This document shows, piece by piece, positions 1 through 64,000 of a DNA stretch of 64,000 nucleotides. Under the pieces are notes generated by a model. That model saw nothing but the letters and a program-made list of their open reading frames with translations. It made no database searches and was not told the DNA's origin. Position numbers and translations under genes: made by a program. Within the stretch, counting starts at the first letter, position 1, and every line of letters starts with the position of its first letter. Source of the DNA: Flavobacterium aestivum (GTDB lineage Bacteria; Bacteroidota; Bacteroidia; Flavobacteriales; Flavobacteriaceae); contig NZ_CP113977.2 of assembly GCF_026870175.2 (NCBI RefSeq), forward strand, positions 1,302,001 through 1,366,000, given 5' to 3'.

Positions 1-3000
1 CACTTTCGAATAATACTATCGCTTTTATTCCCGAAAAAAAGCTGGAATCGGGTACGGAATATCAAGTGACTTTGCACTTGGATAAGCTAAATCAAAAGGT
101 GGCCGAAAAGAAGAAGGAACTTTCCAATTTCAATTTTACAGTAAAAACCATCAAACAGGATTTTGTTGTCAATACACTCGATGTTCAATCTTACAGTAAA
201 GAATACCAATATTTGAACTGTGTGTTGAAAACCGCAGATAATATTGATTTTGAAACCGCTAAAAAAATAGTAGAAGCCGAACATAATGGGAAAGATTTGC
301 ATGTTGTTTTCGAAAAATCGAATGCAATTGGCAAAGAGTTTAAATTTAGAATAGACAGTATACAAAGATTAGATTCTAAAAGTAATCTTGAGATAGAATA
401 TGACGGAAATGATTTTGATATAGACCAAAAAGGGACTATTGATTTTCCAATTACGGCATTGAATGAGTTCAAAGTCGTTAAGACAGAAATAGAAGAAGGT
501 GATAATCAATCGCTATCAATAAATTTTTCGGAACCATTAGAAAAAGGGCAGGATTTTAAAGGCTTAGTGGCGATTCAAAATACCAATAATTTAAAGTTTT
601 CTGCTCAAGGAAATGTGTTGAAGATTTATTTTAATAATGAGAAAGCCATTGAAAAACCGGTTGAAGTAGCTCCTGAGGCAGTTTCTGAAGTTGTGGTTTC
701 AGATTCAACAGCAGTTGTTTCCGATAGTACAGTAGTGGAAGAACCGGAAGAAATAGCGGTAGCAGTCGAACCTGAACCCGTTGTAGCTTCTCAAAAGCTC
801 ACTGGAGAATTACTGTTGGAAGTATTTCAAGGAATCGAAAGCGAATATGGTAAAAAGCTAAATGAGAATTACTCAGAGAAAATTTCATTTGATGAAATAA
901 AACCTAATGTTCGTTTCATCAAAAACGGAACAATTTTGCCAAGTTCCAGTAACTTAAAACTCAATTTTGAAGCCGTAAATCTAAGCGCTGTAGATGTAAA
1001 AGTGTATAAAATTTACAAAAATAATATTCTTCAATTTTTGCAGGATAATGAATTGAATGGGGCACGAAACCTGAAAAGAGTAGCGCAACCTATTGCTAAA
1101 TCAACACTCAACCTTAATGAAAATAGTTTAGTCAATCTAAGTAAGTGGAACACATTTGCTTTGGATTTATCTAAAATTATTACTCCGGAACCAGGAGCTA
1201 TCTACAGAGTAGAGTTCTCATATAAAAGAGCCTATTCTTTATATAAATGTGACTCTTCATTTATCATTAACAACGATAATGAGGAAGAAGAGGAGGTAGA
1301 TGAAAAAGATGTAAATTATAGCGGAAATTCATACGACGATTACTATTACGACGATTATGAATGGAGAGAAAGCGAAGATCCTTGTACCAGTTCATATTAT
1401 TATAATGCTAGGATTGGTACAAATATTTTGGCATCGGATGTTGGGGTAATTGCCAAAAGAGGAGAAAATAAATCGTATTTATTTGCCATAAACAATATCA
1501 TTACTACAGAACCAATTGCGAATGCAAGAGTAGATTTGTACAGTTTTCAACAGCAAAAATTGGCTACAGGAACAACAAGCAGTGAAGGTATTGCTAATTT
1601 TCAGTTGGACACATTTGCCTATTTTGCCATCGTTACATACGGAACCCAATCGACTTACGTGCGACTAGATGACGGAAATTCGTTATCAGTTAGTAATTTT
1701 AATGTAGCTGGAGAGACGTTGCAAAAAGGACTCAAAGGATTCATATACGGAGAACGTGGCGTTTGGCGACCTGGAGATAACTTGTATTTGTCCTTTATAT
1801 TGAATGATGCTTCGAATAAAATTCCATTAGGACACCCAATAAAATTCAGATTGAGCGATCCTAATGGTAAAGTGACTTACCAAACGGTTCAAAAATCGAA
1901 TGAGTGGAATCATTATGCTTTTACTGTACCGACTCTAGCGGATGCGCCTACTGGAAACTGGGAAGCAATGGTAAGCGTTGGAGGAGCGAAGTTTTATAAA
2001 AGTATAAAGATTGAGACCATCAAGCCGAATCGTTTGAAAATTAAAAACACTTTCAAAAGAGCCGTGCTTTCGTCTTCGTATCCAAATACCAGCAATCTGG
2101 AAGTGACTTGGCTTCACGGAGCAGTGGCTAAAAATTTGAATGTCGAAATGCAAGCTAAATTTTCACAGCAAACAACGACTTTCAAGAATTATGAAAAATT
2201 TGTTTTTGATGATTTGGTTCGAAAATTCAGTACGGAAGAAGTTACGGTTTTCTCAGGTAAATTAGATGCTAACGGAAAAGCCAATGCAACAATAGATCCT
2301 AAAATTCAAGGAGAAGCACCAGGAATGCTAAAAGCTTCGTTTATTACCAAAGTGTACGAAGAAGGAGGAGATTTTAGTACTGATGTTATTGCGACTACTT
2401 ATTCACCTTATAGTACTTATGTAGGTATAAAATCACCAGAGCCTAATAAATACGGAATGCTGGAAACTCGTAAAGTAAATCAATTTGATATAGTTACAGT
2501 TGATGAGAACGGAAGACCAAAAGCGGTCAAAGATCTGGAAGTAAAAGTTTATAAAGTAGAGTGGCGCTGGTGGTGGGATGCATCAAGCGATAACTTATCG
2601 AATTATAATTCTGATGACGCGACGACTTCGTATAAAACTTTTAGAATAAACACTGATGCTAGAGGAAAAGGTAGTGTTCGTTTTGCACTGACGGATGAAG
2701 AATGGGGACGTTATTTAATTCGAGTTTCAGACGAAGTTGGAGGACATGCTACGGCATTAACAGTAAATATTGATTGGCCAATGTGGTCAGGAAAAACTAA
2801 AAATACGGATGCTTCAACAGCAAATATGTTAGTTTTTTCTACCGATAAAGAAAAGTATGCTGTAGGTGAAAATGCGCAAATTTCATTTCCATCAAGTGAA
2901 GGAGGACGCGCTTTTATTTCTATCGAAAATGGTTCGAAAGTAGTGCAAACTCTTTGGGCAAAGACCCAAAAAGGAGAAACAAAAGTAACCATTCCGATTA

Positions 3001-5414
3001 CTGCTGCTATGGCACCAAATGTGTATTTTAATATTACATTATTGCAACCGCATGCTTCAACAAAGAATGATTTACCAATAAGAATGTATGGAATTGTGCC
3101 AATTGAAGTAGTTGATAAAAACACAATTCTTACCCCTAAATTAGTGATGCCTGATGTGTTGCGTCCGGAACAATCATTTGCTATAAAAGTGAGTGAACAG
3201 TCTGGAAAAGCAATGACATATACCATTGCTATTGTAGATGAAGGATTGTTAGATTTAACTCGTTTTAAAGCGCCAAATGCTTGGGATAGTTTTTATGTTC
3301 GTGAAGCTCTGGGCGTAAAAACCTGGGATATTTATGATGATGTAATTGGAGCGTATGGCGGAAAAGTGAATCAGATTTTCAGTATCGGAGGAGATCAGGA
3401 TTTGGGTGGCGGAAAAGCCAAAAAAGCCAATCGATTTAAACCGGTAGTGATTTATATGGGACCTTTTAAATTAGAAAAAGGACAGACCAAAATTCATCAG
3501 GTAAAGTTGCCTAAATACATTGGTTCTGTAAAAACAATGATTGTAGCGGGTGATGCAACAACGAGTGCTTATGGAAGTGCAGAGAAAGCTACTCCTGTTC
3601 GCAGTCCTTTGATGGTTTTGGCTTCGTTGCCTAGAAAAATTTCGCCATCAGAGAAAGTAACGATTCCGGTTACAGTTTTTGCAATGGAAAAAAACATCAA
3701 AAATGTTACAGTTCAAATTAAAACCAATAACGGATTAAAAGTTCTTGGTAGTGTCATCCAAAAAGTATCATTTGCACAGCCTGATGAAAAAATGGCTTAT
3801 TTTAATCTAGCGGTTGGTTCAGCAACTGGAATCGGAAAAGTGCAGATTGTAGCCACTTCCGGCAAAGAGAAATCAGTGTATGATGTAGAGATCGATATGA
3901 CCAATCCTAATCCGGTGACTAATACCTTTACCGATGTAATTTTAGAACCAAACAGTTCTAAAACTATTTCATGGAAAACATTTGGTGTTTCGGGAAGCAA
4001 TAAGGCAAGGTTGGAAATTTCATCGATGCCAACCATTAATTTGAATGGAAGATTGCAATATCTCATCCAATATCCGCATGGTTGTGTGGAGCAAACCACA
4101 TCATCAGTTTTTCCACAATTGTATTTGAGTGATATTGTCGATTTGGATGCTACACGTAAAGATTTAATTCAAAAGAATGTTACAGCAGGAATTACTCGTC
4201 TTGGAAGTTTTCAATTATCAAACGGTGGAATATCGTATTGGCAAGGAGGAACCATCGCGGATGATTGGGGTACATCCTATGCTGGGCATTTTATGATTGA
4301 AGCAGAGAAAAAAGGATACTTTTTGCCTATCAACTTCAAATCGAAATGGATTTCATATCAACAAAAAGAAGCTAAACAATGGCGATTTGAGCCGAGCTAC
4401 GGAAATGATTTGGCGCAATCTTATCGCTTGTATACTTTGGCTTTGGCGGGAGTGTCAGATTTATCTTCGATGAATAGATTACGCGAAACCAAAGGTATTT
4501 CAAACGAAAGTAAACTGCGTTTGGCTGCAGCTTATGTTTTGGCAGGTCAAAAATCGGCAGGACAGACGCTATTACTGAATAGTACAATTGAAGGAGATTC
4601 TAATTACAACTATTACTATTACGGTTCTGGCGATAGGAATCGAGCAATGGCTTTGGAAACAATGTTGTTGCTTGGGCAAAAGCAAAAAGCATTTGCAATG
4701 GCGATAAAATTGGCCAAAGATATGTCAAGCGACCAATGGATGAGCACGCAAACTACAGCCTATTGCTTGTATGCAATGACTAAGTTTTCAGTAAGCAATG
4801 GAGCAAAAGGAATCGATGTTCAGTTTAGTAAAGACGGAAAAGCACAGACAGTTAAAACGATGAAAACAATTGCTGACAGAAGTTTGGTTGTTAAAACGGG
4901 ATCGAATAGTGTGACTTTAAAAAACAATAGAAAGAACAGACTGTTTGTTAGGGTGTTAAATACTGGAATTCTTCCTGTTGGGCAAGAAAATGCAGTTCAA
5001 AGTAATGTCTCGGCAGCTATTGTTTTCAAAAATAGAAAAGGCGGAGTTATTAATGTATCTAAAATCAATCAAGGAACTGAGTTTGTTGCTGAAGTAACTG
5101 TTAGAAACCAGAAAAATGAGCATGTGGAAAATGTGGCATTATCACAGATTTTACCGTCTGGATTCGAAATTGTAAATACCCGTTTCACAGATTATGGAGA
5201 CGCAACCAACAATGTTGCTGATTATATCGATATTCGAGATGATAGAACCAATTTCTATTTTGGATTGAAAGCTGGAGAGGTAAAAACTTTTAGAATATTA
5301 CTGAATGCCTCATATTTGGGAACGTATTATTTACCAGGATTGCAATGCGAAGCGATGTATGACAATACGTTTTTGGCTAGAACCAAAGGATTTTGGGTTC
5401 AAGTGGTGAAGTAG
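1..5414 (+). CDS. Alpha-2-macroglobulin family protein (5' end outside window)
   Basis: Large exported bacterial alpha-2-macroglobulin of the YfhM type, a predicted periplasmic or cell-surface protease trap. The frame is open from base 3 to the left edge, and the first start-like codon inside (GTG at 66) is internal, so the N-terminus and signal sequence lie outside. About 1,800 residues are visible. A run of beta-sandwich MG domains is followed by the thioester motif CVEQ at 4083-4094 in a PHGCVEQT context, then an alpha-helical thioester-domain region and a C-terminal receptor-like beta domain. An acidic, Pro/Val-rich linker lies near 655-785 and an Asp/Glu/Tyr-rich insert near 1280-1370. 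In many bacteria this gene is next to pbpC; here pbpC follows but a RAYT element lies between. The family assignment is firm; the target proteases are unknown. Confidence 0.93.
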   Translation, partial: LSNNTIAFIPEKKLESGTEYQVTLHLDKLNQKVAEKKKELSNFNFTVKTIKQDFVVNTLDVQSYSKEYQYLNCVLKTADNIDFETAKKIVEAEHNGKDLHVVFEKSNAIGKEFKFRIDSIQRLDSKSNLEIEYDGNDFDIDQKGTIDFPITALNEFKVVKTEIEEGDNQSLSINFSEPLEKGQDFKGLVAIQNTNNLKFSAQGNVLKIYFNNEKAIEKPVEVAPEAVSEVVVSDSTAVVSDSTVVEEPEEIAVAVEPEPVVASQKLTGELLLEVFQGIESEYGKKLNENYSEKISFDEIKPNVRFIKNGTILPSSSNLKLNFEAVNLSAVDVKVYKIYKNNILQFLQDNELNGARNLKRVAQPIAKSTLNLNENSLVNLSKWNTFALDLSKIITPEPGAIYRVEFSYKRAYSLYKCDSSFIINNDNEEEEEVDEKDVNYSGNSYDDYYYDDYEWRESEDPCTSSYYYNARIGTNILASDVGVIAKRGENKSYLFAINNIITTEPIANARVDLYSFQQQKLATGTTSSEGIANFQLDTFAYFAIVTYGTQSTYVRLDDGNSLSVSNFNVAGETLQKGLKGFIYGERGVWRPGDNLYLSFILNDASNKIPLGHPIKFRLSDPNGKVTYQTVQKSNEWNHYAFTVPTLADAPTGNWEAMVSVGGAKFYKSIKIETIKPNRLKIKNTFKRAVLSSSYPNTSNLEVTWLHGAVAKNLNVEMQAKFSQQTTTFKNYEKFVFDDLVRKFSTEEVTVFSGKLDANGKANATIDPKIQGEAPGMLKASFITKVYEEGGDFSTDVIATTYSPYSTYVGIKSPEPNKYGMLETRKVNQFDIVTVDENGRPKAVKDLEVKVYKVEWRWWWDASSDNLSNYNSDDATTSYKTFRINTDARGKGSVRFALTDEEWGRYLIRVSDEVGGHATALTVNIDWPMWSGKTKNTDASTANMLVFSTDKEKYAVGENAQISFPSSEGGRAFISIENGSKVVQTLWAKTQKGETKVTIPITAAMAPNVYFNITLLQPHASTKNDLPIRMYGIVPIEVVDKNTILTPKLVMPDVLRPEQSFAIKVSEQSGKAMTYTIAIVDEGLLDLTRFKAPNAWDSFYVREALGVKTWDIYDDVIGAYGGKVNQIFSIGGDQDLGGGKAKKANRFKPVVIYMGPFKLEKGQTKIHQVKLPKYIGSVKTMIVAGDATTSAYGSAEKATPVRSPLMVLASLPRKISPSEKVTIPVTVFAMEKNIKNVTVQIKTNNGLKVLGSVIQKVSFAQPDEKMAYFNLAVGSATGIGKVQIVATSGKEKSVYDVEIDMTNPNPVTNTFTDVILEPNSSKTISWKTFGVSGSNKARLEISSMPTINLNGRLQYLIQYPHGCVEQTTSSVFPQLYLSDIVDLDATRKDLIQKNVTAGITRLGSFQLSNGGISYWQGGTIADDWGTSYAGHFMIEAEKKGYFLPINFKSKWISYQQKEAKQWRFEPSYGNDLAQSYRLYTLALAGVSDLSSMNRLRETKGISNESKLRLAAAYVLAGQKSAGQTLLLNSTIEGDSNYNYYYYGSGDRNRAMALETMLLLGQKQKAFAMAIKLAKDMSSDQWMSTQTTAYCLYAMTKFSVSNGAKGIDVQFSKDGKAQTVKTMKTIADRSLVVKTGSNSVTLKNNRKNRLFVRVLNTGILPVGQENAVQSNVSAAIVFKNRKGGVINVSKINQGTEFVAEVTVRNQKNEHVENVALSQILPSGFEIVNTRFTDYGDATNNVADYIDIRDDRTNFYFGLKAGEVKTFRILLNASYLGTYYLPGLQCEAMYDNTFLARTKGFWVQVVK

Positions 5415-5418
5415 TACG

Positions 5419-5523
5419 TATCCTAACAGGTTTCCAAAACCTGTTAGGTATTCAGTAAGTCAGTTAAATAACTTTTATGGATGAAATTAGATACCTAACA
5501 GGTTTTGGAAACCTGTTAGGATA
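5419..5523. repeat. Upstream REP palindrome pair flanking the RAYT gene
   Basis: Two 33-nt elements at 5419-5451 and 5491-5523 are perfect reverse complements of each other. Each is itself a palindrome: a 12-nt arm CCTAACAGGTTT, a 3-nt centre (CCA, or TGG in the second), and the complementary arm. The 39-nt spacer is not repeated elsewhere. The pair starts 5 nt after the alpha-2-macroglobulin stop and ends 31 nt before the RAYT start. Paired REPs of this kind (BIMEs) are the known substrates of RAYT transposases. Confidence 0.93.
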
Positions 5524-5554
5524 GTAAATCTTTTGGATATAAAGAATAAGAAAT

Positions 5555-6145
5555 ATGGAAAAAGATATTTTTGAATCTGGGCAATACTATCACATATACA
5601 ATCGAGGAAACAACAAAGAGAATGTCTTTGTTGAGGAGAGAAATTATAGATTTTTTCTTGAGAAAATGAAAAAATATCTTTTGCCTATTGCCGATGTTTA
5701 TGCCTATTGTTTACTCAAGAATCATTTTCATATTGTCTTAAGGATTAAAGATAAAATGGAGTTGTCGGATAATTTGAAAGAGAAAGTTCATTTGCCATTT
5801 TCTAATTTTTTTAATTCGTATGCCAAGAGTATAAATAAAGCCTATAACAGAACAGGAAGTTTATTTCAAGAACATTTACAACGAAACAGAATTGAAAATG
5901 AAGAGTATCTGAAACAATTGATCGTGTACGTTCATTTAAATCCTGTAAAACATAATTTTACGAAATCATTCGACACGTATTTACATTCTTCTTATCGTTC
6001 TTTTATGTCAGATAAAGAAACAAGTATTGATAGGGATTTTATTTTAGAGCTATTTGGTGGATTAGAAAATTTTAAGTTTTATCACGATGAAAAAAGATTG
6101 GTTTATGAAGGAGTAATTGATATTATTGACAAAATAGATTACTAA
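5555..6145 (+). CDS. REP-associated tyrosine transposase (RAYT, Y1/IS200-like)
   Basis: A 196-residue HUH-type Y1 single-strand transposase of the TnpA-REP family. The HUH motif is H57-F-H59 in a KNHFHIVLRIK context. The catalytic tyrosine is expected in the following helix, where Tyr118 and Tyr125 (in VYVHLNPV) are candidates. The N-terminal YYHIYNRG motif is typical of the family. The length is full and the frame intact, so it is potentially active. It is flanked on both sides by copies of the same 27-nt palindrome, which are its likely recognition sites. RAYTs are generally single-copy, domesticated enzymes that spread REP sequences. Here the unit sits between two genes that are normally neighbours. 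Confidence 0.92.
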   Translation: MEKDIFESGQYYHIYNRGNNKENVFVEERNYRFFLEKMKKYLLPIADVYAYCLLKNHFHIVLRIKDKMELSDNLKEKVHLPFSNFFNSYAKSINKAYNRTGSLFQEHLQRNRIENEEYLKQLIVYVHLNPVKHNFTKSFDTYLHSSYRSFMSDKETSIDRDFILELFGGLENFKFYHDEKRLVYEGVIDIIDKIDY

Positions 6146-6162
6146 ATTATTTCAATTTTATT

Positions 6163-6272
6163 TATCCTAACAGGTTTCTAAAACCTGTTAGGTATTTATA
6201 GGGGTTATGCTGATAATTTTTTTTAGGAAATAGAGAATTATACCTAACAGGTTTCCAAAACCTGTTAGGATG
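6163..6272. repeat. Downstream REP palindrome pair; second copy abuts the pbpC start
   Basis: Two further copies of the palindrome lie at 6166-6192 (centre CTA) and 6243-6269 (centre CCA), with the same 12-nt arms as the upstream pair. Extended boundaries are 6163-6195 and 6240-6272. In the last copy the terminal ATA of the extended element reads ATG, and that ATG is the pbpC start codon at 6270. The hairpin therefore directly adjoins the pbpC initiation site. Confidence 0.92.
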
Positions 6273-8663
6273 AAAAACAAAAAAACTTTGAAAAATAAAT
6301 TAATAGCGTTTTTGCAACGCATTATCAATTGGATAAAACGGAATAAAATCAAATCATCAATAGCATTTTTGCTGTTGATGATTTATTGTTTTTCGCTACC
6401 AAGAACTTTATTTCAAGAACCCTATTCTACGGTGATAGAAAGTAAAGAAGGCGAATTGTTGGGTGCTAAAATTGCACTTGATGGGCAATGGCGATTTCCC
6501 GCACAGGACAGCGTTCCGGATAAATTCAAGAAATGTATTGTTTATTTTGAAGACGAGTATTTCTATAAACACCCCGGATTTAATCCGGTGGCGATGGTCA
6601 ATGCTTTTCAGCAAAATAGAAAAGCAGGTAAAGTTGTTCGTGGAGGAAGTACCTTGACTCAGCAGGTTATCCGTTTGTCCAGAAATGGGAAAGGCAGAAC
6701 CTATTTCGAAAAAATAATCGAACTCATTCTAGCCACGCGATTAGAGCTGGGGTATTCTAAAAACGAAATTTTAGAATTATATGCAGCTCATGCACCTTTT
6801 GGAGGAAATGTTGTTGGGCTTGAGATGGCATCTTGGCGGTATTTTGGTGTGCAATCCCATCAATTATCTTGGGCGGAAAGTGCTACTTTGGCCGTTTTGC
6901 CAAATGCTCCAAGCCTGATTTATCCCGGAAAAAACCAAATCAAATTATTGAATAAGCGCAACCGACTTTTATTGAAGCTGCATCAGGAAGGAGTAATAGA
7001 CCGGCAAACCTACGAACTTTCTATAGATGAACCTTTACCTCAAAAGCCGTATGATTTACCTCAAATTGCACCACATTTATTGCAACGGGTAGCTAAGAAC
7101 CAACAAGGAACCCGAGTAAAAACAACTGTTGAAATTGGTTTACAAAATAGGGTGAATCAAATTGCAAAGTATTATTACAGCCAATACAGGCAGAATGAAG
7201 TTCATAATTTAGCTATTTTGGTTGTAGATGTGTCCAATCGAAAAGTGTTGAGCTATGTGGGTAACTCACCTACAGATGGTAATCACCAAAAAGATGTAGA
7301 TATTATTGATGCGCCAAGAAGCACAGGAAGTATTCTTAAACCACTTTTATATGCTGCTATGCTTGATGATGGGGAGTTATTACCTAATACGCTAGTGGCA
7401 GATATCCCAACGCAAATTTCTGGCTATACACCGCAAAATTTTAACTTGACATTTGATGGGGCGGTCCCGGCGCATCGGGCTTTGTCACGCTCATTGAATA
7501 TTCCTGCTGTATTAATGCTTCAGGATTTTGGAGTGAATAAATTTTACGAAGAATTGCAGCGATTCAAATTAAGGAATATTTCAAAACCGCCTGATCATTA
7601 CGGCTTATCGCTTATTTTAGGAGGTGCGGAAAGTAATTTATGGGATTTGTGCCGAACCTATGCTGGTTTATCCTCAACTTTGAATTATTTCAACAGAAAT
7701 CAAGGACAATACAGAACCAATGAATTCGCAGAACTAAATTATGATGATCGTTTTCAAGTAGATTTTGGTGATGAAACCAAGCAGAAAAATATCTTGGGTG
7801 CAGGTTCGATTTGGCAGACCTATAACGCAATGGAACAAGTTAATCGCCCAGAAGGAGATGAGGCTTGGAAATTTTATGACAGTTCATTGAAGATTGCCTG
7901 GAAAACTGGAACGAGTTTTGGAAATCGAGATGCGTGGGCGATAGGGACTAATGCGAGGTATGTAGTAGGAGTGTGGGTTGGGAATGCAACAGGTGAAGGA
8001 AGACCTACATTGACAGGAGTTACCAGTGCAGCGCCTATTTTATTTGATGTTTTTAATTTGTTGCCAAGACAACGTTGGTTTGATACGCCTCATAAGGATT
8101 TAGAAGAAGTTGAGGTGTGTAATTTGAGCGGTTATTTAGCCAAAGAAGGGTGCCCAAAAATTAAACAACTGGTATCCAAAAAAGGAAAAAGCACAGTTGC
8201 CTGTCCGTATCACAAAATCGTACACTTAGACAAATCGATGCAATTTCAGGTCAATAGTAGTTGCGAAAGCATAGATAATATAGTGACCAAAAACTGGTTT
8301 GTTTTGCCACCAGTAATGGCTTGGTATTACAAGAGTCAGCATATTGAATATTTACCATTACCACCATTTAGGAATGATTGTATGGGAAATCAAACAACAA
8401 CAATGGATTTTATTTATCCTAAAGCCAACAGTAAAATTTATCTAACGAAAAATTTTAATAGTGAAGTGCAACCAGTGATTCTAAAAGTAGCCCATTCCCA
8501 ACGGGATAGTAAACTGTTTTGGTATGTAGACAATGCCTATAAAGGTGCTACAAAAACTTTTCACGAAATGCCTATTTCGGCTACAACGGGATTTCATTAC
8601 ATTACGGTGGTTGATGAATTTGGAAACGAAATCCGAAGAAAAATAGAGATTGTAAAGGAATAA
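6270..8663 (+). CDS. pbpC: Penicillin-binding protein 1C
   Basis: Bifunctional class A PBP of 797 residues for peptidoglycan polymerisation in the periplasm. A short basic N-terminus leads to one membrane anchor (about residues 30-46). The GT51 glycosyltransferase domain follows, with EDEYF at 94-98 and the RGGSTLTQQ motif near 124-132. The transpeptidase domain has the three classical motifs: S354-I-L-K357, S408-L-N410 and KTGTS at 545-549. The last roughly 130 residues match the C-terminal domain specific to PBP1C. The ATG at 6270 touches the preceding REP hairpin; the next Met, at residue 37, would remove much of the anchor, so 6270 is preferred. It is the usual partner of the upstream alpha-2-macroglobulin gene. 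Confidence 0.95.
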   Translation: MKNKKTLKNKLIAFLQRIINWIKRNKIKSSIAFLLLMIYCFSLPRTLFQEPYSTVIESKEGELLGAKIALDGQWRFPAQDSVPDKFKKCIVYFEDEYFYKHPGFNPVAMVNAFQQNRKAGKVVRGGSTLTQQVIRLSRNGKGRTYFEKIIELILATRLELGYSKNEILELYAAHAPFGGNVVGLEMASWRYFGVQSHQLSWAESATLAVLPNAPSLIYPGKNQIKLLNKRNRLLLKLHQEGVIDRQTYELSIDEPLPQKPYDLPQIAPHLLQRVAKNQQGTRVKTTVEIGLQNRVNQIAKYYYSQYRQNEVHNLAILVVDVSNRKVLSYVGNSPTDGNHQKDVDIIDAPRSTGSILKPLLYAAMLDDGELLPNTLVADIPTQISGYTPQNFNLTFDGAVPAHRALSRSLNIPAVLMLQDFGVNKFYEELQRFKLRNISKPPDHYGLSLILGGAESNLWDLCRTYAGLSSTLNYFNRNQGQYRTNEFAELNYDDRFQVDFGDETKQKNILGAGSIWQTYNAMEQVNRPEGDEAWKFYDSSLKIAWKTGTSFGNRDAWAIGTNARYVVGVWVGNATGEGRPTLTGVTSAAPILFDVFNLLPRQRWFDTPHKDLEEVEVCNLSGYLAKEGCPKIKQLVSKKGKSTVACPYHKIVHLDKSMQFQVNSSCESIDNIVTKNWFVLPPVMAWYYKSQHIEYLPLPPFRNDCMGNQTTTMDFIYPKANSKIYLTKNFNSEVQPVILKVAHSQRDSKLFWYVDNAYKGATKTFHEMPISATTGFHYITVVDEFGNEIRRKIEIVKE

Positions 8664-8695
8664 TAAAAAGGTTTTGGGATGCCTACGGAACAGGA

Positions 8696-8712
8696 TCGGA
8701 CTATCTGTCCGA
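8696..8712. repeat. Short REP-like palindrome
   Basis: TCGGAC and GTCCGA form a 6-bp stem around a 5-nt loop between pbpC and the convergent gene at 8763. There is no T tract, so it looks more like an isolated REP-like palindrome than a terminator. Confidence 0.4.
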
Positions 8713-8762
8713 CTTCCTTATATAAACACAACTATTTCAGAATTAAATAGAAAATTACGTTT

Positions 8763-9557
8763 TCAAAAACCAATTCGTAGCGGAATGTAAGCGCTTTTGT
8801 TGTTGGTAATTCTAAAGGTCAATCCAAACGTAAAACCTTTTAATTCTGGCGTTTTATCTTGGGATAAGGGATAAGAATAGCCAAGTCCAAGGTCAATAAC
8901 GTTTAAAAACGATATTCCCGCAAGTGAATATAGGTTTCTATTGGAACCTCCTGCTTTGATGAATAATAAGCTTCCGGTATTTAATGAGAGATGTAGGTCT
9001 GGAAGGCCAAAATACTTGCTATCATAACTGCTTATTCCGTAACCTAACCCCAAAAAAAGTTTGTTTTTGTTCTCGCAATCCAAACAAAATTCCAAACCAC
9101 CAGCAAATTGATTTTTGACCGTTATGGAGTAATTAATGTAAAAAATAGGCTGCCACTCAAGGAGTTTTGAAGTGTGACTTTCTTTGTAATTATAATTTTG
9201 GGTATTCAAAAGTATTTCATTCTCGTCAAACCATTTAGAAGCTCCTACCAATTCTTGTGCTTCTTTGTCTTTGGAATAGCCTTGAAATTGTAATTTATGA
9301 TTTTTTAAATAATAATCTTTTACAGAATAGACTGAATCAATATTCTTGATTTTATATCCAATAGCTTTTTTTGTTTCAATTTTTTCAGGCTGGATTCGGT
9401 AATACATTGCCAATTCTTTGGAGCAATTTTTCCAATTGGCATCAAAGTAAATAGTGTCTTTTTGGGCAAATGAATTGTAAGATATAAATAAATAGATGAA
9501 TGCAAAAAGTAATGATTTCTTCTTTGGAATCTGGAATAGTTTACTCTTGTATTTCAT
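8763..9557 (-). CDS. Exported protein of unknown function
   Basis: A 264-residue protein with a signal peptide (hydrophobic LLFAFIYLFISYNSFA, cleavage before Q). The ATG at 9557 is chosen; a TTG at 9575 is the only other option. The first part after the signal has a pattern seen in small exported Bacteroidetes proteins with MORN/YwqK-like text (YYR, VKDYY, LQFQGY). The second half is rich in alternating hydrophobic and Gly residues and ends in Phe, which would fit an outer-membrane beta-barrel. No catalytic motif is visible and the function is not known. Confidence 0.7.
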   Translation of the reverse strand: MKYKSKLFQIPKKKSLLFAFIYLFISYNSFAQKDTIYFDANWKNCSKELAMYYRIQPEKIETKKAIGYKIKNIDSVYSVKDYYLKNHKLQFQGYSKDKEAQELVGASKWFDENEILLNTQNYNYKESHTSKLLEWQPIFYINYSITVKNQFAGGLEFCLDCENKNKLFLGLGYGISSYDSKYFGLPDLHLSLNTGSLLFIKAGGSNRNLYSLAGISFLNVIDLGLGYSYPLSQDKTPELKGFTFGLTFRITNNKSAYIPLRIGF

Positions 9558-9669
9558 TTTATTGGGGGCTTTCAAGTAAGGAAAATATTTACTTTTTCAA
9601 GAAGCGAAAGTAGTAAAAAAAGTTGTTTTGAATCCGTTTTTTAGAATGAATACTTAGAAAAAAAGGACA

Positions 9670-9701
9670 CAAAAAAACCGCCAATCTTTCGAAGGGCGGT
9701 T
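9670..9701 (-). terminator. Terminator of rng
   Basis: On the minus strand a stem AACCGCC/GGCGGTT with an 12-nt loop is followed by a run of seven T, just after the rng stop. Confidence 0.8.
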
Positions 9702-9709
9702 GTTCTATT

Positions 9710-11254
9710 TTATTCCTTGATAATATTTCCTTTTTTATCATAGAAATGATATTCTAAATACGTGTAAGCGTCACGTGGTATGATTTTTACCCATTTTTTA
9801 TGTTCAAAAAACCATTTTGAACGTATTGATGGAAAACCTTTGCTGAGGTATGCAGCCACAAATGGATGTACATTAAGTACCACCTTTTTATGGATTTTTA
9901 AAACTCTTTCCAGTTCTGAAGCAATCTTATCAATGATTAAAATTGGCGCTTCAATTTCGCCATTTTCATTGTTTGGATCTTCTTCTCTTGTTTTTATGTT
10001 GACTTCTGGTCTTACTCTTTGTCTGGTAATTTGGACTAGCCCAAATTTACTCGGTGGTAAGATTTTGTGTTTCGCTTTATCATCGCTCATTTCTTCTCTT
10101 AAGAAATCGAACAAAACTTTACGATTTTCGGGATTAGACATGTCGATAAAATCTATTACGATTATTCCGCCCATATCACGAAGACGAAGTTGTCTTGCTA
10201 TTTCGGCGGCAGCAATCATATTCACTTCCATGGCAGTGTCCTCTTGGTTGGTAGCTTTATTAGAACGGTTTCCGCTATTTACGTCTATAACGTGTAAAGC
10301 TTCAGTATGTTCGATAATAAGGTAAGCTCCCTTACTCATAGAAACTGTTTTGCCAAATGAAGTTTTGATTTGTCTCTCTATATTGTATTTCTCGAAAATT
10401 GGAGTGTCTTTCGACTGATAGAACTTAACAATTGATTGTTTGGATGGTGCAATCTCTTGCAAATAATCCTTAGTTTGGTTGTACAACTCTTCGTCATCAA
10501 TTTGAATACCACTAAAGGTATCATTAAATACATCTCTTAATATTGAAGAAGCTCTGTTGAGTTCTCCTAATACTTTGGATGGATGATGAGCAGTTGGTAA
10601 TTTTTTACACATTGCAGTCCATCTGCTAAGCAGGTTCTGCAAATCTTTTTCTAATTCTTCTGTATTTTTGCCTTCGGCTACTGTACGTACAATAACACCA
10701 AATCCTTTTGGTTTGATGGATTGCACAAGACGTTTCAAACGTTCCTTTTCTTTTTTGTCTTCTATTTTTTGTGAAATAGAAACTCTGTCAGAAAACGGAA
10801 CCAAAACAATAAATCTTCCTGCAAGAGAAAGCTCAGCGCTAATTCTTGGACCTTTGGTAGATATTGGTTCTTTGACGACTTGCACCAAAACAGATTGATT
10901 GGCGCTTATTACATCAGTAATAGTACCATCTTTATCTATTTCTTTTTCAAACTGAAAGTTTTTTAGGGAGAAATCTTTTATTTTACCTGCGCTTACAAGT
11001 TTTATGAATTTCAGTTGGGAAGCTAAGTTAGGACCTAAATCGTGATAATGTAAAAAAGCATCTTTTTCGAAGCCTACATTTACAAAAGCAGCATTAAGTC
11101 CAGCAACGGGTTTTCTTATTTTGGCAATAAAAATATCACCTACTTGAAAGTTGCTTTTTTCTTCTTCTTTGTGTAATTCAATTAGTTTTCCATCTTTTAA
11201 TAAGGCAAAATCTACGAAATCAGAACTAGATCGAATGATTAATTCTTTATTCAT
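9710..11254 (-). CDS. rng: Ribonuclease G (RNase E/G family)
   Basis: Single-strand-specific endoribonuclease for rRNA and mRNA processing. The start is the ATG at 11254 (MNKELIIRS); an upstream in-frame ATG at 11329 would translate the heptamer array as an unrelated leader. That gives 514 residues, normal for RNase G and without the long C-terminal scaffold of RNase E. An S1-type RNA-binding domain lies at about 35-120. The catalytic metal-binding aspartates are expected at D324 (VIDVNSGNR) and D368 (IVIDFIDM), corresponding to the DNase I-like site of RNase E. The C-terminus is complete. The 264 nt upstream hold two heptamer arrays that would lie in its 5' leader if transcription starts further upstream. 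Confidence 0.95.
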   Translation of the reverse strand: MNKELIIRSSSDFVDFALLKDGKLIELHKEEEKSNFQVGDIFIAKIRKPVAGLNAAFVNVGFEKDAFLHYHDLGPNLASQLKFIKLVSAGKIKDFSLKNFQFEKEIDKDGTITDVISANQSVLVQVVKEPISTKGPRISAELSLAGRFIVLVPFSDRVSISQKIEDKKEKERLKRLVQSIKPKGFGVIVRTVAEGKNTEELEKDLQNLLSRWTAMCKKLPTAHHPSKVLGELNRASSILRDVFNDTFSGIQIDDEELYNQTKDYLQEIAPSKQSIVKFYQSKDTPIFEKYNIERQIKTSFGKTVSMSKGAYLIIEHTEALHVIDVNSGNRSNKATNQEDTAMEVNMIAAAEIARQLRLRDMGGIIVIDFIDMSNPENRKVLFDFLREEMSDDKAKHKILPPSKFGLVQITRQRVRPEVNIKTREEDPNNENGEIEAPILIIDKIASELERVLKIHKKVVLNVHPFVAAYLSKGFPSIRSKWFFEHKKWVKIIPRDAYTYLEYHFYDKKGNIIKE

Positions 11255-11280
11255 TTGTAAATTTTTATCCGAACAATTGA

Positions 11281-11344
11281 GTTGTCGGTTGCTGGTTGTT
11301 GGTTGTTGGAAATCTCCATCAACTTTCAACTTTCAACCATCAAC
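11281..11344. repeat. Inverted heptamer array, GTTGNNN type (site A)
   Basis: Four consecutive heptamers of form GTTGNNN (11281-11308) are followed by an 8-nt gap and four heptamers of form NNNCAAC (11317-11344), the inverted orientation. The GTTG core is fixed in all eight; the other three bases vary (TCG, CTG, TTG, TTG; then ATG, AAA, AAA, ATG read inverted). A transcript would form an imperfect hairpin just upstream of the rng start. Confidence 0.85.
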
Positions 11345-11396
11345 TTTTCAGTAAGGATGGATTAAACAATAATTTAACAGGTATTGTACCCGGGAG

Positions 11397-11472
11397 GGAT
11401 TTTAGACTGCAGATTTAAGATTTTAGACTGCAATTTTAGACTGCCGTCTGATAACTGAATTCTGCGTACTGT
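11397..11472. repeat. Heptamer array, AGACTGC/NNNCTGN type (site B)
   Basis: Eleven consecutive words, ten of 7 nt and one of 6 nt. AGACTGC occurs three times (11404, 11425, 11438), alternating with AGATTTT-like words, then four words with CTG at positions 4-6 (CGTCTGA, TAACTGA, ATTCTGC, GTACTGT). It lies between the 30-residue basic gene and site A. Confidence 0.8.
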
Positions 11473-11494
11473 TTTCCCAAATTTCAATGAACTT

Positions 11495-11530
11495 AAAAAA
11501 GAAAAAAGTAGTTTAAAACTACTTTTTCTT
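11495..11530 (-). terminator. Hairpin overlapping the end of the 30-residue gene
   Basis: AAAAAGTAGTTT and AAACTACTTTTT form a near-perfect stem that includes the TAG stop at 11519-11521. On the minus strand it is followed by T-rich sequence, so it is a likely terminator for the HU and basic-protein genes. Confidence 0.7.
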
Positions 11531-11611
11531 TTTGTGACGGTTAGCTCTCGCTCTTTTTTTACGTTTGTGAGTCGCTACCTTATGTCTCTTTCTTTTTTTA
11601 CCACTTGGCAT
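11519..11611 (-). CDS. 30-residue highly basic protein, probably ribosome-associated
   Basis: A short gene reading MPSGKKRKRHKVATHKRK and then Lys/Arg-rich sequence to the end. About two thirds of the 30 residues are Lys, Arg or His. It starts with ATG and ends within a terminator hairpin. I recognise this sequence as strongly conserved in Flavobacteriia. Its size and charge resemble small ribosomal proteins such as Thx/bS22 or bL36; a Bacteroidetes-specific ribosomal protein is a reasonable guess but not shown here. It lies 31 nt downstream of HU and is probably cotranscribed with it. Confidence 0.8.
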   Translation of the reverse strand: MPSGKKRKRHKVATHKRKKRARANRHKKKK

Positions 11612-11642
11612 ATCTTATAGATTTTATGATTAATTAATAGTG

Positions 11643-11933
11643 TTATTTTGCTTCGTTGTTAATCTTTACTCCTTCTACAAATACTTTTGCAGGTTTGAAA
11701 GCAGGAATGTTGTGTGCAGGAATTTTAATTGTGGTATTTTTAGAAATATTTCTTCCTGTTTTTTCAGCTCTAGTTTTTACTATAAAGCTTCCAAAACCTC
11801 TTAAGTAAACATTGTCACCAGTTTCAAGTGAGTTCTTTACTTCGTTCATAAAAGTCTCAACTGTTGCTTGAACATCTCCTTTTTCTAGACCTAATTTTTC
11901 TGAAATTTTCGCTACGATATCTGCTTTCGTCAT
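11643..11933 (-). CDS. hup: HU/IHF-family DNA-binding protein
   Basis: A 96-residue nucleoid protein that bends DNA as a dimer. It has the N-terminal helix pair (MTKADIVAKISEKLG), the GFGSF turn near residues 46-50, and the conserved arm segment around RNISKNT and PAHNIPAFKP, which inserts in the DNA minor groove. Length is typical for HU. A strong Bacteroidetes promoter lies upstream (11977-12008), and the basic 30-residue gene follows in the same direction. Confidence 0.95.
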   Translation of the reverse strand: MTKADIVAKISEKLGLEKGDVQATVETFMNEVKNSLETGDNVYLRGFGSFIVKTRAEKTGRNISKNTTIKIPAHNIPAFKPAKVFVEGVKINNEAK

Positions 11934-11976
11934 TTTCTTTCCTTTTTATTATGTTGTAATAATTTTTTTGAGTTTG

Positions 11977-12008
11977 CAAATATATGAATTTAAAAAAGAA
12001 TTAATCAA
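11977..12008 (-). promoter_or_regulatory. Promoter of hup
   Basis: Minus strand: TATATTTG at 11984-11977 and TTG at 12008-12006 with a 21-nt spacer, matching the Bacteroidetes consensus. Confidence 0.75.
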
Positions 12009-12066
12009 CCTAATTCGTTAAAATTTAATTACATAAACAATTACTTTTGTTTTTTAATATTTTACA

Positions 12067-13104
12067 ATGAATTTTTATAACACACTAAATAAGTGGTACT
12101 TACGAAACAAAAGAGAGCTACCTTGGCGAAATACTACCGATCCTTATGCCATTTGGCTCTCCGAAATCATGCTACAACAGACTAGAGTTGTGCAAGGATT
12201 ACCTTATTTTTTGTCTTTTACTACAACTTTTCCAACAGTTTTTGATCTGGCAAACGCGAGCGAAGAGCAAGTTTTAAAACTTTGGCAAGGTCTTGGCTAC
12301 TATTCTCGAGCTCGGAATTTGCATAAAACTGCCCAAATTGTAGCTTTTGAAATGTCAGGAAAATTTCCGGATAATTATATCGACTTATTAAAATTAAAAG
12401 GAGTTGGAGAATACACCGCTGCAGCAATTGCATCTTTCTCTTATAATGAATGTGTTCCCGTTGTAGACGGAAATGTATTTAGGGTTTTGTCACGCTATTT
12501 TGATTTGGAAACCGATATTGCTCAAGCTTCTGCTAAAAAAGAATTTGCTGCTTTGGCTTTTGAGCTTATACCAAAAGATAATCCGGCACAATTTAATCAA
12601 GCCATCATGGAGTTTGGTGCGCTGCAATGCGTTCCCAAAAGTCCCAATTGTTCTATATGTGTATTCAATAATAGTTGTGCTGCTTTGCAAAAAAACAAAG
12701 TGGATCAATTGCCTGTAAAATCAAAGAAACTCAAAGTTAGAAATCGTTACTTTAATTATATAGTAGTCGAAGATGATTTGCAGAATACCATTATTCAGAA
12801 ACGCACCGCCAAAGGAATTTGGCACAATTTATATGAATTTCCATTAATTGAAACCAATAAGGAAGAAGATTTTGATTGTATTTCAATGCATATTCAAAAT
12901 GGCTTTTTTCAGAAAAATGAGATTGTGAGTTTGTTGGAGTACAATACCGAAAGTATTATCCATAAACTCTCACACCAACATTTGTATATCAAGTTTTGGA
13001 AAGTCAGTCTAAAAGGAGCAGTCGAAAACGGAAAGGACTTAGAAATCATTAAGACTTTTCCGTTTCCTATAGTGATTCATGATTTTATAGAAGAGAAGCT
13101 GTAA
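12067..13104 (+). CDS. mutY: A/G-specific adenine glycosylase
   Basis: Base-excision enzyme that removes adenine mispaired with 8-oxoguanine. In 345 residues it has catalytic Glu33 (LSEIMLQQTR), the helix-hairpin-helix LKGVGEYTAAAIASF (about 110-124) and catalytic Asp134 (PVVDGNVFR). The 4Fe-4S ligands are Cys188, Cys195, Cys198 and Cys204 in C-x6-C-x2-C-x5-C spacing. The C-terminal part (about 225-345) is the NUDIX-like domain that reads 8-oxoG. All key residues are present. It lies divergent to hup and upstream of ssb-gldE-gldD, an order I recall for gliding flavobacteria. Confidence 0.96.
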   Translation: MNFYNTLNKWYLRNKRELPWRNTTDPYAIWLSEIMLQQTRVVQGLPYFLSFTTTFPTVFDLANASEEQVLKLWQGLGYYSRARNLHKTAQIVAFEMSGKFPDNYIDLLKLKGVGEYTAAAIASFSYNECVPVVDGNVFRVLSRYFDLETDIAQASAKKEFAALAFELIPKDNPAQFNQAIMEFGALQCVPKSPNCSICVFNNSCAALQKNKVDQLPVKSKKLKVRNRYFNYIVVEDDLQNTIIQKRTAKGIWHNLYEFPLIETNKEEDFDCISMHIQNGFFQKNEIVSLLEYNTESIIHKLSHQHLYIKFWKVSLKGAVENGKDLEIIKTFPFPIVIHDFIEEKL

Positions 13105-13154
13105 AGGCATTTTGAAGAAGTTCTCGATGGTCAGCTTTATCTATTATAATATGA

Positions 13155-13253
13155 GTCATTGCGAGGTACGAAGCAATCTCATTCACTATATTCATCACGA
13201 TGGTTCAGTTTGCTTGCTCTTACTAGTAAGATTGCTTCGTACTTCGTAATGAT
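13155..13253. repeat. REP/MITE-like imperfect inverted repeat
   Basis: An arm of about 26 nt at 13155-13180 (core TTGCGAGGTACGAAGCAAT) is matched by its complement at 13228-13253 with about four mismatches, around a 47-nt interior. This cattgcgag-type element is a common dispersed repeat in Bacteroidetes genomes. No ORF is inside. It is the main content of the 239-nt gap between mutY and the gene at 13344. Confidence 0.8.
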
Positions 13254-13343
13254 TTTGTGTGTTTGCTAATGATAAATTAAAATGAAACCGTATTGCTTGT
13301 TAAGTAGGATATTTCTATCTTTCAAACTTAAAAACACTTCGCC

Positions 13344-14516
13344 TTGAAAAAAATAATTCTCCTATTAAGTTTGCATTGTGGGTTACTGACATTTGCGCAG
13401 ACTAATCCTTTAATTGTTTCAGCAAATGTTGTTTTGCCAAAAGACACTTTGATTGCTAAACAATTGGTAAAATCATTAAATGGCTTTTTGGGTCAAAAGG
13501 AAAGTCCTAACAAAGAAAATGTTTTTGTTTTAAAAGAAGACTTGCTTGAAACCTCAATCCTTCTTGATGAAATGAAAGGAATCGAGAAAAGCGGGAAATA
13601 CAAAGACAATAACTTCTATAAAGGTTATTTGACTAATGTGGTACAAATTGACAAGAGTAATTTCATTATACAGTTCTCTTATATAGGAGTAAACGAAAAT
13701 ATCCCTATTCTGGGTGCTAGTTTTGAAGTTTTGGCAAAATATATGGATGATAAATTCTATTTCTTGTCACCTTTACAACGCAACACTCTTTCTTGGCAAA
13801 CCAAAAAAATAGGAAATTGCACCTTTCACTACAAAACTAATTTGAACACAAAAGTCGCTGGCGAGTATGTAAAGTATGTGGCTCTTTTTGATAAAAAGTT
13901 AGAGGCTCCACAAGATAATATAGTGTGGTATGGCTGTAATGATTTGCCAGACGTTTTGCAAAACATTGGGGTTTTGTATAAACTAGAATACAATGGCCGT
14001 TCCGTAAGTACTTTTAATGCCAATGAAAACAAAACTACTTTGTTGGTTAATGGTACTTATAATACAAGTTTTAATGGTTTTGATCCGCATGATTTATGGC
14101 ACGAAAGAGCAAGAAATGCTATTCCAAGAAATATGATTAACAAGCCGGTTGATGAAGGCTGTGCATATCTTTATGGGGGAAGTTGGGGAATAAGTTGGTC
14201 GAAAATCTTGAAAATGTTCAAAGAAAAAGTGGCTTCTAATCCTAATACAGATTGGCTTGCTTTGTTTAATGGAAAGCAATTGAATTTTGGAGAAAGTATG
14301 GAAAAGCATTTAATGGCAGATTATGCTGTAAATGCATTGATAGTTGAGAAAATAGAAAAGGAAAAGGGTTTTACAGCGGTCAAAGAATTACTTAGTTGTG
14401 GCAAATATGAGAAAGGGAATGAAAATTATTTTAAAGTACTAGAGAAATTAACGGGTATCAGTAAATCTAATTTTAATGAAAATGTTTGGGCTTTGATTAA
14501 AAAAAGCGGGAAGTAG
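13344..14516 (+). CDS. Exported protein with HDxxH and EGxA motifs, possible degenerate zincin
   Basis: A 390-residue protein starting at TTG (no in-frame ATG nearby gives a signal peptide), with a clear signal peptide of about 19 residues ending FAQ. Around residues 249-271 the sequence H249-D-L-W-H253-E and then DEGCAYLYGG resembles a gluzincin active site (HExxH plus downstream EGxA), with Asp in place of the catalytic Glu. No family is recognised. It stands alone between a REP-like repeat and ssb. Secreted or periplasmic location is likely; peptidase activity is speculative. Confidence 0.7.
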   Translation: MKKIILLLSLHCGLLTFAQTNPLIVSANVVLPKDTLIAKQLVKSLNGFLGQKESPNKENVFVLKEDLLETSILLDEMKGIEKSGKYKDNNFYKGYLTNVVQIDKSNFIIQFSYIGVNENIPILGASFEVLAKYMDDKFYFLSPLQRNTLSWQTKKIGNCTFHYKTNLNTKVAGEYVKYVALFDKKLEAPQDNIVWYGCNDLPDVLQNIGVLYKLEYNGRSVSTFNANENKTTLLVNGTYNTSFNGFDPHDLWHERARNAIPRNMINKPVDEGCAYLYGGSWGISWSKILKMFKEKVASNPNTDWLALFNGKQLNFGESMEKHLMADYAVNALIVEKIEKEKGFTAVKELLSCGKYEKGNENYFKVLEKLTGISKSNFNENVWALIKKSGK

Positions 14517-14603
14517 TTACGTTTACTGCTTAAGGTAGTTTAGTGCTGTTCATAGGTGTAATTATTTATGGAAATCCAATAAAAATAGTTTTCAAAAATA
14601 ATG

Positions 14604-14611
14604 TACCTTTG
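14604..14611 (+). promoter_or_regulatory. Putative -7 element for ssb-gldE-gldD
   Basis: TACCTTTG fits TAnnTTTG 19 nt before the ssb start. No good -33 TTG is seen. Confidence 0.5.
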
Positions 14612-14630
14612 ATAGAAATACCACTAAATC

Positions 14631-15071
14631 ATGAACGGAACATTAAATAAAGTAATGCTTATAGGCTATCTGGGAGATGATGTTAAAATGCATTATTTTG
14701 ATGGAGGCAATTGCATCGGAAGATTTCAATTGGCAACAAATGAAGTATACGTCAATAAAACCACCAACGAAAAAATCACTTCTACAGAGTGGCATAATCT
14801 CGTAGTACGCAATAAAGCTGCAGAAATTTGCGAAAAATATCTTTCGAAAGGAGATAAGATATATGTAGAAGGACGAATAAAATCAAGACAATGGCAAGCC
14901 GAAGACGGCTCTGTCAAACATACTGTAGAGATTCAAGTGACAGAATTTACATTTTTGACAACAAAAAAAGAAGCTGAAAGCAATAAAGCATCAGATCCTT
15001 CGGGAACTGCAAAAAATACTAACTTTGACGCTCAAAATAAAGACTTGCCGATCAATGATCTGCCGTTTTAA
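14631..15071 (+). CDS. ssb: Single-stranded DNA-binding protein
   Basis: A 146-residue SSB. The OB fold covers residues 1-110, with typical text (NKVMLIGYLGDD, GRFQLATNE, EWHNLVVRNKAAE, YVEGRIKSRQW). A flexible linker leads to the acidic C-terminal tip (INDLPF) that recruits repair and replication proteins. It is the first gene of a likely operon with gldE and gldD; the gap to gldE is 23 nt. Confidence 0.96.
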   Translation: MNGTLNKVMLIGYLGDDVKMHYFDGGNCIGRFQLATNEVYVNKTTNEKITSTEWHNLVVRNKAAEICEKYLSKGDKIYVEGRIKSRQWQAEDGSVKHTVEIQVTEFTFLTTKKEAESNKASDPSGTAKNTNFDAQNKDLPINDLPF

Positions 15072-15094
15072 TTGTTTAACTAATTTATTATAAT

Positions 15095-16390
15095 TTGGAC
15101 CCAGAGCCCAGTTTAGAGATTACGTCCCTTATAGATGTCAATATAGTTTTTGGCTTTATAGGCATAATTATATTGTTATTTTGCTCTGCAATAGTTTCCG
15201 GGGCCGAAGTAGCGTTGTTCTCTTTGTCGCAAAAAGATATCGATGAAACGATTCAGGATAATGCATCAAAAGGGAAAATCATTTCTCAGCTTTTAGAAAA
15301 ACCAAAAAAATTACTCGCCACATTACTTGTTGCTAATAATTTTATCAATATAGGTGTGGTAATCTTGTTTTCATCTGTAGGGAAGGATTTGTTTGCAGCG
15401 GTAAATTCTCCAGTTTTAAAGTTTATTTTAGAAGTAATTTTGGTGACTTTTTTATTGTTGCTTTTTGGCGAAGTATTACCAAAAGTATATGCCAGTAGAA
15501 ACAATGTGAAATTTGTCAAGTTGATTGCTTATCCAATTTCGGGATTAGACAAAATATTATCGCCAGTAAGTTTGCCCATGCGCTCTGCAACAATTTATTT
15601 GCAAAACAAATTAGGAAAGCAAAAAACCAATTTCTCTGTTGATCAATTATCGCAAGCATTAGAATTGACTGCCACAGATGAAACCTCAACAGAAGAACAA
15701 AAAATTCTGGAAGGAATTGTCTCTTTTGGAAATACAGATACTAAGCAAGTAATGAGTCCGAGAATTGATGTTTTTGCCTTAGAGATAACAGAAACATTTG
15801 AGACTATTTGTCCTAAAATAATAGAAAAAGGATTTTCTAGAATTCCAATTTACCGAGACAACATAGATCAAATAGAAGGAATCTTATTTGTCAAGGATTT
15901 ATTGCCATATATTAATAGTAAGGAATTCGATTGGACTACCTTGATACGAGAGCCTTTTTTCGTTCCGGAAAATAAAAAGCTAGATAATTTGCTCAAAGAT
16001 TTCCAGAGTATGAAAAGCCATTTGGCGATTGTGGTTGATGAGTATGGAGGAACTTCAGGATTGGTTTCACTAGAAGATGTTATCGAGGAGATTGTGGGTG
16101 ACATCAGTGATGAGTTTGATGACGAACCTGTTAATTATTCTCAAATAGACGATAAAAATTATATTTTTGAGGGCAAAATAAATCTTAAGGATTTCTACAG
16201 GATTATTGAGGTTGATGAGGATTTATTCGAAGAAAAAAAGGGAGAAGCAGAGACGTTGGCTGGGTTTATTCTTGAAATTTTGGGTGGTTTCCCCAAAAAA
16301 GGACAAAAAATAACTTTTGAAAACTGCCTATTTATCATTGAATCTGTAGATCAAAAACGTATTAAACAAATAAAAGTAACGATTGAATAA
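15095..16390 (+). CDS. gldE: Gliding motility-associated membrane protein GldE (CNNM/CorC type)
   Basis: A 431-residue inner-membrane protein. A DUF21/CNNM transmembrane domain covers about 15-200, with the first helix around VFGFIGIIILLFCSAIV. A CBS-domain pair follows at about 210-335 and a CorC/HlyC C-terminal domain at about 345-431. The start is TTG at 15095, giving MDPEPSLEI. Its position directly upstream of gldD identifies it as GldE. In F. johnsoniae GldE is linked to gliding through GldD; the molecular role of this CNNM-like protein is not settled. It ends 7 nt before gldD. Confidence 0.93.
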   Translation: MDPEPSLEITSLIDVNIVFGFIGIIILLFCSAIVSGAEVALFSLSQKDIDETIQDNASKGKIISQLLEKPKKLLATLLVANNFINIGVVILFSSVGKDLFAAVNSPVLKFILEVILVTFLLLLFGEVLPKVYASRNNVKFVKLIAYPISGLDKILSPVSLPMRSATIYLQNKLGKQKTNFSVDQLSQALELTATDETSTEEQKILEGIVSFGNTDTKQVMSPRIDVFALEITETFETICPKIIEKGFSRIPIYRDNIDQIEGILFVKDLLPYINSKEFDWTTLIREPFFVPENKKLDNLLKDFQSMKSHLAIVVDEYGGTSGLVSLEDVIEEIVGDISDEFDDEPVNYSQIDDKNYIFEGKINLKDFYRIIEVDEDLFEEKKGEAETLAGFILEILGGFPKKGQKITFENCLFIIESVDQKRIKQIKVTIE

Positions 16391-16397
16391 AATTAAA

Positions 16398-16961
16398 ATG
16401 CTTAAAAAAACGACTGTAATAGTTCTATTTTCTATATTATTTTTTGCTGTGTTTGGATGTAAAAATGATGTATTACCCAAACCATCTAGTTATTTGCGTC
16501 TGGATTATCCGGAAGCAGAGTATGTAGATTTTAAGGGAAATTGCCCTTTTGCTTTTGAAATGAATTCTAAAGCAATCATCAAAGAAGATAAAGATTGTGG
16601 GTTTTCCATCAGCTACCCTAAGATGAAAGCAACTATTTATCTAACCTATAAACCAGTAAATAATAATATTAAAAAATTATTGAAAGACGCTCAAAAATTG
16701 ACTTACGAGCATGTTATTAAAGCTGATGATATTTTAGAACAGCCTTTTATAAATCCAAATAATAAGGTGTACGGAATGTTTTATCAAGTAGATGGAAACG
16801 CGGCAACTAACTCCCAGTTTTATGTTACTGATAGTATTAAGCATTTTGTAACAGGTTCGGTTTATTTCTATGCAAAACCTAATTTTGATTCTATTATGCC
16901 AGCTGCTAGTTATATCAAAAATGATATGCAACGCCTTATGGAAACCATGAAGTGGAAGTAA
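16398..16961 (+). CDS. gldD: Gliding motility lipoprotein GldD
   Basis: A 187-residue lipoprotein. ATG at 16398 is chosen over an in-frame TTG at 16383 that overlaps gldE. The signal ends in the lipobox AVFGC, followed by KNDVLPKPSSYLRLDYP, typical of GldD. GldD is one of the Gld proteins known to be required for gliding and type IX secretion in Flavobacterium, and is thought to be membrane-anchored on the periplasmic side. It is last in the operon, followed by a strong terminator. Confidence 0.94.
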   Translation: MLKKTTVIVLFSILFFAVFGCKNDVLPKPSSYLRLDYPEAEYVDFKGNCPFAFEMNSKAIIKEDKDCGFSISYPKMKATIYLTYKPVNNNIKKLLKDAQKLTYEHVIKADDILEQPFINPNNKVYGMFYQVDGNAATNSQFYVTDSIKHFVTGSVYFYAKPNFDSIMPAASYIKNDMQRLMETMKWK

Positions 16962-16983
16962 TTCCCAGTTCAGAAATATATAA

Positions 16984-17022
16984 TAAAAAAAAGCATTCGT
17001 TTTTAGCGAATGCTTTTTTTTA
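16984..17022. terminator. Bidirectional terminator between gldD and the HMA lipoprotein gene
   Basis: A perfect stem AAAAAAAGCATTCG with its complement and a short loop, flanked by A and T tracts, works on both strands. Confidence 0.9.
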
Positions 17023-17036
17023 TAGGATCAGTCAGC

Positions 17037-17411
17037 TTATGACTTCATGTTCGAAACTTTGTATGTTTTTCCGTCTCCTGTAGCCTGAACGACTTTAGTT
17101 AAACTTTCTGGAGTTTGTACTGTTTTATCAAAAGTAACAGTAGCTAGTTTTTTGTCAAAATCTACTTTGGCGGTTTGTACACCATCTAGGTTTGTTAATT
17201 CTTCTTGGATTGTTTTGGCACAACCAATAGCGCAAGTCATTCCTTCGATAGTGAAACTTGCCGTTTGAAGATTGGCAGGAGCGATTTCTTTTTTGATTTT
17301 TGGTGTAGCCGTTTCAGTTGAAGCCGTTTCAGAATTTGCTTTGTTGTCTTTACAGCTTGCAAAAATCAGACTTGAAAGCGCGATAATTGCGATTGATTTT
17401 GTAAAATTCAT
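17037..17411 (-). CDS. Heavy-metal-associated (HMA) domain lipoprotein
   Basis: A 124-residue lipoprotein with lipobox FASC in the signal region, a Thr/Ala/Glu-rich linker, then an HMA fold (about 50-118) with the metal-site loop GMTCAIGCAKTIQ (CxxxC spacing, rather than the CxxC of classic copper chaperones). The rest of the ferredoxin-like fold is present (VDFDKKLATVTFD). It probably binds Cu or a similar metal in the periplasm. No copper transporter is next to it. Confidence 0.85.
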   Translation of the reverse strand: MNFTKSIAIIALSSLIFASCKDNKANSETASTETATPKIKKEIAPANLQTASFTIEGMTCAIGCAKTIQEELTNLDGVQTAKVDFDKKLATVTFDKTVQTPESLTKVVQATGDGKTYKVSNMKS

Positions 17412-17520
17412 TATGATAGTATTTTAGTGATTTTTTATTTCTTGTAATGTGTTGCAAAATTAATAAAAAAAGAACCTGTAGTTTCTAAAATTATTACATT
17501 TTTGCATCAAAATAGCGTTT

Positions 17521-18387
17521 ATGATGTCAAAGCATTTAAAGTGGGTTTATTTGATGATTCTTTCCTTAATTTGGGGGAGTTCATTTATATTGATAAAAAA
17601 GGGGTTAATTGGTTTGACTGCTTTTCAGTTGGGGTCTTTGCGAATTATTTTTGCGGCTCTTTTTTTGCTTATTATCGGGTTTAAGAGTTTGATAAAAATA
17701 CCAAAGCAGCAATGGAAATTTGTTGCATTGACTTCATTATTCGGGACATTTATTCCGGCTTATCTTTTTGCGATTGCCGAAACAGAAATTGATAGTTCTA
17801 TTACGGCAATTTTAAATTCTCTGACGCCACTAAATACATTGATTTTAGGAGCTGCGTTTTTTGGAATCACTTTTAGAAGAAGTCAAATTTTAGGAGTTGT
17901 TATAGGTCTTTTAGGGAGTTTGCTTTTGGTTTTTAACGGGGCGGCTAACCATCCGGAGCAAAACTATTATTATGCAATTTTAGTGCTAATTGCCTCTATT
18001 TGTTATGCCGTGAATGTAAATCTGATAAAAAGATTTTTACCTGATCTAAGCCCGTTGAGTATTACAGCAGGAAATTTTGCTGTATTGTTGGTGCCAGCTT
18101 CTTTAACTTTATTTTTTACTGGATTTTTTGATGTGATTCATGTTGTAGAGGTACAGCATTCTCTTTTGTATATATTAGTTTTAGGAGTAGTAGGTACTGG
18201 AATTGCAAATATTATTTTCTTTAGACTAATTCAAATTTCATCACCGGTTTTTGCAACATCGGTTACGTATTTAATCCCGATTGTCGCTTTCTTTTGGGGA
18301 TTGTTAGATCATGAAATGCTTACGTTTGTTCAGTTTATAGGAGCTCTAATAATTTTGGTAGGGGTTTATTTGTCAGCTAAGAAATAA
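17521..18387 (+). CDS. EamA-family (DMT) transporter
   Basis: A 288-residue integral membrane protein with about ten helices in two EamA repeats (about 8-140 and 150-286). The first repeat begins LSLIWGSSFILIKKGL, the classical EamA signature, and the second contains a similar PxxxT/IxFFRL pattern. The family exports amino acids and metabolites; the substrate here cannot be predicted. It is a single-gene unit with its own terminator. Confidence 0.9.
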   Translation: MMSKHLKWVYLMILSLIWGSSFILIKKGLIGLTAFQLGSLRIIFAALFLLIIGFKSLIKIPKQQWKFVALTSLFGTFIPAYLFAIAETEIDSSITAILNSLTPLNTLILGAAFFGITFRRSQILGVVIGLLGSLLLVFNGAANHPEQNYYYAILVLIASICYAVNVNLIKRFLPDLSPLSITAGNFAVLLVPASLTLFFTGFFDVIHVVEVQHSLLYILVLGVVGTGIANIIFFRLIQISSPVFATSVTYLIPIVAFFWGLLDHEMLTFVQFIGALIILVGVYLSAKK

Positions 18388-18486
18388 TATTCAGTTGTTG
18401 GTTTTAGCTTTTAGTTGAACCTGAGGGAAGAGATGATTTTATTAAGGCTAAAGAATGTTAACCCTAAATGATTTTTATTTTTATAC

Positions 18487-18519
18487 AAAAAAAGACTGTC
18501 GATTGTGACAGTCTTTTTG
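18487..18519. terminator. Terminator between EamA gene and M16 operon
   Basis: Stem AAAAAGACTGTC/GACAGTCTTTTT with a short loop; functional in both directions for the convergent genes. Confidence 0.85.
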
Positions 18520-18537
18520 ATGTAAGGGAAGTTTTAA

Positions 18538-20586
18538 TTATTGAAAATCGGTATCTTTTACACCTTCATTAATTGTGATTTCAGACATTTTGATATTCAA
18601 TTCAATGCCTACATTTTGTATGATAGTATATGGTACTTTTACGCTTTTTACTTCTTTGTAATCGGCAAAATTAGTTGTTACAGTCATAGTTTGTCCGCTT
18701 TGTTCTATTATTTTAGACTCGGCTAGTTTTAGCCCTGTTTTGGTATCGTAGAAATAAGTGTTTTTTCCGTTTTTGATAGCAAAAGCATCGTTCCCATTGA
18801 TTGCTTCAATTCGGTCAATGGTTAGAGCAGAGTTTTTCAACATTAGGATTTCTTCAAATGGGGTTGCTGATGCTTTCATTTCGGCTAATTCTGCACCTTC
18901 AAAGTCTTTACGTTGTCCTTGTTGTATGGCATAAGCTCCTTTTTGATTGATTACTTGTTTCATTATGCTCATTGGCCCCATGGCAATTTCTACCAATGCA
19001 TTTCCTTTAGTGTCCATTTTTGAAATATATGTTAATGGACTTGGGGCTTGCGGGATGTTCGTTGATCCCGTCATTGCAATAGATTTTACCGCCAAAACTG
19101 CTTTTTCTCCACCAATTGCATTGATGTAATTTTCAAATACATTTTTGGCTGTGATTCCTGCAGGGATTTCTTTTTTCAAAACTGGTTTTTCTAAAGGGGT
19201 ACCATATTTATCAAAATAGAACATAGGGATTTTTAGTTTTTCTAATCCTGGAGCAATCTCAGAACCTTTTCCGGTAATTACAATTCGCATATTGTCTAGC
19301 AGAAAGTATTTATTGGCTACACGTAATACATCGTCTGTGGTTACGGCATTAATAGTCTGAATGTATTTTTCGTAAAAATCAGCAGGGAGCTTTTCTGTTT
19401 CTATGTTTAATGCATATCGAGCTACGGTTTGGGGTTTTTCTACTTGCATCACAAATCTTCCAATATAGCCCGCTTTTACAGTCGCAAGAACTTCATCGGT
19501 TACTTTTTCGGTTCTTATTCTTTTTATTTCTTTGATGAATTCTACGACAGCACTATCAGTAACGGCATTTCTTACTGCAGATTTGGCAAAGAATTTAGAA
19601 GTGTATTTTCCAGCACCTACGTTTGATCTTGCTCCGTATGTCCAAGCATGTTTCTCACGTAAATTCATATTCAAATAACTGTTAAAATCTCCACCCAGAA
19701 TTTGATTTGCAATTACAGCAGGGAAAAAATCTGGATCACTCATTTTTAAATTCACGGTGTTGACCAATGCTATTTCGGATTGAACCGCATTAGGTACATC
19801 AATTAAATTGATTTGTAAATTAGAAACATTTACCGGAGCATCATATGACGTTTTTGGAGTGCTTCTTTTCTCCCAACCACCAAATAATTTCTCTACAGCT
19901 GCTTTTACATTGTTGTATTTTACGTCTCCAATAATTATTAAATAAGCATTTTCTGGAACGAAATAATTGTGATAATTCGTTTCTACATCGGCGAGAGTTA
20001 TATTGTTTAATGTAGATTCAGTCATAAACTCTCCAGAAGGATGGCTTTTGCCAAATGCCAATGCATCAACAACTCTATTGGCAATTGCTGGAACGCTTTT
20101 TTCTTCGGCTTTCATCCCTTCGATTAATTTGGCTTTTTCCTTGTCAAATTCTTCTTGGGTAAAATTAGGGTTTAATGCGCCTTCGGTCATCAGTTCTAAA
20201 ACTCTTCCACTAAATTTAGAAAGTGAGTTTGCGGTGGCTCCGCGTGAGCTAAAATCGATGTCGGCTCCTAAGAAGTCGATTTCTTCGTTGAAAGCTACTT
20301 TGGTTGTTTTTTTACTTCCGTTACCAATTAAATTACTGGTAAGTTTGTCTACTCCCTTTTTGTTACCTTCTGCAAATGGAGCATTGTCTAGGGTTAAGTT
20401 GAATGAGACTCTTGGTAATTTATGATTTTCTACAACCAATACTTTCATGCCATTGGTCAGAACAAAAGTTTGTGGTTTTTTGATATTTATTACGGGTGAT
20501 TTACCGGGTTTAGGTTGTGTGCGATCTTGTGCTTGCATGGTTCCTGTTAACAATAAAAGGATGAATACTATACTTGTTTTTTTCAT
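18538..20586 (-). CDS. M16-family protein, inactive-type subunit with LolA-like C-terminal domain
   Basis: A 682-residue exported protein with signal peptide ending MQAQ. Residues about 35-460 form two M16 domains, but the HxxEH zinc motif is absent: the matching helix reads GVDKLTSNLIGNG. This is the pattern of the non-catalytic partner of an M16 pair. The last roughly 200 residues (from about GITAKNVFENYINAIGG) look like an outer-membrane lipoprotein-sorting (LolA-type) beta domain. It lies 13 nt downstream of the active M16 gene and is cotranscribed, so a heteromeric periplasmic peptidase is likely. Confidence 0.88.
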   Translation of the reverse strand: MKKTSIVFILLLLTGTMQAQDRTQPKPGKSPVINIKKPQTFVLTNGMKVLVVENHKLPRVSFNLTLDNAPFAEGNKKGVDKLTSNLIGNGSKKTTKVAFNEEIDFLGADIDFSSRGATANSLSKFSGRVLELMTEGALNPNFTQEEFDKEKAKLIEGMKAEEKSVPAIANRVVDALAFGKSHPSGEFMTESTLNNITLADVETNYHNYFVPENAYLIIIGDVKYNNVKAAVEKLFGGWEKRSTPKTSYDAPVNVSNLQINLIDVPNAVQSEIALVNTVNLKMSDPDFFPAVIANQILGGDFNSYLNMNLREKHAWTYGARSNVGAGKYTSKFFAKSAVRNAVTDSAVVEFIKEIKRIRTEKVTDEVLATVKAGYIGRFVMQVEKPQTVARYALNIETEKLPADFYEKYIQTINAVTTDDVLRVANKYFLLDNMRIVITGKGSEIAPGLEKLKIPMFYFDKYGTPLEKPVLKKEIPAGITAKNVFENYINAIGGEKAVLAVKSIAMTGSTNIPQAPSPLTYISKMDTKGNALVEIAMGPMSIMKQVINQKGAYAIQQGQRKDFEGAELAEMKASATPFEEILMLKNSALTIDRIEAINGNDAFAIKNGKNTYFYDTKTGLKLAESKIIEQSGQTMTVTTNFADYKEVKSVKVPYTIIQNVGIELNIKMSEITINEGVKDTDFQ

Positions 20587-20599
20587 GATATCTGTTTAT

Positions 20600-21925
20600 C
20601 TAGTTAATAGGTTTTGCCTTGGCAGGTATATAATCTAAAAGTAAACGTTGGTTTGGATTTAGGTATTTTTTTGCAACCTCTCTTATTTCTTCACGGGTAA
20701 TAGAATGGTATATTTCAATCTCAGTATTAATTAGGTTAACATCTTTATATAGCAAATAATAAGAGGCAAGGTTATTAGCAATTCCCTCTATTGTTGAATT
20801 GGTATCTACGAAGTTATTGTCAAACTTGTTTTGTAGTTTTTGATAGTCTTTTTCAGAAATCAAATCGGTTTGGATTTTTACGATTTCTTCGTCAATTTCT
20901 TTTAGTATATCTGTAGTGGTGAAGTTGCCCATTGGTAAACCATATACTATGTACATACCGTAATCTTCCTGGCTAAAACCAACTGCTCCAATTTGCAAAG
21001 CCATTTTTTTATCGTCTACCACTTTTTTGTATAATTTAGAACTTTTACCATCACTTAGGTAAGAAGAAATTAAGTCTAAAACTCTTGCATCTCTGCTTTT
21101 CATTGAAGGGGTGCGATAGGAAGCTACTAACATTGGAATTTGAATATTAGGATCTTCGTAGGTTGCTTTTATGGTCTGGGTAATAGGCTCTTCTACGTAG
21201 GTTTTTTTAGGAGTAACTTCACCTTTTGCAATTGGTCCAAAATATTTTTGAATCCATTCTTTGGCTTGTTTCTTTTCAAAATCTCCTGCTACAACCAAAA
21301 CGGCGTTATTAGGCAAATAAAACTTTTTGTTGAAGGCTTGGAATTCTTCTAGAGTCGCGGCATCTAAATCTTTCATGGAGCCAATGGTAGTCCAGCGATA
21401 TGGGTGATTTTTGAACATGTTCACTTTTACAGCAGCAAGGATATTTCCGTAGGGTCTGTTATCGTAGCTTGTTCTTTTTTCTTCTTTGACTACTTCGTTT
21501 TGTGTGTCAACTCCAATTTTATTGATTATTGGGTGCATTAATCTTTCGGATTCCATCCAAAGTCCCAATTCTAAATTGTTCGATGGAAATATCTCGTAAT
21601 AATAAGTTCTGTCATCAGTAGTGTTGGCGTTATTAGTGCCTCCGTTTGAAGTAACAATTTTAAACCATTCACCTCTTTTGATGTTTTCGGTTCCTTCAAA
21701 TAATAAGTGTTCAAAAAAGTGAGCGAAACCAGTACGATCCGGATTTTCGTCTTTTGCACCTACATGATACATGACAGATGTAATCACGACTGGAGCAGAA
21801 GCATCTTGGTGTAAGATAACATGCATACCATTATCTAAATCGTATTCTTCGAAGACTACTTTTTGAGCCGAAGCTACTCCGCCTAACATTAATGTTGCAC
21901 CTAATATCATTATTGATTTTTTCAT
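20600..21925 (-). CDS. M16-family zinc metallopeptidase, active subunit
   Basis: A 441-residue exported protein with signal peptide ending VASAQ. The inverzincin motif is H69-F-F-E72-H73 (GFAHFFEHLLFEGT), with the downstream third-ligand Glu in the NEVVKEEKRTSYDNRPYG region about 75 residues on. The C-terminal half is the second M16 domain. It is first in a two-gene unit with an inactive-type partner downstream, as in other bacterial M16 pairs. It probably degrades peptides in the periplasm. Confidence 0.93.
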   Translation of the reverse strand: MKKSIMILGATLMLGGVASAQKVVFEEYDLDNGMHVILHQDASAPVVITSVMYHVGAKDENPDRTGFAHFFEHLLFEGTENIKRGEWFKIVTSNGGTNNANTTDDRTYYYEIFPSNNLELGLWMESERLMHPIINKIGVDTQNEVVKEEKRTSYDNRPYGNILAAVKVNMFKNHPYRWTTIGSMKDLDAATLEEFQAFNKKFYLPNNAVLVVAGDFEKKQAKEWIQKYFGPIAKGEVTPKKTYVEEPITQTIKATYEDPNIQIPMLVASYRTPSMKSRDARVLDLISSYLSDGKSSKLYKKVVDDKKMALQIGAVGFSQEDYGMYIVYGLPMGNFTTTDILKEIDEEIVKIQTDLISEKDYQKLQNKFDNNFVDTNSTIEGIANNLASYYLLYKDVNLINTEIEIYHSITREEIREVAKKYLNPNQRLLLDYIPAKAKPIN

Positions 21926-22127
21926 AAAGATTAATAATTTAATTTTCTATTAGTAATAGAGAATATATAGTTGTTACGTCAAAAATACCTTTTTTTGCGC
22001 TTTAAATGTAAGTAGATTCTACTTTGTTTGCTTTTTAATATTTTTTGTAAAAAATGTTAAATTGATGTGCTTGAAAATATGCTGTTTATAGTCTAAAAGT
22101 TAAGGGATTATTTTTTTAAATAAAGGA

Positions 22128-22157
22128 TTGCAGGGTAAATATTTAATTGTATATTTG
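22128..22157 (+). promoter_or_regulatory. Promoter of rplU-rpmA
   Basis: TTG at 22128-22130 and TATATTTG at 22150-22157 with a 19-nt spacer, a full match to the Bacteroidetes consensus. Confidence 0.85.
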
Positions 22158-22187
22158 CAACCTTAAAAATTATTAAAACAATTCAGT

Positions 22188-22616
22188 ATGTATGCAATCG
22201 TAGAGATAGCAGGGCAACAGTTTAAAGTAAGCAAAGACCTAAAGGTTTACGTTCACCGTTTAGCTAATGAAGAAGGATCAAAAGTTTCTTTTGATAAAGT
22301 TTATTTAGTAGACGATAACGGTTCAATCACAATAGGCGCCCCAGCTATAGAAGGTGCTTCAGTAGAAGCTAAAGTGTTACAACACTTAAAAGGAGATAAA
22401 GTTATCGTTTTCAAAAAGAAAAGAAGAAAAGGTTTCAAAAAGAGAAACGGTCACAGACAATATCTTTCTCAAATTGTAATTGAAGGTATTACTGTTGGAG
22501 GAGCTCCTAAAAAAGCAGCTTCTAAAAAAGCAGCAGTTGAAGCAACTACAGAAGAAGCGCCAGCTCCTAAAGTAAAAAAAGCTCCAAAAGCTAAAAAAGA
22601 AGATACACAAGAATAA
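22188..22616 (+). CDS. rplU: 50S ribosomal protein L21 with basic C-terminal tail
   Basis: bL21 of the large subunit. Residues 1-103 are the standard protein (MYAIVEIAGQQFKV at the start; KRRKGFKKRNGHRQ in the rRNA-binding part). A further 39 residues rich in Ala, Lys, Pro and Glu form a tail not found in the E. coli protein; such tails occur in other Bacteroidetes. It is first in a two-gene operon with rpmA. Confidence 0.97.
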   Translation: MYAIVEIAGQQFKVSKDLKVYVHRLANEEGSKVSFDKVYLVDDNGSITIGAPAIEGASVEAKVLQHLKGDKVIVFKKKRRKGFKKRNGHRQYLSQIVIEGITVGGAPKKAASKKAAVEATTEEAPAPKVKKAPKAKKEDTQE

Positions 22617-22638
22617 TAACAAAATAAACTAATACGCC

Positions 22639-22899
22639 ATGGCTCATAAGAAAGGTGTCGGTAGTTCCAAGAATGGTAGAGAATCAGAATCAAAACGTTT
22701 AGGCGTTAAGATTTTTGGTGGTCAAGCTGCAATTGCTGGGAACATCATCGTAAGACAAAGAGGTTCAAAACATAACCCAGGAGAAAACGTTTACATTAGT
22801 AAAGATCACACTTTACATGCAAAAGTTGATGGAGTTGTTGTGTTCCAAAAGAAAAGAGATAATAAATCTTATGTTTCTATACTTCCATTCGAAGCATAA
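22639..22899 (+). CDS. rpmA: 50S ribosomal protein L27
   Basis: bL27, 86 residues, starting [16 protein letters not shown]. Its N-terminus reaches the peptidyl-transferase centre. There is no cleavable N-terminal extension of the Firmicutes type. It follows rplU by 22 nt and ends before a strong terminator. Confidence 0.97.
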
Positions 22900-22925
22900 T
22901 CATAAGAGTTATTAGACATTATTGC

Positions 22926-22955
22926 AAAACCCGTTTCGAAAGAAACGGGTTTTTT
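22926..22955 (+). terminator. Terminator of rplU-rpmA
   Basis: Perfect 12-bp stem AAAACCCGTTTC with a GAAA loop, followed by T residues. Confidence 0.92.
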
Positions 22956-23005
22956 GTTTTAAGCCTAAATGTGATTATTAAATAATTGATTTTCTATGAT
23001 TGTCT

Positions 23006-23025
23006 CCAACGGTTGAAACCGTTGG
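23006..23025. repeat. REP-like palindrome
   Basis: CCAACGGTT and its complement around a 2-nt centre, without a T tract. Nearby text (ggctaagcc, atcacgggc) resembles other dispersed repeats common in Flavobacterium intergenic DNA. Confidence 0.5.
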
Positions 23026-23105
23026 CTAAGCCTTGCTTCAAAATCGAAAATCACGGGCTTTTAGTCTCATAGGTTTCTAGATTGTAATATTCAGGAAGGG
23101 CTTGA

Positions 23106-25430
23106 TTAGTTAGATGGGTTAAATGTAAATCCAACACTGAAAAACAATCTCACTTTGTCTATATTGTTTATCCATGAAGTATCAAAATGTATAGGTCCTA
23201 GGATGGATTGGTATGAGAGTGCTGCTCCTCCTGATAGTAAAAGACTGGTTTCTGTACCGCGATCCCAATTTCCTTTTGGAGAAAAAACATCGCCAATGTA
23301 TTCGTTAAAGTTTTTAAAACCAACGGATGCAATGTTAAAATGTGGAGTTATGTAAATCTTGCCTAGCGGGTTTATTTGGGCTCCAAGTTTCATTGCCATA
23401 AATTGAGATGCATTGAGTTCGTCTTCGTGTAAGCCTGGAAAAGAAAAGCGGTTGCTTCCTGAGCTAGGTAGAATGCCTCCAAGGAAATATTTTGCAGCAT
23501 AGCCATAATCTGAAAATGAAACATCGTCGTTATGGAGTTTGTCTTCAAATATAAAGTTGGCGTCAAAACCCATGATACAGGTGATTTTCTTTTTTAAGAG
23601 CATTCTTTTTTCAAATCCGAATCCTAATTTGGTGAACCCGTTTGTTTGACCAGAATAATCGGTTAATGTTACATCCGTAAAGGATATATTAGCATTACTA
23701 AGGAGCGAACGGTTTATGTTAGCTCTTAAAATCGTTCCGCTAGTTGCAAAAAAAGCTTTATCTATATCATTATATGAATAATGCACTTTTATTTCCATGT
23801 CTTCAAAGCTGTAGTTTTTAAGGGATATTACATTGGGATTTAAATAAGGATCATTTTTGGGCTTTACTTCTGTGTAGTTGTAGTTTAGACCAAGACCAAT
23901 ATAGCTTTTTAGGGAATTTAAATTTTTGTTGGCTTCATTGTTGAATTCGAAAGAATTATAAAGCATGTTGTCTGCTGATTTTCCATCGATGAAGAGCTCT
24001 TGTCTTAAAAAGGCGCCATAAAGTTCGGAACTCCACCACCAGTCTTTGTTTTTTCCGAAATTTTTCTGAAAATCGATTCTACCTTTTGGTTGTTCGGCTA
24101 TATCGGCAGTAACGATAAAGCGAGAAGATGGAATGAGGATATTTCGTCCTGTGTAATTTAGAATTAGCCCCACGCCTCTATAGGTGTCATAGTGAAGGGA
24201 TGCATTGAATAGGTTTTTAGAGTATTCAAATCCATTTAAGGTTAGTCCTATTTTGTTTTGTTCGGTTATGAAATAGCTGTAAGTGATTTGATGAAACAAA
24301 TTAGTTCCCATGGCTCGATTAATGCCTTTAATCAAGTCTTTGGTGGTGTATTGTGCTTTTGGTTTGATGTTAGTTCGGGCAATTACAAGAGGGATGTTTT
24401 CCTTGCTTATATTTTTATAAATAATAGTATCGACAAAAAATTCATTGGCCATTTTAGGAAGCTCGTGCGTTCTTTGTTGGAAGCCATTTAGTTTCTTTGC
24501 TAATTCGACTAATGCGGGCAGGTTTTGAGTTGTGGCAATTTTACCATCTTTGTAAATTTCGTTGCTTTCATTAAAATCAGCAGTAGAGAATCTTAAGTTG
24601 GGTAAATGGTCCACCAGAATCGTACAGTTTTTTCGGTTCTCTGGATTTTTAATGTTGCTGGGAAACATACTGGTTTGCATTAATATGGTTATAAAATTAT
24701 CCAGTTTGTCCTTGGGTTCCATTCCTCCGCCCACATCGCTGCCAATTATGATATCGGCTCCCATTTCTTTGGCAACATCAGTGGGGAAATTGTTCATAAC
24801 GCCTCCATCGACCAAAAGGGTTTCCTCATACGGCATTGGTTTGAAAACTGCGGGTAAAGACATACTTGCTCTCATTGCGAATGCTAAACTTCCTTGACTG
24901 AGGATTATTTCTTTTCCATTTACAACGTCTGTGGCCATCGCTCTAAATGGAATCGAAAGGTTGTCAAAATCTTTGACATTGTACACTGGGAAAGTTAATT
25001 CAGAAAGATATTCCCTTAAATTTTGATCGTTTAATATAGAACTAAGATTAGTGGGTTTTCCGTCTTTTATTCCAATTCCGACTAAATATCTTTGAAATTC
25101 ACTTTTTTCTTCTACCCCAACATTTTTTAGCGACATACCTCCGCCTAGTAACTTGTCCCAATCCATGCTTCTTGTGAGTTTTGCTATACTGTCGCCAGAA
25201 TATCCCATAGCATACAAGCCTCCCATGATGCTTCCCATGCTGTTTCCTACTATAAGATCTGGTACAATATGTAAAGAATCTAATGCTTGTAAGAGTGGAA
25301 TATGCGCTACCCCTTTGGCACCGCCACCACTCAATACTAATACGACTTTAGGTTTTTTGTCTTGTGCAAAATTAATTTGACTTACTGTAAAAAAAATAAA
25401 TAAAAGGTAGAGGGGGAGATTTCTTTTCAA
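23106..25430 (-). CDS. Patatin-like phospholipase with outer-membrane barrel (PlpD-like)
   Basis: A 774-residue protein with a signal peptide ending NFAQ. The patatin domain (about 28-310) has the oxyanion loop GGGAKG (35-40), nucleophile Ser64 in GNSMG, and Asp208 in DGG. After a POTRA-like linker, about residues 420-774 have the alternating pattern and terminal strand (FFSVGFTFNPSN) of a BamA/surface-antigen 16-stranded barrel. This is the type Vd autotransporter layout; the lipase may stay on the periplasmic side or be displayed. The start codon is TTG, needed to include the signal peptide. Confidence 0.92.
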   Translation of the reverse strand: MKRNLPLYLLFIFFTVSQINFAQDKKPKVVLVLSGGGAKGVAHIPLLQALDSLHIVPDLIVGNSMGSIMGGLYAMGYSGDSIAKLTRSMDWDKLLGGGMSLKNVGVEEKSEFQRYLVGIGIKDGKPTNLSSILNDQNLREYLSELTFPVYNVKDFDNLSIPFRAMATDVVNGKEIILSQGSLAFAMRASMSLPAVFKPMPYEETLLVDGGVMNNFPTDVAKEMGADIIIGSDVGGGMEPKDKLDNFITILMQTSMFPSNIKNPENRKNCTILVDHLPNLRFSTADFNESNEIYKDGKIATTQNLPALVELAKKLNGFQQRTHELPKMANEFFVDTIIYKNISKENIPLVIARTNIKPKAQYTTKDLIKGINRAMGTNLFHQITYSYFITEQNKIGLTLNGFEYSKNLFNASLHYDTYRGVGLILNYTGRNILIPSSRFIVTADIAEQPKGRIDFQKNFGKNKDWWWSSELYGAFLRQELFIDGKSADNMLYNSFEFNNEANKNLNSLKSYIGLGLNYNYTEVKPKNDPYLNPNVISLKNYSFEDMEIKVHYSYNDIDKAFFATSGTILRANINRSLLSNANISFTDVTLTDYSGQTNGFTKLGFGFEKRMLLKKKITCIMGFDANFIFEDKLHNDDVSFSDYGYAAKYFLGGILPSSGSNRFSFPGLHEDELNASQFMAMKLGAQINPLGKIYITPHFNIASVGFKNFNEYIGDVFSPKGNWDRGTETSLLLSGGAALSYQSILGPIHFDTSWINNIDKVRLFFSVGFTFNPSN

Positions 25431-25595
25431 GGTTTCTTGTTTTAAGTTGGTTATTGAAGAGTAAAATCAGTTGGTTGTATCTAATAGTAAACACTAAGAT
25501 ATTGAAAATTATATTTTTAGAATATAAAAAGGGTGTTTAATTTAATGTCAATTTTTAGAAACAATTTTTAAATGAAAGGTCAATTTATTAGATTT

Positions 25596-26699
25596 TTATA
25601 ATTCTGAGGAATAAAAAATAGAATCTGCCTTCCTGGAGTTTTTTAATAATAAATAATGTGATTTTATTGCGTTTAAGACGGGTCTACAGGTATATGGGAG
25701 TTTGTTTTCTTTGGCATGTTTGCGTATAATAGGGGTTATTTTCGGGTAATAGGTATGTCCAATTGTGGGAAACAAATGATGTGCGACATGATGGGTAAAT
25801 CCTCCGTATAGAAAATCAAAAACAGGATTTCCGGCATTAAAATCTTTGGTAGCCATCAGTTGATGTTCGGCCCAGGTAACGTCCATTTTACCATTCGAAG
25901 GGGGTAATGGGAAATGGGCAGTTTCGTCTGCATGAGTAGATACCAACGCCACAACTCCAAATAAACTTGAGGTTAAGTGCATTACTATCCAAGCGGTAAA
26001 AATGGTTCCGAAAGATTGCTCTAAAACCCAATAAGGAATAATCAGCATGTAAAACAGATTGAATGCTTTGGCAACAAAAAGTTTTATATATTCTATGGAA
26101 GGGATGGTGTATACACGTTTTAAATAGTTGTCTTTGGTTCCAAAAAAATCTTTAAAATCTCTAATATATAACCAAATAAGAGTATAAAAGGGATATAAGA
26201 ACCATATGTAAATATGTTGGTATTTGTGAAAACTATATAAAGGGCTATTAGGGAAAATGCGTATTATATCAGTTTGCTTAATATCACAATCCCAATTCTG
26301 AATGTTTGGGTAAGGATGGTGTAACAGTAAGTGACGCTGAATCCAAATTTCGCTATTTGTGCCAAAAAAATCTATTATATAACAGAAAATACGGTTTTGT
26401 TTTTTTGTTTCAAAAAGAGCTCCGTGGCTGGCATCGTGAAAAGAGTTCACAAAAATGAGTATCATAGAAAAACCCATAATGATGTAAATAGAAAACAATA
26501 AAGCTGTATTGTTTCCAAATGCTAAAATGCAGGAGTAAGAAATAAAAAATGCAGCTAGAAGTCCCAGTGCTTTTATGATGTTTTTGTATTGTAATCTTTT
26601 ATCTTTTAGTACTGTTTCGTGTACTTCTTGGGCTAATTTTTTGAAAAAATCATCTTTTCCGGCACGAAGAAATTGTGGTTTTTGTACAATGTCGCGCAT
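25596..26699 (-). CDS. Fatty acid desaturase
   Basis: A 367-residue membrane-bound di-iron desaturase. The three histidine boxes are HDASH (88-92), HLLLHH (123-128) and HHVAHH (303-308), all intact. Hydrophobic helices flank them (about 43-85 and 205-250). The spacing of boxes resembles front-end/acyl-lipid desaturases rather than stearoyl-CoA types. It probably introduces double bonds into membrane acyl chains. It stands alone, with a 690-nt gene-free region upstream. Confidence 0.93.
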   Translation of the reverse strand: MRDIVQKPQFLRAGKDDFFKKLAQEVHETVLKDKRLQYKNIIKALGLLAAFFISYSCILAFGNNTALLFSIYIIMGFSMILIFVNSFHDASHGALFETKKQNRIFCYIIDFFGTNSEIWIQRHLLLHHPYPNIQNWDCDIKQTDIIRIFPNSPLYSFHKYQHIYIWFLYPFYTLIWLYIRDFKDFFGTKDNYLKRVYTIPSIEYIKLFVAKAFNLFYMLIIPYWVLEQSFGTIFTAWIVMHLTSSLFGVVALVSTHADETAHFPLPPSNGKMDVTWAEHQLMATKDFNAGNPVFDFLYGGFTHHVAHHLFPTIGHTYYPKITPIIRKHAKENKLPYTCRPVLNAIKSHYLLLKNSRKADSIFYSSEL

Positions 26700-27389
26700 A
26701 TCAAAATAATTGAGAATAACATCAAATTTATTACGTAAAATTATTTAAAAAAAGCGTTTGTTGTTAAGTATTAGTAAATTAGTTTTTATCAGATGGTATT
26801 ATCAAACAAAAAAATCTTGCAGTGATGTAAGGGTTTGTTATGATTTTAAAAAAGGTTTTCAAAGCTTTTTTGTTAATGATTATATATTCTTGGTGTCCAC
26901 TTTAGTGTAATTTTCTTTTTTATAAACAGGTTTTTGAAAATTTTCAGGATGTTTTCTTAATTGTTGAATTATTTTCAGATTTGTAATTTCATTATTTTCT
27001 CAATTACTTCCACATCAAATGCTTTGATTTTTTTGAGGGCTTTTTAGAAATGTTTTTATGTTTACTGTAAGTGTGATTATTTTGATGAGTATTCAATTGA
27101 AAAAGAAAGGTGTAAAAGGTTTAGGTTGTTGAAGGTTTGATTGTTTAAAAAAAAGTTTTTTGATTTTTTGAAGATTAGAAGCCTTGATGTTGGATATGGT
27201 TTGCGAAGTCGGGAGACTTAGACGAATGGTGAGCTTCCAAAAGAAAAGACATAAGAAATTATGTGTTTCCATCTTTTTTATCCTAAGTTGAAGTATGAAT
27301 GATTTTTTCTACTTATTTTTTAAGAAAAAACTGTATCGATGAAGTTGGTTTTTTGGTGTAAAAAACTGTACTTTTCAAGAAAAAAATAA
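26700..27389. other. 690-nt gene-free region
   Basis: No convincing gene, RNA or repeat. Small features are a weak AAGTC/GACTT hairpin near 27207-27220 and CATAA/TTATG near 27250-27263. On the minus strand, 27048-26880 shows two short open stretches in different frames that read like protein text and could be a decayed gene end, but AT-rich DNA can produce such text by chance. Confidence 0.5.
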
Positions 27390-29231
27390 ATGAATAGAAT
27401 TGTATTGGTTTTGATGGGTGTTAGTCTTTCTGTGTTTTCTCAAAAAAAGCAACCTAGTGAAGAGGAAAAAAAAATGATTTATGAAATTACTTATAATGCG
27501 AGTAAAGAAATTTTTAAAGTTCCTGATTTTCCTTTTAAAAAAGTAAATAGAAAAATTGATGAAATTCAAAAGAAAATAATTCAACCTACTGAAGTGGTAA
27601 ATTCTTCAGTAGATACTCTTATTTCACGAGGAGTTTTGAAATTGGAGAAATCTGAATATGGATATGACTTGTTATTTAATTCTCGATTTCCTGCATATTA
27701 TAAAGAGAATGACGAGGTTTCTATTGTGGAATTTCACCCTGTAACAAGCAAGTTGTTTAATTTAAAAAAAGAGTTGATTGAAATTATGAACATTGGTGGA
27801 ACTTCTTTCGGAAGTGAGTCTTTTTATAAGTTCAAAAACGGAAAAGAGATTAATTTGAATTTTACTACACTGCGTAAGCAAGATCAGATAAATAACGCAA
27901 TTGATTTTAAAAATAACAATGAACTTTCTGAAATTAAGGGTAGTGTAATTTATAATATTAAATTCATTACAGATTATTCTCAGGTAAAGCTTTCTCAAAA
28001 GGATATAGGAAGTACTTTTAAGTTAAATAACATTCAGTATAATTTAGTTGATGTTATAAATAATGTGATTTTGATAGAGGCTACGGATCTGAACAGTGAT
28101 CGAAAAAATGAAATACATCTGATAAATTATGATGAAATAGGCAATGTATTGATCAATTACAGCGATAGGGAAGTGGCAGAATTAAAAAAGAAAAACAAAA
28201 AAATCAATGATGAAAGGGCGGGTTTTAGTGATATTAGAGGAAATGTAAGTAAGCGTGTTTTTGATGCCTTTAAAGCTAACCCCATAATGACTTTTGAAGA
28301 ATATAAAAAGACATTTACTATCGACGATGTAATAAATGATAAAAGGAAGTACATATTTATTCAAACTATCGCACCGATTAAAAATGATTTTGTCCTTTAT
28401 GAACCCGTTTATGGGATAGACAGGACTTTTGAGATGATTCCGAATCTGAAAGAGCCAGAGCCTAAAAAAATGATCGCAGAAGATTACAATGCTCCACAAT
28501 TATCTGCAGAATGGGACGAGAAGTTATTTGGAAATATTAAAGAATATAAGGAGAACTTTTATTATGCAACAAAAAAGAATGGCAAGTATGTAAAAGGTAA
28601 AATGCAAAATTATACCACTTATAAAAAGAATTCAAATGGGGAGTTTGTGAAAGATGAAATGTTTCCCAAGAAATCTGATTATCCGGAGAACAAGTATAAT
28701 AATTTGAAACAAAAGATAGAATCAATAAGGTATGACGACGATGATAAGGTGATTGGAAAAACGATTTATAATTATGGACCTGGAAATAAATTAATCGAAG
28801 AGAAAAATTATTTGGAAAATGATACTTTAAGAAGCTTGGTAAAATATGATTATAATAAAAATCACATTGTAAAAACAACTGTTTCATATGATTATGTTGA
28901 AGGAGCGGTTGAGTTATCCGAGTCTCGAGATGATTTAATATACGATGAAAGAGGGAATCTTATAGAAGAACATTTTAAAAATAATATGGATGGTTCAGGT
29001 TATGTAGATGCATTGGTGATTTTTAGCAAATACGACTTGGATAACAGGAAAATTGAGGGATCACGTCAGGATTCACAATTTGGAGGGGATGGCAAAATTG
29101 AATTAAATATGAAAATGGAATATCTTAAAATTGATAATCAAAAAAACTGGTCCGAAATGTTTTTTGTGAATGGATTAGATTCTAAAACTCCAAATGCAAA
29201 TTTTGTAGAGCGAATATTTGTATATGAATAG
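27390..29231 (+). CDS. Exported protein of unknown function with YD-like repeats
   Basis: A 613-residue protein with a signal peptide (MNRIVLVLMGVSLSVFSQ). It is rich in Lys, Asn, Asp and Ile. The C-terminal third (about 450-580) contains imperfect repeats of the type YDDDDKVIGKTIYNY, YDYNKNHIVKT and YDERGNLIEEHF, which recall RHS/YD repeats or YwqK-like beta-hairpin repeats. No catalytic motif is seen. Stand-alone gene. Confidence 0.75.
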   Translation: MNRIVLVLMGVSLSVFSQKKQPSEEEKKMIYEITYNASKEIFKVPDFPFKKVNRKIDEIQKKIIQPTEVVNSSVDTLISRGVLKLEKSEYGYDLLFNSRFPAYYKENDEVSIVEFHPVTSKLFNLKKELIEIMNIGGTSFGSESFYKFKNGKEINLNFTTLRKQDQINNAIDFKNNNELSEIKGSVIYNIKFITDYSQVKLSQKDIGSTFKLNNIQYNLVDVINNVILIEATDLNSDRKNEIHLINYDEIGNVLINYSDREVAELKKKNKKINDERAGFSDIRGNVSKRVFDAFKANPIMTFEEYKKTFTIDDVINDKRKYIFIQTIAPIKNDFVLYEPVYGIDRTFEMIPNLKEPEPKKMIAEDYNAPQLSAEWDEKLFGNIKEYKENFYYATKKNGKYVKGKMQNYTTYKKNSNGEFVKDEMFPKKSDYPENKYNNLKQKIESIRYDDDDKVIGKTIYNYGPGNKLIEEKNYLENDTLRSLVKYDYNKNHIVKTTVSYDYVEGAVELSESRDDLIYDERGNLIEEHFKNNMDGSGYVDALVIFSKYDLDNRKIEGSRQDSQFGGDGKIELNMKMEYLKIDNQKNWSEMFFVNGLDSKTPNANFVERIFVYE

Positions 29232-29269
29232 CGTTATAGATAACTTTTTCAGGACAAGACAGTGTAATA

Positions 29270-29299
29270 AAAAACCCTTACAGAAATGTAAGGGTTTTA
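29270..29299. terminator. Bidirectional terminator between the 27390 gene and ahcY
   Basis: Perfect 12-bp stem AAAACCCTTACA with GAAA loop, flanked by A and T tracts. Confidence 0.9.
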
Positions 29300-29322
29300 A
29301 AATTTAGTACTAAATTATAATA

Positions 29323-30639
29323 CTAGTATCTGTAATATTCTGGTTTGAATGGACCTTGAACTTCAACTCCAATGTATTCTGCTTGGTCTTGACGTAAAGT
29401 TTCTAATTCAACACCTAATTTAGCTAAGTGTAACATTGCTACTTTTTCATCTAAATGTTTTGGTAACATATAAACTTCATTTTTGTAAGCAGCGCTGTTT
29501 TTCCACAATTCAATTTGAGCTAGAGTTTGGTTGGTAAATGAGTTACTCATTACAAAACTTGGGTGACCTGTAGCACAACCAAGGTTTACCAAACGACCTT
29601 CTGCTAAAATGATAATGTCTTTTCCGGCGATAGTGTATTTATCAACTTGTGGTTTGATTTCGATTTTTGAAGCACCATGGTTTTTGTTTAACCAAGCCAT
29701 ATCGATTTCGTTGTCAAAGTGTCCGATATTGCAAACAATAGTTTTGTCTTTCATTTGTTCGAAGTGACTTCCAAGAACGATATCTTTATTTCCCGTAGTT
29801 GTAATGATGATGTCAGCATTTCCGATAACAGTGTCTAATTTTTTAACTTCATAACCGTCCATTGCAGCTTGTAAAGCACAAATTGGGTCAATTTCAGTAA
29901 CAGTTACGATAGAACCAGCACCTCTGAAAGAAGCAGCAGTTCCTTTTCCAACATCACCGTATCCACAAACGATTACTCTTTTTCCAGCCAACATAACATC
30001 TGTAGCACGACGAACTGCATCAACAGCAGATTCTTTACATCCGTATTTGTTGTCAAATTTAGATTTAGTAACTGAGTCATTTACGTTGATAGCTGGCATT
30101 GGCAATGTTCCAGCTTTAACTCTTTCGTACAATCTGTGAACACCAGTTGTAGTTTCTTCAGATAATCCTTTGATTCCAGGAACTAATTCTGGGTAACGGT
30201 CAATAACCATATTTGTCAAATCTCCACCGTCATCAAGAATCATATTCAATGGTTTTCTTTCTTCACCAAAGAATAATGTTTGCTCGATACACCAGTCAAA
30301 AGACTCTTCGTCAAGACCTTTCCAAGCATAAACCTGAATTCCTGCAGCAGCAATAGCAGCAGCAGCTTGATCTTGAGTAGAGAAAATATTACAAGAACTC
30401 CAAGTTACCTCAGCACCAAGAGCAATCAATGTTTCGATCAAAACAGCTGTTTGAATCGTCATGTGCAAACATCCTGCAATACGAGCTCCTTTAAGAGGTT
30501 GCTCATCTTTGTATTCTGCACGAAGGGCCATTAATCCTGGCATTTCAGCTTCTGCAAGTTCGATTTCTTTTCTTCCCCAGGCAGCCAGAGAAATGTCTTT
30601 TACTTTGAAAGCCACATATGGCGTAGTCGTTGTACTCAT
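29323..30639 (-). CDS. ahcY: Adenosylhomocysteinase (S-adenosylhomocysteine hydrolase)
   Basis: A 438-residue cytosolic NAD-dependent enzyme that splits SAH to adenosine and homocysteine, keeping methylation going. Visible motifs are the substrate region ([12 protein letters not shown]), [16 protein letters not shown], and the NAD-binding GYGDVGKG. The C-terminus is the conserved KPxYYRY end (FKPEYYRY). Full length. No SAH riboswitch is seen upstream; TAAATTTG on the minus strand at 30708-30701 is a possible -7 element. Confidence 0.97.
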
Positions 30640-30732
30640 TTATAGTATATTTGTAATTATTTTGTCCGTTTGCCATTTAGGCTCGGGTGAATTTTTTTTG
30701 CAAATTTAGACAATAACTTTAGAAAAAAAAAG

Positions 30733-30877
30733 GATTTAAGATTGTAGATTAACGATTTAAGAATTAGCGATTTAGAATTATATCATTCATCAAGTTTTGA
30801 TGTAGATCTGAAATTGTTTTTTTAAGAACGTGGTTATAAATCTAAAATCAGAAATCGTTAATCTTCAATCAGCAATC
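30733..30877. repeat. Inverted heptamer array, GATTNNN type (site C)
   Basis: Left arm: four GATTNNN heptamers in perfect register at 30733-30760 (GATTTAA, GATTGTA, GATTAAC, GATTTAA), then a decayed continuation. Right arm: six consecutive NNNAATC heptamers at 30836-30877, the inverted orientation. Within this, 30740-30758 and 30852-30870 are complementary apart from about one mismatch. The right arm ends 2 nt before the phosphopantetheinyl transferase start codon. Confidence 0.87.
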
Positions 30878-30879
30878 AA

Positions 30880-31536
30880 ATGCCTCTTTTTAAAATAATA
30901 AATCTTAATTCTTCAACTCAAATTCTCGTTTGGGAAATAACCGAGTCTTATCAAGAACTTTTTGAAGCTGTTGTTCTTAATGAAAGCAACATGAGCCGAT
31001 TAAAAGGAATGAAATCTGAAATACACCAACGAGCTTTTCTGAGCGTGCGTAAACTGTTTCAAGAAGTGGGTTATACGGATTTCGATTTGTATTATGACGA
31101 ATTTGGAAAACCACATTTGCATGATGGAAAGCATATTTCGATTACACATTCCCATCAATTTTCGGCTATAATTTTAAGTGACAAAGTTGTAGGAATTGAT
31201 ATAGAATTGCAACGAGAAAAAATAATCCGAATTGCCGATAAATTTGCCGATACTGAATTTTCTTATTTGATACCGAATAAAAAAATAGAATATATTAGGA
31301 AATTGACGGTTATTTGGGGTGCAAAAGAAGCTATTTTTAAAATTAGAAATGAAAAAGGAATTAGTTTCAAAGACCATATTAAAGTAAATGCTTTCGAAAT
31401 GAATGATATGCAAGCTAAAACAGAACTTCATTTTGATGATATAATCAAAGATTTTAATATTTGTTTTGAAGAATTTGGATCAAATGATATTAATGGCTTT
31501 AAACAAAATTTTACTCTTGTTTACGCTTTTGAATAA
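30880..31536 (+). CDS. 4'-phosphopantetheinyl transferase superfamily protein
   Basis: A 218-residue enzyme that moves phosphopantetheine from CoA to a carrier-protein serine. The Sfp/AcpS-type motifs are present: GIDIE at 105-109 (Mg ligands) and WGAKEA at 146-151. The length and two-lobed layout fit the Sfp-like single-chain class more than trimeric AcpS. No polyketide or NRPS cluster is nearby, so the acceptor is unknown. The start codon is right after heptamer array site C. Confidence 0.9.
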   Translation: MPLFKIINLNSSTQILVWEITESYQELFEAVVLNESNMSRLKGMKSEIHQRAFLSVRKLFQEVGYTDFDLYYDEFGKPHLHDGKHISITHSHQFSAIILSDKVVGIDIELQREKIIRIADKFADTEFSYLIPNKKIEYIRKLTVIWGAKEAIFKIRNEKGISFKDHIKVNAFEMNDMQAKTELHFDDIIKDFNICFEEFGSNDINGFKQNFTLVYAFE

Positions 31537-31602
31537 TATAAAAATAATTTAAGATCTTAATACAGCTAAGTGCGTGCTTTGAGAATCTCTATGTAATTGA
31601 GT

Positions 31603-32325
31603 ATGATGGATATTTATAATGATATAGTTCGGGCGAAAACTGAAAACCGAAAATTACTAGCCATTCTTTTGGATCCCGATAAAATTATTTTGGGGAATTT
31701 AGAGTATTTAATCCAAAAAATAAATCAATCGCCTGCAACCCATGTTTTTATTGGAGGTAGCCATGTTCAAAATAATATTCTCGATGAGTTAATTGTTGTT
31801 TTAAAGCAAAAAATAAGTTTACCAATTATCCTTTTTCCTGGTAATCCATCTCAGATTTCTGCCAATGCTGATGCGATTTTGTTTCTTTCCTTGATATCAG
31901 GGCGAAATCCGGATTATTTGATAGAATATCAGGTAAATGCTGTACCTATTTTGAAGAAAACCCAACTCGAAATTATTTCGACAGGTTATATGTTAATAGA
32001 AAGTGGTAGCGAAACAGCAGTAGCTAGAGTGAGTAATACGAAGCCGTTAGCCAGAAATAATGACGATCGTGCTATGTATACCGCTCAGGCAGGAGAGATG
32101 TTGGGACATAAACTTATTTATCTCGAAGCGGGAAGTGGCGCCAAACAAGCAGTTCCCATTGAAATGATAAAAAAAGTGTCAAATAATATTGAAATTCCTC
32201 TAATTGTTGGTGGCGGAATTATAGATTTGCACGGCATTCAAAAAGCATATGAAGCAGGAGCCGATTTGGTTGTTATTGGAACCGCTTTTGAAAACGATGC
32301 TGAATTTTTTAATCAAAACAATTAA
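31603..32325 (+). CDS. Geranylgeranylglyceryl/heptaprenylglyceryl phosphate synthase
   Basis: A 240-residue TIM-barrel prenyltransferase of the GGGPS/PcrB family joining sn-glycerol-1-phosphate to a polyprenyl diphosphate. Motifs seen: LLDPDK near the N-terminus, FIGGSH, LFPGNPSQI, YLEAGSGA and the phosphate-binding VGGGI...GADLVVIGTA. ATG at 31603 is chosen over TTG at 31597. Bacteroidetes carry the hexameric group II type; the chain length of the substrate cannot be read here. pnuC follows after 40 nt. Confidence 0.92.
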   Translation: MMDIYNDIVRAKTENRKLLAILLDPDKIILGNLEYLIQKINQSPATHVFIGGSHVQNNILDELIVVLKQKISLPIILFPGNPSQISANADAILFLSLISGRNPDYLIEYQVNAVPILKKTQLEIISTGYMLIESGSETAVARVSNTKPLARNNDDRAMYTAQAGEMLGHKLIYLEAGSGAKQAVPIEMIKKVSNNIEIPLIVGGGIIDLHGIQKAYEAGADLVVIGTAFENDAEFFNQNN

Positions 32326-32365
32326 AGACATTGGGCGGTAACGCCTATAATAAATCTGAAATTAA

Positions 32366-33001
32366 ATGTTTGACTATTTTTTTGCCCAATATAAAGATTA
32401 TCCACTTCATGAAGTATACTTAGAATTGATAGCAGTCTTTTTTGGGCTTTGGAGTGTTTGGTGCGCTAAGAAAGATAATATTTGGGTTTTTCCAACAGGC
32501 TTAGTCAGTACATCTATATATGCCTATTTGCTTTGGCAATGGAGTCTGTTAGGTGATTCGATGATTAATATGTATTATTTTGTAATGAGTATTTATGGAT
32601 GGTACCACTGGACTCGTAAAAAAGGTGATGTAGACGAATTTCCGGTATCAGTAACAACTAATAAAGAGAAAATTATTGGGATACTTATTTTTGGAGCGAC
32701 ACTTGTTTTTGTTATCATGGTATATCTTTATTTTAATAAATTTACCACTTGGTATTCGTATGTGGATACTCTTTTGACTGCACTGTTTTTTGTGGGAATG
32801 TGGCTAATGGCCAAAAGAAAAATTGAAAACTGGATTTTTTGGATCGCTGGTGACATAATATCAGTCCCACTTTATTTCGCAAAAGGATATACCTTTACTT
32901 GTTTTCAGTATATAATATTTACAATTATTGCCGTTTATGGCTATTTAGAATGGAAGAAAATCTTGAACAGCTCACAAAATCTGGAGCTTCGCCAATTATA
33001 A
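32366..33001 (+). CDS. pnuC: PnuC-family nicotinamide riboside (or thiamine) transporter
   Basis: A 211-residue inner-membrane protein of about seven helices with PnuC signatures: FFGLWSVWCAKKDN, SIYAYLLWQWSLLGDSMINMYYFVMSIYGWYHW and, near the C-terminus, KIENWIFWIAGDIISVPLY. PnuC proteins take up vitamins that are trapped by phosphorylation. The next gene, overlapping by 52 nt, has a NadR-like kinase domain, which supports nicotinamide riboside. A TPP-riboswitch TonB receptor 2.5 kb downstream also keeps open the thiamine-transporting PnuT subgroup. Confidence 0.92.
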   Translation: MFDYFFAQYKDYPLHEVYLELIAVFFGLWSVWCAKKDNIWVFPTGLVSTSIYAYLLWQWSLLGDSMINMYYFVMSIYGWYHWTRKKGDVDEFPVSVTTNKEKIIGILIFGATLVFVIMVYLYFNKFTTWYSYVDTLLTALFFVGMWLMAKRKIENWIFWIAGDIISVPLYFAKGYTFTCFQYIIFTIIAVYGYLEWKKILNSSQNLELRQL

Positions 33002-35076
33002 GGATTGCCATATTTGGACCAGAATCTACTGGGAAAACTACATTGGCAACACAACTCGCCGAATATTATAAAACGGCTTGGGTTCCTGAGTTCGCACGTG
33101 ATTATCTACAAGAAAAATTAGACAACGGTCTTGGTGTTTGTGATGTAAATGATATGCTACCAATTGCATATGGACAAACCAAATTAGAGAATGAAAAGGA
33201 GATAATAGCCAATAAATATCTTTTTTGTGATACTACTTTATTAGTAACCAAAGTTTTTTCGGATTTGTATTATGGATTTTGCGATCCGTTGTTAGACAAA
33301 GCTGCTCGGGCTCATCAATATGATTTGTTTTTCTTGACAGATATAGATGTGCCTTGGGAAGACGATGGATTAAGAGATAGTCCAAACGGGAGAGAAACTA
33401 TTTTTGGAGTTTTCAAACAGTCATTAATTGATAATAAAAAACCTTTTATAACTATTTCAGGTGATAAAGAAACCCGTTTGAAAAAAGCGGTTGCCATCAT
33501 AGAGGATTTAACAAAGGCTTTAGAAATGGGCTTTACGTCTGATGATTTTTTACAAATTCATGAGCATGGAATTCCGTTAGAGAATATAAGAAAGCAGCTT
33601 AGTATTTTTAGTGAAGGAATTTCGAAAAGTATTTTGGTTAATCCGGCTACCGTAAATAATGGAATCCTGAAATTGACAGATCCTGATTTTGAACAAAAAG
33701 CTAATTATTTTGACGAGAATAAATCAAAATTTAAGCTAAAGAAATTTGTTCCTGCTTCAGGAGCAGCTTCAAGGATGTTTAAATTTTTGACGACTTTTTT
33801 GAATGAGTTTGATTTAGAAAACGAAAGTATCAATGCTTACATTAATCGAAAAAAAGATACTGAATTGTCACTTTTTATTGTTGGGATGGATAAGTTTTCT
33901 TTTTTTGAAATGGTAGACAAAAAGCTAAAAGAAGTATATCCTGATTTTGATGCTTTGGGACGTGACTATAAAAATTATTATTTTATAAAGATACTCCTAT
34001 CACCGGAATATTTTGACTTTGCAAATAAACCAAAAGGAATTCTTCCTTTTCATAAATATGCGACCCATATTGCGGCTCCAATTCAAGAGCATTTGTTTGA
34101 ATGTGCTTTTTATGCCACTTCTAATAATCAATCCAATTTGCATTTGACGGTTTCAGAAAATCATCAAACTCAATTTGAAGAAATTATTGAAAAAGTGAAG
34201 GGCGAAATTGAAGCCGAATCAAATTCAACTATAGCTGTTAGTTATTCATATCAAAAGAAAGAAACCGACACAGTTGCGGTTGATGCTGACAATAAACCTT
34301 TCCGAAATGAAAAAGGGATGTTGGTTTTTAGACCAGGAGGGCATGGTGCTTTGATTGAGAATCTAAATGCAATTGAAGCCGATGTTGTTTTTATAAAAAA
34401 TATTGACAATGTAAGTCAAAATAACATTAAGAATGTTTCTTTTTATAAGAAAGCCTTGGCTGGTGTTTTAATGGAGTTGCAGCATCAGATTTTTGAGTAT
34501 TTGAAAGAACTGGACAGCGACGAAGCTATGCCAGAAAAAATAAATGAAATTTTAGTTTTTCTGAAAAAACAGTTGAATGTCGAAATGAACGATGGTTTTC
34601 ATAAACTCATATTGAAAGACCAAATTAGTAAATTGAAAGAAACATTAGACAAGCCTATCAGGGTTTGCGGAATGGTAAAAAACGAGGGCGAACCAGGTGG
34701 AGGCCCTTTCTGGGTAAGAGGAACGGATGGTAGTGTTTCTTTGCAAATTGTAGAAACCTCCCAAGTTGATTTGACAAATAAAGATCAAGTAAAAATTTTA
34801 TCTAATGCAACTCATTTTAATCCAGTGGATTTGGTTTGTGGTCTGAAAAATTACAAAAACGAAAAATTTGATCTAAAGCAATTTATTGATTCCAATAGTG
34901 GTTTTATTGTGCATAAAAATAATGGAGGCGTTGATGTAAAAGCATATGAATTACCTGGATTGTGGAATGGTGCTATGGCAAATTGGTTAACAGTTTTTGT
35001 AGAGGTTCCTTTATTTACTTTTAATCCTGTGAAAACTGTAAATGATTTATTAAAACCAGCACATCAACCGTTGTAA
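32950..35076 (+). CDS. NadR-like kinase fused to DUF4301 domain
   Basis: A 708-residue protein starting at ATG 32950 inside the end of pnuC. Residues 17-190 form a P-loop kinase like the ribosylnicotinamide kinase part of NadR, with Walker A GPESTGKTT (23-31) and FARDYL, DTT and DID motifs. There is no nucleotidylyltransferase domain. From Met193 (MGFTSDDFLQIHEHGI) to the end, about 516 residues match DUF4301, a Bacteroidetes family of unknown function that occurs as separate proteins; key text includes PASGAASRMFK and FRPGGHGALIENLN. The join is seamless. The fusion suggests DUF4301 acts on the same metabolites, but this is inference. Confidence 0.85.
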   Translation: MEENLEQLTKSGASPIIRIAIFGPESTGKTTLATQLAEYYKTAWVPEFARDYLQEKLDNGLGVCDVNDMLPIAYGQTKLENEKEIIANKYLFCDTTLLVTKVFSDLYYGFCDPLLDKAARAHQYDLFFLTDIDVPWEDDGLRDSPNGRETIFGVFKQSLIDNKKPFITISGDKETRLKKAVAIIEDLTKALEMGFTSDDFLQIHEHGIPLENIRKQLSIFSEGISKSILVNPATVNNGILKLTDPDFEQKANYFDENKSKFKLKKFVPASGAASRMFKFLTTFLNEFDLENESINAYINRKKDTELSLFIVGMDKFSFFEMVDKKLKEVYPDFDALGRDYKNYYFIKILLSPEYFDFANKPKGILPFHKYATHIAAPIQEHLFECAFYATSNNQSNLHLTVSENHQTQFEEIIEKVKGEIEAESNSTIAVSYSYQKKETDTVAVDADNKPFRNEKGMLVFRPGGHGALIENLNAIEADVVFIKNIDNVSQNNIKNVSFYKKALAGVLMELQHQIFEYLKELDSDEAMPEKINEILVFLKKQLNVEMNDGFHKLILKDQISKLKETLDKPIRVCGMVKNEGEPGGGPFWVRGTDGSVSLQIVETSQVDLTNKDQVKILSNATHFNPVDLVCGLKNYKNEKFDLKQFIDSNSGFIVHKNNGGVDVKAYELPGLWNGAMANWLTVFVEVPLFTFNPVKTVNDLLKPAHQPL

Positions 35077-35078
35077 AA

Positions 35079-35480
35079 ATGGAAATCCAAACGATTCTTT
35101 CGGAGATAAAATATAAAGCGGTAAGGAGTAGTGGTGCTGGAGGACAAAACGTCAATAAAGTTTCATCAAAAGTGGTGCTGACTTTTGATTTGCCCAATTC
35201 CCAAGCATTGTCTGAGGAGGAAAAACTAATCTTGAAAACTAATTTGCAGAACAGATTAACAGCAGATTTGATGTTGATTCTGAATTGTGATGAAGACCGA
35301 AGTCAGCTCAAGAACAAAGAGATAGTAACCAAACGGTTTTTAGATATTATAAAAAAAGGGTTGCATGTTCCTAAAGAACGTAAACCGACTAAAATCCCAA
35401 AATCAGTAATTCGAAAAAGAATTAAGGATAAGAAAAACGTGTCGGAGATAAAGAAAAATCGTAGAAAGCCAGAGTTTTAG
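35079..35480 (+). CDS. arfB: Alternative ribosome-rescue factor ArfB (aminoacyl-tRNA hydrolase)
   Basis: A 133-residue release-factor-like hydrolase that frees stalled ribosomes. It has the catalytic GGQ at 21-23 (SSGAGGQNVNKVSSKV) and a basic C-terminal tail (KERKPTKIPKS onward, ending KKNRRKPEF) that enters the empty mRNA channel. Length is normal for ArfB/YaeJ. It begins 2 nt after the preceding stop, so it is cotranscribed. Confidence 0.95.
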   Translation: MEIQTILSEIKYKAVRSSGAGGQNVNKVSSKVVLTFDLPNSQALSEEEKLILKTNLQNRLTADLMLILNCDEDRSQLKNKEIVTKRFLDIIKKGLHVPKERKPTKIPKSVIRKRIKDKKNVSEIKKNRRKPEF

Positions 35481-35565
35481 TCTTAAGGTATAGATGTTTA
35501 AAGAGCATGACTTGTTTTAGGATTGAAAATCTTAAGGTATAAACTATAAATCTTAATTCTTTTTT

Positions 35566-35573
35566 TACCTTTG
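35566..35573 (+). promoter_or_regulatory. -7 element for the riboswitch and TonB receptor
   Basis: TACCTTTG (TAnnTTTG) ends about 10 nt before the conserved start of the TPP riboswitch. No clear -33 TTG. Confidence 0.6.
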
Positions 35574-35579
35574 TGCCGT

Positions 35580-35660
35580 CTCAAAGGGGTGCTCTAAATA
35601 ACGAGCTGAGATCATACCCAAAGAACCTGGACAGATAATGCTGTCAAGGGAAAAAATGAC
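35580..35660 (+). promoter_or_regulatory. TPP riboswitch (THI element)
   Basis: The conserved sequence is clear: AGGGGTGCTC, CTGAGATCATACCC (CTGAGA at 35606-35611), AACCTG, GATAATGCTGTCAAGGGA. All are thi-box core elements. It lies about 100 nt before a TonB receptor gene, so thiamine pyrophosphate should repress uptake. Confidence 0.96.
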
Positions 35661-35756
35661 AAAAAATAGCTTTTGCTTTAACAATTTGTCATAAGAACAA
35701 TTATTTATTAATTTAAACAAAAGAATAATTCCCCCTTTTATTCGTAATTTTTACGG

Positions 35757-37988
35757 ATGAAATTTTCATTTAATTTTATTAGCCGAACCCAAGTAACTGC
35801 TAACGGACAAGCTAAAAACGCAAAGACGCAAAAATCAATATTTTTGATGTCTATTTCTTTTTCTCTATTTTCTTTATTCTCATTCGCTCAAGTGAAAGAC
35901 ACAACAAAGGTCAATCAACTTGATGAAGTTTTAGTTTCGGCTATACGGGTTACATCAAAAGCGCCAGTGACTTTTAGTAATTTGGATAAAAAAGATATTA
36001 AATTTCGAAATTTAGGGCAAGATATTCCGATATTGATGAATTACCTGCCTTCGGTAGTGACAACTTCAGATGCAGGAAATGGTGTGGGGTATACTGGAAT
36101 TAGAGTGCGTGGTAGTGATGCGACTCGTGTAAATGTAACGATCAACGGAATTCCGTATAATGATTCTGAAAGTCAAGGGACTTTTTGGGTAAATATGCCA
36201 GATTTTGCCTCTTCCGTTCAGAGTTTGCAATTGCAACGTGGGGTGGGAACTTCTACAAATGGAGCAGCGGCTTTCGGAGCGAGTTTGAATATGTTGACTG
36301 ATTTCTATTCGGATAAGGCTTATGGCGAAATTTCCAGTTCGTATGGAAGTTTCAATACGTTCAAAAATACGGTAAAATTCAGTACCGGTTTGATGAATGA
36401 CCATTTTGAAATTGCAGGTCGTTTGTCAGCATTGCAATCAGATGGATATGTAGACCGAGCTAGTTCAGATTTGAAATCGTATTTTCTTCAAGGAACTTAT
36501 GTTGGGAAAACAACTTTAATCAAAGCATTGACTTTTGGCGGAACCGAAAAAACATATCAATCTTGGTTTGGTGTAGATGCTGCAACTTTAGAAAGTGATA
36601 GAACTTTTAATGCAGCTGGAATGTTTAAGGATGAATTTGGGAATATTCGTTTCTATGATAATCAAACAGATAATTACCAACAAGATCACTATCAATTACA
36701 TTGGAATGAAAGAATCTCTGAAAAATGGAACACAAACCTAGCGTTTCATTATACCAAAGGGAAAGGATATTATGAAGAATATAAGGAAGACCAAGATTTT
36801 GCTGATTATGGTTTAGCGCCAATCGCTGCTTTACCAACTGTAAATACTACTGATCTTGTGCGTCAAAAATGGTTGGATAATGACTTTTATGGAACTACTT
36901 TTTCTGCCAATTATAAAGAAGACAAATGGGATGTCATTTTAGGTGGTGGATGGAATAAATATGAAGGAGACCATTTTGGGAAAGTGATTTGGGCAAGATA
37001 TGCTTCGACAAGTGAGTTGGGAGATCATTATTATGATGATTTTGCAGCCAAAACGGATGGCAATATTTTTGCTAAAGCAAATTATAAATTGAATGATAAA
37101 TGGGCGCTGTTTGGAGATTTGCAATTAAGAAACGTTACTTATAAGGCCAATTCATCAGAAACTGGTTTGGTTGATGATAACTTTAATTTCTTTAATCCAA
37201 AAGCGGGAGTAACTTATCAACTGAATGAAATCAACAGTTTTTATTTTTCGTATGCGAGAGCCAACAGAGAACCTAACAGAACTGATTATGAAAATGGAAG
37301 TCCAAAACCGGAAAAATTAAATGATTTTGAATTAGGATGGCGTTATCTTTCGGATCAAATTAAACTAAATGTCAATACGTATTATATGGGATACAAAGAT
37401 CAATTGGTTTTGACGGGAGAACTAGATGATGTTGGAGCACCAATAAGAGCCAATAGTGGTGATAGTTATAGACTTGGTTTGGAGGTTGATGCAACTTTTC
37501 AGCTTTCGGAAAAATGGGTGTTACAGCCTAATGTAACTTTGAGTCAAAACAAAAACAGAGATTTCTATTTTACAAGAGATGGTGTTTTACAAAATCTAGG
37601 AAATACAAATATTGCTTATTCTCCAGAGGTAGTGGCAGGGAATCGTTTAGGATTTACACCTATAAAAGATCTTCAAATGTCATTGTTCTCTAAGTTTGTA
37701 GGCGAACAGTATATGGGAAATATTGATTCGGATGGTTCAAAGTTGAAAAGCTATTTTGTGAATGACTTTAATATCTCGTATGAGTTTAGACCAAAAAGTA
37801 TTTTTAAGTCTATTTTGATTTCAGCTTTGGTCAACAATATTTTTGATAAGAAGTATGTGAGTAATGGATTTTTCTATACTTATGATGATGATTATAGTAA
37901 TCCACCAGCTATAAAAACAATAGAAGGTGCCGGTTATTATCCACAAGCAGGAATTAATATTTTGGGAGGACTGACTTTAAAGTTTTAG
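35757..37988 (+). CDS. TonB-dependent outer-membrane receptor, thiamine-regulated
   Basis: A 743-residue TonB-dependent receptor. The first ATG is 35757; ATG at 35847 (MSISFSLFSLFSFAQ) gives a more normal signal peptide and may be the true start. The plug domain follows (QLDEVLVSAIRV, LPSVVTTSDAGNG, GIRVRGSDATRVNVTINGIPYND, LQLQRGVGTSTNG), then the 22-strand barrel ending in a C-terminal Phe. The TPP riboswitch identifies its cargo as thiamine or a precursor, as predicted for similar THI-controlled receptors in Bacteroidetes. Confidence 0.95.
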   Translation: MKFSFNFISRTQVTANGQAKNAKTQKSIFLMSISFSLFSLFSFAQVKDTTKVNQLDEVLVSAIRVTSKAPVTFSNLDKKDIKFRNLGQDIPILMNYLPSVVTTSDAGNGVGYTGIRVRGSDATRVNVTINGIPYNDSESQGTFWVNMPDFASSVQSLQLQRGVGTSTNGAAAFGASLNMLTDFYSDKAYGEISSSYGSFNTFKNTVKFSTGLMNDHFEIAGRLSALQSDGYVDRASSDLKSYFLQGTYVGKTTLIKALTFGGTEKTYQSWFGVDAATLESDRTFNAAGMFKDEFGNIRFYDNQTDNYQQDHYQLHWNERISEKWNTNLAFHYTKGKGYYEEYKEDQDFADYGLAPIAALPTVNTTDLVRQKWLDNDFYGTTFSANYKEDKWDVILGGGWNKYEGDHFGKVIWARYASTSELGDHYYDDFAAKTDGNIFAKANYKLNDKWALFGDLQLRNVTYKANSSETGLVDDNFNFFNPKAGVTYQLNEINSFYFSYARANREPNRTDYENGSPKPEKLNDFELGWRYLSDQIKLNVNTYYMGYKDQLVLTGELDDVGAPIRANSGDSYRLGLEVDATFQLSEKWVLQPNVTLSQNKNRDFYFTRDGVLQNLGNTNIAYSPEVVAGNRLGFTPIKDLQMSLFSKFVGEQYMGNIDSDGSKLKSYFVNDFNISYEFRPKSIFKSILISALVNNIFDKKYVSNGFFYTYDDDYSNPPAIKTIEGAGYYPQAGINILGGLTLKF

Positions 37989-38020
37989 TAACTCAGTATT
38001 ATATGAAATTATATGAACAA

Positions 38021-38056
38021 ACAAAAAACCTGAAAGTCAACTTTCAGGTTTTTTGT
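38021..38056. terminator. Bidirectional terminator after the TonB receptor
   Basis: Perfect 16-bp stem ACAAAAAACCTGAAAG with TCAA loop; A and T tracts lie within the stem. Confidence 0.93.
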
Positions 38057-38470
38057 TTAATTGTAAACTCTAATAATATTCGCGTTTACTTCTACCCGGT
38101 ATTGTTTCAAGGGATATTTCATGTTTCCTAATCCTGTAAATAAGCTGTATTCTTTATTATCACATGCACAAATGGCATTAACACCTTTTACTGTCATGGT
38201 AGAGCATGTGCTCAATTCCTGATTGGGGCAGGCAGCATCAAATGCGTTGTAACCACTTCCGGTATTAAAAACAATAATGCCTCGTGCGCCAGCATTTGCA
38301 TAATAAATAGAGTTACTCGGATATTTTAATGTAGAATAGGTTGGTAAATTGGTGTTTAGATCTACAGTAAAATTGTAATTTGGAATGTAGGGATTTGTGT
38401 TAGAATTTTCGTTATTGCTGCATCCAAGGAAAAAAAAGGAGGCAATACTTAAAAGAATGTATTTTTTCAT
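38057..38470 (-). CDS. Rieske-like lipoprotein without iron-sulfur ligands
   Basis: A 137-residue lipoprotein with lipobox FLGC. The rest resembles a small Rieske ferredoxin-like beta fold (GIIVFNTGSGYNAFDAACPN, then CACDNKEYSLFTG and YPLKQYRVEV). A true Rieske site needs CxH and CxxH. Here the first position reads CPN and the second CACDNKEY, so both histidines are missing and a 2Fe-2S cluster is unlikely. Cysteines may form disulfides instead. Function unknown. Confidence 0.75.
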   Translation of the reverse strand: MKKYILLSIASFFFLGCSNNENSNTNPYIPNYNFTVDLNTNLPTYSTLKYPSNSIYYANAGARGIIVFNTGSGYNAFDAACPNQELSTCSTMTVKGVNAICACDNKEYSLFTGLGNMKYPLKQYRVEVNANIIRVYN

Positions 38471-38638
38471 ATAAAGACAATATTTTTTAAAAGAGATATA
38501 GGATTTGCAACCAGATTAGTGATATGCATATTTCATCATCAAAAATTAAGTATAAAGTATTAGTTAAACAAATTTAATTTATTTAACTTTGAAATAGATA
38601 TGATTAACATATAATTATAGACTGAGAAAAAAATATAG

Positions 38639-38675
38639 TATCTTTGTGGAAAGAAATCCCGTCCTGATGGGATTT
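38639..38675 (+). promoter_or_regulatory. greA promoter -7 element and leader hairpin
   Basis: TATCTTTG at 38639-38646 fits TAnnTTTG. About 8 nt later a stem AAATCCC/GGGATTT (38654-38675) followed by six T looks like an intrinsic terminator inside the greA leader, 27 nt before the start. Confidence 0.6.
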
Positions 38676-38701
38676 TTTCTATTTATATAAATGACGAAAT
38701 T

Positions 38702-39178
38702 ATGAGCGCAATATCTTATTACACAGCGGAAGGATTAAAAAAATTAAGAGAAGAATTAGATTATTTAAAAAGTGTGATGCGTCCAAAAGCATCTGCTGAT
38801 ATAGCCGAGGCAAGAGATAAAGGAGATCTTTCTGAAAATGCAGAATATGATGCAGCTAAGGAAGCCCAAGGAATGCTAGAGATGAGAATCGCTAAACTAG
38901 AAGAGGTACATTCTAATGCTAGATTAATTGATGAGTCTAATTTAGATCTTTCGAAAGTATTGGTTTTGTCGAATGTGAAAATCAAGAACCAAACTAACGG
39001 AATGGAAATGAAGTATACACTTGTTGCCGAAAGTGAAGCCGACTTGAAAACTGGAAAAATATCGGTTACATCACCTATAGGAAAAGGTTTGTTGGGTAAA
39101 AGAGTAGGGGAAGTTGCAGAAATTACAGTTCCTAACGGTGTTTTGAAATTTGAAATTCTGGAAATTACCAGAGAGTAA
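38702..39178 (+). CDS. greA: Transcription elongation factor GreA
   Basis: A 158-residue GreA that stimulates transcript cleavage by stalled RNA polymerase. The N-terminal coiled coil (about 1-77) includes DIAEARDKGDLSENAEYDAAKEAQ, whose acidic tip residues act in cleavage. The C-terminal FKBP-like domain ends with TSPIGKGLLGKRVGEVAEITVPNG. Full length. A terminator-like hairpin in its leader suggests attenuation. Confidence 0.97.
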   Translation: MSAISYYTAEGLKKLREELDYLKSVMRPKASADIAEARDKGDLSENAEYDAAKEAQGMLEMRIAKLEEVHSNARLIDESNLDLSKVLVLSNVKIKNQTNGMEMKYTLVAESEADLKTGKISVTSPIGKGLLGKRVGEVAEITVPNGVLKFEILEITRE

Positions 39179-39252
39179 TCTTTAGTAATTAGATGGTAGT
39201 TTCTGTACCTTCTCTATGTTTTTTATTCTAAATTTTTAAATATAAAAATAAC

Positions 39253-39642
39253 ATGAGTTCTATTTTTAAAAAAATCATTGATGGAGAAATTCCATGTTAC
39301 AAAGTTGCTGAAGATGAAAACTTTTTGGCTTTTTTGGACGTAAATCCCAATGCAAAAGGACATACACTTTGTATTCCTAAGCAAGAAATAGACAAGTTTT
39401 TTGATATCGAAGATGAATTGTATCTTGGATTGATGAAGTTCTCTAAAAAAGTAGCCACTGCTCTTGAAAAAACAGTTCCTTGTAAAAGAATTGGTATGGC
39501 AGTAATTGGCTTAGAAGTTCCTCACGCACACGTGCACTTAATCCCTTTGAATGAAATGGGAGAAATGACATTCAAGCACAAAGTGAGTTTGACAAAAGAA
39601 GAATTTGAGGCTTTGGCAAAAAGGATTCAAGAGAATTTATAA
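39253..39642 (+). CDS. HIT-family nucleotide hydrolase/transferase
   Basis: A 129-residue histidine-triad protein starting SSIFKKIIDGEIPCYKV. The active site is H91-A-H93-V-H95 followed by LIP. The family hydrolyses adenosine phosphoramidates and similar nucleotides. It follows greA by 74 nt in the same direction and may share its transcript. A clear terminator follows. Confidence 0.94.
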   Translation: MSSIFKKIIDGEIPCYKVAEDENFLAFLDVNPNAKGHTLCIPKQEIDKFFDIEDELYLGLMKFSKKVATALEKTVPCKRIGMAVIGLEVPHAHVHLIPLNEMGEMTFKHKVSLTKEEFEALAKRIQENL

Positions 39643-39662
39643 AAATATTATAGACATAAGAG

Positions 39663-39706
39663 CACGAATCTTTTAAGGACTAATTTAAAAGATTCGTGTT
39701 TTTTTA
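39663..39706 (+). terminator. Terminator after the HIT gene
   Basis: 14-bp stem CACGAATCTTTTAA with its complement, followed by seven T. Confidence 0.9.
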
Positions 39707-39724
39707 TGCCAAAAAATAAATGTT

Positions 39725-40891
39725 ATGAAGGGTACATTTTTATTTTTGATGTTTACAATTATTGGTTTTGGACAATCAAAAGTGACCTATACTTTGATAG
39801 ATGCTAAAATGGATAAAATTCCCCACGATTTAAGTATAACAACAACTGGAATCGCGGAATATATTAATGCCAATTTCAAATCTGAAAATGATAAAGTGAG
39901 AGCAGCTTTTTATTGGACAGCATCAAATATTAGATATGATATTCAGAACATAGGGTCTATTGATTATAAAGAAATATCTCAGGATAAAATAAAGAATACG
40001 CTGCTTACCAAGAAAGGAGTCTGTATTCATTATGCGGAGGTCTTTAATGATATTGCTAAAAAAGTGGGAGTTAAATCCTATCTTGTTTACGGATATACAA
40101 AACAAAACGGAAAAGTTGATATACTGTCACACGCATGGTGTGCTGCTAGAATCGATAATGCTTGGTGGCTTTTTGATCCAACATGGGGAGCAGGTTATAT
40201 TCAGAATAAGAAGTTTATCAAAAAAATAAATAATCTCCATTATAAAGCAGCTCCAAGTCAATATATAGCAACCCATATGCCTTTTGATTATTTGTGGCAA
40301 TTTTTAAATTATCCGGTAACCAATCAGGAGTTTATTGACGGGAAAACACAATTAAATAAAGCTAAACCTATTTTTGATTTTGTAACTCAAATTGAGGATT
40401 ATGATCGTTTGTCAGATCTTGACAAAGCAAGAACGTCTTTGATCCGAATGGAAAAAAACGGCGTTAAAAATAATTTAATCCGAGAAATAATTCTTTCAAG
40501 AAAGAGTGAAGTAGAGGCTCTTCAGAATAACGATGCAATGGCTAAGCTGGAGGTAATCAGTAATGATTATAATCAAGCTATAGTTATGTTTAATGATTTT
40601 ATTTTGTACCGTAATAAAAAATTCAAGCCAGCTTTACCAGATGAAGTGATTAGGGAAATGATTGAAACCCCAAAGCAAAAAATAGTAGATTGTCAAAACC
40701 GTATTTATGCGATTGGTAGTTATAATGACGCCAATGCTGCGAGTGTAAAATCATTAAAAAATGCAATAATAGATGTACTTAAACAAGTAGAAGCACAAGA
40801 AAAATTCGTTAATGATTATTTAAGTAAAAGCAAATTAGCTAGAAAAGCAATGTTTACCAAAGTGACATTTATTGGTATTCCCTCTAGATAG
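39725..40891 (+). CDS. Exported transglutaminase-like protein
   Basis: A 388-residue protein with a signal peptide ending GFGQ. The transglutaminase/protease-like core has the triad Cys100 (KKGVCIHYAEVFNDI), His136 (LSHAWCAARI) and Asp151 (WWLFDPTWGAGY), as in the kyphoscoliosis-peptidase-like group. The C-terminal half is helical with no known motif. It could be a peptidase acting in the periplasm or outside. The stop overlaps the convergent kinase gene by 8 nt. Confidence 0.88.
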   Translation: MKGTFLFLMFTIIGFGQSKVTYTLIDAKMDKIPHDLSITTTGIAEYINANFKSENDKVRAAFYWTASNIRYDIQNIGSIDYKEISQDKIKNTLLTKKGVCIHYAEVFNDIAKKVGVKSYLVYGYTKQNGKVDILSHAWCAARIDNAWWLFDPTWGAGYIQNKKFIKKINNLHYKAAPSQYIATHMPFDYLWQFLNYPVTNQEFIDGKTQLNKAKPIFDFVTQIEDYDRLSDLDKARTSLIRMEKNGVKNNLIREIILSRKSEVEALQNNDAMAKLEVISNDYNQAIVMFNDFILYRNKKFKPALPDEVIREMIETPKQKIVDCQNRIYAIGSYNDANAASVKSLKNAIIDVLKQVEAQEKFVNDYLSKSKLARKAMFTKVTFIGIPSR

Positions 40892-42041
40892 AAGTATGCT
40901 CTTTTTTAAAACTGATTTGCATTGTAGTTCCTTTTCCAATCTCAGAGCTTAATACTTTTATGTGTCCTTTGTGATATTTCTCTACAATTCTTTTGGTAAG
41001 TGAGAGACCTAATCCCCAACCTCTTTTTTTGGTAGTAAATCCAGGTTCAAATATTGTATTGAACTCCTTTTTGGGAATACCACTCCCTGTATCGATAATG
41101 CTTATCTTAACAAAATGGGCATCTTCTTCAATGTTTAAAGATAGTTTGCCTCTTCCTTTCATGGCATCAATAGAGTTCTTTACAAGATTTTCTATAGTCC
41201 AACTGTGTAAAGTTGGGTTGAACAATATATTTATTGGAGTTTGTGGTGCCTTGAACGTAAAATCAATTTGGTTTGAAAATCGAGCAATTAAATAGTCAAA
41301 AGAATTTTTAGTTTCTTCAATAATGTCTTTGTTCTCCAGTTTAGGTTCAGACCCAATTTTAGAGAAACGATCCGTAATAGTTTGCAAACGTTCTATATCT
41401 TTTTCAATTTCTATCGTTATGGATTCGTCTACATTGTCCAATTTTAAAATTTCTAACCAACCAATTAAGGAGGAGAGAGGCGTTCCTATTTGGTGTGCTG
41501 TTTCTTTCGCCATTCCAGCCCACAGTTTGTTTTGGGTTGCCACTTTGTTACTTTGGTAGAAATTATATATCAAAAAAGCAATTAAGATAATAATAAGAGA
41601 TAAAGCAATAGGATAATACTTTAGTTTGTCTATCAAAGAGGAATCACCATAATATAATTCTTGTGATTTTCCAGGAGCATAAATGATTTTTATTGGCTCA
41701 TTTTCACTTTTCAATTCATTTAAATATTCTTGAGCTTTTATTTTATCTTTTATAATAGTTTCATCAATATTTACTGAGTTGATAATACTGTCATTTTCTG
41801 TTAGAATTAAAGGAATAGTGGTGTTATTGCTAAATATTTGAAGGGGTAAATCTACTTCGGTATTTTCTCCTGCATTGATTAGTGTTTTTTGAGCTGTTGC
41901 CCAAAGATTCATTTTTATCCGTTCCTCATTTTTGAATATTTGAAAAAATGTATAGGTGTTCCAAAGGATAATGGAGATAATTAGAAAGGAAATAAAAACG
42001 ATAATCCAACGAATAGGGTTGTTGCTTTGCGAAAAAATCAT
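40884..42041 (-). CDS. Sensor histidine kinase (orphan)
   Basis: A 385-residue membrane kinase. TM1 is about 11-27 and TM2 about 143-161, enclosing a 115-residue periplasmic sensor region of no known family. The H-box is AHQIGTPLS with phospho-acceptor His183. The HATPase has N-box ENLVKNSIDAM (284-294), G1 DTGSGIP (317-323), F-box FEPGFTTK and G2 GWGLGLSL (341-348). All catalytic elements are intact. There is no response regulator next to it, so its partner is elsewhere. Confidence 0.94.
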   Translation of the reverse strand: MIFSQSNNPIRWIIVFISFLIISIILWNTYTFFQIFKNEERIKMNLWATAQKTLINAGENTEVDLPLQIFSNNTTIPLILTENDSIINSVNIDETIIKDKIKAQEYLNELKSENEPIKIIYAPGKSQELYYGDSSLIDKLKYYPIALSLIIILIAFLIYNFYQSNKVATQNKLWAGMAKETAHQIGTPLSSLIGWLEILKLDNVDESITIEIEKDIERLQTITDRFSKIGSEPKLENKDIIEETKNSFDYLIARFSNQIDFTFKAPQTPINILFNPTLHSWTIENLVKNSIDAMKGRGKLSLNIEEDAHFVKISIIDTGSGIPKKEFNTIFEPGFTTKKRGWGLGLSLTKRIVEKYHKGHIKVLSSEIGKGTTMQISFKKEHTSI

Positions 42042-42298
42042 AAATGTAAATTTGTGGTATAAATATAGCGAAATATATAGGAGTGGGATTGTGTTATGCC
42101 AAAAATCATTGTTTTTAGGCGCTTGTTCTTACTGTTCGTTATATTCCTGATTAACAAAAACTATGGCAAAAAGCTTTGTTTTTATAAATCGGGAGATACT
42201 ACTTGCATCAGGACTAGGCCTTTTGTAGTTATAATATAATTGTGGAATAATCGGTAATCTTACGGCTATTTTGTTATTTTTGTCCAAATAAAAATTTT

Positions 42299-43186
42299 AT
42301 GATTAGTATTGATCCAAAAAGTATTGAGACCGTAAAACTACAAGGGTATTTGCAAAGTTCCGTAGGGCCTAGACCTATTGCTTTTGCTAGTACTATTGGC
42401 GAAAGTGGAGTCCCTAATTTGTCACCTTTTAGTTTTTTTAATGTGTTTAGTGCCAATCCGCCTATACTTGTTTTTTCGCCAGCAAGAAGAGTACGCGACA
42501 ATACAATTAAGCATACCTTAATCAATGCAGAAGCTACTGGAGAAGTTGTGATCAATGTGGTAAATTATGATATTGTGCAACAAGCCTCTTTGGCAAGTAC
42601 TGAGTATGCTGATGGAGTTGACGAATTTTTAAAATCTGGACTTACACCAGTACCATCAGATGTTGTGAAGCCTTTTAGAGTTAAGGAATCTCCAGTACAG
42701 TTTGAATGCAAAGTGACACAAATCATTCCGTTAGGGACAGAAGGCGGAGCAGGAAATTTAATTCTTTGTGAAGTTGTTAGAATGCATATCAATGAAGCGA
42801 TTCTGAATGAAAATGGTGCTATTGATCAACATAAAATTGACTTGGTTTCCAGATTAGGAGCTAATTGGTATTCTAGATCCAATCAAGGATTGTTCGAAGT
42901 GCCAAAGCCATTGACAACATTAGGGATTGGTGTAGATGCCATACCGGATTTTGTAAAAAACAGTCCAGTTTTTGATGGAAATGATTTAGGGATGTTAGGT
43001 AATATTGAAGCCTTGCCCACAACAGAAGAAGTTAGTATATTTGTAGATCAAAATTTTGCCGTAAAGGCAGTTTTGAGCTCGGATGACCAGGAAAAAGTAC
43101 ACTTGGAAGCCAAAAGGTATCTCTTAAATAATGATGTACTTTCGTCTTGGAAAGTGCTTTTAGCCAAAAAAATAAATTCAAAATAA
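42299..43186 (+). CDS. Flavin reductase family protein (FMN-binding split barrel)
   Basis: A 295-residue protein. The first 200 residues match the flavin reductase-like domain (SVGPRPIAFASTIGESGVPNLSPFSFFNVFSANPPI, ANPPILVFSP, EVVINVV, SPVQFECKV). The remaining 95 residues form a helical extension. TATTTTTG at 42275-42282 is a likely -7 element. The 257 nt upstream hold no gene. The substrate is unknown. Confidence 0.88.
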   Translation: MISIDPKSIETVKLQGYLQSSVGPRPIAFASTIGESGVPNLSPFSFFNVFSANPPILVFSPARRVRDNTIKHTLINAEATGEVVINVVNYDIVQQASLASTEYADGVDEFLKSGLTPVPSDVVKPFRVKESPVQFECKVTQIIPLGTEGGAGNLILCEVVRMHINEAILNENGAIDQHKIDLVSRLGANWYSRSNQGLFEVPKPLTTLGIGVDAIPDFVKNSPVFDGNDLGMLGNIEALPTTEEVSIFVDQNFAVKAVLSSDDQEKVHLEAKRYLLNNDVLSSWKVLLAKKINSK

Positions 43187-43206
43187 CAATAATTAAATAA
43201 AAGAAG

Positions 43207-43581
43207 ATGGAAGTATTAGGAAAAATTAAAGTTGTTAACCCAGAACAACAAGTAAGCGCATCATTTAGAAAAAGAGAGCTGGTTGTTACTACTGATGAGC
43301 AATATCCACAGCACATCATGATAGAATTTACACAAGATAAATGTGATTTGCTAAGCAATTATAACATAGGGGAAGCCGTAAAAGTTTCTATCAATTTAAG
43401 AGGAAGAGAATGGGTTAATCCACAAGGAGAAACTAAATATTTTAATAGTATTCAAGGATGGAGAATTGAAAGAATGGCTGCTGATGCACCAGTTCAACAA
43501 GCTCCTCCAATGCCAGCAGCTGCTACTTTTGCACCAGCTACTAACTTAAATGAAGAAGAAGCAGACGATTTGCCATTCTAA
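43207..43581 (+). CDS. DUF3127 protein with SSB-like acidic tail
   Basis: A 124-residue protein. The N-terminal about 90 residues form an OB-like beta domain of the DUF3127 family (VLGKIKVVNPEQQVS, FRKRELVVTT, VKVSINLRGREW, YFNSIQGWRIER). A Pro/Ala-rich linker leads to the end EEADDLPF, which is identical in kind to the tip of SSB. A role in single-stranded DNA transactions is inferred. It follows the flavin reductase by 20 nt. Confidence 0.88.
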   Translation: MEVLGKIKVVNPEQQVSASFRKRELVVTTDEQYPQHIMIEFTQDKCDLLSNYNIGEAVKVSINLRGREWVNPQGETKYFNSIQGWRIERMAADAPVQQAPPMPAAATFAPATNLNEEEADDLPF

Positions 43582-43604
43582 GATATAAAAGAGTAATTAG
43601 AATT

Positions 43605-43648
43605 AAAAAGTCAGAAGTTTGAGGTTACTTGAATTTCTGACTTTTTTT
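43605..43648 (+). terminator. Terminator after the DUF3127 gene
   Basis: Stem AAAAAGTCAGAA/TTCTGACTTTTT with an 18-nt loop and T tract; the aat gene starts 18 nt later. Confidence 0.8.
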
Positions 43649-43665
43649 ATTTTTGAAATTGAAAA

Positions 43666-44304
43666 ATGTATTACTTATCTAAAGCTTTATTCTTTCCACC
43701 AGTTTCTGACGCTGATGTTGATGGAATTCTTGCATTTGGAGGTGACTTGTCTCCAGAGCGGTTGCAGTTAGCCTACAAAAGCGGAATTTTTCCTTGGTTT
43801 AACGAAGGAGAACCAATTATTTGGTGGGCTCCCGACCCTAGGATGGTATTATTCTTTGATGAATTGATTGTTTCAAAAAGTATGAGAAATATTCTGAATC
43901 GGAATCATTTTAAAGTTACTTTCAATCAAAATTTTAGAGAAGTTATTTCTAATTGTCAGCAAGTAAAGCGAAACGGGCAGATCGGAACCTGGATTACCAA
44001 TGAAATGATTGATGCTTATTGTAAACTCAACGAATTGGGAATGGCAAAATCGGTTGAGGTATGGCAGAACGATCAATTGGTTGGTGGATTATATGGTATC
44101 GATTTGGGCCATGTTTTCTGTGGTGAAAGTATGTTTTCTTTGGTTTCAAATGCTTCTAAAGTTGCTTTTATAGCTTTGGCTAATCAGCTTAAAAAAGATA
44201 ATTACCAACTTTTAGATTGCCAAGTGTATAATGAACATCTTGAAAGTTTAGGCTGTGTAGAAATAGAAAGAACCGTTTTTATGGAGATTTTAAAAACGGT
44301 TTAA
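43666..44304 (+). CDS. aat: Leucyl/phenylalanyl-tRNA-protein transferase
   Basis: A 212-residue enzyme that adds Leu or Phe to proteins with N-terminal Arg or Lys, marking them for ClpS/ClpAP-type degradation (N-end rule). Signature text: FPPVSDADVDGILAFGGDLSPERL, GIFPWFNEGEPIIWWAPDPRMVL, GGLYGIDLGHVFCGESMFS. Full length. Confidence 0.96.
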   Translation: MYYLSKALFFPPVSDADVDGILAFGGDLSPERLQLAYKSGIFPWFNEGEPIIWWAPDPRMVLFFDELIVSKSMRNILNRNHFKVTFNQNFREVISNCQQVKRNGQIGTWITNEMIDAYCKLNELGMAKSVEVWQNDQLVGGLYGIDLGHVFCGESMFSLVSNASKVAFIALANQLKKDNYQLLDCQVYNEHLESLGCVEIERTVFMEILKTV

Positions 44305-44332
44305 TTTCTTAGTTGTAAAGTAAGTAAAAATC

Positions 44333-45043
44333 TTAGAAGTTCAACTTTGTAAAACTCCAATTCAAAGTATTAAACAATACCAACTCATTTTCTAATGTTG
44401 GTAAATCCATTATTATTTTTAAGGTTTCGTGTGCCATCATAGTCCCGATCATTCCTGGTAATGTTCCCAATACGCCATTCAAATTGCAGTTAGGTACATC
44501 TTTTGGGTTGGGTGGTTCCGGAAACAAATCTCTAAGGTTTTTTGTGCCATTATGATTGAAAACGGCCAATTGACCTTCAAATTTTAAAATACTGCCATAA
44601 ACCAATGTTTTTCCTAAAGCAATACAAGTGTCATTTGCTAGATAACGGGTTTCAAAATTATCGGATCCATCTACAACAAGATCAAAATCCTGCATAATCT
44701 GGCTGGCATTTTCAGAGGTCAATTTTTCTTCGAAAGCTATAATTGTAATCAAAGGATTCATTATTTCTAATGTTTCTTTTGCCGTTTTGGATTTGCTAAG
44801 CCCCACTTGTTTTTCGGTATATAGAATTTGGCGATGCAAGTTATGAAGCTCGATTTTGTCAAAATCTACAATGCCAATGGTTCCCACTCCAGCTGTAGCA
44901 ATGTACTGTAATATTGGACAGCCCAGTCCGCCAGCGCCTATGACTAAAACTTTGGCATTTTTTAATTTTTTTTGCCCTTCTTCACCTATTTCAGGTAACA
45001 TCACTTGACGGTTATATCTTAAATATTCTTGAACGATACTCAT
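44333..45043 (-). CDS. thiF: ThiF/MoeB/HesA-family adenylyltransferase
   Basis: A 236-residue E1-like enzyme, the last gene of the thiamine operon, where it should adenylate the C-terminal glycine of ThiS. The ATP-binding motif is GAGGLGCPILQYIATAGVG (37-55), with D-K-I-E-L-H-N-L-H-R-Q following and Asp in VVDGSDNFETRYL. The zinc-binding CxxC pairs of E. coli ThiF are missing: the first position reads NLRDLFPEPP and the second retains only one Cys (VPNCNLNGVLG). The family is clear; a zinc-free form is likely. Confidence 0.9.
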   Translation of the reverse strand: MSIVQEYLRYNRQVMLPEIGEEGQKKLKNAKVLVIGAGGLGCPILQYIATAGVGTIGIVDFDKIELHNLHRQILYTEKQVGLSKSKTAKETLEIMNPLITIIAFEEKLTSENASQIMQDFDLVVDGSDNFETRYLANDTCIALGKTLVYGSILKFEGQLAVFNHNGTKNLRDLFPEPPNPKDVPNCNLNGVLGTLPGMIGTMMAHETLKIIMDLPTLENELVLFNTLNWSFTKLNF

Positions 45044-45091
45044 TTTTTATTAAGTCTTAAAGTTAGAAAGTAATAAAGTCGAAAGGAGGGA

Positions 45092-46249
45092 TTAATTAAG
45101 AATAGGGTTTTCTTTATGACCTTCGGCTTTTGACTTTTTACTATATGTTCTGTCCCAATCTTTCCAAATGGGTTCGTATCCTTTATTGCTAATTATTTTG
45201 GCAATTTCCTCGGCGGAACGTTCATCGCTAATCTCAAATTGTTCCAAGGATTGAGGGTCAACAACGTAACCACCCGGATTGGTCTTGGAACCCGCACTCA
45301 TACTGGTTACTCCAATTGGGATGATATTATTTCTGAAGTTTTCGTTTTCTCGAGTAGATATTGAAATCTCCAAATCTTCATTCCATAAGCGATAAGCACA
45401 AATGAGTTGTGTCAAATCTTTATCGTCCATAATAAAGTTGGGTTCAATAATTCCTTCTGCTGGGCGCAATCTCGGGAATGAAACCGAATATTTCGTTTGC
45501 CAATATGTTTTCTGTAAATAGTCTAAATGCAGGGCATTAAAAAAACTATCTGTTCTCCAATCTTCCAAACCGAGTAACACACCCAATCCAATCTTGTGAA
45601 TTCCTGCTTTTCCAATTCTGTCGGGTGTTTCCAATCGATAATCAAAATTAGATTTTTTGCCTTTGGTGTGATACTTTTTATATACCTCCTGATGATACGT
45701 TTCTTGATATACTAAAACCGAATAGACTCCAGCTTCATGTAATCGTTGGTATTCTTCAGTAGATAGGGGCTGGACTTCTACAGAAATGGTTGAGAATTGT
45801 TCTTTTATTTGGTCAATCGCATTTAGAAAATAATTGATGTTTACGGTGTAATTAGCCTCGCCGGTAACCAATAGTACATGATCAAAGCCTGTCTCTTTCA
45901 AAGCCTCAACTTCTAGTTTTATTTCAGCATCGGATAATGTTTTGCGTTTGATTTTATTGTCTAAACTAAATCCGCAATAAGTACAAATGTTTTGACATTC
46001 GTTGCTCAAATACAATGGAGCATACATCTGTATAGTTTTTCCAAAGCGTTTTTTGGTCAATTCGTGGCATTCTTGTGCCATTTGCTCCAAATAGACTGTG
46101 GCTGCTGGCGAAATCAAAGTGATAAAATCATCTAGATTTCTTTTGCTTTTAGCCAATACCTGTTCTACCTGCCTTGTGGTTGTTTGGTATATTCTGGTTT
46201 GAATGGTGTCCCAATCATAATTCCCAAAAACCGATTTGAATGTTTTCAT
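45092..46249 (-). CDS. thiH: 2-iminoacetate synthase ThiH
   Basis: Radical SAM enzyme that cleaves tyrosine to give dehydroglycine for the thiazole ring (anaerobic-type route, instead of ThiO). ATG at 46249 (MKTFKSVFGNYDWD) is chosen; an upstream in-frame ATG at 46423 would translate an intergenic repeat. That gives 385 residues. The cluster motif is CQNICTYCGF (CxxxCxxC), and RLRPAEG and SAGSKTNPGGY are family text. A repeat-filled gap of 198 nt separates it from thiG. Confidence 0.96.
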   Translation of the reverse strand: MKTFKSVFGNYDWDTIQTRIYQTTTRQVEQVLAKSKRNLDDFITLISPAATVYLEQMAQECHELTKKRFGKTIQMYAPLYLSNECQNICTYCGFSLDNKIKRKTLSDAEIKLEVEALKETGFDHVLLVTGEANYTVNINYFLNAIDQIKEQFSTISVEVQPLSTEEYQRLHEAGVYSVLVYQETYHQEVYKKYHTKGKKSNFDYRLETPDRIGKAGIHKIGLGVLLGLEDWRTDSFFNALHLDYLQKTYWQTKYSVSFPRLRPAEGIIEPNFIMDDKDLTQLICAYRLWNEDLEISISTRENENFRNNIIPIGVTSMSAGSKTNPGGYVVDPQSLEQFEISDERSAEEIAKIISNKGYEPIWKDWDRTYSKKSKAEGHKENPILN

Positions 46250-46288
46250 TTCATTTTGTTTTTTACGAAATCTGTGAGTTGTTATCTT

Positions 46289-46434
46289 GTACGCAGATTT
46301 TGATGATTTCCGCAGATTTTTATAATGAGTGTCTTTTAATTTTGGTCTGAGTAAATATGTTTGTGTTTTTTTTGTATGTAAATTCAGCTGATCTTGTTGA
46401 TTTTTATTTGCGTGAATCTGCAAAATCTGCGTAC
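46289..46434. repeat. Inverted repeat between thiG and thiH
   Basis: GTACGCAGATTTTG (46289-46302) and its exact complement (46421-46434) bound a 118-nt interior. A second CGCAGATTTTT copy lies at 46311-46321, and a GCGTGAATCTGC copy precedes the right end. It resembles the cgcagattt-type dispersed repeats of Bacteroidetes. Confidence 0.8.
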
Positions 46435-46447
46435 CATTTAAAATATA

Positions 46448-47224
46448 TTATTCATATAAAAAAGCGGTCAAAGGACTTGAGGCTACTGCTTGTTTGTATT
46501 GTTGTCCCAGTTTCGCTTCAAATGCTTTTCTTCCTGAAATTACGGCTTCTTTAAAGGCTTCAGCCATTAATTTAGGATTTCCAGCTACTGCAATTGCTGT
46601 ATTTACCAGTACAGCATCCGCTCCCATTTCCATGGCTTTGGCTGCATCAGATGGAGCGCCAATGCCAGCATCAATAATTACCGGAACCTTGCTTTGTTCT
46701 ATTATTATTTCTAGAAAATCTATTGTTTTTAATCCTTTGTTGCTACCAATGGGAGAGCCCAATGGCATTACTGCGGTAGTTCCAGCATTTTCTAGATGTT
46801 TACATAAAACCGGATCAGCATGTATGTAAGGCAAAACGATGAATCCTAATTTAGCCAATGCTTCAGTTGCTTTTAGGGTTTCTATAGCATCAGGCATTAA
46901 GTATTTAGGATCTGGATGAATTTCAAGTTTTAACCAATTGGTTTCTAAAGCTTCTCTGGCCAATTGTGCCGCAAAAATGGCTTCTTTGGCATTTCTTGCT
47001 CCCGAAGTGTTGGGTAATAAATTTATTCTAGGATGTTTTAAGTGATTTAAAATAGCATCGGTGTCGGTTTCTAAATCAATTCTTTTTAGCGCTACGGTTA
47101 CCAATTCGCTTTCAGAAGATATAATGGCATCTTCCATTTCAGTATTTGAGCCAAATTTTCCAGTTCCTAAAAATAGTCTGGATTGTAGAGTTTTGTCTCC
47201 TATTTTAAATAATGACGTTGGCAT
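46448..47224 (-). CDS. thiG: Thiazole synthase ThiG
   Basis: A 258-residue TIM-barrel enzyme forming thiazole phosphate from DXP, ThiS-thiocarboxylate and dehydroglycine. ATG at 47224 ([25 protein letters not shown]) is the family start; an upstream ATG at 47302 lies in the thiE frame overlap. Key motifs: VALKRIDLE (Schiff-base Lys), [55 protein letters not shown]. It overlaps thiE by 20 nt. Confidence 0.97.
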
Positions 47225-47843
47225 ATAATTTTTCGTTAAGTTGTGTGATGAGTTTGTTTTTTTGATCACTTTCGGTAATAATGCCCGAAACTGCAATACC
47301 ATGAATTCCTGTTGTCATTAAAGCATCGACATTTTCTAATGTAATACCACCAATGGCATAAATTGGCATTTCTTTTTGCTTAGTATTGAGTTTGTTTATA
47401 ATTGAACGATAACCGTCTAATCCTAAAATTGGACTTAAGTTTTCTTTTGTTTTTGTGAATTGAAAGGGGCCTAGGCCAATATAATCGCAGCCGTTATTAA
47501 TATGATTTGTTATGTCTTCAAAAGTATTTGCGGTTGCTCCAATAATTTTGGTTTCTCCCAGAATAGCTCGCGCTTCTAGAATGCTTGTGTCAGTAAGTCC
47601 AAGATGAACACCATCAGCAGCTATTTGTTCAGCTAAATGTACATCATCGTTTATGATGAAGTTGGCTAGGTATTCTTCACACAAGAAATGTACGGCTTCT
47701 GCCAAAGCAAATGTTTTTTTTGGTTTTTGATTCTTGAATCGCATTTGTATCCAATCGCACCCATTGTCTAAAGCTTCGTGAATGTTGTACAATTGTTCTT
47801 TGATTGTGTCTCCTTGGGAGATGTATTGTAGTTTATTATACAT
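47205..47843 (-). CDS. thiE: Thiamine phosphate synthase ThiE
   Basis: A 212-residue enzyme that joins hydroxymethylpyrimidine-PP with thiazole phosphate. Motifs: [64 protein letters not shown] and GIAVSGII. It is the canonical synthase, in contrast to the TenI-like copy upstream in the operon. It overlaps thiD by 8 nt and thiG by 20 nt, suggesting coupled translation. Confidence 0.94.
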
Positions 47844-48591
47844 AATGGTATCCTAGTTTAGTTGGGTTAGAAAGTAAAAAGTTTTCTATATATAGTTTTG
47901 CATTTTGACAAGCCATTTTTAAGTTTTGTCCTAATGCAAGATTGGCAGTAATTGCTGAGGAAAGAACACAGCCAGATCCGTGTTTTTCATAATAATTATC
48001 GATTTTTGGTAAAAGCTTGTAAAGATCGTCTTTGGTAAAAAGATAATCAACACCAGTTTCGTAAGGGTTGTGTCCTCCTTTTAGTAAAATTGAACAATAA
48101 TTGGAATAGGACTTTGCAATAGTATGTGTATTGTCTTCTTCAGGATTAAAGTATTTGATTTCATTATAATTTGGTGTAATCAACTCGATTTGACTAAGAA
48201 TTTTTGTTAGAATATTTTGATCCCGTAGGGATAAAAATTCAAAATTGGTTGAGGATTTTATAATTGGATCCCAAATGATTTTGATATTCGGTGAATGCTT
48301 TTTTAGAAAAATGATTATTTCATTCAAATAGTCAAATGAGGGTACTATGCCAATTTTGGCCACTCTAACAGGATAACTTGCCAAAAGGACCATTATAGAT
48401 TCTACAACAAAATCAATAGGAGTCCATTGTATTCTATGAAACTCATTCTCGGTTTGTATTGTGTTTGCTGTATTGATTGCAAATCCAAGTACTTTGTGTT
48501 GCTCAAAAGTTTTGATATCTGCCAAAACTCCCGCACCACCCGAAGGATCAAATCCCGCTATTGTTAAAACGATTGGATGATTTTCTGACAT
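47836..48591 (-). CDS. thiD: Hydroxymethylpyrimidine/phosphomethylpyrimidine kinase
   Basis: A 251-residue ribokinase-fold kinase making HMP-PP. Start text VLTIAGFDPSGGAGVLADIKTFEQH is the ThiD signature; near the end HGSGCVLSSAITANLALG holds the catalytic anion-hole and Cys. It is shorter than E. coli ThiD by about 15 residues but all core motifs are present. It overlaps the neighbouring genes on both sides (28 nt with the upstream, 8 nt with thiE). Confidence 0.94.
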   Translation of the reverse strand: MSENHPIVLTIAGFDPSGGAGVLADIKTFEQHKVLGFAINTANTIQTENEFHRIQWTPIDFVVESIMVLLASYPVRVAKIGIVPSFDYLNEIIIFLKKHSPNIKIIWDPIIKSSTNFEFLSLRDQNILTKILSQIELITPNYNEIKYFNPEEDNTHTIAKSYSNYCSILLKGGHNPYETGVDYLFTKDDLYKLLPKIDNYYEKHGSGCVLSSAITANLALGQNLKMACQNAKLYIENFLLSNPTKLGYHYV

Positions 48592-49175
48592 GATTTAAAA
48601 TTTTCGATGGGATTGTTCCGATTCCAAATGGTTCCTAAAATGGCTACTTTATCAAACCCTTTTTTTAATGTTTTTTTGATGTTTTTAGATTCTATTCCGC
48701 CCAAAGCAACGAGTGAAGTCGAATAATTGTTACGATTTTTAATAGTTTCAAGTAGATTTACTTTAGAAAAATAATTTTCTTTAGATATACTTGGATAGAC
48801 CGGTGCTAAAAAGGCATATTCGAAACTATCGTCTAATTCATTAAAATCTTCAATGGAGTGAACTGATGTCGACAATCGGAAACCTTTTTTTGTATGCTGA
48901 GCAAAGGGCAAGTTATTAGGTAGCATTAGTGTTACTTTTCGCTTGCTTTCGCTAAAATGAATACGATTAATACCAAATTCTTCGGCAATATCATAATGAC
49001 TGTGTAAAACCAAACGATCTCTGTAGTTGGAATTGATGTTCAAAAGAAATTGTTTCATTTGGGAAATTCCAAAATGAGGTTTTCGAACATGAAATAACAT
49101 TAGACCTTCCTCAAAAAGAGAATGAATAATGTTGATTTCGTTATCTACTGTAATTGGATTTGAAATTACAATCAT
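48564..49175 (-). CDS. ThiE-like (TenI-type) protein
   Basis: A 203-residue TIM-barrel paralogue of ThiE. It has LFHVRKPHFG, LHSHYDIAEEFGINRIHFSES, HSIEDF, AFLAPVYPSISK and VALGGI. The substrate-binding positions of ThiE (QMRxK, NDDxxLA, GQxD) are replaced: it reads HVRKP, HSHYDI and IHFSE. It fits TenI, the thiazole tautomerase, rather than the synthase. Two ThiE-like genes in one thiamine operon are typical of Bacteroidetes. An octamer repeat lies between it and thiC. Confidence 0.85.
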   Translation of the reverse strand: MIVISNPITVDNEINIIHSLFEEGLMLFHVRKPHFGISQMKQFLLNINSNYRDRLVLHSHYDIAEEFGINRIHFSESKRKVTLMLPNNLPFAQHTKKGFRLSTSVHSIEDFNELDDSFEYAFLAPVYPSISKENYFSKVNLLETIKNRNNYSTSLVALGGIESKNIKKTLKKGFDKVAILGTIWNRNNPIENFKSCQKIIQSF

Positions 49176-49181
49176 TTTTTT

Positions 49182-49249
49182 GATTTAAGAATTGAAAGAT
49201 TGAAAGATGGTTTAAATACAAGATTTTTTAATCTTTCAATCTTTCTATC
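49182..49249. repeat. Inverted octamer array, RATTNNNN type (site D)
   Basis: Left arm: three consecutive octamers at 49182-49205 (GATTTAAG, AATTGAAA, GATTGAAA). Right arm: three inverted octamers at 49226-49249 (TTTTAATC, TTTCAATC, TTTCTATC). It fills the space between the thiC stop and the downstream gene. Confidence 0.83.
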
Positions 49250-49253
49250 AATT

Positions 49254-51092
<1,839 letters not shown>

Positions 51093-51094
51093 TT

Positions 51095-51223
51095 ATTGAA
51101 AGATTGAAAGATTGAAAGATTGAAAGATTGAAAGATTGAAAGATTGAAAGATTGAAAGATTGAAAGATTGAAAGATTGAAAGATTCGAATCGTTAAATTC
51201 TTAAATCTTCCAATTTTTAAATT
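51095..51223. repeat. Octamer array with eleven identical units (site E)
   Basis: ATTGAAAG is repeated eleven times without error at 51095-51182. Then come four inverted, diverged octamers at 51192-51223 (GTTAAATT, CTTAAATC, TTCCAATT, TTTAAATT). It occupies the gap between thiC and thiS. The perfect part is a microsatellite that can change length by slippage; the layout as a whole matches sites D and F. Confidence 0.93.
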
Positions 51224-51225
51224 TA

Positions 51226-51432
51226 TTATCCGCCTTGTGTGGCAGAAATGATAAGAATATCGTCGGTTGGATTGAGGAAATGATTATTCCAGTTGTTTTT
51301 TGGAATAACTGTAGCATTGATCGCTATGGCGATTCCGTTTTGTTTTTCGGGAAGTTCCAAGTCAAGAAGTGCTTGAACAGTTAGGCTGTCAAGAGCAAAT
51401 TGTTTGATTTGATTGTTAATTTTTAGTTCCAT
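51226..51432 (-). CDS. thiS: Sulfur-carrier protein ThiS
   Basis: A 68-residue ubiquitin-fold protein ending in the required Gly-Gly (ISATQGG). It is thiocarboxylated through ThiF and gives sulfur to ThiG. It is the first gene after the TPP riboswitch. Confidence 0.95.
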   Translation of the reverse strand: MELKINNQIKQFALDSLTVQALLDLELPEKQNGIAIAINATVIPKNNWNNHFLNPTDDILIISATQGG

Positions 51433-51496
51433 TCCTTTTTGAATTTAGTATAAGTTATACTTTAGGAATGGCTATAGGAGTACGCAATGGTACACG

Positions 51497-51586
51497 GAAG
51501 TCATCTTACTTTTCCCTACGCTAGTATGAACTAGATCAGGTTCAGAGGGTAAAATCTCAGCCTACAATTGTAGACACCCCTAAAGT
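51497..51586 (-). promoter_or_regulatory. TPP riboswitch of the thiamine operon
   Basis: On the minus strand: TTTAGGGGTGTC, CTGAGA (51560-51555), TACCCTCTGAACCTGATC and TAGCGTAGGGAAAAG, the thi-box core. It lies 65 nt upstream of thiS and should repress the eight-gene operon when thiamine pyrophosphate is abundant. Confidence 0.96.
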
Positions 51587-51592
51587 TTGGAG

Positions 51593-51600
51593 CAAATGTA
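51593..51600 (-). promoter_or_regulatory. -7 element of the thiamine operon
   Basis: TACATTTG on the minus strand, 7 nt before the riboswitch begins. No clear -33 element. Confidence 0.65.
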
Positions 51601-51605
51601 ATTAA

Positions 51606-51650
51606 AAAAGTTTAGAAGTTTAAAAAGTTTAATGTTTAAAACTTTTTGAA
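51606..51650 (-). terminator. AT-rich hairpin after tag
   Basis: AAAAAGTTT/AAACTTTTT stem with an 8-nt loop. The AAGTTTAG-type words may be another, decayed octamer array. Confidence 0.5.
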
Positions 51651-51700
51651 GTCTTGATATTTTTGTGATATTTCTGAAAGGCAAATTTGTCTTTTGGTAA

Positions 51701-52264
51701 CTAATTTCTCTTCCAGCAATCGGCTATATGGTCATCTACCATACCAGTGGCTTGCATGTGGGCATATACTACTGTTGAACCAACAAATTTGAACCCACGT
51801 TTTTTTAAGTCCTTACTAATAGCGTCAGACAGGGGAGTTGTGGCTTGAACTTCACTTAAACTTTTTCGATTGTTTATAATAGGTTTTCCATCTACAAAGC
51901 CCCAAATGTATTTGGAAAAACTGCCAAATTCATCTTGCACTTTCATAAAGGCTATAGCGTTTGAAATTGCGGAACGTATTTTTAATTGGTTACGAATGAT
52001 GCCTGGGTCCTGCATTAAATCCTGAACTTTGTCTTCGGAATAGCTAGCGATTTTTTTATAATCGAATGCATCAAAAGCTACTCTGAAATTTTCTCTTTTG
52101 TTGAGTATCGTGATCCAGCTCAATCCTGCCTGGAAAGTTTCCAGTATTAGAAATTCAAATAACTTCGAATCTTCATAAACGGGAACACCCCATTCTTCAT
52201 CATGGTATTTTTGATATAATTCACTCGAATTACACCAGCCGCATCTTACAAGTTCTTTTTTCAT
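51701..52264 (-). CDS. tag: DNA-3-methyladenine glycosylase I
   Basis: A 187-residue base-excision glycosylase. It has RCGWCN at the N-terminus, YHDEEWGVPVYED, FEFLILETFQAGLSWITILNKR and the zinc snap residues: Cys8, His21, and the final DDHIADCW. The catalytic Glu is in LILETFQAGLSW. Full length. It starts inside the stop codon of the lipoprotein gene upstream (1-nt overlap). Confidence 0.96.
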   Translation of the reverse strand: MKKELVRCGWCNSSELYQKYHDEEWGVPVYEDSKLFEFLILETFQAGLSWITILNKRENFRVAFDAFDYKKIASYSEDKVQDLMQDPGIIRNQLKIRSAISNAIAFMKVQDEFGSFSKYIWGFVDGKPIINNRKSLSEVQATTPLSDAISKDLKKRGFKFVGSTVVYAHMQATGMVDDHIADCWKRN

Positions 52265-52980
52265 TATTTATTTATCTCCCAGTGGTAGCCTTTTACTGAC
52301 GGTATGTAGGCTGATCCGTTATTAAGTATTAATTCTGTGTATATTTTTTTGTTGTATTTGATGCCGATAGCTCCCCCGGAAACATAGGTTTTGTTTTTTT
52401 TGAAGGTGAAAATCATTGTGTCATTTTCGAATTCGGCATCCGAAACTTTTTCTACTAGCCAAGTAGATCCCCAATTGAAATATAATTTATTTGGACCAAC
52501 ACAGGTTACATGTTTAACGAGGTCTACTGCTTCTTTTGGGAATTTGTATTTTTGAATCAGTTCACTCTTAGTGTATGATTTACCCATTTCAGCATTTCTT
52601 AATAAATTTCGCAAGGGTGAGTTGATGATAACTTCTGCATTTTTTTCTGTTATGACATGAGTTAATGGGACATGTGATAGGTTAGGGTTGCTATCTTGAT
52701 TGCTTTGAAATTGAGAAGTATTAGAATTTGGAATTTGTCTTTGTATAGCAGTGGCCAAACCTGAATCTTCGTGTGAACTATCTGTTTCTGGGTCTGATAC
52801 TGATACTGATTCTGATTCTGTTGATTTTTTTATAGTATTATTTGTTTTTGTGGTTGTATTGCTAGGTATAGCAGTTGTAGCTTCTGGATAATCCATTTCT
52901 TTTTCTTTGGGCTCGTTTCTTCCACAACTAATTAGTAAAGCAAGAAATATAAAAGAAAATAGTGTTTTTAAATTCTTCAT
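52264..52980 (-). CDS. Lipoprotein of unknown function
   Basis: A 238-residue lipoprotein with lipobox LISC. A low-complexity region rich in Ser, Thr, Asn and Asp (about 30-110) precedes a compact C-terminal domain (about 115-238: SPLRNLLRNAEMGKSYTKSELIQKY, KLYFNWGSTWLVEKV, GGAIGIKYNKKIY). No family is recognised. The overlap with tag suggests coexpression but no functional link is evident. Confidence 0.75.
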   Translation of the reverse strand: MKNLKTLFSFIFLALLISCGRNEPKEKEMDYPEATTAIPSNTTTKTNNTIKKSTESESVSVSDPETDSSHEDSGLATAIQRQIPNSNTSQFQSNQDSNPNLSHVPLTHVITEKNAEVIINSPLRNLLRNAEMGKSYTKSELIQKYKFPKEAVDLVKHVTCVGPNKLYFNWGSTWLVEKVSDAEFENDTMIFTFKKNKTYVSGGAIGIKYNKKIYTELILNNGSAYIPSVKGYHWEINK

Positions 52981-53060
52981 GGTCAGTGTTTAATGCTTTT
53001 GTTCTCAAATTTAACTTTTTTTAAATTCTAATGAAACCAAATATGGAAAAATGCAAAAAA

Positions 53061-53089
53061 AAATCCCAAACATTTAATGAATGGGATTT
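53061..53089 (-). terminator. Terminator after the Ppx/GppA-like gene
   Basis: AAATCCC/GGGATTT stem, with a T-rich stretch on the minus strand. Confidence 0.6.
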
Positions 53090-53121
53090 AATTATTCTAA
53101 GAATACGGTTATTAGATAAGT

Positions 53122-54180
53122 CTAATTGATTTGTTTTACACCTTTAGCGTTATCAAATACATAACTAACTAACCAAGCAATCTGACCTTGTTTAGCAAAA
53201 TAGATCTTTTTATTTTGGATGTTAGGAATAACTTCAAGAGAAGTCTCCAAAAGGTTAAAAGCAGCTATTAATGATTTTTGCTGGTATGTTTTTAATACTT
53301 TTTGCATTTCTACATTACTTTCAGCACCTGTTACAAATCTTTGATAATTGTTTTCTGCAATTGTTCTGATTGCTAAAATGTCATCATATTGTACTTGAGT
53401 AAAGTTTTCTTCTGCTTTTACTCCAGTTGATAAGGTGTAGAAAGCCCAAGCTGCACCACCTGAGATGTAAACATTACTTTTTTCTTGAGATTCAGGTCTA
53501 CTAATGTACATTTTTTTGAAACTCTCTCTCATAGAAGGCAAGTAGTCAAATAAGTTTTCACTGAATTCAAATATTGTTTTTTGTTTACATTTTTTATTGA
53601 TAAGCTCAGTTAATGTAACAGTTCCTAAATCACATGAAATTGGGAAAAATACTGAAGAACCATTGATTTCTTTGGCATAACCTCCTTTTGTATTTCCTCC
53701 TCCAATGTCAATAATTACTGAACTTAAATAATTTTTAGGAGGTATACATCCTCTTAAAAGTAATTTAGCTTCAAGTGATGAAGAAATGATTTCAATTTTT
53801 TTGTTTGTTAATTCTTTAATTTTTGCCACTAAGTCATTAGTGTTGTTTGCTAAACCTACACCTGAAGAAGCAACAATGAAAATGTTTTTGTCTTCAATTC
53901 GGTATTCAGAAAGCATTTTTTTGTAGTTGTTGTAAACTACTGCACCAGCTTTGTCAATATCTTCTTGCAATAATGCACCGTCTATTCCAATACCAGCTGC
54001 GATACCTACGTTTTCAGTCCAAAACTCTTTTACATCGTAGGTGTTTCTTTTTAAATTTTCGACGTCAAGGACAGTCATTTTTATTCCTTTACTTCCTATC
54101 TCAATTCCGCCATATAGCTGGGCTTGTGCTGAATAGGAAAGAATAAAACAAGCTATCAAAATGTAAATTTTTTCTTTCAT
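53122..54180 (-). CDS. Exported Ppx/GppA-like protein
   Basis: A 352-residue ASKHA-fold protein related to exopolyphosphatase/pppGpp phosphatase, but with a signal peptide (YILIACFILSYSAQAQ). Phosphate-binding loops are YGGIEIGSKGIKMTV (23-37) and VIIDIGGGNTKGGY (155-168). The catalytic Glu region reads SSLEAKLLLRG (135-144), comparable to the usual G-x-EEARL. The C-terminal part lacks the HD domain of Ppx. The family is normally cytosolic, so an exported form would act on periplasmic polyphosphate or an unknown phosphate ester. Confidence 0.82.
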   Translation of the reverse strand: MKEKIYILIACFILSYSAQAQLYGGIEIGSKGIKMTVLDVENLKRNTYDVKEFWTENVGIAAGIGIDGALLQEDIDKAGAVVYNNYKKMLSEYRIEDKNIFIVASSGVGLANNTNDLVAKIKELTNKKIEIISSSLEAKLLLRGCIPPKNYLSSVIIDIGGGNTKGGYAKEINGSSVFFPISCDLGTVTLTELINKKCKQKTIFEFSENLFDYLPSMRESFKKMYISRPESQEKSNVYISGGAAWAFYTLSTGVKAEENFTQVQYDDILAIRTIAENNYQRFVTGAESNVEMQKVLKTYQQKSLIAAFNLLETSLEVIPNIQNKKIYFAKQGQIAWLVSYVFDNAKGVKQIN

Positions 54181-54334
54181 GTTCTTAATTGTTTGGGGTT
54201 TTTTGTTGTTTGCAAATCTATATTAAAAATATATGATTTCCTTTTTTTATTTACTTTTTTGTGTAACTTTTTTTTAAAGCTGATTTGTTATTTAATTGTT
54301 ATTAAAATGTTTATTTTTTTTAACTTATTGATTG

Positions 54335-54364
54335 TTGGTTGATTTAAAAAAAAATCTATTTTTG
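54335..54364 (+). promoter_or_regulatory. Promoter of the MFS transporter gene
   Basis: TTG at 54335-54337 and TATTTTTG at 54357-54364 with a 19-nt spacer. Confidence 0.8.
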
Positions 54365-54398
54365 CCAAGATAGAAAATTTTTTGCCCCAAAAAAACAA

Positions 54399-55643
54399 AT
54401 GATTATGATAAAAAAATACCTCGACAATTTTAAAGATTTTCCAAAAGAGATTTGGATACTTACTTTAATTACATTCATCAACCGTGCAGGGACTATGGTG
54501 ATACCTTTCTTGTCAAAATACATGAAAGAAAATTTGCAATTCACGTACAGTCAAATTGGCTGGGTTATGGTTTTCTTTGGAGTGGGTTCTATAATAGGAA
54601 CTTGGCTTAGTGGTAAATTATCTGATAAAATTGGCTTTTATAAAGTCATGGTGTTCAGTTTGTTTACCAGTGGTATAGTGTTTATTTTGTTGCAATATGC
54701 AACCACTTTTGAAGCACTTTGTGTAGGTATACTTGTATTGACTACTGTTGCAGATATGTTTAGACCAGCTATGCTTGTATGTTTAAAAACGTTTACTAAA
54801 AAAGAAAACAGAGCTCGTGCTTTTGCATTAACGCGTGCAGCGGTTAACTTAGGATTCCTTTTCGGGCCAGTATTAGGTGGTTTGATTATTATGCAAATGG
54901 GTTATGAGTACATCTTTTATGTAGATGGAGCAACCTGTATATTAGCAATAATTGTTTTTATGCTTTTTGTTAAGGAAAAAGCGTTGCCTGTGAAGTTGAA
55001 AAAGCACCATGATGGTTATAAAAAGGTTTCAATAAGAAAAGATCGCCCTTTTATGTTACATTTATTGATCTGTATGATAACTGGGATACTATTTTTTCAA
55101 ATTTTCACCACATTACCATTGTATCATAAAGAACGTTTCAATATGTCGGAATTTGATAGTGGGTTACTTTTGAGTTTAAATGGACTTCTTATTTTGCTTT
55201 TTGAGCTTCCTATTGTGAATTATGTTATTAAAAATAAAATAGATAATCATAGAGTTATTTTTATTGGACTTTTGTTTATGTCTTCTAGCTTCTTGCTTTT
55301 GTTAATGCCTTGGGAAGCTACTTTGATTCCTATGATGTTGTTTATGACATTTGGTGTAATGTTGACTTTCCCATTTGCTAATTCATTTGCAATGGGGAGA
55401 TCATATGAATCGCATGAAGGGAAATATATGGCTGCTTTTACAATGAGTTATAGTTTTGCTCATATTTTGAGCGCTAAAAGCGGAATGGAAATCATTCAAA
55501 GGTCTGGATATGATTCTAACTGGATATTTATGGCAGCTCTAGGATTGGTTGGTTCTTTACTAGTGTTTAAGTTGTTTGCTATGGTTGAGAAAGAAGAAGT
55601 AGATACGGATAAGAAAGTAGATGCTATTTTTCTTGATGAATAA
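54399..55643 (+). CDS. Major facilitator superfamily transporter
   Basis: A 414-residue membrane protein of 12 helices. The loop 2-3 motif is GTWLSGKLSDKIGFYK, the MFS signature, and the fifth helix region has ALTRAAVNLGFLFGPVLGG, an antiporter-type motif C. ATG at 54399 is used; ATG at 54405 is equally possible. Family members export drugs or metabolites by proton exchange; the substrate is not predictable. A terminator follows at 55720. Confidence 0.92.
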   Translation: MIMIKKYLDNFKDFPKEIWILTLITFINRAGTMVIPFLSKYMKENLQFTYSQIGWVMVFFGVGSIIGTWLSGKLSDKIGFYKVMVFSLFTSGIVFILLQYATTFEALCVGILVLTTVADMFRPAMLVCLKTFTKKENRARAFALTRAAVNLGFLFGPVLGGLIIMQMGYEYIFYVDGATCILAIIVFMLFVKEKALPVKLKKHHDGYKKVSIRKDRPFMLHLLICMITGILFFQIFTTLPLYHKERFNMSEFDSGLLLSLNGLLILLFELPIVNYVIKNKIDNHRVIFIGLLFMSSSFLLLLMPWEATLIPMMLFMTFGVMLTFPFANSFAMGRSYESHEGKYMAAFTMSYSFAHILSAKSGMEIIQRSGYDSNWIFMAALGLVGSLLVFKLFAMVEKEEVDTDKKVDAIFLDE

Positions 55644-55971
55644 AACGGGTCTGTTTTAATTTTATTTAGATTATAGAAACACTTAATCCTGAAAAGGGTT
55701 TTATTAGAATAAATTTTAAGCGGTAGTAACATTTTGTTTACTGCCGCTTTTTTTGTTTAATAAGGGCTGGTTTTTGCTTGTTTTTTGATAGTATTTTGAA
55801 AGGAGGATAATGTTTTAATCTTAATTAAGAAATGCTCTTGTTGTGTGTTGTAACAGCGTTTCGTGTAGCACTTGTATTTGAATTTATTTGTCGACCTAAA
55901 ATGTGATTTAATGAAAAAATCCCATCTCGTAATAAACAAGATGGGATTTTATATTTTAAAACTAAATTAGA
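55644..55971. other. Intergenic region with two terminators
   Basis: AAGCGGTAGTAA/TTACTGCCGCTT (55720-55752) with a T tract ends the MFS gene. AAAATCCCATCT/AGATGGGATTTT (55917-55950) ends tsf on the other strand. No gene is seen between. Confidence 0.85.
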
Positions 55972-56934
55972 TTATCCTAAAGTAACTCTTTTGAAACCTG
56001 AGATTTCAACGTTGAATCCTTTTACATAATCACCTACTTTTTTACTGTCATCTTTGATGAAGTTTTGATCTAATAAAGCTTTCTCTTGATCTAAAGTTGT
56101 ATTATCAGAAATGAAACGCTGAATTTTTCCTGGAATAATTTTATCCCAAATTTGTTCTGGTTTTCCTTCGGCTTTTAATTCAGCTTTAGCATCTTCTTCA
56201 GCTTGTTTGATAACTTCTTCAGTTAATTGAGAGAAAGAAATGTATTTAGGAACATTTTTTAAAGTTTTTCCTAAACGTTTTGCCTCTTCATTTTCTTTTT
56301 CGATTATTGCAATACGAGCAGCAAGTTCAGAAGCAACGAAAGATGGGTCAAAATCTTTGTAAGATAATGTGTCAGCTCCCATAGAAGCAACTTGCATAGA
56401 GATGTCTTTAGTTAAAACGTCACCATTAGCAATTGGTGCAGAAATTGCAGTTAATGCAGCAATCTTGTTAACGTGAACATAAGATCCTACGAAAGCGCCT
56501 TCTAAAATTTCAAAGCCACCGATTTCGATTTTTTCACCGATAACACCAGTTTGCTCGATTAATTTTTCAGCAACAGTAATTCCGTTGAAATCTGAAGCTA
56601 AAAATTCCTCTTTTGAAGAAAAGTTAATAGCTCTTTCAACTAATTCTTTAGCTAAAGTTACGAAAGCTTCGTTTTTACCTACGAAATCTGTCTCACAGTT
56701 TAAAGTGATGATAGCTCCTTTAGTTTTGTCAGCATTAATAAAAGAAACAGCAGCTCCTTCTGAAGACTCACGGTCAGAACGGTTAGCAGCAACTTTTTGT
56801 CCTTTTTCTCTAAGGTTTTGTATAGCTTTATCGAAATCTCCATCAGCTTCAACTAAAGCTTTTTTACAGTCCATCATTCCGGCACCTGTAGTTTGTCTTA
56901 ATTTATTTACGTCTGCAGCAGTAATTGTTGCCAT
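55972..56934 (-). CDS. tsf: Elongation factor Ts
   Basis: A 320-residue guanine-nucleotide exchange factor for EF-Tu. ATG at 56934 (MATITAADVNKLRQTTGAG) is the family start; an in-frame ATG at 56979 lies in the heptamer array. The TDFVGKNEAF motif and the N-terminal UBA-like domain with MMDCKKAL are present. It follows rpsB; the gap is filled by heptamer array site G. Confidence 0.97.
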   Translation of the reverse strand: MATITAADVNKLRQTTGAGMMDCKKALVEADGDFDKAIQNLREKGQKVAANRSDRESSEGAAVSFINADKTKGAIITLNCETDFVGKNEAFVTLAKELVERAINFSSKEEFLASDFNGITVAEKLIEQTGVIGEKIEIGGFEILEGAFVGSYVHVNKIAALTAISAPIANGDVLTKDISMQVASMGADTLSYKDFDPSFVASELAARIAIIEKENEEAKRLGKTLKNVPKYISFSQLTEEVIKQAEEDAKAELKAEGKPEQIWDKIIPGKIQRFISDNTTLDQEKALLDQNFIKDDSKKVGDYVKGFNVEISGFKRVTLG

Positions 56935-56963
56935 AATATTTTGAATTTTAATGTTAAAAGTAA

Positions 56964-57056
56964 AAATTCCAATCTTCAAATCCCAAATTCCAACGTTATC
57001 AGATGGTTAAAAATCTGATTTTGGAATTTGGAATTTAAATTTGGAATTTAAAATTT
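56964..57056. repeat. Inverted heptamer array, AAATTCC/GGAATTT type (site G)
   Basis: Left arm: four consecutive heptamers at 56964-56991 (AAATTCC, AATCTTC, AAATCCC, AAATTCC). Right arm at 57023-57056: GGAATTT, GGAATTT, a 6-nt AAATTT, GGAATTT, AAAATTT. The arms are complementary in kind. It fills the rpsB-tsf gap. Confidence 0.83.
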
Positions 57057-57059
57057 GAT

Positions 57060-57839
57060 TTATTCTTCAGTTGCTGGAGCCTCGTTAGCTTCAACTGCTG
57101 GAGCTTCAGCTTCAGCAACAACTTCATTAGCATCAGTTTCTTTATCAGAAGTTCTGTTTGCAAGACCATCGATAATTGAAGTAGTTACTAAAGATAAAAT
57201 TTTATCAATTGATTTAGAAGCATCATCATTTGCAGGGATAACATAATCTACTTCACGTGGATCAGAGTTAGTATCAACCATTGCGAAAACTGGAATGTTT
57301 AATTTTTGTGCTTCTTTTATTGCGATGTGTTCAGCTTTGATATCTACTACGAACAATGCAGCAGGTAGTCTAGACATATCTGCGATTGATCCTAAGTTTT
57401 TCTCTAATTTAGCACGAAGACGATCAACTTGCAAACGCTCTTTTTTAGATAGAGTGTTGAAAGTACCATCTTTCTTCATTTTATCAATAGAAGACATTTT
57501 TTTAACTGCCTTTCTGATAGTTACGAAGTTAGTTAGCATTCCACCTGGCCATCTTTCAGTGATGTAAGGCATGTTTGCAGCTTTTGCTTTATCAGCAACG
57601 ATGTCTTTTGCTTGTTTCTTGGTAGCAACAAATAATATTTTTCTACCTGATGCAGCGATTTTTTTCAAAGCTTCGTTAGCTTCTTCGATTTTTGCTGCAG
57701 TTTTATATAGATTGATAATGTGTATACCATTACGTTCCATATAAATGTAAGGAGCCATATTTGGGTCCCATTTTCTAGTCATGTGTCCAAAATGAACACC
57801 TGCTTCTAGTAATTCTTTTACTTCTACTTTGTTTGACAT
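57060..57839 (-). CDS. rpsB: 30S ribosomal protein S2
   Basis: uS2, 259 residues, beginning SNKVEVKELLEAGVHFGH and containing the conserved KWDPNMAPYIY, RWPGGMLTN and FVVDIKAEHIAIKEA blocks. The last 25 residues are an Ala/Glu-rich acidic tail. It is the third gene of the rplM-rpsI-rpsB-tsf group, separated from rpsI by 243 nt of repeat-rich DNA. Confidence 0.97.
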   Translation of the reverse strand: MSNKVEVKELLEAGVHFGHMTRKWDPNMAPYIYMERNGIHIINLYKTAAKIEEANEALKKIAASGRKILFVATKKQAKDIVADKAKAANMPYITERWPGGMLTNFVTIRKAVKKMSSIDKMKKDGTFNTLSKKERLQVDRLRAKLEKNLGSIADMSRLPAALFVVDIKAEHIAIKEAQKLNIPVFAMVDTNSDPREVDYVIPANDDASKSIDKILSLVTTSIIDGLANRTSDKETDANEVVAEAEAPAVEANEAPATEE

Positions 57840-57884
57840 TTTTGTACTAGTTTACGTTCTGTTGATTAGCAATGTCCCGTTTTA

Positions 57885-57965
57885 GATTTAATGATTTAAA
57901 AATTCAAAGAGTTAAAAATTTTAGAGTCTAATTTTTTTAATTATTCAATTTTTAATCTTTTAATC
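57885..57965. repeat. Inverted octamer array, RATTNNNN type (site F)
   Basis: Five left octamers at 57885-57924 (GATTTAAT, GATTTAAA, AATTCAAA, GAGTTAAA, AATTTTAG). Four right inverted octamers at 57934-57965 (TTTTTAAT, TATTCAAT, TTTTAATC, TTTTAATC). It lies 46 nt upstream of rpsB. A TGTCTTGTA/TACAAGACA hairpin (58051-58075) follows rpsI in the same gap. Confidence 0.82.
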
Positions 57966-58082
57966 CCGGTTTCATTTAGATGCTAAACTAATTTCCAACC
58001 TCGGCTGGACAACAACAACATTGTTTTAATTTTTTTAATACATTCTAGAATGTCTTGTACGAATAATACAAGACAGGTAATA

Positions 58083-58469
58083 TTAACGTTTAGAGAATTG
58101 GAATCTCTTACGAGCTTTCTTCTGACCGAATTTCTTACGTTCAACCATTCTTGGGTCTCTAGTTAATAAACCTTCTGGTTTCAAGATAGCTCTGTTTTCA
58201 GCATTTACATCACACATAACACGTGCCAATGCCATTCTTACAGCTTCTGCTTGTCCATTTGAACCACCTCCATAAACGTTTACTTTTACGTCAAAGTTTG
58301 ATGCGTTCTCTGTCATAGACATTGGTTGCAAAACTTTGTATTGTAAAGTTGCAGTTGGGAAATAAGTTGCGAATGGCTTTTTGTTTACAGTGATTACTCC
58401 TGTTCCTTCAGAAACATAAACACGTGCAACAGCGGTTTTTCTTCTACCGATTTTGTGAATAACTCCCAT
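58083..58469 (-). CDS. rpsI: 30S ribosomal protein S9
   Basis: uS9, 128 residues, with GRRKTAVARV at the start and the terminal KKARKRFQFSKR. The tail reaches the P-site tRNA. Its ATG overlaps the rplM stop by 1 nt. Confidence 0.97.
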   Translation of the reverse strand: MGVIHKIGRRKTAVARVYVSEGTGVITVNKKPFATYFPTATLQYKVLQPMSMTENASNFDVKVNVYGGGSNGQAEAVRMALARVMCDVNAENRAILKPEGLLTRDPRMVERKKFGQKKARKRFQFSKR

Positions 58470-58924
58470 TACTTAAGATCGTTTAGGTTAACAGTTCTAG
58501 GTTTTTGAGCTCCTTGTTTGTGCTCTGAACCAACAACAACATTTAAATTTCTAAAAAGTTCAGCTCCTAATTTGTTTTTAGGTAACATCCCTTTTACAGC
58601 TTTCTCTACTAATAATGCAGGGTTTTTAGCTTGCAATACTTTGGCAGTTAAAGTTCTTTGTCCTCCAGGGTAACCAGTGTGACGGATGTATGTTTTCTCA
58701 TCCATTTTGTTACCTGTAAGGTTGATTTTTTCTGCGTTGATAACGATTACGTTATCTCCACAGTCCACGTGTGGTGTATAACTTGGTTTGTATTTACCTC
58801 TTAAAATCATAGCGACTTTTGAAGCAAGACGACCTAAGTTATGACCGTCAGCGTCTACAACGATCCATTCTTTTGTAGAATTGGCTTTTGTTGCTGAAAT
58901 TGTCTTGTAGCTTAATGCGTTCAC
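58469..58924 (-). CDS. rplM: 50S ribosomal protein L13
   Basis: uL13, 151 residues. It starts at GTG 58924. Conserved text includes EWIVVDADGHNLGRLASKVA, YKPSYTPHVDCGDNVIVINAEKI and RHTGYPGGQR. It is first in the operon with rpsI, with a good promoter 46 nt upstream. Confidence 0.96.
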   Translation of the reverse strand: MNALSYKTISATKANSTKEWIVVDADGHNLGRLASKVAMILRGKYKPSYTPHVDCGDNVIVINAEKINLTGNKMDEKTYIRHTGYPGGQRTLTAKVLQAKNPALLVEKAVKGMLPKNKLGAELFRNLNVVVGSEHKQGAQKPRTVNLNDLK

Positions 58925-58969
58925 AATAATATATTTTAATTAAACATTCCATCCCCAATAAAGGGGTTG

Positions 58970-58999
58970 CAAAAGTACAATTAATTATTTTAAATCCAA
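58970..58999 (-). promoter_or_regulatory. Promoter of the rplM operon
   Basis: On the minus strand TTG at 58999-58997 and TACTTTTG at 58977-58970 with a 19-nt spacer. Confidence 0.85.
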
Positions 59000-59271
59000 A
59001 TAGCTTAATTGATTATTTTTCAATATGGTTGGTCCTGATTATCAAATGTATATTTAAGGTATTTTATTTTTATTTTTATTGAAGATCCTTTATTTGCAGT
59101 ATTTTGCATCAAAAATCTTTTTGGTATAGTAAAATTTTTGTACTTTTCGCTTTTATCAGTTTAAATACTTGATTTTTTATTGCTTTTTTTACAATAATGA
59201 AGCTAAGTATTGAAAAATCCTAATTTTTTTATTTTAAAGTTTCTAAAATACCACCTAAATTCTAAATTCCA
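59000..59271. other. Divergent intergenic region rplM / LacI regulator
   Basis: About 270 nt of AT-rich sequence with no gene. No clear LacI-type operator palindrome is visible. Confidence 0.5.
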
Positions 59272-60300
59272 ATGAAAGCAAAGGCTACATTAAAACAAAT
59301 TGCGAAAGAACTTAATGTTTCAGTATCTACCGTTTCTAAAGCACTTAATGACAGTCCCGAGATTAGTGAACAAACAAAAATTAGAATTAAAGAATATGCA
59401 AAACTAAAAAATTACAAACCCAATGTTATCGGATTGAATCTAAAAAACAGAAAAACCAAAACCATTGGAGTAATTATTCCTAATATTTTAAACTCTTTTT
59501 TTGCAAAAGTATTTAGTGGAATAGAAAAAGTGGCTGATAAAAAAGGATACAATGTAATTATGTGTATCTCTAATGAGTCGATCGAAAAAGAAGCGCATAC
59601 CTTAGAGATGTTGAGTAATGGTACTATTGATGGATTTATATTGTCAATTTCCGAAGAAGCTCAGAAGTTAGAAGATTACAATCATTTTAAACATACTATT
59701 GTTGATGGTACTCCTATTGTAATGTTTGACAGGACAACAGACGAGGTTGAGTGTGACAAGGTTATTGTAGATGATTTTGATTCAGGGTTAAATGCTACTC
59801 AGCATTTGATCGATTTAGGATGCAAGAATATCGCGATGTTTTCTTCGATAGATAATTTAAGTGTTGGTAAGTTAAGAGCTGATGGTTATTTTAAAGCTTT
59901 GAAAGATAATAATATTACAGTAAATGAAAACATTATTGTACGTACGGATACAGAACTTGATTTAAAGGAACAAATAGAGGAAGTTTATTCCAATAATCTT
60001 GTTGATGGTGTTTTTGCTTTGGATGAGAATGATTCGGTTGCCGCGCTAAAAATAGGAGTCAAAAAAGGATATAAAATTCCAAAGGATCTTAAAATTATTG
60101 GTTTTGCTGATGGTATCCTAGCTTCTAGACGTTTGTCGCCTAGTTTGACTACAGTAAGTCAACACGGTGTTGAAATTGGAGAAGTAGCCGCAAAATTACT
60201 CATCAAAAGATTGGAGTCTGAAGAAGAGGAGGAAAGTCCGTATGAAACGTTAGTGATTAGAACAAAGCTTAAAGAAAGAGAATCTACCGGAAGAGTGTAA
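59272..60300 (+). CDS. LacI-family transcriptional regulator
   Basis: A 342-residue repressor-type regulator. The N-terminal helix-turn-helix and hinge are LKQIAKELNVSVSTVSKALNDSPEIS (7-32), followed by a periplasmic-binding-protein-like effector domain (TIGVIIPNILNSFFAKVFSGIEKVA and so on, ending with SLTTVSQHGVEIGEVAAKLL). No sugar gene is adjacent, so the effector and target are unknown. A terminator follows. Confidence 0.95.
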   Translation: MKAKATLKQIAKELNVSVSTVSKALNDSPEISEQTKIRIKEYAKLKNYKPNVIGLNLKNRKTKTIGVIIPNILNSFFAKVFSGIEKVADKKGYNVIMCISNESIEKEAHTLEMLSNGTIDGFILSISEEAQKLEDYNHFKHTIVDGTPIVMFDRTTDEVECDKVIVDDFDSGLNATQHLIDLGCKNIAMFSSIDNLSVGKLRADGYFKALKDNNITVNENIIVRTDTELDLKEQIEEVYSNNLVDGVFALDENDSVAALKIGVKKGYKIPKDLKIIGFADGILASRRLSPSLTTVSQHGVEIGEVAAKLLIKRLESEEEEESPYETLVIRTKLKERESTGRV

Positions 60301-60330
60301 AGAGTCTAAAAATATAGAACTTAAACATAA

Positions 60331-60368
60331 AAAAGGCAATCAAGAAAAAATCTGATTGCCTTTTTTTA
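60331..60368. terminator. Terminator after the LacI regulator
   Basis: AAAAGGCAATCA/TGATTGCCTTTT stem, ten-nt loop, T tract; active in both directions. Confidence 0.87.
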
Positions 60369-60396
60369 TGTTTAAAAGTGAGTGCTTATCTAAAAA

Positions 60397-60801
60397 TTAT
60401 TTTTTGTTCTTTTTCCCTCCATTTCCATTGTTCGAATTGTATGCTTTTTCACTTTTTTTATCATCATTGTTTTTTGCAGGTTTGGCTACTTTGTATTTCT
60501 CTTTGTGCTTAGAATTTTCTTTCCAAGGATCGTCTCCCTCAAAATCAAAGTCATTATAGCTTCCTACTAAATGTATAGAAGTAGGTAAATTGACTACTGT
60601 AGTCCATCTGCCAGCTGTAAAGTAGGTGTATCTCTTGACTATCGGGTCAAAATATACATTGGCTTCCGGATAATATCTGTATTTCTTTTTCACTCCGTGA
60701 GCTTTTGCGTGAGCCGGCGGGTTTTGTGCATTAACGACACATGTACCTACTCCGATAAAAAACACAAAAAATAAAATAATGGTTTTGATAGTTTTTCTCA
60801 T
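60397..60801 (-). CDS. Small exported protein of unknown function
   Basis: A 134-residue protein with a signal peptide ending VVNAQ. The middle contains YYPEANVYFDPIVKRYTYFTAGRW, an aromatic-rich pattern I have seen in other exported Bacteroidetes proteins. The C-terminal third is Lys/Asn/Gly-rich low complexity (ending GGKKNKK). No known function. Confidence 0.75.
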   Translation of the reverse strand: MRKTIKTIILFFVFFIGVGTCVVNAQNPPAHAKAHGVKKKYRYYPEANVYFDPIVKRYTYFTAGRWTTVVNLPTSIHLVGSYNDFDFEGDDPWKENSKHKEKYKVAKPAKNNDDKKSEKAYNSNNGNGGKKNKK

Positions 60802-60994
60802 AATAATTTTTTTGGTTGATAAAAAGTATTAGTAATCAAAAGATTAAAGGTAATGAATTAGTTTTTATTTTTTATAAGAGAATTTAGATGATGTTGGGTT
60901 TTGGTTATAGTATTTGGTTTAGTTCTCCGTGATTTCTTTTGTAGAGCTTTGTTTATAATGTTTTTGCTTTCCACAAAAAAAGTTGAATTGTCTT

Positions 60995-61044
60995 AAAAAA
61001 AACAGGAATCATGTTTAGCGAATAGCCATAATGATTCCTGTTTT
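60995..61044 (-). terminator. Terminator of polA
   Basis: 14-bp stem AAAACAGGAATCAT with its complement, an 18-nt loop, and a T tract on the minus strand. Confidence 0.85.
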
Positions 61045-61080
61045 AACTGAGTATTAAAAACTAGAGATAGTAGATTAAAA

Positions 61081-63939
61081 TCAATGTGCTTCTAACCAAT
61101 CTTTTCCTGAGCCTATTTCTACATCCAACGGAACAGCCATTGCAAAGGCATTTTCCATTTCGTGTTTAATCATTGGCTGGATTTTTTCGAGTTCAGAATT
61201 ATGAACATCGAACACAAGCTCATCATGAACCTGTAATAGCATTTTGCTTTTCCAGTTTTCTGAGGTGAGTTTCTTGTGAATGTTAATCATTGCAATTTTT
61301 ATAATATCGGCGGCGCTTCCTTGAATTGGAGCATTCACAGCATTTCTTTCTGCAGCACTACGGACAACAGCATTGGCCGAATTGATGTCTTTCAAATAAC
61401 GGCGACGGCCTGATATGGTTTGGACATAGCCATTTTTTCTGGCAAAATCCACTTGATTAGACATATATGATTTTAGCTTAGGATAAGTTGCATAATAAGC
61501 ATCGATTAACTCGGCACTTTCTTTTCTTGAAAGCGACGTTTGATTACTTAAACCAAAAGCCGAAACACCATAGATAATTCCAAAATTCACTGTTTTAGCA
61601 TTACTACGTTGCTCTTTTGTAACTTCTTCTAACGAAACATGAAAAACTTTTGCAGCTGTACTTCTGTGAATGTCTTCTTTGTTTTGGAAAGCTTTGATCA
61701 TATTTTCTTCACCAGACAGAGCGGCAATAATTCGTAATTCTATTTGCGAATAATCCGCAGAAACCAAGGTGTAATTTTCATCACGGGCAATAAATGCTTT
61801 TCGGATCAATCGGCCTCTTTCGGTACGAATCGGAATGTTTTGTAAATTCGGATTGTTTGAACTTAAACGCCCCGTCGCGGCAACAGTTTGCATATAATCT
61901 GTGTGGACACGTCCTGTTTTTGAATCAACTTGGGTAGGCAATGCATCAATATAAGTGCTTTGTAATTTTACCATTTGTCTCCATTCGAGGATGTCACGAA
62001 CAATTTCATTGTCATTGGCTAGATAAGACAAAACTTCTTCGCCAGTGGCGTATTGGCCGGTTTTAGTTTTCTTTTGTTTGGTTCCGCCAATTTTTAATTT
62101 TTCGAATAAAATATCACCCAGTTGTTTTGGTGAAGCCAAGTTAAATTTCTCGCCTGCAGTTTCGTAGATTTTTTGTTCCAGTGCATTACTTTCGGTTGCC
62201 ATTTCAACAGACATCGATTTTAAGAAAGGAACATCAAGATTGATTCCTTCTAATTCCATTGCGGCTAAAACAGGTATTAATGGAATTTCGATTTCGTCAA
62301 ATAGTTTTTTGGTTTCGGCTTTGTCGAGAATCGGGCTGAAATTTTGCTTCAACTGATAGGTGACGTCTGCGTCTTCGGCAGCATATTCTTTGATATCTTC
62401 TAAGGCTACCTCACGCATTGATTTTTGACCTTTTCCTTTTTTGCCAATTAAATCTTCGATGGATTTTGGCGAATATTTCAAATAGGTTTCAGACAACACA
62501 TCCATATTATGACGCATATCAGGATTGATTAAATAATGCGCAATCATTGTATCGAATAGTTTTCCTTTTATTTGGATACCATAATTCGAAAGAATTTTTA
62601 AATCGTATTTTACGTTTTGACCAATTTTTTCGATGTTCTCATTTTCAAAGAAAGCTTTGAATTTGTCAGCTAAAATTTGAGCCTCTTCCTGGTTTTCAGG
62701 AAACGGAACATAAAAGGCTTTCCCTTTTTCGAAAGAAAATGACATTCCAACCAGTTCAGCATTCAAGGCATCAATTCCGGTAGTTTCAGTGTCAAAGCAT
62801 ACGGAAGTTTGATTGAGTAGATTTTGCAACAACAATTTTACGGCAAAATCACCTTGAATTGTTTGGTAAAAATGTTCTGTGTTTTCTAAAGTGGCATAAT
62901 GCGAACTTGATTTTACCTCGCCAGTTTCTTCATCCGAAAATCCAAATAAATCAAATTGGTCTTCATTAGATTTCTTAGAGGGAGCTTTTTTAGCTGGTTG
63001 AGATTGGTCAGAAGTTCCATTTCCGTTCGTTTCAATCTCGTCATATTCTTTTCCGGTTCCAAAGAATTTATCAAACTGAGCTTTCATTTGGCGAAATTCC
63101 AATTCTTGGAATAATTCGTCTGTTTTTTCAACATCTGGTTTAGATAATTCGTAGTCACTTGCATTAAATTGAACTGGGCAATCGAGCAAAATAGCGGCTA
63201 ATTTTTTAGACAAAATTCCTTTGTCGGCATTAGCTTCAATTTTTTCTTTCATCGCGCCTTTTAGTTTGTCAGTATTAGCCAAAAGGTTTTCCATCGAACC
63301 AAATTCCTTAAGTAGTTTTTTGGCTGTTTTTTCTCCAACACCTGGTAAGCCCGGTATGTTATCGGCAGCATCCCCCATCATTCCCAAATAGTCGATTACT
63401 TGTTCTGGGCGTTCTATTTCGAATTTTTCTAAAACTTCTGGGATTCCCCATATTTCTATGTCGTTCCCCATTCTTGCAGGTTTGTACATAAAAATATTTT
63501 CGGAAACCAATTGTGCAAAATCCTTATCTGGAGTTACCATAAAAACTTTGTAATCTTCTTTTTCTGCCTGTTTGGCCAAAGTTCCTATTAAGTCATCGGC
63601 CTCAAAACCCGGAACTTCGATAATAGGAATGTGCATTGCTTTTAATAATTCCTGAATATAAGGAACGGCTATTTTTATGGCCTCTGGGGTTTCGTCACGA
63701 TTGGCTTTGTATTCTTGGTACATTTCGTAGCGATAGGTGCTTCCACCTTTATCGAATGCTACTGCTAAATGGTCGGGTTTCTCTCTTTTGATAACATCCA
63801 TCAAGGCATTCATAAATCCCATAATGGCGGATGTGTCCATTCCTTTGGAATTGATTCTTGGGTTTTTTATAAAGGCGAAATAGCCGCGAAAGATAAGCGC
63901 GTATGCGTCGAGTAGAAAAAGTCTTTTTTGGGTTGACAT
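61081..63939 (-). CDS. polA: DNA polymerase I
   Basis: A 952-residue three-domain enzyme for Okazaki-fragment processing and repair. The 5'-3' exonuclease domain (about 1-290) has DAYALIFRGY, AFDKG and GFEADDLIGT. A Ser/Lys-rich linker (about 300-345) follows. The 3'-5' exonuclease domain has intact D383-T-E385 (CFDTETTG), so proofreading is likely active. The polymerase domain shows motif A DYSQIELR, motif B RSNAKTVNFGIIYG and motif C QVHDELVFD (903-911). Full length. The upstream control region is at the right edge of the window. Confidence 0.97.
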   Translation of the reverse strand: MSTQKRLFLLDAYALIFRGYFAFIKNPRINSKGMDTSAIMGFMNALMDVIKREKPDHLAVAFDKGGSTYRYEMYQEYKANRDETPEAIKIAVPYIQELLKAMHIPIIEVPGFEADDLIGTLAKQAEKEDYKVFMVTPDKDFAQLVSENIFMYKPARMGNDIEIWGIPEVLEKFEIERPEQVIDYLGMMGDAADNIPGLPGVGEKTAKKLLKEFGSMENLLANTDKLKGAMKEKIEANADKGILSKKLAAILLDCPVQFNASDYELSKPDVEKTDELFQELEFRQMKAQFDKFFGTGKEYDEIETNGNGTSDQSQPAKKAPSKKSNEDQFDLFGFSDEETGEVKSSSHYATLENTEHFYQTIQGDFAVKLLLQNLLNQTSVCFDTETTGIDALNAELVGMSFSFEKGKAFYVPFPENQEEAQILADKFKAFFENENIEKIGQNVKYDLKILSNYGIQIKGKLFDTMIAHYLINPDMRHNMDVLSETYLKYSPKSIEDLIGKKGKGQKSMREVALEDIKEYAAEDADVTYQLKQNFSPILDKAETKKLFDEIEIPLIPVLAAMELEGINLDVPFLKSMSVEMATESNALEQKIYETAGEKFNLASPKQLGDILFEKLKIGGTKQKKTKTGQYATGEEVLSYLANDNEIVRDILEWRQMVKLQSTYIDALPTQVDSKTGRVHTDYMQTVAATGRLSSNNPNLQNIPIRTERGRLIRKAFIARDENYTLVSADYSQIELRIIAALSGEENMIKAFQNKEDIHRSTAAKVFHVSLEEVTKEQRSNAKTVNFGIIYGVSAFGLSNQTSLSRKESAELIDAYYATYPKLKSYMSNQVDFARKNGYVQTISGRRRYLKDINSANAVVRSAAERNAVNAPIQGSAADIIKIAMINIHKKLTSENWKSKMLLQVHDELVFDVHNSELEKIQPMIKHEMENAFAMAVPLDVEIGSGKDWLEAH

Positions 63940-64000
63940 AAAAATAATATTAGTCTGTAAAAATAAACAATTGGGTTTTAAAAATGATTCGGTTCTTAAA

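What the first reader, a model, noticed from the sequence alone, without database searches (positions are those of the whole stretch)
11281..57965. A family of intergenic arrays built from 7- or 8-nt words with a fixed core and variable remainder, mostly as inverted arms
At least seven gaps share one architecture (11281-11344, 11397-11472, 30733-30877, 49182-49249, 51095-51223, 56964-57056, 57885-57965). Each is a run of 3-11 contiguous words of constant length. At a given site every word keeps a tetranucleotide (GTTG, GATT/AATC, CTG/AGA, GGAATTT) and varies in the other three or four bases. Usually a second run follows in reverse orientation, so the RNA would fold. The core changes between sites but period and layout are kept, which random AT-richness does not explain. 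Cyanobacterial STRR heptamers are the nearest analogy known to me; I know no named Bacteroidetes element like this.
Basis: partly seen in the sequence, partly recalled or inferred. Interest (0 to 1): 0.85.

Follow-up and report, generated by a model that had tools for sequence, protein, structure and literature searches.

The report
Gene-edge arrays of short DNA words
In Flavobacterium, many gaps between genes carry runs of 7- or 8-letter DNA words with a fixed core and a changing spacer, often one run at each edge of the gap facing inward; at least one forms a conserved RNA hairpin, but what keeps the cores fixed elsewhere is unknown.

Summary
All seven sites have excess 7/8-nt self-match (p 0.003 or less, 1000 shuffles each). 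In 28% of the genome (1.264 Mb, 718 gaps), phased 4-mer cores exceed shuffles at period 7 (67 vs 11.8) and 8 (51 vs 17.2); the other periods from 5 to 12 give 0.7-1.7 times shuffled. Inverted phased arms occur in 38 gaps, against 0-2 in shuffles.

New here:
- In paired sites CTAAG precedes CTTAG, 29 of 29.
- Phased CTAAG runs give 0 hits in 1.11 Mb of predicted ORFs and 63 in 145 kb of gaps.
- CTAAGNNN is largely restricted to the genus.
- Word families replace each other at orthologous gaps.

At rpsB-tsf, 80 of 80 loci keep a stable hairpin although stems are built from different words, with G-U over A-C 143:43 in the three array classes: RNA-level selection. Other array gaps show no such asymmetry. 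Upstream of ackA, columns set by one genome's CTTAG cores match in 1134 of 1240 comparisons, spacer columns in 272 of 528.

Nearest parallel: Xanthomonas heptamer arrays. A new variant of a known kind; general function not proven.

The parts
11281..11347 (.). 7-nt word pair: GGTTGTT-type arm (11281-11309) and CAACTTT-type arm (11319-11347)
11397..11472 (.). mixed 7-nt words TTTAGACTGC / AGATTTA with period 21 (3 x 7), CTG-type words to the right
   Evidence: no thrice-repeated 4-mer core
30733..30877 (.). 7-nt GATT arm (left) and AATC arm (right) in a divergent gap; right arm ends next to the start codon at 30880
49182..49249 (-). 8-nt GATTGAAA hairpin in the gap after the 607-aa gene (thiC by recall)
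   Evidence: fold z -6.5
51095..51223 (-). perfect (ATTGAAAG)11.4 array (51095-51185) plus imperfect complementary arm, in the thiS-thiC gap (names by recall)
   Evidence: other words or none in relatives
56935..57059 (-). AATTCC / GGAATTT hairpin between rpsB and tsf (names by recall); the likely tsf ATG lies inside the listed ORF, after 15 residues
   Evidence: fold z -6.7 for 56980-57059; 80 orthologous gaps
57840..58082 (-). leader-like region upstream of rpsB; the array 57885-57965 occupies one variable peripheral stem between AAATG and CATTGC
   Evidence: no Rfam family above threshold here
57885..57965 (-). 8-nt GATTAAAA / TTTTAATC arms inside that region
   Evidence: inverted-repeat p 0.051

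Best explanation
These are gene-edge word arrays. Tandem 7- or 8-nt words arise by short-unit duplication (replication slippage favouring 7-8 nt; inferred). They survive only outside coding sequence and often stand as two inward-facing runs, one after the upstream boundary and one before the downstream boundary of a gap (shown). Where both arms are in one transcript their cores can pair and give an interrupted stem-loop. At some gaps this stem-loop has been taken over as a working RNA element: at rpsB-tsf the hairpin, followed by a U-rich tract and therefore probably an attenuator or mRNA-processing stem, is conserved across Flavobacterium while the words that build it are exchanged (conservation and pairing shown; attenuation inferred). 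Repeated words in both arms would let the stem re-pair in another register after a word is gained or lost, making word-built stems an easy evolutionary route to an intergenic hairpin (inferred). For the CTAAG family an additional, sequence-specific constraint holds the core; its agent is unknown.
For: Excess at periods 7 and 8, 67 vs 11.8 and 51 vs 17.2; inverted phased arms in 38 gaps vs 0-2. CTAAG detector: 63 hits in gaps, 0 in 1.11 Mb of ORFs; both CTAAG arms in one gap 8 times vs 0.24 expected. rpsB-tsf: z below -2 in 80 of 80 loci with stems of ATTCC (51), AGATT (10), ATTAYGA (3) or other (16); G-U vs A-C 102:34, 29:9, 12:0, 14:10; sense fold more stable than antisense in 48 of 51, 9 of 10, 3 of 3, 6 of 16. 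Two-sided compensatory changes at 5 of 23 pairs in 24 of the 51 ATTCC sequences and at 1 of 18 pairs in 12 sequences (the 10 AGATT ones plus 2 classed 'other'). Orthologous gaps hold different words or none: pta-ackA is 1 nt in 3 genomes and array-filled in others. In F. psychrophilum, 8 of 12 VNTR loci vary between isolates (PMC4501049, passages), as word gain and loss predicts.
Against: Outside rpsB-tsf the stems show no transcript-strand preference: 23 G-U to 33 A-C in 17 paired CTAAG gaps, 31 to 34 in 29 other array gaps; sense more stable in 7 of 17 and 10 of 29 (co-directional). The 80 rpsB-tsf loci are related, so the counts are not independent. Slippage alone predicts more identical neighbours, yet identical adjacent CTAAG spacers are rarer than chance (6 of 241 vs 15.9). 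Slippage does not explain inward polarity or the conserved core. 30 of 140 CTAAG runs of two or more words lie nearer the 'wrong' edge of their gap. Gaps can hold different families at their two edges (L280, L289). The F. psychrophilum loci tested did not change over 12 passages, so slippage is not fast there.
Confidence: 0.45

Rival explanations
1. The arrays, above all CTAAGNNN, are phased binding sites of a sequence-specific RNA- or DNA-binding factor that acts at gene boundaries (translation start, 3' end, or insulation); each word family would have its own reader.
For: Upstream of ackA in 9 genomes that share the gap, columns defined by the CTTAG cores of one genome match in 1134 of 1240 comparisons, spacer columns in 272 of 528, with ackA third codon positions at 0.663; the compared rows were not required to have words. 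A first run over 13 genomes gave 0.88 vs 0.425 but selected words by their core, so its core value is inflated. Ten of 13 such gaps have no CTAAG. Spacers take 47 forms in 342 while core positions 2, 4 and 5 are 98-99% constant over 443 words (detection allowed at most one core mismatch, so part of this is by construction, but position 3 varies to 14%). Side rule: CTAAG after stop 45, before start 2; CTTAG before start 31, after stop 14. Largely genus-restricted: 37 of 101 genomes in the genus, 0 of 12 in other genera of the family.
Against: No candidate factor found; several unrelated word families share one layout; spacing to the start codon is variable; two genomes outside the order also have 10 matches each (G155, G331); core conservation between species could partly reflect re-creation of arrays.
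Confidence: 0.22
2. Neutral or mildly selfish slippage products: heptamer/octamer minisatellites tolerated only in gaps, with inverted arms made by template switching, and no function except where later recruited.
For: Heptamers are reported over-represented among bacterial repeats, with a polymerase-slippage hypothesis (PMC4679880 and PMC4692102, passages). Strand-symmetric mismatches. Perfect arrays exist (51095-51185). Turnover of families.
Against: Core constant while spacer changes; adjacent identical spacers avoided; arms of a CTAAG pair are not copies of each other; fixed order 29 of 29 in paired sites.
Confidence: 0.25
3. Mobile element ends (REP/BIME-like or MITE-like), with inward arrays as transposase-binding terminal repeats.
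For: Fixed inward polarity is what terminal repeats show; genome dispersal; two sites share near-identical GTTTCA arms.
Against: Y1 transposase (PF01797) does not follow the arrays: G065 (155 matches), G004 (51), G066 (69) and G042 (15) have none. Distances between arms vary (7-175 nt). Other transposase families were not tested.
Confidence: 0.04
4. Translation barriers: words carry stop codons and a period that is not a multiple of three puts them in all frames next to genes.
For: 149 stops in 59 co-directional arrays vs 108.3 in shuffles (max 126). The next CTAAG core is 4 (mod 8) nt after the stop codon in 16 of 45 arrays, so the stop TAA(G) reads as the first word.
Against: The antisense strand is as rich (160), so there is no sense preference. 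AAAGTCG, AATTCCA and similar words carry no stop on reading the letters. Other families show no clear stop-codon phase, with small numbers.
Confidence: 0.04

Closest known systems
GGGANTN heptamer arrays of Xanthomonas and GGGGA(C/T)T arrays of Nostoc (Rehm et al. 2015, PMC4692102; section 10 read, passages)
   Same: Heptamer words with conserved positions (1-4 and 6) and variable rest, most often four units, 89-93% intergenic, nearer to one ORF (average 28 nt), 70 and 75 cases of two repeats in convergent orientation (which I read as inward). [quoted passage not shown]
   Different: One G-rich word able to form G-quadruplexes; here many AT-rich words, 7 or 8 nt, without G-tracts. Core-versus-spacer comparison at orthologous gaps and exchange of word families were not in the parts I read.
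Heptamer VNTR loci of Flavobacterium psychrophilum (PMC4501049, passages)
   Same: Same genus; mostly intergenic; 7-8 nt units overlapping the words found here (AAATCTA, AATCTGA, AAAGTTT, AATTCAT, AATAGGC, TTTCTAAT).
   Different: Treated as typing markers; no inward pairing, core/spacer structure or RNA role in the passages seen.
TAACTGA repeats of Beggiatoaceae, some cyanobacteria and five Bacteroidetes (MacGregor 2015, PMC4679880, passages)
   Same: 7-nt direct repeats in gaps, most within a few nt upstream of start codons; proposed binding site for a post-transcriptional regulator.
   Different: One exact heptamer, related heptamers rare, one inverted repeat reported; here variable spacers and inward pairs at both gap edges.
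Cyanobacterial STRR heptamers (recalled; only search listings seen)
   Same: Tandem heptamers in gaps.
REP/BIME elements of enterobacteria (recalled)
   Same: Intergenic inverted units that can form RNA stems.
   Different: Longer conserved palindromes linked to Y1 transposases; no such link here.

Membership tests
Bacterial heptamer tandem repeats / VNTR | tandem unit of 7 (or 8) nt, over-represented in gaps | tested here: met
Bacterial heptamer tandem repeats / VNTR | near-identical units with slippage signature (identical neighbours in excess) | tested here: not met
   CTAAG spacers 6 of 241 identical neighbours vs 15.9 expected; AGATT 18 of 97 vs 23.5. Some arrays are perfect, e.g. 51095-51185, and small families (TTATG 12 of 20 vs 9.3, AATTC 5 of 11 vs 2.4) lean the other way
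Bacterial heptamer tandem repeats / VNTR | copy-number variation between strains of one species | not testable with these tools
   one genome per species held; published for F. psychrophilum
Xanthomonas-type convergent heptamer arrays | core plus variable positions, a few units, inward pairs, intergenic near an ORF | tested here: met
Xanthomonas-type convergent heptamer arrays | G-tracts able to form G-quadruplex | tested here: not met
   words such as CTAAGNNN and AGATTNN have no G-tract
TAACTGA start-codon repeats | exact TAACTGA unit | tested here: not met
   not among the words listed
REP/BIME with RAYT | co-occurrence with Y1 transposase | tested here: not met
Intrinsic terminator or attenuator hairpin | stable RNA stem with compensatory change, followed by U-tract | tested here: met
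   rpsB-tsf only:
Intrinsic terminator or attenuator hairpin | RNA 3' ends at the site | not testable with these tools
   no RNA-seq on hand

The most novel reading that the evidence does not exclude
Flavobacterium carries a boundary-marking code: phased 5-nt cores (CTAAG every 8 nt, and other families every 7-8 nt) placed after stop codons and, as the complement, before start codons, read by an undescribed sequence-specific factor, and able to become RNA stems where the two arms share a transcript. The same convergent architecture in Xanthomonas with a different, G-rich word would then be a convergent or ancient class of gene-edge element whose common feature is phasing and polarity and not quadruplex formation.
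Probability: 0.2. Interest if true: 0.88.

Novelty: new variant of a known kind. Interest (0 to 1): 0.62.

Why it matters
Heptamer repeats are reported as over-represented in bacteria, and the reason offered in the passages I saw is polymerase slippage. Here the words follow a rule (fixed core, freer spacer, inward polarity, gene edges) that holds over several unrelated words, and a similar layout is published for Xanthomonas with a G-rich word, so an explanation by G-quadruplexes cannot be general. The rpsB-tsf gap offers a natural series in which one RNA hairpin is rebuilt from different words. The ackA upstream arrays are a direct test for a core-binding factor. Both can be tested in laboratory Flavobacterium.

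Tried and rejected
Rejected or weakened: (1) chance from AT-richness. (2) Inverted duplication of one arm into the other for CTAAG: spacers not complementary beyond swapped arms. (3) A general RNA hairpin function: no wobble asymmetry in other array gaps, although rpsB-tsf shows it. (4) RAYT/Y1 mobilisation. (5) All-frame stop codons as purpose: no strand preference. (6) Gene-level rather than gap-level coupling: for CTAAG 0 seen, 0.2 expected, too few to judge; with a noisier all-family detector both were above expectation, gaps 8 vs 2.7 and genes 10 vs 5.2, so coupling across a gene is not excluded. (7) Divergent gaps as proof against one-transcript hairpins: promoter consensus hits (pattern recalled) were too few to decide. 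(8) The reversed pattern is a poor control for AGATT, because reversed AGATT is TTAGA, itself in the words. (9) Gene calls were a simple greedy ORF rule, so some starts are wrong (for example tsf), which blurs start-edge distances. (10) The first core-versus-spacer count before ackA chose words by their core; I replaced it by a count in which only the reference row is chosen so.

Literature: searches in the open PMC library listed no paper that I recognised as describing these Flavobacterium arrays as inward pairs; lists were capped and subscription papers are mostly not held (the 2007 repeat survey of Mrazek and colleagues was asked for by a DOI from memory and not held; it is used only through passages of other papers). 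For PMC6749651, PMC4501049, PMC4679880, PMC6847099 and PMC10931766 I saw passages; for PMC4692102 passages and one section.
Full report
SETTING. The window is G000:C1:1302001-1366000 of a 4,580,707-bp single-contig genome; the best matches to its rpsB product in named genomes are mostly titled Flavobacterium. Gene names such as rpsB, tsf, thiC, pta and ackA are recalled from the protein sequences; only the TPP riboswitch was named by a tool.

OBSERVATION. All seven sites were read and tested: lag-7/8 self-match beats shuffles of each site at p 0.003 or less, and other lags stay low. Lags 7, 8, 14, 16 and 21 stand out; lag 15 (7 vs 0.1) and lag 10 (5 vs 0.4) are also raised. Phased 4-mer cores occur at period 7 67 times against 11.8 in shuffles and at period 8 51 times against 17.2; the other periods from 5 to 12 lie between 0.7 and 1.7 times shuffled. 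Thirty-eight gaps have two inverted phased arms; five shuffled sets gave 2, 1, 0, 2 and 0. Samples of 200 kb from six relatives show a clear excess in one, G005 (9 vs 2.2 at period 7), weaker or none in the rest.

ANATOMY. The lists show a limited vocabulary: CTAAGNNN and GATTGAAA (8 nt), AGATTNN, AAAGTCN, GTTTCAR, TTATGAR, AATTCCN, GCTTTAG and others (7 nt). CTAAGNNN is the clearest. In 101 distinct arrays (443 words) the core is C .91, T .98, A .86 (G .09), A .99, G .99; because detection allowed at most one core mismatch, part of this constancy is by construction. Spacers take 47 forms in 342, and neighbouring identical spacers are rare, 6 of 241 against 15.9 expected. In all 29 paired sites CTAAG stands on the left and CTTAG on the right. 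Other families show the same inward rule in the own sample: AGATT inward 50 to 7, AAGTC 22 to 1; TTCAA (6 to 10 against) and some others show none (a noisy detector).

WHERE THEY SIT. The CTAAG detector gives 0 hits in 1.11 Mb of predicted ORFs and 63 in 145 kb of gaps. Both arms share one gap 8 times against 0.24 expected; the two sides of one gene share them 0 times against 0.2, which is too few to judge. Of 140 runs of two or more words, 110 lie nearer the expected edge (CTAAG left, CTTAG right) and 30 nearer the other (some loci overlap). For the 110, the outer end is a median 8.5 nt from a stop codon (64 runs, 19 of them at exactly 4 nt) or 20 nt from a start codon (46 runs). By gene end, CTAAG is after stop 45, before start 2; CTTAG before start 31, after stop 14; AATCT before start 24, after stop 10; AGATT after stop 10, before start 2 (part of these loci were fetched because they hold CTAAG, so the counts show side and not frequency). 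In 16 of 45 CTAAG arrays the gene's own stop TAA(G) is in register as the first word. This can mean growth from the stop codon or encroachment on it. By eye, arms flank an apparent ordinary terminator in convergent gaps L258, L281 and L293, and gaps with different families at the two edges exist (L280, L289). In that fetched set 19 of 31 CTAAG gaps are co-directional, 6 divergent, 6 convergent.

DISTRIBUTION. The three-word CTAAG pattern is in 37 of 101 genus genomes, up to 155 matches (both strands together) in one (G065); the reversed control is zero in 85 of 101 and reaches 22 matches in the rest. In a phylum sample it is in 20 of 296 genomes: 12 of the 18 genus members, 0 of 12 in other genera of the family, 8 elsewhere, two of which (G155, G331) have 10 matches. 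AGATTNN is in 70 of 101, but its reversed control is not independent.

EVOLUTION AT ORTHOLOGOUS GAPS. (a) rpsB-tsf, 80 loci, most titled Flavobacterium: stems of ATTCC words in 51, AGATT in 10, ATTAYGA in 3, other in 16. Of the 16, by eye, six are near ATTCC variants, two GATT-like, and five (L030, L061, L084, L085, L097) ordinary terminator-like hairpins. All 80 fold below z -2. On the transcript strand G-U exceeds A-C 102:34, 29:9, 12:0 and 14:10, and the sense strand folds better than the antisense in 48 of 51, 9 of 10, 3 of 3 and 6 of 16. In 24 of the 51 ATTCC sequences 5 of 23 consensus pairs show two-sided change; in 12 GATT-type sequences (10 plus 2 from 'other') 1 of 18. This is an RNA hairpin under selection whose building words are exchangeable. 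The loci are related, so the counts overstate independence. (b) Upstream of rpsB: a leader-like region keeps its flanks while one stem is either a short plain hairpin or an array of GATTGAAA, AAGCC, AAGTC or AAAAGTTT words in different species (read by eye, output cut in the middle). Some of these fillings do not look self-complementary. (c) pta-ackA, 28 usable of 29 loci (L335 mis-called): the gap is 1 nt in three genomes and array-filled in others. In 13 genomes with two or more CTTAG-type words before ackA, 10 have no CTAAG in the gap. In nine of these that I took as one clade, columns set by the cores of each genome in turn match in 1134 of 1240 comparisons with the other rows, spacer columns in 272 of 528; mean third-codon-position identity is 0.663. 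The earlier count, 0.88 vs 0.425 over 78 pairs, selected words by core in every row and is inflated. (d) thiS-thiC, thiC-thiE and nth-bcp also differ in word family between species (by eye).

RNA OR DNA. If stems were generally selected as RNA, wobble pairs should prefer G-U on the transcript. In co-directional gaps they do not: paired CTAAG 23:33, single CTAAG 19:14, other arrays 31:34, against 102:78 for gaps without arrays. A stricter run gave 20:16 for arrays and 35:12 for non-array gaps. The contrast with non-array gaps is thus clear in one setting and weak in the other. Within CTAAG, core variants that would wobble are as common in the arm where they would not. Spacers of the two arms are not matched. 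So most arrays look strand-symmetric, and rpsB-tsf is a case where one has become an RNA element.

MECHANISM. Shown: words, periods, edges, polarity, family exchange, RNA selection at one gap, core conservation before ackA. Inferred: birth by 7-8-nt slippage; hairpins as attenuator or processing stems; a reader for CTAAG. I put the mixed view (slippage-born arrays at gap edges, recruited as RNA stems where useful) at 0.45, a sequence-specific reader at 0.22 and pure neutrality at 0.25.

KNOWN RELATIVES. The published Xanthomonas GGGANTN arrays share core-plus-variable heptamers, convergent pairs and gene-edge position (PMC4692102, section 10) but are G-rich. F. psychrophilum VNTR units overlap the words seen here; 8 of 12 loci varied between isolates and none of the loci tested changed over 12 passages. 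TAACTGA repeats sit upstream of start codons in Beggiatoaceae. Flavobacterium johnsoniae initiates translation without Shine-Dalgarno sequences, helped by upstream adenines and low structure (PMC6847099, passages), which fits the A-run often seen between the arrays and ATG.

Noticed in passing
window 57840-58082 (-): Leader-like conserved region upstream of rpsB with no Rfam match above threshold in the window; flanking motifs recur in the Flavobacterium loci printed. Possibly an unlisted uS2 leader.
   Followed up: partly
window 5415-5554 and 6146-6269: Pairs of CCTAACAGGTTT..AAACCTGTTAGG palindromes flank one ORF; 8 of 9 CCTAACAGGTTT hits in 1.264 Mb (both strands) lie in the window.
   Followed up: partly
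window 13105-13343: CGAAGCAATC palindrome pair resembling a dispersed repeat; 7 hits in 1.264 Mb, 2 of them in the window.
   Followed up: no
window 51496-51591 (-): TPP riboswitch upstream of the thiS-thiC array gap.
   Followed up: no
window 11494-11620 (-): Short, apparently very basic reading frame beside the 11397-11472 array, possibly a small ribosomal protein gene (by eye).
   Followed up: no
L158:11238-11707: Heptamer words of the AAGCC / GGCTAAT type on both sides of a small ribosomal-protein-like gene (by eye).
   Followed up: no
G331 and G155 (same phylum, other families): Ten CTAAG three-word matches each outside the genus; of the ten listed for G331 six have identical spacers, a possible younger, slippage-like state.
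   Followed up: no
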